DNA from: Lachnospiraceae bacterium
GTDB taxonomy: Bacteria > Bacillota > Clostridia > Lachnospirales > Lachnospiraceae
Assembly (NCBI GenBank): GCA_017448245.1
Contig: JAFSLV010000003.1
Location: forward strand, 1 to 35,721
DNA length: 35,721 nt
Direction of reading: 5' to 3'
This document shows, piece by piece, positions 1 through 35,721 of this stretch. The position numbers and the translations under genes are program-made. Under the pieces are notes generated by a model that was not told the origin of the DNA, did not search any database, and was given only the letters and a program-made list of their open reading frames with translations. Position 1 is the stretch's first letter; every line of letters begins with the position of its first letter.

Positions 1-1
1 A

Positions 2-100
2 CGAAGCCGGAACAAGAGCGGAATGCTGCATGTCAGGGGCGCGAGAGGTATAACACTGATTCTTGATAATACAAGCGTCGCAGACTGGATTCAAAGATAA
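2..100 (+). CDS. C-terminal end of an unidentified protein (partial at the window edge)
   Basis: An open frame enters from the left edge and ends at a TAA at 98-100, giving 32 residues that finish with LDNTSVADWIQR. The stop sits directly on the first base of a 10-bp hairpin at 100-126, which is what the end of a real gene looks like. I do not recognise the family from so short a piece. It lies beside mobile-element remnants, so it may belong to the same element, but that is inference. Confidence 0.45.
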   Translation, partial: RSRNKSGMLHVRGARGITLILDNTSVADWIQR

Positions 101-126
101 AGTCCGAGGTGCTTTTCCTCGGACTT
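100..126 (+). terminator. Hairpin at the end of the left-edge gene
   Basis: AAGTCCGAGG (100-109) pairs perfectly with CCTCGGACTT (117-126) around a 7-base loop. The following bases (TGTCTTC) are only moderately T-rich, so this is an imperfect intrinsic terminator. Its position right at a stop codon supports the call. Confidence 0.55.
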
Positions 127-140
127 TGTCTTCAGTCTGA

Positions 141-167
141 CTTGATATCGAAAAAATCGATATCAAG
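141..167. repeat. Perfect 11-bp inverted repeat upstream of the ORF6N gene
   Basis: CTTGATATCGA (141-151) and TCGATATCAAG (157-167) are exact reverse complements around an A5 loop. A nearly identical hairpin lies inside the downstream gene at 457-487. Translated in the frame of that gene, this stretch gives LISKKSIS followed by MGREQLYPL. That resembles LMSKKSTS followed by GGRRKLPFA in the real gene, so it may be a decayed piece of a second ORF6N copy rather than a dedicated operator. Confidence 0.6.
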
Positions 168-207
168 ATCAAAAATGGGTAGAGAGCAACTGTATCCTCT
201 GGTAAAA

Positions 208-218
208 TATAATATAAT
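208..218 (+). promoter_or_regulatory. Likely -10 region for the ORF6N gene
   Basis: Two overlapping TATAAT hexamers (208-213 and 213-218) lie 30-40 bases before the ATG at 247. No good -35 element is visible at the right spacing. The position argues that translation starts at 247 rather than at the open-frame start at 109, which would lie upstream of this promoter. Confidence 0.45.
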
Positions 219-246
219 CGACCGGCGTGATGGGAAGATTGAGAGG

Positions 247-1230
247 ATGTTAGCAGTGAAAAACGAAATAATGATAGCCGATGAGCAGTTACTAAGAGAA
301 AAGATATATGTTATTCGTGGTCAACAGGTTATGTTGGATTTTGAACTGGCAGAAATCTATGGTTATACAACAACCAGATTCAATGAGCAGGTTAAGAACA
401 ACGCTACGAAATTTGATTCAGATTTTATGTTCCAATTAACCAAGGAGGAGTTTGATAACTTGATGTCGAAAAAATCGACATCAAGTTGGGGAGGTAGAAG
501 AAAGCTTCCCTTTGCATTTACTGAGCAGGGTTTATATATGCTTATGACTGTTTTGAGGGGAGAATTAGCCACAAAGCAGAGCAAAACACTTGTGAGACTA
601 TTCAAAGGTATGAAAGATTACTTAGTCGAGAATAGGCCTTTGCTTGCGCAAAGAGACTATACCTCTTTGGTGGAAAATATAGAAAAGCACGATGCTGATA
701 TCAAGGAAATCAAAGATAACATGGTGACTAAGGCAGACTTGTCTGACTTTATGAAGCTCTTTGATAACAGCGTCAATGCGGAGGAAATCCTAATCCTTGA
801 TGGTCAACCGTTCAAGGCAGATGTTGCTTATCAGAAGATTTATAAGAAGGCCAAGAAAAGCATTGTCGTGATTGATGACTATATCGGTGTAAAAACTCTT
901 CAACACCTTGCAACTGCTAAGAAATCAGTATCTGTAACTATCATAAGTGACAATGCTGGTAGGCAACCTCTTCGTAAATCAGAATATGACGATTTCAAGG
1001 TAGAATATCCAGATAGAGATATTACATTTATAAAAACTGGGAAGAAAGCTCATGACCGTTATATCATTATTGATAATGGTAGCAAGGATATGAAAGTATA
1101 TCTGTGTGGTAGCAGTTCAAAGGATAGTGGTAGCAAAAGAATCACAACGATTATACAGGTGAGCAATATATCGGAGTTTAAGCTAATGATAAAATCCCTA
1201 CTATCCGGTAAACCACTTTTGTTGAAGTAA
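247..1230 (+). CDS. ORF6N-domain protein with PLD-like C-terminal domain
   Basis: The 327-residue product opens with an ORF6N domain (about residues 15-125), a DNA-binding module of phage and mobile-element proteins. Family-typical strings LDFELAEIYGY, SSWGGRRKLPFAFTEQG and a following MLMTVLRGE are all visible. The C-terminal half contains DDYIG and HDRYIIID, which fits an HxK/RxxxxD phospholipase-D-like motif; only one such motif is present, so catalysis would need a dimer. The start at 247 follows a GGGAAG-type ribosome site and sits just after a TATAAT element. The frame is open back to 109, but that would begin inside the upstream terminator hairpin. The gene is much more AT-rich than the rest of the window, a sign of transfer. 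Its in vivo role is not known; such proteins are often called antirepressors or ORF6N regulators. Confidence 0.8.
   Translation: MLAVKNEIMIADEQLLREKIYVIRGQQVMLDFELAEIYGYTTTRFNEQVKNNATKFDSDFMFQLTKEEFDNLMSKKSTSSWGGRRKLPFAFTEQGLYMLMTVLRGELATKQSKTLVRLFKGMKDYLVENRPLLAQRDYTSLVENIEKHDADIKEIKDNMVTKADLSDFMKLFDNSVNAEEILILDGQPFKADVAYQKIYKKAKKSIVVIDDYIGVKTLQHLATAKKSVSVTIISDNAGRQPLRKSEYDDFKVEYPDRDITFIKTGKKAHDRYIIIDNGSKDMKVYLCGSSSKDSGSKRITTIIQVSNISEFKLMIKSLLSGKPLLLK
457..487. repeat. Perfect 13-bp inverted repeat inside the ORF6N gene
   Basis: AACTTGATGTCGA (457-469) pairs with TCGACATCAAGTT (475-487) around an A5 loop. It lies in the codons for NLMSKKSTSS, the family's variable loop before SSWGGRR. It differs from the upstream hairpin at 141-167 at one stem position on each side, and the two changes keep the pairing (G-C in place of A-T). 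Confidence 0.7.
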
Positions 1231-1368
1231 GACTTGTTGGTTAAGAACCAAAACTTGACTATTGAGTGCCAAGGAAAGGAACGAGCAGACGCTATGAACG
1301 AAGCACGAAAACGAGAACAGGCTTTACAACCTCATAGGAAGAAGCCAAGCAGAGATTTAGAAAGATAG
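1231..1368 (+). pseudogene. Reading-frame remnant after the ORF6N stop
   Basis: After the TAA at 1228-1230 the same frame stays open for 45 more codons to a TAG at 1366-1368, encoding a basic tail ending in HRKKPSRDLER. An ATG occurs at 1294, but no ribosome site precedes it. It may be the C-terminal end of an element gene into which the ORF6N cassette was inserted, or chance. No family is recognised. Confidence 0.2.
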
Positions 1369-1373
1369 CGGTT

Positions 1374-1410
1374 ACGCCGAGAGATTTTTGAAATAATCCC
1401 CGGCGTTTTT
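1374..1410 (+). terminator. Probable intrinsic terminator
   Basis: ACGCCG (1374-1379) pairs with CGGCGT (1401-1406). Extra inner pairing of GATT with AATC is possible, and TTTT then CTTT follow. It closes the ORF6N transcription unit. Confidence 0.5.
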
Positions 1411-1435
1411 CTTTGATCATTTTTCATTTTTATGA

Positions 1436-1627
1436 AATCCGACACTAAAATATTTCCTTCTGCCGTGTCCTAACCGTGGAGTTGTTTTTGATCACAGCGG
1501 ACACTCTGCGGACGAAACACTCCGCGCGGAGGTCAGAACGTCGCTGGCGGAACTGTCAGAGGCGCGGTTCGATTTTGAAAAGAAAGTGGGGGAACTCTAT
1601 GGCAACTATCAAGCACATCAGCTCTAA
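1436..1627 (+). pseudogene. MobC-like mobilisation protein, C-terminal remnant
   Basis: A frame open from 1436 to the TAA at 1625-1627 encodes an acidic, helical tail (ADETLRAEV, LAELSEARFDFEKKVGELYG, ending YQAHQL). It overlaps the start of the relaxase fragment by 29 bases. That order and overlap is typical of MobC-type accessory proteins lying just before a relaxase. No start codon or N-terminal DNA-binding part remains, so I read it as a truncated gene. The family call rests on context and tail character rather than a diagnostic motif. Confidence 0.4.
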
Positions 1628-2051
1628 AAATGCAGACTACTCCGCAGCGGAAAAGTATCTGATGTCCGAGCATGACGAGCATACGCAAAAGGCCAAAACC
1701 GACAGTGCAGGCAGGCTCATTCCGCGTGAAGATATCCGGTTCACGACGATTGGATGCCGTGAAGATGATTATGCTCTTGCCTGTATTCGTGCAAACCGTC
1801 AGTACGGAAAAAATAACAAACCGCATGACATCAAATCGCATCACTATATCATCAGTTTTGATCCGCGTGACCGTGACGATCACGGACTGACCGTTGACAA
1901 GGCACAGGAGCAGGACTTCGGGAAAAAGGCAGATGAACCTCACATGAAAAAGTATGTTGCGGGATTGTGTGTGCAGTGTTTGACAGGGAAGAGAAACGGG
2001 TGGTACGATGGGTATGACATAACTAACTACGGTATCACCCATCTAACTTAG
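1599..2051 (+). pseudogene. Truncated relaxase (MobA/VirD2-like), N-terminal part only
   Basis: The first ~100 residues match Firmicutes conjugative-element relaxases: MATIKHISSKNADYSAAEKY, RLIPREDIRFTT, IRANRQYGKN, and SHHYIISFDPRD followed by GLTVDKAQ. These proteins nick DNA at oriT and are normally 400-600 residues. Here, right after the DKAQE position, the sequence leaves the family and ends at residue 150, so the downstream metal-binding HxH motif (HVHIV-type) is absent and the product cannot be an active relaxase. The start is fixed by a strong GTGGGGGA site before the ATG at 1599. The break probably marks a deletion or recombination junction between the element and the chromosome; the next gene begins 34 bases later in chromosomal style. 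Confidence 0.75.
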
Positions 2052-2084
2052 CGCGATTGGGGACGCTTCTTCCGGGAGGAAAGC

Positions 2085-2888
2085 ATGGGAAAACTGCAAG
2101 GTGTCGCGGACACACTGTATATTCCGCTGACGGCAAGAATTCAGGTATCGAAACGGTTTCCGGATTTCTTTTATGACGAGGCGGCGCTGTCTCTGGAAAA
2201 AGATCTTCCGGACGACAGTATTGAAAAGAATTCCGGTGAATATTTTTACATGGCATCCGTGTGCAGATACCATGTGGTCGACGCGATCGTAAAAGAATTT
2301 ACGGAACGGCATGATGCCTGCAACGTGGTGAATCTCGGAGCGGGGCTTGAAACGTCATACTTTCGACTGAAGCCGGAGACGGCGGTCTTTTACGAAATGG
2401 ACTTACCCGAAGTGATCCGCACCAGAAGGGAGGTGCTCGGCGAACAGGAGAAGGATATTTTGATCGAAGGTGATTTGTTTGACCTTGCGTGGTCGACGGG
2501 GATCGACAGATCGCTCCCGACCATCCTGACGGTCTCCGGTGTCTTCCAGTATTTCCGCGAAGAAAAGATATGCGGACTGATCAGTGAATTGAAGGATGCG
2601 TTTCCGCAGGCGGAGCTCGTGTTTGACGCCATGAGTGAAAAAGCAATCACTTATGCGAACAGGTACGTAAGAAAGACCGGCAACAAAAACGCGGAGATGT
2701 ATTTTTATGTGGACGATCCTCTTGCGTTCGGGGAGAAAAACGGTATCCGTCTGATCGCGCAAAAGGCTTTTTTCAAAGATGCCAGAAGCCGCTTGAAAAA
2801 GAGGCTGGCGCTGTTTACGCGCATCGCGATGAAGGTCGTCGATGAGGGAAGCAGGAAGGGCTATATTCTGCACTATTCGCTTCACTGA
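2085..2888 (+). CDS. Class I SAM-dependent methyltransferase, leucine carboxyl methyltransferase (LCM/TcmP) type
   Basis: The product has 267 residues, normal for the family. It carries the glycine-rich SAM loop VVNLGAGLETSYFR (about residues 84-97), an acidic residue at the next strand end (YEMDLPEV), and the post-loop segments TVSGVFQYF and LVFDAMSE expected of LCM-like O-methyltransferases. Such enzymes methylate a carboxyl or hydroxyl group of a small molecule or peptide; the substrate cannot be told from sequence. It is soluble, with no signal peptide. A GGGAGGAAAGC site precedes the ATG. It is the first intact chromosomal gene after the mobile-element scar and has no obvious partner; the next gene has its own promoter. 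Confidence 0.75.
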   Translation: MGKLQGVADTLYIPLTARIQVSKRFPDFFYDEAALSLEKDLPDDSIEKNSGEYFYMASVCRYHVVDAIVKEFTERHDACNVVNLGAGLETSYFRLKPETAVFYEMDLPEVIRTRREVLGEQEKDILIEGDLFDLAWSTGIDRSLPTILTVSGVFQYFREEKICGLISELKDAFPQAELVFDAMSEKAITYANRYVRKTGNKNAEMYFYVDDPLAFGEKNGIRLIAQKAFFKDARSRLKKRLALFTRIAMKVVDEGSRKGYILHYSLH

Positions 2889-2894
2889 AACGGC

Positions 2895-2923
2895 GTGACT
2901 TTTCCTCCGGGATTTTGTATAAT
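2895..2923 (+). promoter_or_regulatory. Promoter of the surface-protein gene
   Basis: TATAAT at 2918-2923 is spaced 17 bases from GTGACT (2895-2900), a 4-of-6 match to TTGACA. It lies 40 bases before the ATG at 2963. Confidence 0.5.
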
Positions 2924-2962
2924 AAGTCGCAGGTAGATGTCTGTCCCGGGGGAGGTAGACCG

Positions 2963-4954
2963 ATGAAGCGTGTATGCGGTGTTTTGCTTTCTTTTGTGCT
3001 GTTCGTAACTGCGGTAACGGCATTATTTCCGATGGAAGTGCAGGCGGGGCCGGTTACGCATCCCAATGCCCCCGCATATGATAATGTTGTCACGGGTGTT
3101 TTTCAGGGAACAGACGGAACGGACTTTATCGGTGAGGCACCGATGGTATCCATATATATCGATGAGGCAAAGATCAATTCCGTCGCCATGCGTGATGCCG
3201 CGGAAGTAGATCCCATCTATCTGCGCAATCCGGATCCGAGAGCAAAAGGACTGACGCACGGAGAAGTCTCCAGTGCAGAACATTTCGATCATCGTTCTTC
3301 CAACTACTACGGATCAAACTTTCTGATCTTTGACCAAAACAGTGCGACACTGGATCCGGCATACAAACTGAAGATCGGGCAGAATAATACGATCAGCGGC
3401 GATCTCATCAGCTACACGTTCAAGGGAGCCGCCGAATACAACGGCCTTCCCGCGGATGTCGTGTTTACCTATTCCAATCTGAATATCGTTTTGCAGAGCA
3501 ATATGTCGGACGATAATTACAAAGAACTGGACCGGTTTTCCATTGGCGGCGGCAACAGTATACAGCTGGCCGCCACCAGAAAGGATTCCAGCGGAAATGT
3601 GTCGTATTCCGAATATGGGAAGGACCAGCGTTACGGCATTTCGGTGGATGTCAATGTCAAGGTGATGCAAAACGGCGCTCTGGTGCCCGGTGATTTCTAT
3701 TTCCGCATGGTGGATATCGATGTGAAGCGCACGGGTACCGATTCCTTCGAAACCCTGTATAATGCATCCGGTTGCAACAATTATTCGGAACGTGTGCAGC
3801 TGCGCAGCGGATTCAAGACCAACGATCCCATCTCCGGAACCGAAAAGTATGCGGTCTATATCCCCGGCGGTAATTCCGACAATGCGAATAAGGATACAGA
3901 CGGTGACCGCCGCGGATATAAAATCGACATTTCCCATGATGACACGAACCATACGTATATGTTTGAGCCGCTTCTTGAAGATACATACAGTCACCCGGTC
4001 AACAATCTCCAGGGGACGTTTTATTCCGGCTTCATGACGGTTGCGGACAACACAAACGGCGGCGTCAACCTGACCTGCTGGGCAGCGGGAGCGGGTAACG
4101 CGCCGATCAATTCCTCGTTGCTTGCCGGATTCCAGGGCAATGAAGGGATCGTTCACAAAGTCATCTCATCCACCGGAGACGGCGGTACCATACAGACCAC
4201 GACTAACAGAAATCTGAACGGCCGGCTGGATGACGGAGGCACGCAGATGCCGCCGGGCTCGGTCAGTGTGCCGAACGGAAAGGAGATTGTCTACACGTTG
4301 ATCCCCGATACCACCCGCTGTACGCCGCAGTCCGTGCTTGTCACCGGCACGGAAAGCGTCGGTGCGTTACAGCCGGTTACGCTGCCGGACGGTACCGCTG
4401 CCTGGACCTATCGTTTTACGGGGGTGACAACGGATCAGACAATCCAAGTCATCTGGGACCATCCGCCCTACAAAGAAACCTATCGCTACTCCAATACGGG
4501 GCTTCCGCAGCAGGTGCTTAGTACCATCCCCTTCCGGAAGATCTGGTATGATGCGGGCGATACGGCGACGGCGCTATCGCCGCGGGCGATGTCCGTTACG
4601 GCCGGAGGTTACGTCTATACCTTTAACGGATGGGTGGAAAGCACACTGACGGTACCGGACGGCGATGTGGAATTTGTCGGCAGCTGGAGTGTCACACCGG
4701 TCAGCGCCGGTGCGGGCAGCGGCAGTCCCGGAGGCGGACCCGTGTCACAGCCGCCCGTGAGTCAGATGCCTGAGCAGCCGGCAATCCCCGTCTCTTTGGA
4801 AGCACCGGCAGATCCCGATGCGGTAAAGGCCGCACAGACGCCTTCGAGTCCTCCGACCGCGGATCCATCTGACCTCACCGTTCCGGCGGTGCTGATGGCG
4901 TTGTCCGCACTCGGGATTGTCTTTCTTACACGCAGGAGAAAGATCCGGCCTTGA
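2963..4954 (+). CDS. Secreted, wall-associated surface protein with degenerate sorting signal
   Basis: The 663-residue product starts with a clear signal peptide (MKRVCGVLLSFVLFV, cleavage near VQAG). A long extracellular region rich in Asn, Asp, Gly and Ser follows. Near residues 510-570 is a segment (YRYSNTGLP, then YTFNGWV and VEFVGSWSV) resembling the small SHIRT or Listeria/Bacteroides-type repeats of surface proteins. After a Pro/Gly/Ser-rich stalk comes PPTAD, a hydrophobic helix (VPAVLMALSALGIVFL) and a basic tail (TRRRK). That is the architecture of a sortase substrate, but the usual LPxTG is replaced, so covalent anchoring is uncertain. The start at 2963 has a GGGGGAGG site; the upstream extension to 2915 would overlap the promoter. 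The ligand or role is unknown. Confidence 0.8.
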   Translation: MKRVCGVLLSFVLFVTAVTALFPMEVQAGPVTHPNAPAYDNVVTGVFQGTDGTDFIGEAPMVSIYIDEAKINSVAMRDAAEVDPIYLRNPDPRAKGLTHGEVSSAEHFDHRSSNYYGSNFLIFDQNSATLDPAYKLKIGQNNTISGDLISYTFKGAAEYNGLPADVVFTYSNLNIVLQSNMSDDNYKELDRFSIGGGNSIQLAATRKDSSGNVSYSEYGKDQRYGISVDVNVKVMQNGALVPGDFYFRMVDIDVKRTGTDSFETLYNASGCNNYSERVQLRSGFKTNDPISGTEKYAVYIPGGNSDNANKDTDGDRRGYKIDISHDDTNHTYMFEPLLEDTYSHPVNNLQGTFYSGFMTVADNTNGGVNLTCWAAGAGNAPINSSLLAGFQGNEGIVHKVISSTGDGGTIQTTTNRNLNGRLDDGGTQMPPGSVSVPNGKEIVYTLIPDTTRCTPQSVLVTGTESVGALQPVTLPDGTAAWTYRFTGVTTDQTIQVIWDHPPYKETYRYSNTGLPQQVLSTIPFRKIWYDAGDTATALSPRAMSVTAGGYVYTFNGWVESTLTVPDGDVEFVGSWSVTPVSAGAGSGSPGGGPVSQPPVSQMPEQPAIPVSLEAPADPDAVKAAQTPSSPPTADPSDLTVPAVLMALSALGIVFLTRRRKIRP

Positions 4955-4960
4955 AGGCCG
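4946..4960. terminator. Short hairpin between convergent genes
   Basis: CGGCCT TGA AGGCCG forms a 6-bp stem with the stop codon of the surface-protein gene in the loop. Read on the minus strand it is followed by GATCTTTCT, so it could end the selenium operon arriving from the right. On the plus strand no T-run follows. The assignment is tentative. Confidence 0.35.
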
Positions 4961-4982
4961 TATGAGTTAAAGAGAACGGTGC

Positions 4983-7565
4983 TCAATAAGCGGTATCGGG
5001 CAGGGGGAGCGTGGTGCGGAAGATATGGTCGCGCGCATAGCAGGCGCCCTGCACAGCGGCGGCCGTGGGGATGGAGGCGATTTCGCCGATGCCCTTGGCG
5101 CCGTAGGCAAACGGGATGGGTGTGTCGCGTTCGACGTAAATGGCATGGATATCGGGGATATCGGTCGCACGCATGAGACCGAGCGTGCCAAGCCTTGCCT
5201 GCGGAACGCAGTCCTTCAAAGGAAAGTCTTCCGTGAGTGCGTATCCGAGAGACATGAGAACGCCGCCCTCGATCTGTCCCTGAATGGCGGTCGGATTGAC
5301 CACCGTTCCGGAATCGTGTGCGGCATACACTTTACTGACCCGTCCCGCATCATCGAGCACGACGACATGCGTTGCGTACGCATAGGCAACATGGCTCTTG
5401 GGATTGGGAACGTCCGCACCTAGACGGTCCGTCGGATCAAAGAATTCCGCGAAAAATTCTTTTCCCTCTAACTGACGCAGATCGCCGTCCGCAAGAGACA
5501 ATTCCTTTATAAGCATGAGACCGGCCATGCGCACGGCTTCACCGGTGATCAGCGTCTGCCTGGAACCGGAGGTTGTGCCGGAATCGGGCGCGACTTCGGA
5601 GGAGCCTGAGCCCATCCGGATCTGCGTGCGCAGCAGATGCGTCGTTTCCGCAAGGATCTGCACCATCACGGTATCGGAGCCCTGTCCGATGTCGGAGGCC
5701 GCCGTATGGATCACGGCGCATCCGTCCTCGATGCGGATTTTTGCCCGTCCCTTGTCGGGGAGTCCGACGCCGACGCCGGCATTTTTCATCGCACAGGCAA
5801 TGCCCGCATGCGACATTTCTTTTTCATATACGTCCTTTACGGCAAGCAGCGTTTCCTTCAACGCCGTGGAAGAGTCGGCGATCTGTCCGTTCGGCAATAC
5901 CTTGCCCGGCTCGATCGCATTGCGGAAGCGGATCTCCCAGGGCGTGATGCCTGCCATCTCCGCGAGGCGGTTTAAGAGCGTCTCCGTTGCAAAATTACTC
6001 TGACAGACACCGAATCCGCGAAACGCGCCGGCCGGCGGATTGTTGGTGTAATAGCTGTAACCGCGGATGTCCGTATTCTGATAACAGTAGGGTCCCACGG
6101 AATGTGTGCACGCACGCTCGAGCACGGGGCCGGAGAGGGAGGCGTAGGCTCCGGTGTCAAAAAAGATATCGCAGTCGAGTCCCGTGAGAATCCCGTTTTC
6201 GTCACATCCCAGAGTAAAGGTGCCGGTCATTGCATGACGTTTGGGATGAAAGCGGATCGATTCTTCCCTGGAAAATTTGATCTTGACGGGGCGGCCGCAT
6301 TTGAGCGCCGCAAGAGCGGCCGTGTGCTGGCAGGAGACGTCCTCTTTTCCTCCGAAGCCTCCGCCGACCAGAAGATTTTCGACAACGACCCGCTCCGGCG
6401 TTTCGTCCCAGCCGAGCATGTGCGCGATTTCTTTTCGTGTATCGTAGACGCCCTGATCGGAGGACAGGACCTTGACACCGTCCTTGTAAGGAAAAGCGAT
6501 CGCGCATTCCGGCTCGAGAAACGCATGCTCCGTAAACGGCGTGGTAAATGTCTCCGTCACCGTGTATTTACTGTTTGCAAGCGCGCTTTTTGCATCGCCT
6601 CTCGTGACATGGCGCGACTGGTTGAGATTGCCGGGCGCATGTGCATGGAGCTGCGGCGCGTCCTGCGCCCTTGCCTCTTCGATGCTGCGTACCGGATCGA
6701 GCACTTCGTAGTCGATACGCACGAGCGCTTTTGCTTTTTCCAGCGTTGCAGGGTCCTCGGCGATGACCAGGCAGATCGCGTCACCCGTCATGCGGGTGAT
6801 GTCTCCTTTGGCGATCATCACATCCCAGTCCTGCTGGATATGTCCGACCTTATTGACAGGCACATCGCGGGCGGTGAGGATATCGACGACGCCGGGCAGT
6901 GCCAGCGCTTCCTTCAGGTCAATGTCCGTCACACGTGCCCTCGGATACGCACTGCGTACGGCGGAGGCATGCAGCATGCCTTCCATGTAGAAATCATCCG
7001 GATAAATGCCGCTTCCCGTCACTTTTTTGCGCACATCGTCACGGAAGACGCTTTCCCCGACACCGAAGATGTCGCTGCGTTCATACGAGGCATCGGGCTG
7101 TGCGCGGCCGTTCAGAATATCGCCGGCCAAAAGAATGCCATCGATGATTTTTTTGTAGCCGGTGCAGCGGCACAGATTGGGACGGATCGCACGCTTGACA
7201 TCCTCTTCCGTGGGGGAAGGATTGTGATCGAGCAGGAGCTTGCCGGACAGAACCATACCGGGCGTGCAAAAGCCGCACTGTACGGCGCCCGTCCTGCCAA
7301 ACGCATACACAAAGGCTTCCCGCTCTCTTTCGTCAAGGCCCTCGACGGTGAGAATTTCGTGATGGTCCGCTTTTTTTGTCGTCAGGAGACAGGCACGCAC
7401 GGACCTGCCGTCCATCAGCACCGTGCAGGTGCCGCAGACGCCTTCGGAACAGCCGTCCTTGACGCTTGTCAGACGCAGATCGTCACGCAGAAAGCGCAGG
7501 AGCGGTTTCTCCTCCTGCGTTTCGTGCCATTGTCCGTTGATGTTGATACGATAGATGTCGTTCAT
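4983..7565 (-). CDS. Selenium-dependent xanthine dehydrogenase-type molybdenum hydroxylase, fused Fe-S and Mo subunits
   Basis: An 860-residue fusion. Residues 1-155 form the small subunit with two [2Fe-2S] sites: C39, C44, C47, C59 (plant type) and C97, C100, C132, C134. The rest is the molybdopterin-binding subunit, with GGGFGGKE (401-408), AFRGFG (514-519) and KGIGE, whose Glu828 matches the catalytic glutamate. The fusion and length fit the selenium-dependent xanthine dehydrogenase family, in which a labile selenium ligand is thought to sit at the Mo site. It would hydroxylate a purine or other N-heterocycle in the cytoplasm. There is no FAD subunit. It is last in the ssnA-ygfK-chemoreceptor operon, 12 bases after the previous stop. 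No ribosome site is visible before the ATG (TTACCTTACATC), so translation may be coupled. The true substrate could differ from xanthine. Confidence 0.88.
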   Translation of the reverse strand: MNDIYRININGQWHETQEEKPLLRFLRDDLRLTSVKDGCSEGVCGTCTVLMDGRSVRACLLTTKKADHHEILTVEGLDEREREAFVYAFGRTGAVQCGFCTPGMVLSGKLLLDHNPSPTEEDVKRAIRPNLCRCTGYKKIIDGILLAGDILNGRAQPDASYERSDIFGVGESVFRDDVRKKVTGSGIYPDDFYMEGMLHASAVRSAYPRARVTDIDLKEALALPGVVDILTARDVPVNKVGHIQQDWDVMIAKGDITRMTGDAICLVIAEDPATLEKAKALVRIDYEVLDPVRSIEEARAQDAPQLHAHAPGNLNQSRHVTRGDAKSALANSKYTVTETFTTPFTEHAFLEPECAIAFPYKDGVKVLSSDQGVYDTRKEIAHMLGWDETPERVVVENLLVGGGFGGKEDVSCQHTAALAALKCGRPVKIKFSREESIRFHPKRHAMTGTFTLGCDENGILTGLDCDIFFDTGAYASLSGPVLERACTHSVGPYCYQNTDIRGYSYYTNNPPAGAFRGFGVCQSNFATETLLNRLAEMAGITPWEIRFRNAIEPGKVLPNGQIADSSTALKETLLAVKDVYEKEMSHAGIACAMKNAGVGVGLPDKGRAKIRIEDGCAVIHTAASDIGQGSDTVMVQILAETTHLLRTQIRMGSGSSEVAPDSGTTSGSRQTLITGEAVRMAGLMLIKELSLADGDLRQLEGKEFFAEFFDPTDRLGADVPNPKSHVAYAYATHVVVLDDAGRVSKVYAAHDSGTVVNPTAIQGQIEGGVLMSLGYALTEDFPLKDCVPQARLGTLGLMRATDIPDIHAIYVERDTPIPFAYGAKGIGEIASIPTAAAVQGACYARDHIFRTTLPLPDTAY

Positions 7566-7577
7566 GATGTAAGGTAA

Positions 7578-9287
7578 TCAGTAGCGGTATTTCCGGATGT
7601 CGCCGGTGAGACGTCCGGTCTGTTCGACGTTGTCGACGGAGGTCTGCTCGAGGGAGCGGATCTCTTCGCTGATCGCGCCGGAGGAGGCGCTGAGCTGTTC
7701 GATCATCTGTGCGCTCTCGTTGACGGCTGCGGTAATGCCTCCGATGTTGTCGTTGATGCCCGCGATGGTCGAAGAGATCGTCGCGGACTGGTCGCGCATG
7801 TCACGCATGTACTGCTGCACGGCCTGCATGGTGTCACCGTAGTCTTTGCCGATATTTACGAAACGGTCATAGTCGCCGACCACGCGCTCTCCGATATAAT
7901 TGCTCATCTCCATGCTCGAAGCAGACAGCCGTTCCACAGCGGCGACGACATTGTTATTGATCGTGCTGATCTGTTCGACCGCGGAAGTGATGGCGCTTGA
8001 CATCTTTTCGACTTCCGTTGCGACGACCGCAAAGCCCTTGCCCTGGTCACCGGCCCTGGCCGCTTCGACCTGTGCGTTCAGGGAGAGGATCTTGGTCTGG
8101 GACGCAATCTCATTGATGCGCGTTGCAATCTCATGGACTTCCTCGATCGATTTGGCGTCTTCATTGGCGGAGCGGATCTCCTCATCGAGTTTTTGGATCT
8201 CCGCAAGCGCCTTTTCCCTGTGGTCGACCGCCATGCGGGCCGCATCGTCCGCACGAAGGGCCGCCTGCTGTGTCTGCTGTTCGACTTCGCCGATCTGTGC
8301 GGCAAAATCATTGACGGCGGAGGAGGCGTGCGCAAGCTCCGTGGAGACGGATTCACTCGAGGCAGAGCATTCCTCCATATTGGCGCTGATCGACACGATA
8401 TGATCGCCCATTTCGCGGATGGTGCGGACGTTCTGCCCGATGGAGCCCTGCACGGATTCCTGGGAGTGCAGAATATTTTCGGAGGTGCCGGCGACCTGCC
8501 GCACGAGATTGCGGATCTGTCCGGTAAAGGTATTGATGTGGCCGGCAATGACTTCAAACTCGTCACCGGATCGCTGCTCGATTTCCCTGGTCAGATCGCC
8601 CGAGCCGTCCGTCAGGTCGACGAGCTTGGTATTGAGCCTGCGGAAGCTTGCGCGCAGGTGCGTACAGATCAGCATGATGATGAGGAGAGAGACGGCCGTG
8701 ATGATGATACAGACGACAACGATCGTCATAATCAGGGCCTTTGTCTGTCCCTCGACCCAGTCAAAGCTCAGGTCCACCGCGGCGGCACCGACGATGCGGC
8801 TGCCGTCATAGACCGGCGCATAGGCGCTTAAGTGCGTGCCCCACTCGTCCGTATAGGGGACTTCGTCCGCGAGCACTTCTCCTTCAAAGGCCGCGAGCGT
8901 CGAATCACTCCATTCGAATTCTTCGCCGATGCCGGCCGGCTCGTCCGGGTCGGAGTCCACGACAAAGACGGCGACCAGATCGCTATCGGGGCGCAGTGTA
9001 TAGATGTATTCGATGCCGGCATTGTCACGGAAGAGAATCAGATCTTCCAGCACCGCCTGAAAGGCTTCGGATTCTTCATCGCCCTCTTCGATGCTGTCGA
9101 GCAGGGCACCGTCGATCGAGGCCGCCGCACAGGCCGCAAGATTGGCCGCGTTTTCGCGGATCTGTGACATCATAATGCCGGAGGCTCTTCTGTAGAGAAT
9201 CATACCGAGGACCACATTGGCGACGATCACCAGAGCGGTCATGATCAGAAACAGTTGTGTGGCAACGCTGATACGACGTACTTTCAT
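7578..9287 (-). CDS. Methyl-accepting chemotaxis protein
   Basis: The 569-residue receptor has TM1 at about 10-32, an extracytoplasmic sensor of ~145 residues of small Cache-like character (IEYIYTLRPDSDLVAVFVVDSD, then APVYDGSRIVGAAAVD), TM2 at about 186-208, a HAMP linker (SFRRLNTKLVDLTDGSGDL), and a long cytoplasmic coiled coil. The signalling tip reads QTKILSLNAQVEAARAGDQG then KGFAVVA, the canonical CheA/CheW-binding hairpin. The start has a good AGGAGGG site. It lies inside the selenium/hydroxylase operon between ygfK and the hydroxylase gene, so it may sense the hydroxylase substrate or a product; that is inference from position. No other chemotaxis gene is in the window. Confidence 0.9.
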   Translation of the reverse strand: MKVRRISVATQLFLIMTALVIVANVVLGMILYRRASGIMMSQIRENAANLAACAAASIDGALLDSIEEGDEESEAFQAVLEDLILFRDNAGIEYIYTLRPDSDLVAVFVVDSDPDEPAGIGEEFEWSDSTLAAFEGEVLADEVPYTDEWGTHLSAYAPVYDGSRIVGAAAVDLSFDWVEGQTKALIMTIVVVCIIITAVSLLIIMLICTHLRASFRRLNTKLVDLTDGSGDLTREIEQRSGDEFEVIAGHINTFTGQIRNLVRQVAGTSENILHSQESVQGSIGQNVRTIREMGDHIVSISANMEECSASSESVSTELAHASSAVNDFAAQIGEVEQQTQQAALRADDAARMAVDHREKALAEIQKLDEEIRSANEDAKSIEEVHEIATRINEIASQTKILSLNAQVEAARAGDQGKGFAVVATEVEKMSSAITSAVEQISTINNNVVAAVERLSASSMEMSNYIGERVVGDYDRFVNIGKDYGDTMQAVQQYMRDMRDQSATISSTIAGINDNIGGITAAVNESAQMIEQLSASSGAISEEIRSLEQTSVDNVEQTGRLTGDIRKYRY

Positions 9288-9344
9288 GGCGCCCTCCTTG
9301 TGGAATACCCTGTTTTTTAGGGATATCGGTTGTCTCCCGGTTTC

Positions 9345-12300
9345 CTACATAATGTAAGTATAATCCCTTCGGACCGTCCGAATCAAGCCGAGGATTTCTT
9401 CCGGGAGGTCATTGTTCCGGTGTGCCATATCGATTTCTTGTACCTCACCGTCGAGACGCAAAAGCATCCGCTCTTCCGGAAGCATAAGGAACCCTTCGTT
9501 TTCGCTGTGATCAAAATCTTCTTTTGACCAAAAGAGCGTGAATTTTTCTTTATAAGGGCGCGCGTCATAGGGACAAAAGACCGCGCAGTTGCCGCATTCG
9601 TTGCACATGCCGTCGATATGGAGGATCTGTGTGCGCGGGAAGCCGTCCACGCGAAGGGCGATGTTGGCGCGGTTGGGGCAGACTTCCGCACAGGTCTCGC
9701 AGACGGTTGCGCAGCCGAGGCATCCCGTGTCTGTGTCGAGGCTTTCCCGGCCGACGATGATGCCGTGACGCGCGCGAAGAGAGGGTTCCACGGATTCGTT
9801 TGCAATGTTGGCGTCGGCGAAGCGGTCAAACGCTATACCGGATAAAGCGCGGGATACTCTCTGTGCGTCCGCGATTGCTTTGACGACCGTGGCGGGGCCT
9901 GCCTTGCAGTCGCCTGCCGCGTAGATATGCGGAACGGTAGTCTGCAGGTTTTCGTCAAGCACGGGGCGATTTCTGTCATCCAGCGCACAGCCTGCGGCTT
10001 TGTACAGCGAAGGGTCGATCTGTTCACCGACGGCTAAAATCACGAGATCGGCTTTTACATCGGTACGTTCGCCGGAATCCTCCGGCGCACGTCTGCCGCT
10101 TGCGTCCGGTTCGCCGAGTTTCATCACCTTACATTCGAGCATCCCGTCCTTTACGCCGACGGGGGCAAGAAGCTCACGGAATACCACGCCGTCGGCAAGC
10201 GCCATCTGCAGTTCCTCTTCGTCGGCAGGCATGTAGCGTTTGGTGCGGCGGTAGACGATGGAGACTTCTTCGACGCCGGGGATGCGCTTCGCGGCGCGGG
10301 CGCAGTCCATGGCGGTGTTGCCGCCACCGATGACGGCGAGATGCTTCAGGTTTCGCCCTTCGAGGGACGCTGTGAACCGGCTGCCACGGTGAGGTATGCA
10401 TCCGCTTCGCTCTGATTTCGCCAAACACTCCGCCGAGCCTGTAGTCTCGGCTCCGTGACGAACAAGCCGCTCAGCGGAAGGCATACACTCACCGGGCGCG
10501 CCGGAGGACAGTTCTTGCGCTGATGCGGCAGGGGCATTCACCCCGGTATCAGATTGCTTAATTTCCCGGAGAAAGTCGAGCGAATTAACAGCGTCGCCGT
10601 ATTCCAGCGGGGAAGTGCCGTGGGCCCAGGCGCCGGTGGCGATAATGACATCCGTGTATCCGTCGGAGAGGAGGGATGCCGGGTCTGTGATTTCTGTGTT
10701 GAATTTTAATTGTACGTTTGCAGAATCATCGGAATCATTCGCGGAAGCCGATATGATTTCCGGAAGGCTGAGTGCGATATCATTGTCGATGGCTTCCGCA
10801 GCAATGCGAAAGTCCGGGATCACGTGACGCACCACGCCGCCGAGCGCATCCGTCTTTTCGAAGATCGTGACGGGAACGCCCGCGCGTGTCAGAAACGCCG
10901 CGGCCGCGATCCCCGCCGGCCCGCCGCCGATGACGGCGACATGTCCGGCGAAATCAGAGCGAAGCGGAATCATCGTCCGCCGAGGCAGTCGGCTCACTGT
11001 CTCGAATGCATTCTCTGCCGCGGTAAGCTTGGCCCCGCGGATATCCACCGCGGATTCGTAGTGGTTGCGCATGCATTTGTTGCCGCAGGTATGCGGACAG
11101 ATCGTGCCCGTGATAAAGGGCAGCGGATTTCGCTCGAGAATGATCTGCAGCGCCTTGGCGTAATCGCCGTCATCGACGGCGGCAAGGTAGGCCGGGATAT
11201 CCTGACCGATCGGACAGCCGTCCGAGCATGGTGCCGCAAAGCAGTCAAGAAGCGGCAGCTGCTTTTTCATCTTGCGGTCCGGCAGAGGCTTGAAGGGCTT
11301 GCGGTAGTACGGATCGTTCTCCGCCGAGTCACTTAAGGAGGCAACCGCGGAGACGTCGAGGCGCCGCACGGAAAGGTCCTCATACAGCGCCGCGATCTGC
11401 GTAAAACGGTCGTATCCGCCCGGTTTCAAAAGCGTCGTCGCCATCGTAACGGGACGGATCCCCGCTTCAAGGAGAGGAAGGATGTTCAATGCGTCCGCGC
11501 CGCCGGAAAAGGAGACGGGAAGTGCACCGTCAAAGGCCATGGCGATCCGCTTTGCGACCTCCACGGTCAGTACATAGAGTGCACGTCCGGACATATACAT
11601 CTCTTCACTCGGAAGCTCACCGGCGGTCACGTCGACGGGAAAGGTATTCGTGAGCTTGACGCCGAAGGCGAGACCCTTTTCGTTGCCGAGTGCCTGCAGC
11701 CTTTGCAGCATCGGCACGGCATCTTCCCATTGCAGGTCTTCCCGGAAATGATGATCATCGAAAGCGATATAGTCATAGCCCAGCCGGTCCAGGCGTTCTC
11801 TCGCAAACGCATATCCGAGAAGCGTCGGATTGCATTTCACATACGTATGCAGTCCCTTTTCCCGCATCAGATAAGTCGCGATGCGTTCGATCTCCTCCGG
11901 CGGACATCCGTGCAGCGTCGACTCCGTGATGGAGGAGGAAACGGCCGGAGAGACGGCCCGGACATATGCTTCGTCAATGTTTTGAAAAGAGGAGAGGTGC
12001 GTAAGCGTCCAGTCCGTGCATTCCTTCCATACGGCCAAAGAGGACGCGTCCTTCATCCCCTCGATGAAGCGGTCGATCTTTTCGGACTGTATGCCCTTTA
12101 AGTCATAGCCGACGGACATGTTGAAGACAAAACCGTCCGGTGCGCCCAGCCCGTATTCGACGGCAAGAAGCTTGCAGGCAAACCAGGCTTTGACATATTC
12201 GTCGAGCGCCTGCGGCACGGTGAGCTCCGTCGACCATTCGCAGTTGTAACCTTCGTCATAGGCGATGATGCAGGGCTTATTGATGCAGGCGGAGAGTTCC

Positions 12301-12590
12301 TCGCCGTCCATGACCTGTACGGTCTTCAGTTCAAAAAAGCGTGCGCCGGCCGCGTAAGCGGCGATGATATTTTGCGCGAGCTGCGTGTGGGGGCCGGCGG
12401 CGGGTCCGAAGGGCGCTTCCGGCTGCCCGTTTTGCTCCGCACCGGCAGAGGCCGGAGGGAGCGGCGCGCCGTCTTTTTTTGAGTAACCGGTATACGGTGT
12501 TACACCGAAGATCTTTCCGTCCCGTATGTATTCGGACAGAATCCAATGCATCAGTTTTGCAAAGGGGACCGGACGCATGATATCGCTCAT
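9345..12590 (-). CDS. ygfK: YgfK-type putative selenate reductase / NAD(P)H-dependent Fe-S flavoprotein
   Basis: The 1081-residue product matches the YgfK family that travels with selenium-dependent hydroxylases. An N-terminal TIM-barrel-like region carries GPAAGPHTQLAQN and FELKTVQVMDGEE. A cysteine-rich GltD-like segment follows (CSDGCPIGQDIP, CPHTCGNKCMRNHYE), then an FAD Rossmann fold (VAVIGGGPAG), an NAD(P)H Rossmann fold (LAVIGGGNTAMD), and two ferredoxin-like clusters at the end (CLGCATVCETCAEVCP, CNECGNCAVFCP). The start at 12590 is chosen because AAGGAG precedes it; the frame extends 15 residues further to 12635 without a ribosome site. Odd features: a ~65-residue in-frame insertion before the second Rossmann fold, encoded largely by a palindromic repeat, and a related repeat piece before the first fold. 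The biochemical role is unproven in the family; electron transfer to or from the hydroxylase is plausible. Confidence 0.88.
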   Translation of the reverse strand: MSDIMRPVPFAKLMHWILSEYIRDGKIFGVTPYTGYSKKDGAPLPPASAGAEQNGQPEAPFGPAAGPHTQLAQNIIAAYAAGARFFELKTVQVMDGEELSACINKPCIIAYDEGYNCEWSTELTVPQALDEYVKAWFACKLLAVEYGLGAPDGFVFNMSVGYDLKGIQSEKIDRFIEGMKDASSLAVWKECTDWTLTHLSSFQNIDEAYVRAVSPAVSSSITESTLHGCPPEEIERIATYLMREKGLHTYVKCNPTLLGYAFARERLDRLGYDYIAFDDHHFREDLQWEDAVPMLQRLQALGNEKGLAFGVKLTNTFPVDVTAGELPSEEMYMSGRALYVLTVEVAKRIAMAFDGALPVSFSGGADALNILPLLEAGIRPVTMATTLLKPGGYDRFTQIAALYEDLSVRRLDVSAVASLSDSAENDPYYRKPFKPLPDRKMKKQLPLLDCFAAPCSDGCPIGQDIPAYLAAVDDGDYAKALQIILERNPLPFITGTICPHTCGNKCMRNHYESAVDIRGAKLTAAENAFETVSRLPRRTMIPLRSDFAGHVAVIGGGPAGIAAAAFLTRAGVPVTIFEKTDALGGVVRHVIPDFRIAAEAIDNDIALSLPEIISASANDSDDSANVQLKFNTEITDPASLLSDGYTDVIIATGAWAHGTSPLEYGDAVNSLDFLREIKQSDTGVNAPAASAQELSSGAPGECMPSAERLVRHGAETTGSAECLAKSERSGCIPHRGSRFTASLEGRNLKHLAVIGGGNTAMDCARAAKRIPGVEEVSIVYRRTKRYMPADEEELQMALADGVVFRELLAPVGVKDGMLECKVMKLGEPDASGRRAPEDSGERTDVKADLVILAVGEQIDPSLYKAAGCALDDRNRPVLDENLQTTVPHIYAAGDCKAGPATVVKAIADAQRVSRALSGIAFDRFADANIANESVEPSLRARHGIIVGRESLDTDTGCLGCATVCETCAEVCPNRANIALRVDGFPRTQILHIDGMCNECGNCAVFCPYDARPYKEKFTLFWSKEDFDHSENEGFLMLPEERMLLRLDGEVQEIDMAHRNNDLPEEILGLIRTVRRDYTYIM
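10359..10422 (-). repeat. Dispersed repeat, copy A (inside ygfK)
   Basis: Read on the minus strand, this stretch begins with 22 bases identical to positions 10947-10968 of the plus strand (around AAATCAGAGCGAAGCGGA). It then continues with clear but diverged similarity through GGCAGCCGGTTCAC and CCTCGAA. In the ygfK frame it encodes AKSERSGCIPHRGSRFTAS. The plus-strand reading of the other copy gives AKSERSGIIVRRGSRLTVS, so the two copies are inverted relative to each other. Confidence 0.75.
10387..10494. repeat. ~108-bp palindromic element translated in frame within ygfK
   Basis: The outer arms CGGTGAG (10387-10393) and CTCACCG (10488-10494) pair. Pairing continues imperfectly through GTATGCATCCGCT against AGCGGAAGGCATAC. 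A central stem GAGCC (10435-10439) / GGCTC (10449-10453) lies near the dyad centre. It supplies much of the insertion (about GECMPSAERLVRHGAE to CLAKSERSGCIP) that breaks up the spacing between the FAD and NAD(P)H domains. It resembles protein-coding palindromic repeats described in other bacteria, but I cannot place it in a named family. Confidence 0.7.
10947..11006 (+). repeat. Dispersed repeat, copy B (partial, inverted, inside ygfK)
   Basis: It begins with the 22 bases shared with copy A and continues with diverged similarity (GAGGCAGTCGGCTCACTG against GTGGCAGCCGGTTCACAG). The second palindrome arm is missing. It is translated in the opposite sense as SRLPRRTMIPLRSDFAG, directly before the FAD-binding VAVIGGGPAG motif. 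Confidence 0.65.
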
Positions 12591-12642
12591 GTCTGCTCCT
12601 TTTCTTACGGGGCCGCGCAGCAGGGTGCGCGTCATCCGTCAT

Positions 12643-13983
12643 TCAATAAGGTCTGTTGTTGAGTTCGCTCCAGAGTTTTTTGCTCTGTTCCAGGGTCCGG
12701 GCGTTGATTTTGTCTTCGTCGATGCCGACAAAGGCACGGTCTTTCCATACAACGCGTCCGTTGACGATCGTTGTGCGGCAGTTTTTTCCCGTCATGCCAA
12801 AGATCATGTGGCCGTCGATGTTTTCGTCCGAGAAAGGCGTGAACGGCTTGTAATCCATGACGATCACGTCCGCCGCACAGTCCTTGCGCAGCATCCCGAG
12901 CGGTGTGCCAAAGTATTGCGAAGCAATCCTTGCGTTATTGTCAAAGAGCATCGTCACACCTTCGCCCCATGCGACATCGGGGAGACAGGCGTGATGACGC
13001 TGGATCGCAAGAAATACCTTGAGTGACTCGAGCATGTCGTGCGTATAGGCATCCGTTCCCATGCAGACGGGAATACCTTTTTCCATCATCTGCAGGACCG
13101 GCGCACAGCCGACGGCATTGCCCATATTGGATTCGGGATTGTTGACCACCCATGTTCCCGTTTCCCGGATGATGTCCATCTCCGCGGGATTGATATGGAT
13201 GCAGTGTCCGAGCATGGTTTTTTCACCGAGAATGCCGTTGTGTAACAGACGGTGGACGCTGCGCGTACCGTAGCGGCGCAGCGAATCGTACACATCATCC
13301 ATGCCCTCCGAGACGTGGATATGAAAGCCGGTGAGGCCGTTGTTTTCCTCAACCATTTTTTCAAAGGTGGCGTCCGAAATCGTAAAGAGCGCATGTCCGC
13401 CGAACATCGCGGCGATCATGTCAGAGCCCTCCGCCGCGGCCCATCTGGCAAAGGAGCCGTTTTCACGGATGGCGGCAAGACATTTTTCCTCTCCGTCACG
13501 CTCCGATACCTCATAGCAGAGGCAGGCCCGGATCCCGAGCTCCGTACAGACATCCCGGATCGCAAAGAGCGAGCCTTCGATCTCCCTGTAGGAGGCATGA
13601 TGGTCAAAGATCGTCGTGACGCCGTTGCGTAGCGAGTCGAGGATCGTCGCATACGCGGAGGCTCTCGTGCCGTCGATGGTCAGATGCCGGTCGATGTTCC
13701 ACCAGGTGCCGTCCAGAATCTCATAGAAGCTGGACGGGTGGTTGCCCTCGATCGAAAGACCCCGGGCAAGTCCCGAGTAGATATGCGTATGCGCGTTGAT
13801 CAGCCCCGGCATGATGACACCGCCGTGCGCGTCGAGAAAGTCCGCGTCCGGATAAGCCTCCTTCATGCCGGACAGGGGGCCGACGTCGCGGATCAGCGTG
13901 CCGTCGATGACGACGGCGCCGTCTTCCAGATACGGGTTTAGAGGATCTCTTGTGATGACACGTCCGTTGCCAAGCAGTAACAT
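12643..13983 (-). CDS. ssnA: SsnA, amidohydrolase-family selenium metabolism protein
   Basis: The 446-residue product is a metal-dependent amidohydrolase of the SsnA type. It shows H65 and H67 in INAHTHIYSG, then GFHIHVSEG, LGHCIHI and MGTDAYTHDM, the expected metal and catalytic positions of the TIM-barrel deaminase/chlorohydrolase superfamily. SsnA is a regular neighbour of YgfK and selenium-dependent hydroxylases; its reaction is not established, though hydrolysis of an N-heterocycle or a related step is assumed. It is cytoplasmic. The start has GGAGGAAG seven bases upstream. It is first in the minus-strand operon, with ygfK starting 52 bases after its stop, and faces a YheO-like regulator across 113 bases. 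Confidence 0.88.
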   Translation of the reverse strand: MLLLGNGRVITRDPLNPYLEDGAVVIDGTLIRDVGPLSGMKEAYPDADFLDAHGGVIMPGLINAHTHIYSGLARGLSIEGNHPSSFYEILDGTWWNIDRHLTIDGTRASAYATILDSLRNGVTTIFDHHASYREIEGSLFAIRDVCTELGIRACLCYEVSERDGEEKCLAAIRENGSFARWAAAEGSDMIAAMFGGHALFTISDATFEKMVEENNGLTGFHIHVSEGMDDVYDSLRRYGTRSVHRLLHNGILGEKTMLGHCIHINPAEMDIIRETGTWVVNNPESNMGNAVGCAPVLQMMEKGIPVCMGTDAYTHDMLESLKVFLAIQRHHACLPDVAWGEGVTMLFDNNARIASQYFGTPLGMLRKDCAADVIVMDYKPFTPFSDENIDGHMIFGMTGKNCRTTIVNGRVVWKDRAFVGIDEDKINARTLEQSKKLWSELNNRPY

Positions 13984-14037
13984 AGGTCTTCCTCCGATGA
14001 CGGACGGGGTGCGGCCCGCCGTTACAAGAAAAAAAGT

Positions 14038-14066
14038 TTGTTGGAAAGAAAAAAATGTTTTATAAT
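14038..14066 (+). promoter_or_regulatory. Promoter of the YheO-like regulator, in the divergent ssnA intergenic region
   Basis: A perfect TATAAT (14061-14066) lies 17 bases from TTGTTG (14038-14043). The transcript would start near 14073, 24 bases before the ATG. A minus-strand promoter for ssnA must share this 113-base region, but I see no convincing hexamer pair for it. Confidence 0.55.
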
Positions 14067-14096
14067 GTCGTTACATAAAAGGAAAGGAGTCTTCCC

Positions 14097-14738
14097 ATGC
14101 GCGCTACCGAGCTGGACTTCTGTAAGCGGCTCGCCAAAGGGCTTGCGGCACAATTTGGCAAAAACTGCGAGATCGTCGTACATGATCTCCGGTCAAAGAC
14201 CGCGGAACATTCCGTTGTGGCGATCGAAAACGGACATGTGTCCGGCCGCAAGGTCGGTGACGGTCCGTCGCAGGTCGTGCTGGAGGCGATGAAGGGCCCG
14301 GCAGGCAGGCTCGACGACCGCTACTCTTATCTTACCAGAACTGCGGACGGAAAGGTACTAAAATCGTCTACAATTTATCTGCGGGATACCAAAGGAAACG
14401 TGACCGGTATCTTTTCGATCAATTACGATATCACCATGCTGCTGGCGATGGAGGAGTCGTTGCATACGCTGACGGACACGGGAGAGAGCGATAAACCGCC
14501 GCGGCAGATCACGGGCAACGTCGCGGCACTCCTCGACGAGCTCATTGACCAGAGCGTACGGCTCATCGGCAAGCCCGCAGCCGTCATGACCAAGGAGGAA
14601 AAGATCCGCGCGATCCGTTTTCTGGACGACAGCGGCGCGTTTCTGGTGACCAGGTCCGGTCCCAAGGTCTGCGCGTATTTCGGCATTTCCAAATATACCC
14701 TCTACAACTATATCGACGAGGCCAGGGCACAGGAATAA
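14097..14738 (+). CDS. YheO-like transcriptional regulator (PAS-like sensor plus HTH)
   Basis: The 213-residue protein has an N-terminal YheO/PAS-like domain (GKNCEIVVHDL, then SYLTRTADGKVLKSSTIYLRD and GIFSINYDIT) and a C-terminal helix-turn-helix (IRFLDDSGAFLVTRSGPKVC, AYFGISKYTLYNYI). This is the DauR/YheO architecture: a small-ligand sensor controlling nearby catabolic genes. An AAAGGAGT site precedes the ATG. It is divergent from ssnA and is the only regulator next to the selenium operon, so control of that operon is likely by position. The ligand is unknown, perhaps a purine or amino acid. Confidence 0.85.
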   Translation: MRATELDFCKRLAKGLAAQFGKNCEIVVHDLRSKTAEHSVVAIENGHVSGRKVGDGPSQVVLEAMKGPAGRLDDRYSYLTRTADGKVLKSSTIYLRDTKGNVTGIFSINYDITMLLAMEESLHTLTDTGESDKPPRQITGNVAALLDELIDQSVRLIGKPAAVMTKEEKIRAIRFLDDSGAFLVTRSGPKVCAYFGISKYTLYNYIDEARAQE

Positions 14739-14754
14739 GGATCGTTGCGGTGCA

Positions 14755-14776
14755 GGGGTCTGCTTGACAGAACCCC
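14755..14776. promoter_or_regulatory. Inverted repeat enclosing the -35 box of the iron operon
   Basis: GGGGT (14755-14759) pairs with ACCCC (14772-14776). CTG/CAG extends the stem with one bulged base, and TTGACA lies around the loop. It could be a repressor site over the promoter or a hairpin ending the regulator transcript. No T-run follows, which argues against a terminator on the plus strand. Confidence 0.45.
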
Positions 14777-14792
14777 CTCAGGAGACTAAAAT
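14764..14792 (+). promoter_or_regulatory. Near-consensus promoter of the 15-gene FTR1 operon
   Basis: TTGACA (14764-14769), a 17-base spacer and TAAAAT (14787-14792) form the best sigma-70-type promoter in the window. Transcription would begin near 14799, leaving a ~135-base leader that contains the repeat array before the ATG at 14934. Confidence 0.75.
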
Positions 14793-14800
14793 AGAGTATT

Positions 14801-14827
14801 GGTTAGTAACTGCTAACCGATTTTTTT
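14801..14827 (+). terminator. Hairpin plus T-run at the very 5' end of the operon leader (attenuator or operator)
   Basis: GGTTAG (14801-14806) and CTAACC (14813-14818) flank a 6-base loop, followed by GA and seven T residues. Structurally this is an intrinsic terminator, but it begins about two bases after the expected transcription start, which would give a transcript of under 30 bases. The dyad is also the first, related unit of the TTAG repeat array, so it may instead be a protein-binding operator. The GGTTAG/CTAACC half-sites recall DtxR/IdeR iron boxes, though the spacing differs. Confidence 0.5.
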
Positions 14828-14834
14828 GACCGGG

Positions 14835-14914
14835 AATTAGTCATGGCTAATTATAATTAGCCATGCTGATCCGAAATTAGAGGCGGCGATCCGGGGTTAG
14901 ACGGATCAATCTGC
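14835..14914 (+). repeat. Four 20-bp direct repeats in exact phase (iteron-like array)
   Basis: Units at 14835, 14855, 14875 and 14895 each begin RRTTAG. The second and third read AATTAG, ten bases ending CGAT/TGAT, then CCGR; the first and second share CATG followed by CT or GCT. TTAG falls at 14837, 14857, 14877 and 14897, spaced exactly 20 bases. A fifth related unit (GGTTAGTAACTGCTAACCGA) is at 14801-14820. The period is close to two helical turns, so proteins bound to each unit would lie on one DNA face. Confidence 0.7.
14842..14865. promoter_or_regulatory. Perfect 24-bp palindrome in the operon leader
   Basis: CATGGCTAATTA (14842-14853) is followed directly by its exact reverse complement TAATTAGCCATG (14854-14865). 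It straddles the first and second 20-bp repeats. A likely dimeric regulator site, or an RNA stem without a loop if transcribed. Placement before an iron-uptake operon suggests metal-responsive control, which is inference. Confidence 0.6.
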
Positions 14915-14933
14915 CGGGCAGAGGTGGCAGGAC

Positions 14934-15764
14934 ATGCGGTTGCGCACCGTTTTTGCGACAGTATTCATGGTGGCGTGTGTGCTTGCGGGCGCATGGTCGG
15001 CGGATCCCGCGGGACGGGCGGCGCCTTCGCATGCGGCACCCGGAGCGGATGTCCCGTTTTCCAAACGGCTCAAAAACCGGGAAGAGATCGTCATGACGAT
15101 CCGGCAGGGACTGAAAGACAGGGTCAGGGCATTTACGGTTTCTTTTTCCGACACAACGGACGTACTGTCCGTCCTCGGGGATGAGGTGGCCGGCTGGATG
15201 GAAGAGGCGCTCGCCGATACGGGCGCGGCAGATGAGGGAGATTATCTGCGCTACCAGTACGGCGGTTATACATACAATGCCCTGTATACGCAGACGGACG
15301 GACGCTACGACTACACGGTGCGGATCGAACCGGTGATGTATACGGATGCAGCGCAGGAAGAAGCCGTGGATGCGGAGGTCGAAAGGCTGATGCAGACCCT
15401 GCCCCTGACGCAGGGGATGTCCGATGAGGAAAAGGTGCGCGTCATTTACGACTATCTGTGTGCCAATGTCACCTATGACAAGGTGCATCGCAAAAAGGAA
15501 CACGATCATATCGACGCCACCGCCTATGCCGCACTCATCCGGCATACGGCATCGTGTCAGGGATACTGTACGGCGCTCTACCGGTTGCTGGAGACTGCGG
15601 GGATCGAGAGCAGGATCCGGACGACAAGCACGCAGACAGAGACGTTGCACGCCTTTGTCGAGGTCATGATCGACGGCACCTGGCTGGTACTCGATCCGAC
15701 CTATGACGCGGGACAGGAAACCTACCGGTACTTCCTGATACCGCGGGAGGAGAGAAATCATTGA
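14934..15764 (+). CDS. Secreted transglutaminase-like (papain-fold) protein
   Basis: The 276-residue product has an N-terminal hydrophobic signal segment (VFATVFMVACVLAGAW). From about residue 160 it has a transglutaminase-like core: VIYDYLCANVTYD, the nucleophile in ASCQGYCTAL, the histidine in LHAFVEV and the aspartate in VLDPTYD. All three catalytic residues are present. Such secreted domains in Firmicutes usually act as proteases or crosslinking enzymes; the substrate here is unknown. It is the first gene of the iron operon, and its stop overlaps the TTG start of the permease gene by four bases, so coupling is tight. A GAGGTGG site precedes the ATG. Cysteine 15 in the signal could raise the question of a lipoprotein, but no good lipobox is seen. 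Confidence 0.8.
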   Translation: MRLRTVFATVFMVACVLAGAWSADPAGRAAPSHAAPGADVPFSKRLKNREEIVMTIRQGLKDRVRAFTVSFSDTTDVLSVLGDEVAGWMEEALADTGAADEGDYLRYQYGGYTYNALYTQTDGRYDYTVRIEPVMYTDAAQEEAVDAEVERLMQTLPLTQGMSDEEKVRVIYDYLCANVTYDKVHRKKEHDHIDATAYAALIRHTASCQGYCTALYRLLETAGIESRIRTTSTQTETLHAFVEVMIDGTWLVLDPTYDAGQETYRYFLIPREERNH

Positions 15765-17182
15765 AAAAGATACGTTTGCTTTTTTCTTACCTGCTCATCT
15801 GCATGATGCTGCTTGCGGCATTCCCCGTTACAGTCCTTGCGACGGACGGAGAAGACGCGGTGTATCTGACATGGGACGAGTATAAGGAAGCGGAGGGCGT
15901 CACGTCCTGGAATTATAACGACATGGCGCAGGTGATCGCGCAGGTGGCGGAGCATGCGTACAATCTCTATGTCGCGGGACAGGGAGATGAGGCATACGAA
16001 TACGCAAAGGCCACTTACTGGGGATATTACGAGACGTCCGGTTTTGAAAGAAATACGATGAATTATATCTCCGGCAGCCGTGTGAGCCAGGTGGAATTCG
16101 CGTTTACGGCGCTGCGCAAGGCGGTCAAAAACGACAAGGGCGAAGCGGAAGTACGCGCGGCCGTCGACGAGCTCGTCGGATTTCTGGTCGAGGACGCGAT
16201 GATCCTGAGTCCTGAGGGACCGGTCTATATGGGCGTTGCCGGGGACACTGCGGATGCGGCGACCGGGGAAGCCTCCGCGGGAGAAGAGACCTCACAGGCA
16301 CCGGCGGCGGGTGCGGACACAACCGCACAGACCTCGGTCGGGAGCGGCATCGCCATCTTTCTCGGGAGCTTCGGCATCATCTTAAGAGAAGGTCTTGAGG
16401 CCATCCTGATCGTCGGTGCGATCATTGCCTATCTTGTCAAAAGCGGTGCACCGGAAAAAGTGCGTCCCGTGTATATCGGTGCCGCACTCGGCGTCGTCTG
16501 TTCCTTTATCATGGCGGCCATTCTCAACTATCTGCTCTCCCTGAGCGCGGAGTATCACATGTCGCAGGAAATCATCGAAGGCATCGCCGCACTCACGGCA
16601 GTGGTCGTTTTATTCTGGGTGAGCAACTGGATGGTCTCCAAGTCGGAGGCTGCAACGTGGACCGCCTATATCAGGGAAAAGGCGGGCGAGGGAGCCGCGG
16701 GCGGCAGTCTCTTCGCACTGGTCTTTACGGCATGGCTTGCGGTTTTCAGGGAGGGGGCCGAGGTGATCCTCTTCTATCAGCCGATGCTTGCGGAAAACAG
16801 ACCCGACATGGTGTGGGCCGGTTTTTTGACGGGCGTCGTCGCACTCGTCGCGGTATTCCTGCTGATCCGCTTTCTCAGTATCCGGCTGCCCGTCGGTCCG
16901 TTTTTCATGGCAACGAGCATCCTGATGGCCGCGATGTCGATTTCGTTTCTCGGTGCCGGCATCAAGGAGCTCATGGAGGGCGGCGTATTGGACAACATGC
17001 CCCTGGCATCCGCGTCTCCCGCGTGGCTGTCCTGGATTCCTTATAATGACACACTGGATGTACTCGGTATCTATCCGCTCGTCGGGACGGTGGTCCCGCA
17101 GCTGATCCTTCTTGCGATTACGATCGTCACCTTTGTGATGCATATCCGCAGGGGAAAGGCAAAAAAGGCGGCGGCGGAATGA
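15761..17182 (+). CDS. FTR1-family iron permease with extracytoplasmic N-terminal domain
   Basis: The 473-residue membrane protein starts at a TTG codon (15761) preceded by GGGAGGAG. It has a signal peptide (about 1-28), an extracytoplasmic helical domain (30-150), an Ala/Thr-rich linker (160-195), then seven or so membrane helices. The two iron-translocation motifs of the family are present: REGLE (209-213) and REGAE (330-334). FTR1 proteins move iron across the cytoplasmic membrane, in bacteria often with P19 (FetM/FetP in E. coli, Cj1658/Cj1659 in Campylobacter). The P19 gene is directly downstream, so this is a FetM-type permease rather than part of an EfeUOB set. Confidence 0.93.
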   Translation: MKKIRLLFSYLLICMMLLAAFPVTVLATDGEDAVYLTWDEYKEAEGVTSWNYNDMAQVIAQVAEHAYNLYVAGQGDEAYEYAKATYWGYYETSGFERNTMNYISGSRVSQVEFAFTALRKAVKNDKGEAEVRAAVDELVGFLVEDAMILSPEGPVYMGVAGDTADAATGEASAGEETSQAPAAGADTTAQTSVGSGIAIFLGSFGIILREGLEAILIVGAIIAYLVKSGAPEKVRPVYIGAALGVVCSFIMAAILNYLLSLSAEYHMSQEIIEGIAALTAVVVLFWVSNWMVSKSEAATWTAYIREKAGEGAAGGSLFALVFTAWLAVFREGAEVILFYQPMLAENRPDMVWAGFLTGVVALVAVFLLIRFLSIRLPVGPFFMATSILMAAMSISFLGAGIKELMEGGVLDNMPLASASPAWLSWIPYNDTLDVLGIYPLVGTVVPQLILLAITIVTFVMHIRRGKAKKAAAE

Positions 17183-17225
17183 TATAAGCAGCTTGCAACC
17201 ACAAGGTGAAAGGAGTGAGAAGTTT

Positions 17226-17870
17226 ATGAAAAAGAAGACATTGGCGTTGATGACGGTTCTCGCGATGGCAACGCTTGCCGCATGCTCTTCGCAGACGGCG
17301 GCACCCGCTGCACAAAGCAGCGCGCCTGCGTCATCGGAGACGAGCGCGCAGGTCGAGGCTTCGGTAGAGGTCGAGGAAGCGGGCGAGGAACCCGAGGTCG
17401 GTTTCCAGGAGTATCCGATCTGGGAAGACGAGGAAGTCGGGTTCTTAAATGTGTCGGGCGTATATTTCCAGCCCGTACCGATGTCCGGCGGCAACGAAAA
17501 CTACGAGCAGTACAATCTTCATTTTGAGGCGGACGTGTCCACGATGGAAAATGATCTGGGCTACGGCGTCGGAGAGTGGGTGCCTTACATGACGGTCGAT
17601 TTTGAACTGACCGGAAAGAATTCCGGAGAGGTCATCAGCGGAACGTTCATGCCGATGAACGCGGACGACGGCCCGCACTACGGCGCCAACATCGCAATGC
17701 CGACGGCGGATACGTATTCCGTAAAGATCACCTTTAACAGCCCCGGCGAAAACGGCTATCTCATCCATCTGGATGAAGAAACAGGCCCCGGCGGTGCGCT
17801 GGAGGATTATGAGTGGCCGCTCGTTCTCGAACTGGAAGATGTATGGGAGTATGAGCCGGTAGAGTGGTAA
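17226..17870 (+). CDS. P19/Tp34-family iron-binding lipoprotein
   Basis: The 214-residue product has a lipoprotein signal with LAAC (cysteine 20), a Ser/Ala/Glu-rich spacer, then a P19/Tp34 immunoglobulin-like domain. Family features seen are YNLHFEADV, GYGVGEWVPYMTVDFELTG, and FMPMNADDGPHYGANI, which supply the His/Met/acidic metal site. In Campylobacter and in FetP of E. coli this protein binds Fe (with Cu) outside the membrane and serves FTR1. It is placed 43 bases after the permease and 7 before the DUF2318 gene. An AAAGGAGTG site supports the start at 17226. Confidence 0.92.
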   Translation: MKKKTLALMTVLAMATLAACSSQTAAPAAQSSAPASSETSAQVEASVEVEEAGEEPEVGFQEYPIWEDEEVGFLNVSGVYFQPVPMSGGNENYEQYNLHFEADVSTMENDLGYGVGEWVPYMTVDFELTGKNSGEVISGTFMPMNADDGPHYGANIAMPTADTYSVKITFNSPGENGYLIHLDEETGPGGALEDYEWPLVLELEDVWEYEPVEW

Positions 17871-17877
17871 AGAGTTT

Positions 17878-19137
17878 GTGCTGAAGTATCTCATTGCAAC
17901 CATTGAAACGCTGTTTCCCGCGGCCGTCCTTACGGGGATGTTATACGGCTGCGCGAAGCAGCGTTTCGGGGAAAAAGAAAAAAGGTTTTTGCGGATTGCC
18001 ACGGCGGCGGGAATCGTAGCGGCGATCGTGATGGCATATCTCAAAAACAAGACACGGCTGATCCGCACCGACACCTGGAACGTGCGGATTTTCGGCGTTT
18101 CGATTGTCTGCTTTCTGGTGTTTCTGATTCTGGACAGTGAACCGTTCAGGAAAAAGAACCGGAGCATATGGCGGACGGCTGCCGCTTTTTTCTGCGCGGT
18201 GCTTGTTTTTCTGCAGTGGTTTTATGCCCTGCCGGACGTCCTTGCCAATCCTTATACAATCATCCTCGGCGGGGACGCATTGTTTTCCACGGGATTTTTG
18301 TACCGGATGATTGGTGTCGTAACGGGACTCGCACTGATGATTTTCACGTGTGCCGCGGTGCGTTTCGTTGCCGGCAGGGTACGTATATCTTACGCCGCCT
18401 TCCTGTGCAAGACGGCGTTTTTGCTGATAAGCATCCAGCAGTTTTTGAAGATCGTTTCGATTCTCAGGGCCCGCAGGATCCTCCCCAGGGGAACGCTCTT
18501 TGCGCTGACGTCTTTTTCCGCCAACCATGCGGATTATTACATCTACGGGCTGATTGTTCTGACGGCCGTACTGCCCCTGCTGCTGCTTGCCGTGAGCATG
18601 CGCATCAGTGAGCCGTACGAGAATCCGGCGCAGCTGAGAAAAATCAGGGCAGGGTTAAGGAGAAGACGCAGGTGGTCATTTGCCGTGATGCTGTGCTGTT
18701 TCACGGTGACGCTGTTTGTGACGGGGATCAAGGCCTATGCGAACCGGCCGGTGGAATTGTCCGCGATCGAGGACTGTATAAGGGACGGTGACGTGCTCAT
18801 CATACCCTTTTCGCAGGTTGAGGACGGACATCTGCACCGTTTTGCCTATACGACCCAGCAGGGCGCGGCGGTGCGTTTTATCATCATCAAAAAGCCCGGC
18901 TCCTCCTCGTACGGGATCGGCCTCGATGCCTGTGACATCTGCGGGGAAACCGGCTATTACGAGCGTGCGGGGCAGGTGGTATGCAACCGCTGCGATGTGG
19001 TGATGAATATCAATACGATCGGTTTTAAGGGCGGCTGCAATCCCAAGCTGATCGATTACAGGATAGAGGACGGACAGATCGTGATTCCGGTTGAGACACT
19101 CGACACGGAAGAAAACAACAGGCTTTTCGGAAAGTAG
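17878..19137 (+). CDS. DUF2318 membrane protein of the FTR1/P19 iron system
   Basis: The 419-residue protein begins at a GTG codon seven bases after the P19 stop, with only a weak AAAGAG site. Six to eight membrane helices span about residues 1-290. The C-terminal extracytoplasmic domain carries the DUF2318 cysteine pattern: DACDICGETGYY, VVCNRCDVVMN and GFKGGCNPK. Homologues sit beside FTR1 and P19 in Campylobacter (Cj1660) and other bacteria. The conserved cysteines suggest a metal or redox role, handing on or oxidising/reducing iron, but the activity is not established. Confidence 0.85.
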   Translation: MLKYLIATIETLFPAAVLTGMLYGCAKQRFGEKEKRFLRIATAAGIVAAIVMAYLKNKTRLIRTDTWNVRIFGVSIVCFLVFLILDSEPFRKKNRSIWRTAAAFFCAVLVFLQWFYALPDVLANPYTIILGGDALFSTGFLYRMIGVVTGLALMIFTCAAVRFVAGRVRISYAAFLCKTAFLLISIQQFLKIVSILRARRILPRGTLFALTSFSANHADYYIYGLIVLTAVLPLLLLAVSMRISEPYENPAQLRKIRAGLRRRRRWSFAVMLCCFTVTLFVTGIKAYANRPVELSAIEDCIRDGDVLIIPFSQVEDGHLHRFAYTTQQGAAVRFIIIKKPGSSSYGIGLDACDICGETGYYERAGQVVCNRCDVVMNINTIGFKGGCNPKLIDYRIEDGQIVIPVETLDTEENNRLFGK

Positions 19138-19144
19138 GAAGCGT

Positions 19145-20443
19145 ATGTTTTTGCGGCTTGTGCGGGGCGCCTTTTTGCGCCAGTGGAAGAAAATGCTGAT
19201 GATCGGTGTGACGGTGGCGCTCGGTGCGTCTCTTGCGACCGCGATGCTCAACGTCATGATGGATGTCGGCGACAAGGTCAACCAGGAACTCAAGGCATAC
19301 GGCGCCAATATCACGGTCGTACCCAAATCCACCGCGGTCATCAGTGACCTCTATGAGGTGGAGGGCGGGATCTCCGAGGGCGCCTATCTCAGGGAGGACG
19401 AGCTTGGCAGGATCAAAACCATCTTCTGGGCATTCAATATCGTTGATTTCGCGCCGCTCCTCGATACGGAGGTGACGCTTCCGGACGGGAGTACGGTCAC
19501 GGCCGTCGGCAGCTGGTACAATCATCATCTGTCTCTGCCGACGGGAGAGGAACTGGATACGGGACTGCCCGCCCTGCGAGCGTGGTGGACCGTCACGGAA
19601 GGCGCATGGATTGACGAACAGGCACGGTCCGGAGACGAGGCGCCCGCCTGCATGGTCGGCGCGCTTCTTGCGGAACGGATGTCGCTGCACGCGGGCGACA
19701 CGTTGACGATGAAGGGAACGCACGGAGAAGAGACCTGCGTCATCGCGGCTGTTTTCGATGCGGGAGCCGAAGAGGACGGGATGATCTTTTGTCCGCTGGA
19801 TGTGGCACAGCGTCTTTCGGGAACGGAGGGACTGTTGACCTCGATGGAGGTCAGTGCGCTCACGACGCCGGACAATGATCTGGCCAGAAAGGCGCAGCGG
19901 CAGGGGCCGGAATCGTTGTCGGTGGCCGATTACGAGACATGGTATTGCACGGCCTATGTCAGCAGCATCTGTTTCCAGATCCAGGAGGTGATCACGGACG
20001 CCGTGGCATCCCCGGTCCGCCAGGTTGCGGAATCGGAGGGAGCGATCATGGAAAAGACGGAACTGCTGATGATTCTGATCACGGTGCTTGCCCTCATCGG
20101 TGCCGCACTCGGCATCACCAATCTGGTGACCGCATCCGTCATGGAACGGTCGGGTGAGATCGGACTGATGAAAGCGATCGGTGCGACCAATGCGAGGATC
20201 AGCGCGCTCATCATCGCGGAGGTGCTGATGACCGGCATTCTGGGCGGTGCTGCCGGATACCTTGCGGGCTTCGGATTTGCGCAGATCATCGGACATACCG
20301 TTTTTTCTTCCGGCGTCGAGATGAAGCCGATGGTGATTCCGATCGTCGCGGTGCTGGTCGTGATCATGACGCTGGCAGGTTCTTTGCCCGCGATCCGTTT
20401 TTTGCTGCAGCTTCGACCCACGGAGGTGCTGCACGGCAGATGA
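19145..20443 (+). CDS. FtsX/MacB-type ABC permease 1 of the FTR1 system
   Basis: The 432-residue product has an N-terminal membrane helix (KMLMIGVTVALGASLATAML), a ~230-residue extracytoplasmic domain, and three C-terminal helices with the FtsX core (MERSGEIGLMKAIGATNARI, then AEVLMTGILGGAAGYLAGF). MacB-type permeases of this shape transmit mechanical force across the membrane rather than forming a channel. Paired FtsX permeases plus an ATPase regularly follow P19/FTR1/DUF2318 genes. The start at 19145 has a GGAAG site; the longer frame from 19091 would overlap the upstream gene by 47 bases. The role within iron uptake is not known. Confidence 0.88.
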   Translation: MFLRLVRGAFLRQWKKMLMIGVTVALGASLATAMLNVMMDVGDKVNQELKAYGANITVVPKSTAVISDLYEVEGGISEGAYLREDELGRIKTIFWAFNIVDFAPLLDTEVTLPDGSTVTAVGSWYNHHLSLPTGEELDTGLPALRAWWTVTEGAWIDEQARSGDEAPACMVGALLAERMSLHAGDTLTMKGTHGEETCVIAAVFDAGAEEDGMIFCPLDVAQRLSGTEGLLTSMEVSALTTPDNDLARKAQRQGPESLSVADYETWYCTAYVSSICFQIQEVITDAVASPVRQVAESEGAIMEKTELLMILITVLALIGAALGITNLVTASVMERSGEIGLMKAIGATNARISALIIAEVLMTGILGGAAGYLAGFGFAQIIGHTVFSSGVEMKPMVIPIVAVLVVIMTLAGSLPAIRFLLQLRPTEVLHGR

Positions 20444-20456
20444 GGGGTAAGAGATC

Positions 20457-21617
20457 ATGACGAAGCGGAGATTCTTTTTCAAAATGATCGCGGCATCGCT
20501 CATGCGCAGACGCAGCAGGATACTCGTTGCGCTGCTTGCGATTGTCGTGGGAGCCACGGTGCTGTCGGGGCTCGTTACGATCTATGTGGACGTGCCCAGG
20601 CAGATGGGTGCGGAGTTCCGTAATTACGGCGCCAATATGATCTTTTTGCCTGCGGGGGGCGATCAGCCCTACACGACACAGACGGTCTCAGAGGCGCTTG
20701 CCATGATCGGGGAGGAGCGCCTGGTGGGCGCCGCGCCCTACCGCTATGAGATCATGCAGATCCACGAGCAGCCGATCGAGACGGCGGGGACGGACATGGC
20801 GGGGGCCATGCGCACGTCGCCCTACTGGTATGTGAACGGCAGCTGGCCCGATGAAAGCGGCGAGATGCTGGCGGGCAGGGAAATCGCGGAGCTTTTGGCA
20901 TTGTCTGTCGGCGATACCGTGACGATGGTATATAAGAGCGAGGAGGATACGGCCGATGCGCGCGGTGTCGTGGAGTCGCCGGAGATGGAGATGACGGTTA
21001 CGGGCATCATGGAGAGCGGCGGCAGCGAAGAAGGCTATGTGTATATCTCCATGGAGGACATGGTTGCGCTCTGCGGACAGGAGGGGAGACTCGACGTGAC
21101 GGAGCTGTCGGTGTCGGGGGAGCGGGATGCACTCATCCGGCTGTCGGAAGAGATCGCCGCGGCACAGCCCGGTATCGCGCCGCGTCTGGTCAAACGCGTG
21201 ACGGAATCCGAAGCGACGGTGCTGACCAAGCTGCAGGCACTGGTGCTTCTGGTGACATCGGTCGTTCTCATCCTGACCATGATCTGTGTCGCGACCACGA
21301 TGACGGCGGTCGTTACGGAGAGACGCCGGGAGATCGGCCTGAGAAAAGCGCTCGGCGCTTCCGACAAGGGAGTCGCCGCGGAATTCATGGGAGAGGGGTT
21401 TATACTCGGTGCGGCCGGAGGACTGATCGGGGTCGTACTCGGGTTTTTGTTTGCACAGGCCGTGAGCATGCAGGTCTTTTCCGCGTCGATCACGTTTCAG
21501 CTGTGGCTGGTGCCGTTGACGGTTTTCGCCTCGGTGCTGGTGACGGGACTCGCTTCGTTCTGGCCGGTGAAGAGCGCATCAAAGGTGGATGCCGCACTGG
21601 TGCTCAAGGGAGAGTAA
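20457..21617 (+). CDS. FtsX/MacB-type ABC permease 2 of the FTR1 system
   Basis: The 386-residue protein has the same plan as its neighbour: an N-terminal helix (RILVALLAIVVGATVLSGLV), a large external domain (about 45-260), and three C-terminal helices with TERRREIGLRKALGASDKGV. NYGANMIFLPAG in this protein matches AYGANITVVPKS in permease 1, so the pair arose by duplication and probably forms a heterodimer. It lies 13 bases downstream of permease 1 and 45 bases before the ATPase gene. Confidence 0.88.
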   Translation: MTKRRFFFKMIAASLMRRRSRILVALLAIVVGATVLSGLVTIYVDVPRQMGAEFRNYGANMIFLPAGGDQPYTTQTVSEALAMIGEERLVGAAPYRYEIMQIHEQPIETAGTDMAGAMRTSPYWYVNGSWPDESGEMLAGREIAELLALSVGDTVTMVYKSEEDTADARGVVESPEMEMTVTGIMESGGSEEGYVYISMEDMVALCGQEGRLDVTELSVSGERDALIRLSEEIAAAQPGIAPRLVKRVTESEATVLTKLQALVLLVTSVVLILTMICVATTMTAVVTERRREIGLRKALGASDKGVAAEFMGEGFILGAAGGLIGVVLGFLFAQAVSMQVFSASITFQLWLVPLTVFASVLVTGLASFWPVKSASKVDAALVLKGE

Positions 21618-21632
21618 GGGAAAAAAGAAGCG

Positions 21633-21641
21633 TGATATAAT
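21633..21641 (+). promoter_or_regulatory. Possible internal extended -10 promoter
   Basis: TGATATAAT is a full TGnTATAAT extended -10 element in the 45-base gap before the ATPase gene, 22 bases from its ATG. No -35 match is seen. It may give extra transcription of the ATPase and the redox genes downstream. Confidence 0.4.
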
Positions 21642-21662
21642 GAACTTTACGGTGAAAAAACA

Positions 21663-22361
21663 ATGAGTCTTCTGGAATTGAAAAACGTCAGCAAAATCTA
21701 CGGTACCCTTCGTGCGCTCGACCATGTGAACATGCGGGTCGAAGCGGGCGAGTGGGTATCAATCATGGGTCCTTCCGGCAGCGGAAAGAGCACCATGATG
21801 AATATCATCGGCTGCCTGGACAAGGCGTCGGAGGGAGAGGTCCTTCTGGACGGCACGTTGATCTGTGCGGAAACGGCCGACCGGCTGACGGAGATCCGCA
21901 GGGACAAGATCGGTCTGATCTTTCAGCAGTTTCATCTGATCCAGTATCTGACTGCCGTCGAAAATGTCATGGTCGCGCAGTATTATCATTCGATGCCGGA
22001 CGAAAAGGAGGCACTGGAAGCGCTGGCACGCGTGGGACTTAAGGACCGCGCGCATCATCTGCCCTCCCAGATGTCGGGTGGTGAGCAGCAGCGCGTGTGT
22101 GTGGCGCGTGCGCTCATCAACTATCCGAAGATCCTCCTGGCGGACGAGCCGACCGGCAATCTCGATGAGGCCAATGAGCGGATCGTCGTCGAGCTGTTTA
22201 AGAAGCTGCACGAGGAGGGGACGACGCTGATCATCGTGACGCATGATCCGGAGGTTGCCGAGGTCGCACAAAGGACGGTCGTGCTCCGGGACGGAAGGCT
22301 CGTCAAAGAAACGGTCAATGAGAATTTCACGGGCGTGATGAAGCACAGGAAGGTGGAGTAG
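21663..22361 (+). CDS. MacB/LolD-type ABC ATPase of the FTR1 system
   Basis: The 232-residue ATPase has Walker [10 protein letters not shown] (about 37-45), a Q-loop (IFQQFHLIQYLTAVENV), signature MSGGEQQRV, and Walker B ILLADEPTGNLD. Its length and motifs fit the MacB/LolD/FtsE group that pairs with FtsX-fold permeases, here the two genes just upstream. It would energise them from the cytoplasm. The ribosome site is weak (GGTGAAAA). Confidence 0.93.
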   Translation: MSLLELKNVSKIYGTLRALDHVNMRVEAGEWVSIMGPSGSGKSTMMNIIGCLDKASEGEVLLDGTLICAETADRLTEIRRDKIGLIFQQFHLIQYLTAVENVMVAQYYHSMPDEKEALEALARVGLKDRAHHLPSQMSGGEQQRVCVARALINYPKILLADEPTGNLDEANERIVVELFKKLHEEGTTLIIVTHDPEVAEVAQRTVVLRDGRLVKETVNENFTGVMKHRKVE

Positions 22362-22364
22362 CAC

Positions 22365-22808
22365 ATGAAGAGGATGCGTGTTTTATTATGCGCGGTTTTA
22401 CTGATGACGGTATCCGTTGCCTGCGGCGGCGGGCCGGCATCTTACCGGGACGGGACCTACACCGCGCGTTCGAGTGTCTATGAAAACGATGACGGCACCG
22501 ATGACGGCAACGGTTACGGAGAGGTCACGATCACGATCGTGGGCGGAAAGATCACGGCGTGCACGTTTGAGACCTTTGAGCCTGACGGTACGCGTAAGGA
22601 TGAAGACTACGGCAAGGTGAACGGCGAAATCGCCAACCAGGACTTTTTCAACAAGGCACAAAAGGCGACCTCGGCCTGTGAGGAGTATGCAAGAATGCTG
22701 CTCGAAAGCGGCACCTTAAACGGTGTGGATACGATTTCCGGTGCGACGATCAATTATAACGCGTTTTTGGAGGCGACGGAAGAAGCGCTCCGGCAGGCGG
22801 CTCAGTAA
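22365..22808 (+). CDS. FMN-binding domain lipoprotein
   Basis: The 147-residue protein has a lipoprotein signal (lipobox VSVAC, cysteine 20) and an FMN-binding domain: a repeat-like YRDGTYTARS start, GEVTITIVGGKITACTFE, and DTISGATINYNAF near the end. In this family FMN is attached covalently to the threonine of SGAT (here about Thr128) by ApbE; no apbE gene is in the window. It would be a surface one- or two-electron carrier. It starts three bases after the ATPase stop, placing a redox carrier directly in the iron operon. Confidence 0.9.
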   Translation: MKRMRVLLCAVLLMTVSVACGGGPASYRDGTYTARSSVYENDDGTDDGNGYGEVTITIVGGKITACTFETFEPDGTRKDEDYGKVNGEIANQDFFNKAQKATSACEEYARMLLESGTLNGVDTISGATINYNAFLEATEEALRQAAQ

Positions 22809-22819
22809 ACGGACAGGGC

Positions 22820-23347
22820 ATGTATTCCATGAGGGATCGGTCGGAACGAAAGCAATACTTTCTGATACACACGACGATGGTTTTGCTCGTGCTGTTTTTC
22901 ATCCTCGGCGTACCCTTTTTCCGCTCCGGCTTTTTTTCTTCCGGAAGAGGGGAAACGGACACGGTCTCCGGAGCAAGCGTGATATACGATACCCCTTCCG
23001 GAGAATACGTGGTGCTCATCAACCGTCCGCTGCATGAGGAGAGCGGCACGCTGGAAACGTGGGAGACTTTTTTTTCGGGCGGAGAGATCGGCGTTGTCTT
23101 TGAAGATCTGCACTGTCTGACGATCCGCGGGGATGCCGCGGGGATCGACGCTGCCATAAGCTTTCAGTCAAGGCTTCCGGAAAACCAGATGCGCGTGCGC
23201 ACGGAGGAAGGCGTGCTGATCGCATCCAAGGAGACGTTCGGGCTGTATGATATAATTGTCATGAGCTCGGAGGCCTATGAGGGCTTTGGGATGTCCGGGC
23301 ATACCAACGGGGAGATGACGACGGTAGTCACAGTGTCGGGTCCATGA
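22820..23347 (+). CDS. Unknown single-pass membrane protein
   Basis: I do not recognise this 175-residue protein. It has one N-terminal membrane helix (TTMVLLVLFFILGVPFF) and an external domain of ~140 residues with DTVSGASVIYD, FEDLHCLTIRG and DIIVMSSEAYEG. DTVSGAS looks like the FMN-attachment motif DTISGAT of the preceding gene, but with Ser for Thr and in a different place, so kinship is uncertain. It sits between the FMN-binding lipoprotein and the membrane subunit; its stop overlaps the next start (ATGA). Co-translation suggests it belongs to the membrane redox complex. Confidence 0.7.
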   Translation: MYSMRDRSERKQYFLIHTTMVLLVLFFILGVPFFRSGFFSSGRGETDTVSGASVIYDTPSGEYVVLINRPLHEESGTLETWETFFSGGEIGVVFEDLHCLTIRGDAAGIDAAISFQSRLPENQMRVRTEEGVLIASKETFGLYDIIVMSSEAYEGFGMSGHTNGEMTTVVTVSGP

Positions 23348-23895
23348 GAAAAATCAATGCGGTGATCAGCAGCTCCATACTGGTGCTATTTGCCATACAC
23401 GGCGTGATCGGCGGCTTTCAGCTGGCGGGTATCTATCCGGGCGGCGTACGTGTGCTCAAGATGCTTGCACGATTGATGCTGACGCTGATTCTTGTACACG
23501 GAGCGATCGGCATCCGGCTCACGATCGATACGCTGTATGCCATGAAGAAGGCGGGCGTTTCCTATTGGAAGGACAACCGGCTCTTCTGGGCAAGGCGGAT
23601 ATCCGGCTTTGCCGTGTTTTTCCTGATCCTGTTTCACGTGATATTGTTTCTGGGAACGGAGGCGGACGGTGCGTACCGTCTGCGGCTGTTTGCGATGCCG
23701 CAGCTCCTGCTGCATCTGCTGCTTGTCGCGGTGACGGCGCTGCACGTGATCGCCAATGTCCGTCCGGTCCTGATCGCATGCGGCATCCGGTCGTTAAAGG
23801 AGATTGCCGCGGAACTGATTGCGGTCTTATGCGTGATTCTGGTGTTTGCGGGCGCGATGTTTGTTCTGTACTACTTCCGGTGGATGGCGGTATGA
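23344..23895 (+). CDS. Histidine-containing membrane subunit, probable cytochrome b-like anchor
   Basis: The 183-residue protein has about five membrane helices. Histidines lie within or at the ends of helices (AIHGVIGG, LVHGAIGI, LFHVILF, LLHLLL, ALHVIANV), as expected for a b-type haem anchor such as those of succinate dehydrogenase/fumarate reductase. It overlaps both neighbours by four bases (ATGA) and directly precedes the FrdA-like and FrdB-like genes, which supports the anchor role. Sequence alone does not prove haem binding. Confidence 0.72.
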   Translation: MRKINAVISSSILVLFAIHGVIGGFQLAGIYPGGVRVLKMLARLMLTLILVHGAIGIRLTIDTLYAMKKAGVSYWKDNRLFWARRISGFAVFFLILFHVILFLGTEADGAYRLRLFAMPQLLLHLLLVAVTALHVIANVRPVLIACGIRSLKEIAAELIAVLCVILVFAGAMFVLYYFRWMAV

Positions 23896-25511
23896 ACTCA
23901 ACTGGGAATGATGCACCCATCCTCATCATCGGCGCGGGGCTTGCGGGACTGAGCGCGGCGCTTACGGTCGCAAGGGCAAAAAGGCGCTGCCGTCTCATCA
24001 GCGTCGCCCCTCCGGAGCGCGCACAGTCGGTGCTCGCCGAGGGCGGAACCAACGCGGTGCTCGACACGATGGGCGACCATGACACGGTGGAGGAGCATAT
24101 CGCGGACACGATGCGCGGCGGATGCTTTCTTGCGGATGAGAAGGCCGTCCGCAGACTCTGTGAGACGGCGCCGCTCATCATCAGGGATCTGGAGGCGCTG
24201 GGCGTTCCCTTCAACCGCAATGCGGACGGCACGATTGCGCAACGGTATTTCGGCGGTCAGAAAAAAAGACGCACGGCATTTGCAGGAGCCATGACCGGCA
24301 AGATGCTGATGAGCGCACTGATCGATGCGGTCAGAAAGTATGAGGCGGACGACCTCGTGGAGCGGTATGATCATCATGCTTTTTGCGGACTCCTCCATAC
24401 GGAGAGAACCCCGGATGAGGAGCAGGCGGCACAGGGGACATCCGGCGTGTATGTACAGGATCTGTATACGGAGGAGATGCTCTCCTTTGAGGGGCCGGTT
24501 GTTTTGTGCAGCGGGGGACTGAACGGCATGTTTCCGGGGCACACGACGGGAACGGCATACAATACGGGCGAGGTGACCGCGATTGCTTTTACGCAGGGCA
24601 TACGTCTTGCCAATCTCGAGATGATCCAGTACCATCCGACGACCGTCGCCATCCCCGGAAAGCGGCTGCTGGTGACGGAAGCGGCCCGCGGAGAGGGCGG
24701 CAGACTGTTTGTGGAGAAAAAGGGAGCAGGCGGGGAGATACTTACCGCACCCGAAGGCCGTTATTATTTTATGGAAGAGAGGTATCCGGCGCTCGGCAAT
24801 CTGATGCCGCGCGATGTAGTGAGCAGGGAGATCGACAGTATTCTTGCGGATGATCACTACGGAGGACGGGTCTTTCTGGATATGACGGGCATCCCCGCGG
24901 ATGTCTGGGATGAAAGACTCGCGGAGCTGCGGGAGGAAATCCTGCACTATCTGGGACCGGATCCGGCCAAAGTGCCGGTGCCGGTTGCCCCGGGGATACA
25001 CTATTTTATGGGAGGAATCGACGCGGATGCGGAGCATCGCACGAGTCTGGCCGGCGTCTACGCGGCCGGTGAGTGCTGTGCGCTCTACCACGGCGCCAAC
25101 CGCCTCGGCGGCAACTCCACCATGGGGGCGATGGCCGGCGGCAGGGTGGCCGCGGAAAGCGCGATGCGCTACGGATATGACATAAGGGACGGGAGGCCGG
25201 GAGCGCTTGCCATCGACCCCTTACGGCAGGCCGCAAACCGTCTTCCTGAACCGGATGAAGAACTCGGGGATATTCTCCGCGAAGGACTCGGCATCGTGCG
25301 CAACGAAGCGTCGTTACAGCGCGCCTTGCGGCGGGTGACAGAGCTGGAACGCACACGGGGAAACAGTACGCCGCGCATTCTGCTCGCAAAAGCGATGCTG
25401 AAAAGTGCCATGCAGAGAAAAGAAAGCCGCGGCGCGCATTATCGCGGCGATTATCCCGAAACACTGGATGCCTGCCGGCGAAAGACGGTGATCTATGCAA
25501 CTGATCTTTGA
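23892..25511 (+). CDS. Fumarate reductase/succinate dehydrogenase-like flavoprotein subunit
   Basis: The 539-residue cytoplasmic flavoprotein begins with the FAD dinucleotide motif LIIGAGLAGLSAA (11-23). Dicarboxylate active-site strings of the SdhA/FrdA/NadB family are intact: QYHPTTV, TEAARGEGGRLF, DVVSREID, GIHYFMGG and ANRLGGNST. At the place where Sdh/Frd carry the FAD-linking histidine, this protein has Gln45 (RAQSVLAEGG), so FAD is probably not covalent. The start overlaps the membrane-subunit stop (ATGA); a longer frame from 23565 runs through that gene and is rejected. NadB (L-aspartate oxidase) is an alternative, but the adjoining iron-sulfur and membrane subunits favour a respiratory-type complex. 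Confidence 0.87.
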   Translation: MNSTGNDAPILIIGAGLAGLSAALTVARAKRRCRLISVAPPERAQSVLAEGGTNAVLDTMGDHDTVEEHIADTMRGGCFLADEKAVRRLCETAPLIIRDLEALGVPFNRNADGTIAQRYFGGQKKRRTAFAGAMTGKMLMSALIDAVRKYEADDLVERYDHHAFCGLLHTERTPDEEQAAQGTSGVYVQDLYTEEMLSFEGPVVLCSGGLNGMFPGHTTGTAYNTGEVTAIAFTQGIRLANLEMIQYHPTTVAIPGKRLLVTEAARGEGGRLFVEKKGAGGEILTAPEGRYYFMEERYPALGNLMPRDVVSREIDSILADDHYGGRVFLDMTGIPADVWDERLAELREEILHYLGPDPAKVPVPVAPGIHYFMGGIDADAEHRTSLAGVYAAGECCALYHGANRLGGNSTMGAMAGGRVAAESAMRYGYDIRDGRPGALAIDPLRQAANRLPEPDEELGDILREGLGIVRNEASLQRALRRVTELERTRGNSTPRILLAKAMLKSAMQRKESRGAHYRGDYPETLDACRRKTVIYATDL

Positions 25512-26175
25512 TATTCTGCGGACAGAAAAGAATACAGGAAGACAGTACCGCCAGGAGATTGAGCTGGATACGGCCGTCCTCGGTGCGGATGAAAAAAAAG
25601 CCACCGTCGCGACCGCACTGCGGTATCTCGATAAAAGCAGTGACACGCGCGTTGCATGGGATTGCGGATGTCTCCAGAGGAGGTGCGGCACATGTGCGAT
25701 GGTCATCAACAAAAGACCGGCGCTTGCCTGTGATGCAAGGCTTGCCGCGTGTGCCAAAAAGGGAAGGATCAGGATCGAACCGCTCGGGAAGTTTCCCGTG
25801 ATTGAGGATCTCAGGGTCGACCGCACCATCCTGCAGGAGCATCTGAAATCGTACCGGATGTGGCAGGACGGAACACGTGCGGACAGTGCGGTGCAACACC
25901 GGGACGTCGTATACGAAGCGTCCCGCTGCCTCCAGTGCGGACTCTGTCTGGAGGTCTGTCCCAACTATTATACAGGCGGGCGGTTTTTCGGTACGGCGAC
26001 AGCCGTTCCCGCCGCACGTCTTTTTGGCCTTGGCGGTGACCGCAGGAAAGAATACGGCCGCCATGTATACGCGGGCTGCGGCAAGTCCCTTTCCTGCCGC
26101 AACATCTGTCCGGCGGGAATCGATGTGGATGCGCTTTTGGCAAGGAATAACAGACAATTGTGGGGGAGACAATGA
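25495..26175 (+). CDS. Fumarate reductase/succinate dehydrogenase-like iron-sulfur subunit
   Basis: The 226-residue protein has an N-terminal [2Fe-2S] domain (C59, C64, C67, C79 with the C-x4-C-x2-C-x11-C spacing) and a C-terminal ferredoxin-like domain with CLQCGLCLEVCP and CGKSLSCRNICP, which bind the other two clusters. This is the FrdB/SdhB plan at about normal length. Its start lies 17 bases inside the flavoprotein gene and its stop overlaps the DUF4418 start, so the subunits are co-translated. It would pass electrons between the flavoprotein and the membrane subunit. Confidence 0.9.
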   Translation: MQLIFDILRTEKNTGRQYRQEIELDTAVLGADEKKATVATALRYLDKSSDTRVAWDCGCLQRRCGTCAMVINKRPALACDARLAACAKKGRIRIEPLGKFPVIEDLRVDRTILQEHLKSYRMWQDGTRADSAVQHRDVVYEASRCLQCGLCLEVCPNYYTGGRFFGTATAVPAARLFGLGGDRRKEYGRHVYAGCGKSLSCRNICPAGIDVDALLARNNRQLWGRQ

Positions 26176-26618
26176 AAAAGGAACGACGGACTTTTATCAT
26201 GGATGTGGCGACAGCGTTATTGTGTGTGATCCTGACGGCGGGCGTCAGAATCGTGTTCCATGCCTGTGACGCAAAAGAAGACGGCACGTGGATGACCTGC
26301 CACTGGGCGGAGATGACGGTATTTGCGGCGGGGATAGCGATGACGCTGCAGGCGCTGATCCTGTGTCTGGTGCGCGGTAAGGGATGCCACGGCATCCGGG
26401 CGGGACTGTGTCTGGCCATTGCCGTGCAGAGTATTCTGTGCGCACTCGTTCCCGGCGCGGTCATCCGTCTGTGCATGATGGAGTCGATGCGATGCCATAC
26501 CGTTATGCGACCGGCGGTGCTTCTGACGGGGTTATTGCTTGCCGTGTTGTCCGTGATCTGCGGACTGAGACACCGTGCGATGTGCGGAAGGGGACACCTA
26601 TCGTCCGATGCGCAATAA
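26172..26618 (+). CDS. DUF4418 small membrane protein
   Basis: The 148-residue protein has about four membrane helices and the cysteine/histidine signature of DUF4418: FHACDA, MTCHWAEM, LCMMESMRCHTVMRP. The start at 26172 overlaps the previous stop (ATGA) and follows GGGGGAG; a GTG twelve bases upstream is less likely. As far as I recall, DUF4418 genes often precede FtsX permease/ATPase pairs, as here. The function is unknown; paired Cys and His residues near membrane surfaces hint at metal or haem contact. Confidence 0.8.
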   Translation: MKKERRTFIMDVATALLCVILTAGVRIVFHACDAKEDGTWMTCHWAEMTVFAAGIAMTLQALILCLVRGKGCHGIRAGLCLAIAVQSILCALVPGAVIRLCMMESMRCHTVMRPAVLLTGLLLAVLSVICGLRHRAMCGRGHLSSDAQ

Positions 26619-26630
26619 AGGAACCGGGAG

Positions 26631-27845
26631 ATGATCAAAAAAATCAGGGCCAGTCTGCCGTATAAGAATATCGTCAACCGTCCCGCCAGGAGTATCGCAC
26701 TGGTCGTTCTGTGTGCGATTCTCACCTGTGCTTTTTTCTACGGAACGATGATGGTGCAGTCCCTGAACAGGGGACTGGCATCGCTGCGCAACCGGATGGG
26801 GGCGGACATCATGGTGGTGCCGTTTGAGGCGACGACCAAGTCCGATATCGATCTGGAAAACATCATACTGCTCGGCAATATGGGATACTTTTACATGGAT
26901 ACGGATACCGCGGACAAAATCGCCGCGCGGGAGGGAGTTTCCGTGGCCAGTACGCAGTATTATCTTTCGACGGTTTCTTCCGGATGCTGTTCCGTGCCGG
27001 TGCAGATCATCGGCTTTGATCCGGAAACGGACTTTACCGTCACTCCGTGGATCAAAAAAAGCTACGGGAGAGATCTGCGTGAAATGGAAGTCGTGGTCGG
27101 CCACAAGCTCAACGCGTTTGTCGGAGATACGCTGACGTTTTACGGACAAAACGTGACGGTTGCCGCCAAGCTCGAAGAGACCGGAACGGATCTGGACACG
27201 GCCGTGTATTGCAACCAGCTCACGATCAGACGCCTTACGCAGGCTTCGATCGATCTCCGCCTCAACCACGAGCGGATCGCGGATCCGGAACGTGTCGTCT
27301 CCTGTGTCCTCGTCAATGTCAGGGAGGGATACAGCGTGGATGAGGTATGCAATGATATCAATATCCATGTACGCGGGGTCAAAGCCTTCCGGACGGCGGG
27401 ACTGATGGAAGGCATCGCCTCCTCCCTCAGGGGCGCCGCACGCGTGATTGCCATCATGGCGGTGGCGGTCTGGCTTGTGTGTCTGTCCGTGCTGGTTATT
27501 GCTTTTTCCATGAGTGTGAGGGAAAGAAAAAAGGAATTTGCACTGCTCAGGGCCATCGGCGCTTCACAAAAAAAAGTATCACGCATCATCCTGCAGGAAA
27601 GTGCGCTCATTTCCTTTTTCGGCGCACTGCCGGGTGTGGGGACGGGTGTGCTCATCCTGTTTTTGTTTGCGGGACTCGTTGAAGAGATGCTGTCGCTTCC
27701 CTTTCTGCTGCCGCCGGTGTGGCAGATCCTCGGTATGGCGCTTCTGGCCGTATGCGCCGGTGTGATGTGTTCCGTCTTTGCCGGCGTTCGCACAGCGAGG
27801 AAGACCGCCGGTGCGGAGGCGGGCGAGTCACTTCGTGAGCTGTGA
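26631..27845 (+). CDS. FtsX/MacB-type ABC permease 3
   Basis: The 404-residue permease has an N-terminal helix (SIALVVLCAILTCAFFYG), an external domain of ~210 residues including MGADIMVVPFEA, and three C-terminal helices with RERKKEFALLRAIGASQKKVSR. It is the sole permease beside its ATPase, so it likely works as a homodimer, unlike the pair at 19145-21617. A GGAA/GGGAG site precedes the ATG. It forms a module with the DUF4418 protein and the following ATPase. Confidence 0.88.
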   Translation: MIKKIRASLPYKNIVNRPARSIALVVLCAILTCAFFYGTMMVQSLNRGLASLRNRMGADIMVVPFEATTKSDIDLENIILLGNMGYFYMDTDTADKIAAREGVSVASTQYYLSTVSSGCCSVPVQIIGFDPETDFTVTPWIKKSYGRDLREMEVVVGHKLNAFVGDTLTFYGQNVTVAAKLEETGTDLDTAVYCNQLTIRRLTQASIDLRLNHERIADPERVVSCVLVNVREGYSVDEVCNDINIHVRGVKAFRTAGLMEGIASSLRGAARVIAIMAVAVWLVCLSVLVIAFSMSVRERKKEFALLRAIGASQKKVSRIILQESALISFFGALPGVGTGVLILFLFAGLVEEMLSLPFLLPPVWQILGMALLAVCAGVMCSVFAGVRTARKTAGAEAGESLREL

Positions 27846-27891
27846 GCGGTCTGAAAAAGACAGACGGTAACATACGACGGACGGAGAAGAG

Positions 27892-28686
27892 ATGTCTGTG
27901 ACAGAAAAAAAGGACAATATACCGGTGATTCATGCCGCGGATCTGCGCAAGGAGTATCTGCGGCAGGGGAAGGGGACCAATATTTTTACCGCGGTCGACC
28001 GGACGGAACTGTCTGTGTATGCCGGAGAACTCGTTGTGCTGAAAGGACGCTCCGGCAGCGGGAAAACAACGCTTTTAAACATGCTTGCGGGACTCCTTAC
28101 GCCGACGGACGGCAAGGTGCTTTTTTATGAAGACGCCGTTTTGCATTGCGGAAGCGATCCGCGTAACGAAAACGGCATCGATCTCTATGCGCTCGGGGAC
28201 GAAGAGAGATCTCTTTTGCGCGGCAGATATTTCGGATATATCCCGCAGGGGGCGGGGGCGGTCGGATCGCTCACGGTGACGGAGAATGTGCTGATCCCGT
28301 GGAGACTATCGGGAGAGGCCGGGCATAAGTCCAAAGATCCTGTCTGCCCGGAAGCCGCGGGAGCGGAAAAAGAGATCATGGCTTATGCGGCAGAGCTTCT
28401 GGAGATTCTCGGCATCGGACATCTTTCGGGGGAAATGCCCCGCTCGCTTTCCGGCGGCGAGCTGCGCAGGCTTGCGATCGCAAGGGCGCTTGTGACAAGA
28501 CCCGCTGTCATCTTTGCGGATGAACCGACGGGCGATCTGGACGACCAAAGCGCGCGGGAGGTTTTTAGTCTGCTGCGTAAAAAAGCCGATGAAGGGGCGG
28601 CGGTGCTGTTGGTCACCCATGAAAACGGGGCGGAAGCCTGTGCGGACCGCTGCATCACCAGACAGCATCCGGTGAGCGGTGCGTGA
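27892..28686 (+). CDS. MacB-type ABC ATPase paired with permease 3
   Basis: The 264-residue ATPase has Walker A GRSGSGKTT, signature LSGGELRRL and Walker B VIFADEPTGDLD. An insertion of ~20 residues between the Walker A and Q-loop regions (YEDAVLHCGSDPRNENGID) and another after the Q-loop make it longer than the first ATPase of the operon. It is the last gene of the long operon; a hairpin terminator starts 43 bases after its stop. The transported or mechanically handled substrate is unknown. Confidence 0.9.
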   Translation: MSVTEKKDNIPVIHAADLRKEYLRQGKGTNIFTAVDRTELSVYAGELVVLKGRSGSGKTTLLNMLAGLLTPTDGKVLFYEDAVLHCGSDPRNENGIDLYALGDEERSLLRGRYFGYIPQGAGAVGSLTVTENVLIPWRLSGEAGHKSKDPVCPEAAGAEKEIMAYAAELLEILGIGHLSGEMPRSLSGGELRRLAIARALVTRPAVIFADEPTGDLDDQSAREVFSLLRKKADEGAAVLLVTHENGAEACADRCITRQHPVSGA

Positions 28687-28698
28687 CAGGATGCATAC

Positions 28699-28727
28699 TT
28701 TACATCATCACTTTAGTGTGCTAATAT
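28699..28727 (+). promoter_or_regulatory. Promoter of the amino acid transporter operon
   Basis: TTTACA (28699-28704), a 17-base spacer and TAATAT (28722-28727) make a good promoter. A small dyad TTAG-TGTG-CTAA (28713-28724) overlaps the -10 box. The transcript would start near 28734, inside the 5' arm of the terminator hairpin that follows. Confidence 0.65.
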
Positions 28728-28728
28728 A

Positions 28729-28766
28729 GTAAAGCCGCATGGAGCGTGCGGACTTTACTTATTTTT
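28729..28766 (+). terminator. Intrinsic terminator ending the FTR1 operon
   Basis: GTAAAGCCGCA (28729-28739) pairs with TGCGG-A-CTTTAC (47-58 of the same hundred) with one bulge and a 7-base loop, followed by TTATTTTT. RNA reading through from the operon can form the full stem. RNA started at the overlapping promoter would lack the outer arm and should escape. Confidence 0.7.
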
Positions 28767-28784
28767 ATGAGAGGGAGAAAAAAG

Positions 28785-29690
28785 ATGAAAAAGAAAATGA
28801 TGTCGATGTTAGCAGTTGCGATGGCGGCCGCACTGATCGCCGGATGTTCGTCGGGCGCACAAAACGCGCCGGCACAGGCCTCGTCGGGAGCGGACGCGCA
28901 GGCAAGCGAAGAAGCGCCCGCGGAGGATGCGGCACAGGAAGAATCCTCAGAGAATGCCGCGCAGGGCACGGGCGACTACGGTGAGGGCTTTGTGTTCAAG
29001 CACGGTTTTGATCTGGACTATCCGCCGTATTCCTATATCAATGATGCCGGCGAGGTCGGCGGATTTGACGTCGAGATGGCGCAGGCCGTCTGCGCGTATT
29101 ACGGATGGGTCTATGAGCCGGTCCCCTTTAACTGGGACGCCAAGGACGCAGAGCTCAATGCCGGCAGCTGTGACTGCATCTGGTCCGGATTTACCGTAAA
29201 CGGCCGCGAGGACGATTATCTCTGGAGCATGTCTTATTCCGACAACACGCAGATGATTATGGTGCATGTCGACAGCGGCATCGAGACGCTCGAGGACCTG
29301 AACGGCAAGGTGGTCGGCGTTCAGACCTCCACCTCCGCCTATGATCTCCTCAATGACGAGGAAGGACAGGCACAGTTAAAAGAGACCTTTGCGTCGCTCG
29401 AGGTCTACGAGACCTACACGATCGCCTTTAACGACCTGAAGGCGGGCGCGATCGACGCGATCGCGATCGACGTGACGAGCGGCAATTTCCTGATGAGCGG
29501 AGATCCGGATTACCGCTTCCTCGACGAGGCGCTCGGCAGCGAGCAATACGCGATCGGCTTCCGCATGGACGATAAGGAGCTGTGCGATCTGGTCAACGCG
29601 GCGCTTGAGGCACTCGTGGAAGACGGCACCTTTGATACCATCGGACAGCAGTATCCGGATATTTACGATTATCTTTCTTTAGGGAAATAA
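28785..29690 (+). CDS. Polar amino acid ABC transporter, substrate-binding lipoprotein
   Basis: The 301-residue protein has a lipoprotein signal (LIAGC, cysteine 21), a long Ala/Glu/Ser-rich linker (22-65) and a family-3 solute-binding fold: DYPPYSYINDAGEVGGFDVEMA near the start, then GKVVGVQTSTSAYDLL and FNDLKAGAIDAIAID. Such proteins bind polar amino acids outside the membrane and feed the HisM/HisP-type permease and ATPase encoded just downstream. The start at 28785 has a GAGGGAG site. The exact amino acid is not evident. Confidence 0.92.
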   Translation: MKKKMMSMLAVAMAAALIAGCSSGAQNAPAQASSGADAQASEEAPAEDAAQEESSENAAQGTGDYGEGFVFKHGFDLDYPPYSYINDAGEVGGFDVEMAQAVCAYYGWVYEPVPFNWDAKDAELNAGSCDCIWSGFTVNGREDDYLWSMSYSDNTQMIMVHVDSGIETLEDLNGKVVGVQTSTSAYDLLNDEEGQAQLKETFASLEVYETYTIAFNDLKAGAIDAIAIDVTSGNFLMSGDPDYRFLDEALGSEQYAIGFRMDDKELCDLVNAALEALVEDGTFDTIGQQYPDIYDYLSLGK

Positions 29691-29704
29691 GCAGTTAGCA
29701 AAAA

Positions 29705-30352
29705 ATGACATTTTCAACCATGATTTCCACGATGGGCGCGGGGATGCTGCGCACCGTCGGCATATTTGTACTGACACTGATCGGATCACTCCCGCTGGGT
29801 ATGGTGGTGGCGCTCTTACGCAAGTCTCGCATCGGCCCCGTGCGCGGAGTGATCCGCGTCTACATCTCCGTCATGCGCGGAACGCCGCTGATGCTGCAGC
29901 TCCTGGTGTGGTACTTCGGACCGTTTTATCTCTTCGGATGGTCCATCCGGGGATGGCGGTTTCCGGCGCTGATCGTCGGCTTTGTCTTAAACTACGCGGC
30001 ATATTTTGCGGAGATCTACCGGGGAGGGATCGAGTCGATTCCAAAGGGACAGTATGAGGCGGCGGAGGTGCTCGGGTATACCAGGGCACAGACCTTTTTG
30101 CGTATCATCCTGCCGCAGGTCGTCAAGCGCATCATGCCCTCCGTCACCAATGAAGTCATCACACTGGTCAAGGACACGTCGCTCGCGTTTACGCTGGCCT
30201 ATCAGGAGGTATTTTCCCTGGCCAAACAGATCTCGGCGTCACAGACCTCGTTTATGCCGTTTGTGATCGCCGGTGTCTTTTACTTTATCGCCAATTATGT
30301 CGTGGCATTTGCGATGGAGCGCATCGAAAAGGCGCTGGATTATTACAGATAA
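29705..30352 (+). CDS. Polar amino acid ABC transporter permease (HisM family)
   Basis: The 215-residue protein has about five membrane helices and the family's cytoplasmic coupling loop [20 protein letters not shown]. Earlier [16 protein letters not shown] is the usual HisM-family string. Only one permease gene is present, so it would act as a homodimer. The ribosome site before the ATG is weak. It lies between the binding protein (14 bases away) and the ATPase (17 bases). Confidence 0.92.
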
Positions 30353-30369
30353 GCGGGTACGGACAAGCC

Positions 30370-31131
30370 ATGATAATCGAAATGACACATATCCGAAAAT
30401 CATTTGAAGGTCTGGAGGTGTTAAAGGACATCTCTTTTGCCGTGGACAGCGGCGAGGTCGTCTCCGTGATCGGACCATCCGGTTCCGGCAAGTCGACGCT
30501 TCTGCGTTGTGCGACCTTTCTCGAGACGATTGACGGTGGCGAGATCCGCTATATGGGGCAGACGGCGGCGCATACCGGTGAGGGAGGACGCGCACAATAC
30601 GTCCCGCACCACGAGCTTTCGCGCTTCCGCGCATACTGCGGGCTGGTATTTCAGCAGTTTCATCTTTTTCCTCACTACAGCGTACTGAAGAATCTGACCG
30701 ACGCGCCGATGCAGGTGCAGAAAAAGTCACGCGAGGAAGCGGAAGAAACCGCGATGGCACTGCTGAAAAAAATGGGCATCGAAGACAAGGCAAAGGCATA
30801 TCCCTACCAGCTCTCCGGCGGGCAGCAGCAACGTGTCGCCATCGCAAGGGCGCTCGCGATGAAACCGGAGATCCTCTTTTTTGACGAGCCGACCAGTGCG
30901 CTCGATCCGGAACTCACCGGAGAAGTCTTAAAGGCGATCCGCCAGCTTGCGGAAGAGAAGATGACGATGGTTGTGGTGACGCACGAGATGCCCTTTGCCA
31001 GGGCGGTATCGGGACGCGTGATCTTTATGGACGGCGGCGTCATCGTCGAACAGGGCGATCCGAAGGAGGTCTTTGACGATCCAAAAGAAGAACGTACCAG
31101 ACAATTCTTACGAGTATTCGAGCACGCCTGA
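30370..31131 (+). CDS. Polar amino acid ABC transporter ATPase (GlnQ/HisP type)
   Basis: The 253-residue ATPase has Walker [10 protein letters not shown], signature LSGGQQQRV and Walker [13 protein letters not shown], plus [13 protein letters not shown] after the H-loop. An insertion of ~20 residues ([18 protein letters not shown]) before the Q-loop is longer than in most GlnQ proteins. The stop shares one base with the following start. Confidence 0.93.
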
Positions 31132-31988
31132 TGATGGAGCGGCATCCGGACAGAATCAAATATCATATCTTCGACCCGACGGGCAATATCACGGTACTTG
31201 TGGAAACGAGAGTGCCGTTGTCCCTGCAGCAAAGGATTGCATCCTGCATCATGAAAAAAGAACCGGACGCGGAACAGGTCGGTTTTTTTTCGACTGACGT
31301 TTCGTCCGCGGCGGTGCAGGCCTCTTTGCGCATGGCCGGCGGTGAATTTTGCGGCAATGCGGCCATGAGCGCGGCGGCGCTTTTTCTTTTGAAAAAGAAC
31401 AGTCCTGCGGAAAAAGAAACGGTGGTGCTTTCCGTATCCGGTGTCGCGGATCCGGTTGCGGTATCTTTGGAGGCACTGTGCGATGAGACATATGCGGCAC
31501 GTGTCACGATGCCGCGCATCCGGGAAATCCGCAATTTTCTTCCGGCGGGCGCTGAGGGAAGGGCGCCGTTACCCCTCGTATGCATGGAGGGGATCGATCA
31601 TCTCATCATTGAAGAAGAAAGCAGTTATTATTCGTTGTGCACAGACAAAGAAAGGGCAGAGCGTGCGATCGAGAAATGGTGTGCGCAGACCGGTTCTTCC
31701 TGCCTCGGTGCGATGTTTCTGAAGGAGGAAGACGGGCGTCACATACTGACGCCGCTTGTCTTTGTCGCCGCGGGCCCCACCTTGTTCTGGGAGCAAGCGT
31801 GTGCAAGCGGCGCTGCGGCGACGGCATATTTTCTTGCGGACAGGGCGCACGTCGCACGTAAGACCGTCTTTGCACTGCCGGGGGGCAGGCTTACCGTCAG
31901 TGCGGATCCTTCGGAGAACCGTATTGTACTGCAGGGGAACACACGCCGTGTCTGTGTGCGCGAGACTACACCGGACGTGTGTCCATGA
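31131..31988 (+). CDS. Diaminopimelate epimerase-like (DapF-fold) protein, possible amino acid racemase
   Basis: The 285-residue protein has the two cysteine loops of the DapF fold: AGGEFCGNAAMSAA (about 64-77) and EQACASGAAATAY (about 223-235). In DapF these are CGNGxR and ACGTGA; here the following residues differ, so the substrate is probably not diaminopimelate. Cofactor-free racemases of this fold act on other amino acids, such as histidine in CntK. The start overlaps the transporter ATPase stop by one base, so it may racemise or epimerise the amino acid that the transporter carries. An ATG three bases later is an equally good start. Confidence 0.75.
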   Translation: MMERHPDRIKYHIFDPTGNITVLVETRVPLSLQQRIASCIMKKEPDAEQVGFFSTDVSSAAVQASLRMAGGEFCGNAAMSAAALFLLKKNSPAEKETVVLSVSGVADPVAVSLEALCDETYAARVTMPRIREIRNFLPAGAEGRAPLPLVCMEGIDHLIIEEESSYYSLCTDKERAERAIEKWCAQTGSSCLGAMFLKEEDGRHILTPLVFVAAGPTLFWEQACASGAAATAYFLADRAHVARKTVFALPGGRLTVSADPSENRIVLQGNTRRVCVRETTPDVCP

Positions 31989-31993
31989 ACATG

Positions 31994-32032
31994 CCGGCAT
32001 TTTATGACGGGCATGGATGCGAGGAATGCCGG
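31994..32032. promoter_or_regulatory. 8-bp inverted repeat between operons
   Basis: CCGGCATT (31994-32001) and AATGCCGG (32025-32032) are exact reverse complements with a 23-base loop. No T-run follows, so it is either a factor-independent processing stem or an operator just upstream of the reductase promoter. Confidence 0.4.
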
Positions 32033-32041
32033 GGCATAATG

Positions 32042-32050
32042 TGATAAAAT
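32042..32050 (+). promoter_or_regulatory. Extended -10 promoter of the aldo/keto reductase gene
   Basis: TGATAAAAT fits TGnTAAAAT and lies 21 bases before the ATG at 32072. No -35 match is visible. Confidence 0.4.
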
Positions 32051-32071
32051 AGTATGAAAGGAGGGGCGGAT

Positions 32072-33205
32072 ATGGTACAGGATATGGTAAGGGATACCAA
32101 AAAACTCGGCTTTGGTCTGATGCGGCTGCCAAAGTGCGCGGACAATCCGAAAAAGATCGACGTGGAGCAGGTGAAGGAAATGGTGGATTTGTTTCTCGAT
32201 GCCGGCTTTACTTATTTTGACACGGCGTTTGTCTATGACGGCGGCGAGTCCGAAAAGGCGGCAAAGGAAGCGCTGATCGACAGATATCCGCGGGAGTCCT
32301 TTACGATGTGCACCAAGATGAACGCGTGGCTCGGGCATCCAGACATGGAGACAACCAAAAAACAGCTCGAGATTTCGCTGGAACGTACCGGCGCAGGATA
32401 CTTTGATTATTATCTGCTCCATGCGTTGCAGGTCGACAACTGGAAGCTGTATGACAAGTACGGTCTCTGGGATTTTTTACGAGAACAGAAGGAAAAGGGT
32501 ATTCTGAAAAAAATCGGGTTTTCCTTTCATGCGGGCCCCGGGCTCCTTGACGAGCTGCTTGCGAAGCATCCGGAGACAGACTTTATCCAGCTGCAGATCA
32601 ATTACGCGGACTGGGATGATCCGGGGATAGCATCGGGTGCCAATTATGAGGTGGCAAGAAAATACAACATGCCCGTCACGATCATGGAGCCGGTCAAGGG
32701 CGGCAAGCTGGCGGATCCGGTCGATGCGGTGAAGGCGGTCTTTGATGCGGAAAAAAAGGATGCATCCTATGCTTCCTGGGCGGTCCGTTTTGCCGCTTCG
32801 CTCGAAGGGATCATCACGGTGCTGAGCGGGATGTCCTCCGTAGAGCAGATGAAGGACAATATCGGCTATATGAAGGAGTTCCGGCCGCTCGATGCGCATG
32901 AAAGAGAAGTGATCCTGCGTGCGCAGGCGGCACTCAACGAGGACAAATCGATCGCCTGTACCGCCTGTCACTATTGTACGGACGGATGTCCTCTCAATAT
33001 TCCGATTCCTGAGATCTTTGCCGTGCGCAACCGCAGGGATCTGTATTCGCCCTTTGACGGCGGCAGACGCGCCTATGAGGTCGCGACCACGGGACGGGGA
33101 CGGGCTTCCGAATGTATCGCCTGCGGCCAGTGCGAAAGTGCCTGCCCGCAGCGGCTGCAGATCATCGATCTCTTGCGGGAATGCGCCACGGTGCTCGAAC
33201 GCTGA
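32072..33205 (+). CDS. Aldo/keto reductase with C-terminal ferredoxin-like domain
   Basis: The 377-residue protein starts at 32072 after AAGGAGG; the longer frame from 32054 would place the ribosome site inside the gene. The TIM-barrel part shows catalytic Asp and Tyr in YFDTAFVYDGGE, Lys in CTKMNAW and His in YLLHALQ. The last ~95 residues carry CTACHYCTDGCP and CIACGQCESACP, two [4Fe-4S] sites. This is the common clostridial 'aldo/keto reductase with 4Fe-4S' family; physiological substrates are mostly unknown and electrons may come from ferredoxin-type donors as well as NAD(P)H. The TetR gene follows 71 bases later. Confidence 0.9.
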   Translation: MVQDMVRDTKKLGFGLMRLPKCADNPKKIDVEQVKEMVDLFLDAGFTYFDTAFVYDGGESEKAAKEALIDRYPRESFTMCTKMNAWLGHPDMETTKKQLEISLERTGAGYFDYYLLHALQVDNWKLYDKYGLWDFLREQKEKGILKKIGFSFHAGPGLLDELLAKHPETDFIQLQINYADWDDPGIASGANYEVARKYNMPVTIMEPVKGGKLADPVDAVKAVFDAEKKDASYASWAVRFAASLEGIITVLSGMSSVEQMKDNIGYMKEFRPLDAHEREVILRAQAALNEDKSIACTACHYCTDGCPLNIPIPEIFAVRNRRDLYSPFDGGRRAYEVATTGRGRASECIACGQCESACPQRLQIIDLLRECATVLER

Positions 33206-33246
33206 GGGCGGAGTGTCCGTGCGGGGAAGGGTATACGCTGATTCTG

Positions 33247-33255
33247 TGATATAAT
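33247..33255 (+). promoter_or_regulatory. Extended -10 promoter of the TetR gene
   Basis: TGATATAAT, a full TGnTATAAT match, lies 21 bases before the ATG at 33277. It is the same nonamer as at 21633-21641. Confidence 0.5.
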
Positions 33256-33276
33256 TGGGACAGGAGGGATTTTCTT

Positions 33277-33849
33277 ATGACTGCCGAATCAGCGAATCAC
33301 CGCACCAAACAGATACTTGCAGAGTCTCTTCGTGCGATCATGAAGACCAAAAAACTCGACCGTATCACGATCGCGGATGTCGTCAAGGAATGCGGCGTGA
33401 GCCGTCGTGCGTTTTACTATCATTTTAAGGATATCTACGATGCGACCTGGTGGCTGGTGGAAGAGGACTGGAAGGACCGCATCGATTTTGACGCGGAGGA
33501 CTGGCGGGGCAACATGCGGGAGCTGTTGCATTATTTTGAAGAAAACCGGGACTTTGTGTCGGCGGTGCTTGACTCTTCGCAGAGCCAGCGCATGGAGGAA
33601 CTCTTCCGCCTGAAGATCAAGGACAGCTTCAAAAGATATCTGACAGAAGCGGACCGGGACCATGTGGTCACGGAGCAGGACGCGGAATTGTTGTCCCAGT
33701 ATTATACAACCATTCTGACAGCGACGCTCGGCGGATGGATCCGCGGCACGATCCGTTGTTCCGACGAGCGGCTCATGACGCTGGTGTATGAGAGTACGGA
33801 GGCGTCACTGACGCGGACCGTCCGGACGATCGGTGAGTATCCCGTATAA
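33277..33849 (+). CDS. TetR/AcrR-family transcriptional regulator
   Basis: The 190-residue protein has an N-terminal helix-turn-helix (RITIADVVKECGVSRRAFYYHFKD, about residues 29-52) and a helical C-terminal half (TTILTATLGGWIRG) as in DhaS-like TetR proteins of Firmicutes. An AGGAGGG site precedes the ATG. It lies between the aldo/keto reductase and the MGMT-like gene, either of which, or itself, could be its target. The ligand is unknown. Confidence 0.9.
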   Translation: MTAESANHRTKQILAESLRAIMKTKKLDRITIADVVKECGVSRRAFYYHFKDIYDATWWLVEEDWKDRIDFDAEDWRGNMRELLHYFEENRDFVSAVLDSSQSQRMEELFRLKIKDSFKRYLTEADRDHVVTEQDAELLSQYYTTILTATLGGWIRGTIRCSDERLMTLVYESTEASLTRTVRTIGEYPV

Positions 33850-33857
33850 AAAACAAC

Positions 33858-34193
33858 ATGAAGTCCGCAAACAGGGGAACCTTTGAAACCATCTATGAGA
33901 TCGTGCGCCGCATCCCGAAGGGACAGGTCGCAACCTACGGACAGATCGCGGCCCTTGCGGGCAACAGGCGCCTTGCCCGCGTGGTGGGCTATGCCCTGCA
34001 CGCCAATCCCGACGGGGATCTTACCCCCTGCTACCGCGTCGTCAACCGCGAGGGCAGGGTCTCGAAAGCATTTGTATTCGGCGGGGAAAACAGACAGATC
34101 GCACTGCTTCGCGCAGACGGCATTGAGGTGAAGGACGGCGTTGTCGACCTTTCCCGCTACCAGTGGAAAGAAGGACTGCATCATCTTTTTTGA
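33858..34193 (+). CDS. Small MGMT/Ogt-fold protein, DNA-binding domain only
   Basis: The 111-residue protein corresponds to the C-terminal domain of O6-alkylguanine-DNA alkyltransferase: IPKGQVATYGQIAALAGN, the arginine-finger helix (RVVGYALHANP), and TPCYRVVNREG. The acceptor cysteine (Cys58, PCYRV in place of the usual PCHRV) is present, so it is not a tryptophan-bearing alkyltransferase-like protein. The tyrosine replaces the histidine of the usual catalytic relay. It may repair alkylated guanine, perhaps weakly, or act as a damage sensor. It starts eight bases after the TetR stop and converges on the MFS gene. Confidence 0.87.
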   Translation: MKSANRGTFETIYEIVRRIPKGQVATYGQIAALAGNRRLARVVGYALHANPDGDLTPCYRVVNREGRVSKAFVFGGENRQIALLRADGIEVKDGVVDLSRYQWKEGLHHLF

Positions 34194-34214
34194 CTGTTTT
34201 CGTTCATACTGTTC

Positions 34215-35459
34215 TTATTCCTCGTCCTTCCGTTCCGCCTCGTACACGACGCGGTTGTGGCGTGCGGGCAGGCAGATGAAGAGTGCCATGACCGCAAGGT
34301 CGATGACACAAAACAGGATCACCCCCGTGCGCAGCGGCAGGACTTCCCCGAGGGCGCCAGCCAGCAGGGTAAAGCCGATGCCGGAAATGCTGATCATCAT
34401 GTTAAAAATCGCGCCGAGCCGCGCCCGCATATCCGCGGGGATGTAAGCCTTGGTCGCGGTCTGCCTTAAGGTATAGCTGGTGTTGGAAAGACCGCCCTCC
34501 AGGGCCATATCGACCAGCGCAAGCGGAAAGGGCAAAAAGAGCAGCGCGGCGGACAATACGTTTAGCGACGTATAGACGAAGCGCACGACGCCAAATCTTT
34601 TTTTCGGCGGCACCTCCTTTTTGTAGAGCACGAGACCCGACAGGACCCTTGCCGCGGTTGCGGCACTCGCCAGAAAGCCGTATCTGGCGACGCCGAGCCC
34701 CGCCGTTGTCTGATAGTAGGTGCGCTCCAGGATATAGCGCCCGTCGCCCGTGCCAATGCTTACGCTCATGTAGGTAAAGATATTGCGCACGCCGTGTTCT
34801 TTCTTCAGGTAGCCGAAGCCGGCCTTTAAGTCCGCGAGGTAGGCGCGAAGTCCCTTGCCCTCTGTTTTCTCCGGCGCATGACGCACTTCTTTGATGCCCG
34901 CCTCGATCGCAATCGCGATCACGATTGTCACCGCGACAAAGGCAAAGAGCAGCCAGATCGGCACCAGCAGATACAGAAATGCGGAGACCGGCGCCATGAT
35001 CACGACCGTCGCATCCATCACCATGCCGGAGACCGCAAAGCCCTTCTGCTCCAGCCCCTTCGGAATCAGATCCGGGTACCAGGCATCGTAGGCGAGACGG
35101 TAAAAGACGGACAGGGTGCTGGTCACGAGCGTGAACAGCACATACAGGCCGTAGTAAAAGGGCAGCATGAAGGTCGCAAAGGCCATGGCGGCGTAGGTAA
35201 GCGCAAACAGTACATCCAGCCCTACAATCCACTTCTTTTTGGACGTGCGGTCGATCACGGGGGAGACGACCACGGACAACACAATATCCGGCAGCATCCC
35301 GAACACCATGATCAGGGAGGACAAAAAGGTCGATTCCGTTTGGTCATAGACGAGCAGGCTCATCGGGAGATTCAAGGCCTCCCCGCCGATGATGGAAAGG
35401 ATGCTCGCAAGCGTGATTCTGGTAAAGTCCGCCGTCCAGACGGTTTTCTTCTCTTTCAT
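34215..35459 (-). CDS. Major facilitator superfamily transporter
   Basis: The 414-residue membrane protein has about 12 hydrophobic helices and a long central cytoplasmic loop (HAPEKTEGKGLRAYLADLKA). The plan resembles macrolide-efflux-like MFS proteins of Firmicutes (DRTSKKKWIVGLDVL after helix 2). The start at 35459 is chosen because the first helix follows shortly and AAAGAG precedes it; the frame runs 32 residues further, to 35555, in sequence that does not look like protein of this family. The substrate is unknown. No clear terminator separates it from the convergent MGMT-like gene 21 bases away. Confidence 0.85.
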   Translation of the reverse strand: MKEKKTVWTADFTRITLASILSIIGGEALNLPMSLLVYDQTESTFLSSLIMVFGMLPDIVLSVVVSPVIDRTSKKKWIVGLDVLFALTYAAMAFATFMLPFYYGLYVLFTLVTSTLSVFYRLAYDAWYPDLIPKGLEQKGFAVSGMVMDATVVIMAPVSAFLYLLVPIWLLFAFVAVTIVIAIAIEAGIKEVRHAPEKTEGKGLRAYLADLKAGFGYLKKEHGVRNIFTYMSVSIGTGDGRYILERTYYQTTAGLGVARYGFLASAATAARVLSGLVLYKKEVPPKKRFGVVRFVYTSLNVLSAALLFLPFPLALVDMALEGGLSNTSYTLRQTATKAYIPADMRARLGAIFNMMISISGIGFTLLAGALGEVLPLRTGVILFCVIDLAVMALFICLPARHNRVVYEAERKDEE

Positions 35460-35721
35460 CTCTTTATACTCCGATCTTCCGGAACAGTGCGCACAAAAAC
35501 CCAGTGCGGCATACAAAAAATACCTCCGTGCACAGCCGGGGGCATCATGGTTCATCCGTGTGTTTTTTCGGGATGGCAGATACTTAAGATCAAGGGATCT
35601 GCCGGGGCAACAAAAAAACAGGCTTCCACGGGATGATCAGGATGCGGGACCGACTGCGTAAACCGGTGTGCGTTCTTTGCTGAAACACCGGCGTTTTGGA
35701 AACACACGAAAAGCAAGCGGC
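35460..35721. other. Non-coding right end of the window
   Basis: No convincing gene is seen in these 262 bases on either strand. Two inverted repeats are present: GGCAGAT (35575-35581) with ATCTGCC (35597-35603), and CCGGTGT (35663-35669) with ACACCGG (35685-35691). The promoter of the MFS gene should lie here, but I cannot pick a hexamer pair with confidence. Confidence 0.4.
35663..35697 (+). terminator. Possible terminator at the right edge
   Basis: CCGGTGT and ACACCGG form a 7-bp stem with a 15-base loop, followed by CGTTTT. The T-run is short, and the gene it would serve is not clear. Confidence 0.3.

Follow-up and report, generated by a model that had tools for sequence, protein, structure and literature searches.

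Introduction

In Campylobacter jejuni, the fetMP-fetABCDEF locus opens with six genes, encoding FTR1, P19, a DUF2318 protein, two permeases and an ATPase, that occur in identical order in the operon described here; it has thioredoxins where our operon has an FMN_bind gene and, in the passages cited, is described without FrdAB (PMC10783030, PMC6083913). The bfeUO-sifABCDE locus of Bifidobacterium breve, which is switched on when iron is chelated and is required under those conditions, likewise has in common with our operon an FTR1 permease, a second iron protein (BfeO), an 8-TM membrane protein, two FtsX permeases, an ATPase and an FMN-binding protein, but it is expressed as two transcripts, and the cited parts of that report describe no cytochrome b, FrdAB or counterpart of our gene 9 (PMC5449479). 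A survey of flavinylation lists 260 clusters, mostly from Gram-positives, in which P19 is accompanied by a gene for an FMN-binding protein, and its section on them identifies no electron route across the membrane within the clusters themselves (PMC8238504).

What drives FTR1-type importers, or sets the redox state of their iron, where oxygen and copper oxidases are lacking is the question on which the operon reported here bears. This operon lies on a 35,721-nucleotide stretch of Lachnospiraceae DNA (hereafter, the window). Its P19/FTR1/DUF2318/FtsX/FMN_bind module is already known; the added part is a run of four genes encoding gene 9, a cytochrome b, FrdA and FrdB.

Results

A 15-gene operon

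ORF calls on the window give 15 adjacent plus-strand genes between positions 14934 and 28686, which are listed here with their flanking signals.

14764–14792, +, sigma-70-like promoter, TTGACA-17-TAAAAT, matching 11 of 12 bases
14802–14817, unstranded, operator-like palindrome GTTAGTAACTGCTAAC, first copy; the pattern is also found ahead of other operons
14836–14851, unstranded, operator-like palindrome ATTAGTCATGGCTAAT, second copy
14934–15764, +, gene 1, secreted transglutaminase-core protein (Pfam PF01841, E 3e-13)
15761–17182, +, gene 2, FTR1 iron permease (PF03239, E 2e-26)
17226–17870, +, gene 3, P19-type iron-binding lipoprotein (PF10634, E 1e-41; start chosen, ORF from 17193)
17878–19137, +, gene 4, FtrD-like/DUF2318 membrane protein (PF10080, E 3e-29)
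19145–20443, +, gene 5, FtsX/MacB-type permease (PF02687, PF12704; start chosen, ORF from 19091)
20457–21617, +, gene 6, FtsX/MacB-type permease (PF02687)
21663–22361, +, gene 7, ABC ATPase, MacB/LolD-like (PF00005)
22365–22808, +, gene 8, FMN_bind lipoprotein (PF04205, E 6e-7)
22820–23347, +, gene 9, anchored protein of 175 aa, distant relative of DUF6921/3noh
23344–23895, +, gene 10, five-helix cytochrome b (PF01127, Sdh_cyt)
23892–25511, +, gene 11, FrdA-like flavoprotein (PF00890, FAD_binding_2, E 3e-75; Succ_DH_flav_C)
25495–26175, +, gene 12, FrdB-like iron-sulfur protein (PF13085, Fer2_3; Fer4)
26172–26618, +, gene 13, DUF4418 four-helix membrane protein (PF14387, E 3e-19; start chosen, ORF from 26160)
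26631–27845, +, gene 14, FtsX/MacB-type permease of a second ABC module (PF02687)
27892–28686, +, gene 15, ABC ATPase of the second ABC module (PF00005)
28723–28763, +, terminator-like hairpin ahead of the next transcription unit (−18.1 kcal/mol, z −4.2)

Neighboring genes overlap at 15761, 23344, 23892, 25495 and 26172 and, with starts chosen at 17226, 19145, 23892 and 26172, the widest intergenic gap is 46 bases (27845 to 27892). An earlier, sequence-only reading of this DNA had described 15 same-strand genes separated by no more than 46 bases, with five overlaps, and a hairpin terminator after gene 15; the ORF calls and the folding energy bear this out, and Pfam confirms the families it named (FTR1, P19, DUF2318, FtsX permeases and their ATPases, FMN_bind, FrdA- and FrdB-like proteins and DUF4418). 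It had also called the promoter strong. The 11-of-12 match stands, but the site is the top one of 10 found, against a chance expectation of 8.1 (sd 2.9), and the word "strong" is therefore unsupported. Rfam gave no match on the window at gathering scores.

Genes 2–8 have the composition of a P19/FTR1 module: FTR1, P19, DUF2318, two FtsX permeases, an ATPase and FMN_bind. The permease has two REXXE motifs (R209-E213 and R330-E334), and P19 has conserved candidates for metal binding at H99, E101, M142, M144 and H151, which we take to act as ligands. In gene 4, five cysteines are conserved as CxxC-x13-CxxC-x14-C, a spacing that fits the DUF2318 motif CxxC-x13-CxxC-x(14,15)-C (PMC6083913). The gene 7 ATPase matches NCBIfam models below their cut-offs. 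Gene 13 contains two similar motifs, C32-x8-M41-x-C43-H44 and C101-x4-M106-x-C108-H109. The operon's Pfam matches include no copper oxidase and no thioredoxin or DsbD-like family. That an FMN-binding protein takes the place of thioredoxin, as the earlier reading proposed, is correct but not new, having been reported for Firmicutes in the cited parts of two papers (PMC6083913, PMC8238504). Gene 1, left unnamed in that reading, is a transglutaminase-core protein in which C208, H239 and D254 are each kept in at least 95% of 40 homologues; in other loci it usually lies between FrdB and DUF4418.

FrdAB is an addition to the P19 module

Contigs were scanned from FrdA, using the best 80 of 300 relatives, so that the counts describe the nearest relatives and do not give the share of P19 loci with FrdAB. 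FTR1 and P19 are present in 42 of the 50 FrdA-centered loci that have at least 8.5 kb upstream, and the complete set from FTR1 to FrdB in 40. The FrdAB half occurs without FTR1 in the other 8 and in three further genomes; three more loci (L051, L054, L058) have no FTR1 within the 5 to 7.4 kb available upstream, and standalone clusters of a gene 9-like protein, cytochrome and FrdAB exist. The conserved operon proposed from the sequence, joining the iron module and FMN-binding lipoprotein to FrdAB and its membrane complex, is thus upheld, and its FrdAB half is found near FTR1 rather than never beside it. The gene order is beyond chance and recurs in some forty genomes; carriers come mostly from the ruminant gut, Ruminococcus albus 8 among them. 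The bacterium of the window itself has its nearest matches among gut Clostridia.

DUF4418 and the second FtsX/ABC module accompany the P19 module in all six other genomes of the class sample with P19 (five from one family, three from one genus) and in genome G072. None of these has FrdAB at the P19 locus, leaving the window as the sole case among the seven P19 loci of the class sample. The operon consists of two parts, a known P19-type module and an added gene 9-cytochrome b-FrdA-FrdB unit. DUF4418 and the second ABC module, which the sequence-only reading had grouped with FrdAB, belong with the P19 module and were rejected as FrdAB partners. FrdAB inside a P19 operon was not found in the matched parts of the open-licence PMC literature.

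Cofactor sites of genes 8–12

The FMN_bind lipoprotein is probably flavinylated, as judged from its motif, DTISGAT, which has the D-x-x-[ST]-G-A-[ST] form in 55/55 homologues (a set that may include locus L029). Gene 9 has a helix (residues 3–35), a low-confidence arm and an alpha/beta domain (62–173). An ApbE-type motif, DTVSGAS, lies on the arm at 47–53, and gene 9 may carry a flavin on a flexible tether; across homologues, the alignment column has the canonical form in only 13/63 and D/E-x4-A-[ST] in 62/63. ApbE is present in the window genome (C21) and in 29/35 operon-carrying genomes. No Pfam model, that of DUF6921 (PF21914) included, matches gene 9 at E 0.05. Its relation to DUF6921 and PDB 3noh (RUMGNA_00914) is distant, at less than 20% identity; 3noh bears the name "putative peptide binding protein," and RUMGNA_00914 is not named among the listed matches from the open-licence PMC literature. 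The sequence-only reading did not mention a flavinylation-type motif in gene 9.

Gene 10 resembles the diheme subunits of QFR and SDH and, with candidate heme histidines at 19, 52, 98 and 134, is probably diheme; a PDB sequence search returned weak SDH matches alone (best E 0.00065). FrdB has 11 cysteines conserved in 76/76 sequences, fitting three clusters.

FrdA (gene 11) keeps H248, T250, E263, R307, H370 and R404 in 81/81 sequences, residues that we take, from E. coli FrdA, to form the dicarboxylate site. Q45, also in 81/81, aligns with the histidine of 6lum that presumably links FAD, and gene 11 thus lacks the conserved histidine for covalent FAD. Soluble fumarate reductases and L-aspartate oxidase hold FAD non-covalently. 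Judged by reported mutant work on E. coli FrdA, succinate oxidation is unlikely for an FrdA with Gln at this position. Pfam finds no separate NADH- or ferredoxin-binding domain. We rejected L-aspartate oxidase as an identity for FrdA: its highest NCBIfam score, 403 bits, is to a model for succinate dehydrogenase whose cut-off is 855, L-aspartate oxidase models score 307 bits and less, and F120 is present in 81/81 where NadB presumably has Glu. In a quick, midpoint-rooted FrdA tree, the window sits on a long branch.

Most carriers appear to be without quinone genes, since MenD exceeds its cut-off in 0/35 operon-carrying genomes and UbiA in 4/35, though the window genome accounts for one of these four with an enzyme resembling MenA. 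This feature is absent from the sequence-only reading.

A conserved putative operator

The palindrome RTTAG-N6-CTAAY lies upstream of 36/45 operons, a count that omits locus L029. With that locus included, the DtxR pattern (TTAGG-N9-CCTAA) matches 0/46 regions and a Fur-like pattern 2/46, and both were rejected. In the window genome, a site also precedes rnfC. We rejected apbE as a general member of the regulon: its upstream regions have sites in 4/29 (28 genomes, G184 with its apbE fragments not among them; shuffle mean 0.1), and of these four one lies almost 600 bases away and none is in the window genome. An operator of this type was not found in the matched parts of the open-licence PMC literature, and the earlier reading does not mention one.

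Discussion

Leaving direction aside, we favor, with moderate confidence, the view that the operon encodes a quinone-free electron wire serving iron uptake. It would be an iron-limitation operon of Clostridia-like bacteria, responding to iron, whose known part supplies the P19/FTR1 importer, the FtrD-like protein, two FtsX/ABC modules, DUF4418 and the probably flavinylated FMN_bind lipoprotein. We infer that the other four products form a complex of cytosolic FrdAB, a diheme cytochrome b in the membrane and membrane-anchored gene 9. Electrons would cross the membrane by way of the FrdB clusters and two hemes, no quinone taking part, and would be exchanged outside through FMN on gene 9 and then FMN on the FMN_bind lipoprotein, which would adjoin iron held by P19, FTR1 and FtrD.

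In which direction might electrons flow? We lean, slightly, toward inward flow, in which Fe(II) oxidized during FTR1 transport would feed cytosolic fumarate. The missing FAD-linking histidine argues for this direction, opposite to that of the earlier reading, by analogy with the biochemistry of relatives. As a full explanation, with Fe(II) oxidized as it passes P19 and FTR1 and the operon acting as an oxygen-free stand-in for the FTR1 ferroxidase, inward flow is possible but short of an even chance. One obstacle is the potential of bound FMN, usually too low for it to accept electrons easily from Fe(II) unless hard ligands hold the Fe(III), and P19 modules also occur without such FrdAB. In its favor are both kept REXXE motifs, an FrdA with dicarboxylate residues and Gln in place of the linking histidine, the lack of any Pfam match to a copper oxidase in the operon and the behavior of yeast Ftr1p, which, in the passage cited, moves Fe(III) produced in situ by oxidation (PMC11966278). 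A more specific proposal, which we offer tentatively, is a quinone-independent complex II in which gene 9, cytochrome b and FrdAB couple cytosolic fumarate to covalent FMN outside, with Fe(II) oxidized during FTR1 transport and fumarate replacing oxygen; DUF6921 proteins beside standalone cytochrome-FrdAB clusters would be the flavin subunits of a like complex.

It is rather unlikely that the wire runs outward, as the sequence-only reading proposed, with electrons from the cytosol relayed by FrdAB and cytochrome b to flavins at the surface, which would reduce Fe(III) so that it can be imported. By Pfam, FrdA is missing a separate domain for binding NADH or ferredoxin; it keeps its dicarboxylate residues, and the Gln found in all 81 sequences would make succinate oxidation unlikely, going by the biochemistry of relatives.

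Another reading is a fumarate respiration fed by flavins outside the cytosol, reduced perhaps by Rnf, whose genes are merely co-transcribed with iron genes. It would account for the standalone clusters and for the operator before rnfC. We consider it improbable, as linkage and order with P19/FTR1 are strongly conserved and an iron-rich complex would lie within a putative iron-limitation regulon. Least probable of all is a wire that reduces or oxidizes the FtrD-like protein's CxxC cysteines instead of acting on iron, since, although all five cysteines are conserved, the operon's Pfam matches include no thioredoxin or DsbD-like family and cysteines of this kind are not known to be usual targets of flavin proteins. 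What speaks for it is that Gram-negative P19 loci, as described in the passage cited, have thioredoxin-like proteins instead (PMC10783030).

Like the surveyed P19 clusters, our operon sets a protein predicted to be flavinylated beside P19 and FTR1; unlike them, as the survey's section describes them, it holds a candidate transmembrane electron route (PMC8238504). Such a route would be available to P19 clusters in some forty species genomes. It also gives a candidate role to DUF6921, a domain known through a single solved structure, 3noh, and leads to the proposal of a complex II working without quinone. If our favored reading, the electron wire, is true, it would suggest how anaerobic bacteria power or control iron uptake.

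In its FrdA, FrdB and five-helix cytochrome with four histidines, the added unit is like Wolinella QFR and Chloroflexus SDH. Unlike these diheme forms of complex II, it is found mostly in carriers that appear to lack quinone genes, has Gln for the FAD-linking histidine and includes an additional, anchored subunit with a flavin motif.

The operon and its neighbors

The sequence-only reading had described 15 plus-strand genes, and our ORF reading (14934-28686) bears out its gene count, spacing and overlaps. Pfam agrees with the families it named and identifies gene 1 as a transglutaminase-core protein; gene 9 has no Pfam match at E 0.05. The hairpin closing the operon also folds well (z -4.2).

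4983-13983, minus: selenium/molybdenum hydroxylase cluster, comprising a molybdopterin hydroxylase that has 2Fe-2S domains, plus YgfK (TIGR03315) and SsnA, each above cut-off
14764: promoter-like site, top of 10 sites where chance predicts 8.1
14798-14821: first operator copy plus T run, directly after the promoter, which also folds terminator-like (z -4.25)
14934-15764, plus: gene 1, Cys-His-Asp of the transglutaminase core conserved
22820-23347, plus: gene 9
26172-26618, plus: DUF4418, a pattern present twice, as C-x8-M-x-C-H and as C-x4-M-x-C-H
28746-31988: binding protein, permease and ATPase of an amino-acid-type ABC transporter, then a gene similar to that of histidine racemase CntK but scoring under that model's cut-off

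The transglutaminase-core gene is an operon member in many species, mostly placed between FrdB and DUF4418. Except for the last His, the DUF4418 pattern residues are conserved in 95% or more of the 34 sequences, and judged by sequence the pattern looks like a metal site.

A P19 module with a four-gene insert

P19 was found in 7 of 391 genomes of a class-wide draw; five of the six besides the window's belong to one family. All six other loci have the order FTR1-P19-FtrD-FtsX-FtsX-ABC-FMN_bind with DUF4418, FtsX and ABC nearby; within the 20 kb read at each, gene 9, the cytochrome and FrdAB are all absent, and FrdA of the window type was not found in these six genomes at E 1e-60. Genome G072 carries the P19 module (L029) and a gene 9-like/cytochrome/FrdA/FrdB cluster (L015) on different contigs. 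Therefore, the window operon is a P19 module carrying a four-gene insert (gene 9, cytochrome, FrdA and FrdB). The earlier assignment of DUF4418 and the second ABC module to the FrdAB half does not hold, since both accompany P19 without FrdAB at all six loci. Immediately upstream of the G072 cluster, which reads DUF6921-cytochrome-FrdAB, is a heavy-metal P-type ATPase (L015, 7825-10806), with an ArsR-type regulator beyond it.

Few genomes of the family have FrdA of the window type (5 of 120 at E 1e-60, with at least 50% identity in the window's genome, G072 and G025); in the genus it occurs in 9 of 61 genomes, likewise at 50% or above in three (the window's, G177 and G140). A contig scan seeded with five FrdA sequences yielded 300 relatives, the best 80 of which were kept and their loci annotated with the window's proteins. 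Of these loci, 50 extend 8.5 kb or more upstream of FrdA; among the 50, FTR1 and P19 are present at 42, genes 2-10 and 12 all at 40, and FTR1 is absent at 8. Where there was room on both sides (37 loci from the same best 80 of 300), FtsX and ABC are present as well at 30, and all three of DUF4418, FtsX and ABC at 23. In G177, the operon is rearranged, with the second FtsX and ABC ahead of FrdA; no DUF4418 was found there, and the contig ends before reaching FTR1. In an FrdA tree built by a quick method, a 99%-supported set of 82 contains the operon forms; three stand-alone kin with a gene 9-like neighbor fall outside it, stand-alone forms are also nested within it, and the operon label requires 15 changes, 11 of them forced. 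The operon is a sound observation and is conserved.

A putative operator

The palindrome RTTAG-N6-CTAAY occurs in 36 of 45 operon upstream regions (at least two core sites in 24), compared with a mean of 0.08 in dinucleotide shuffles and with 2 and 0 for reversed and complemented cores. Only a spacer of 6 stands out, with a minor peak at 10 (10/45). The window genome has 10 sites, two of them in the operon promoter, and no reversed pattern. GTTAG-N6-CTAAC occurs at seven places there besides the operon's. One is ~119 bases upstream of rnfC (position 1501 of region L131; G000:C30:10910), and thus Rnf may be under the same control; another is between genes for an ABC exporter and for a symporter of the bile-acid type, and at the other five nothing iron-related was recognized. 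In R. albus 8, the pattern occurs at 19 places. Among the eight read, sites adjoin a flavodoxin, an FMN_bind gene and a 2Fe-2S thioredoxin-like gene, one is upstream of a gene pair including an AMP-binding (NRPS-like) protein, one falls where a phosphopantetheinyl transferase gene ends, with an ABC exporter next, and at three nothing was recognized. A looser site precedes R. albus 8 apbE. The flavodoxin and siderophore-like genes at these sites suggest that the putative regulon responds to iron limitation.

Electron carriers and direction of flow

In 35 operon genomes (the window's and 34 more), MenD was above cut-off in none, PF02621 in one (34.8 bits), UbiA in four and ApbE in 29. Although many are MAGs of unstated completeness, absences in 31/35 and 35/35 are too general to be explained by incompleteness. 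Since the window genome (99% complete) has a MenA-like UbiA enzyme, under NCBIfam cut-offs, adjoining a polyprenyl synthase (L117, G000:C37:60000-79999), the organism may prenylate scavenged naphthoate. About 4 to 5 kb from this pair are genes for ResB and for a protein of the dihaem cytochrome c peroxidase type.

In which direction do electrons flow? The sequence-only reading suggested that they could pass outward to surface flavin and drive iron reduction. From the biochemistry of relatives, a FAD site with Gln and an intact fumarate site favor fumarate reduction. Because of these residues, and because the Fe(III) that yeast Ftr1p moves is formed in situ (PMC11966278), we lean toward inward flow, to fumarate. 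However, published proposals favor ferric reduction. Bound FMN is also a poor oxidant of Fe(II).

Comparison with known iron modules

We take BfeO of B. breve to be of the P19 kind. Operon genes 2-8 are equal in kind to B. breve bfeUO-sifABCDE, which is induced and made necessary by iron chelation (PMC5449479). Replacement of thioredoxin by FMN_bind in Firmicutes is already described in PMC6083913, and P19/FMN clusters presumably depend on electron-transfer proteins encoded elsewhere (PMC8238504). The four-gene insert would provide the electron route that such clusters otherwise presumably obtain from elsewhere. The original interpretation was thus partly right, as an iron importer is joined to an FrdA-like complex but the modules divide differently, and the operon is best viewed as a variant P19/FTR1 iron module that adds a probable quinone-independent, flavin-linked complex II.
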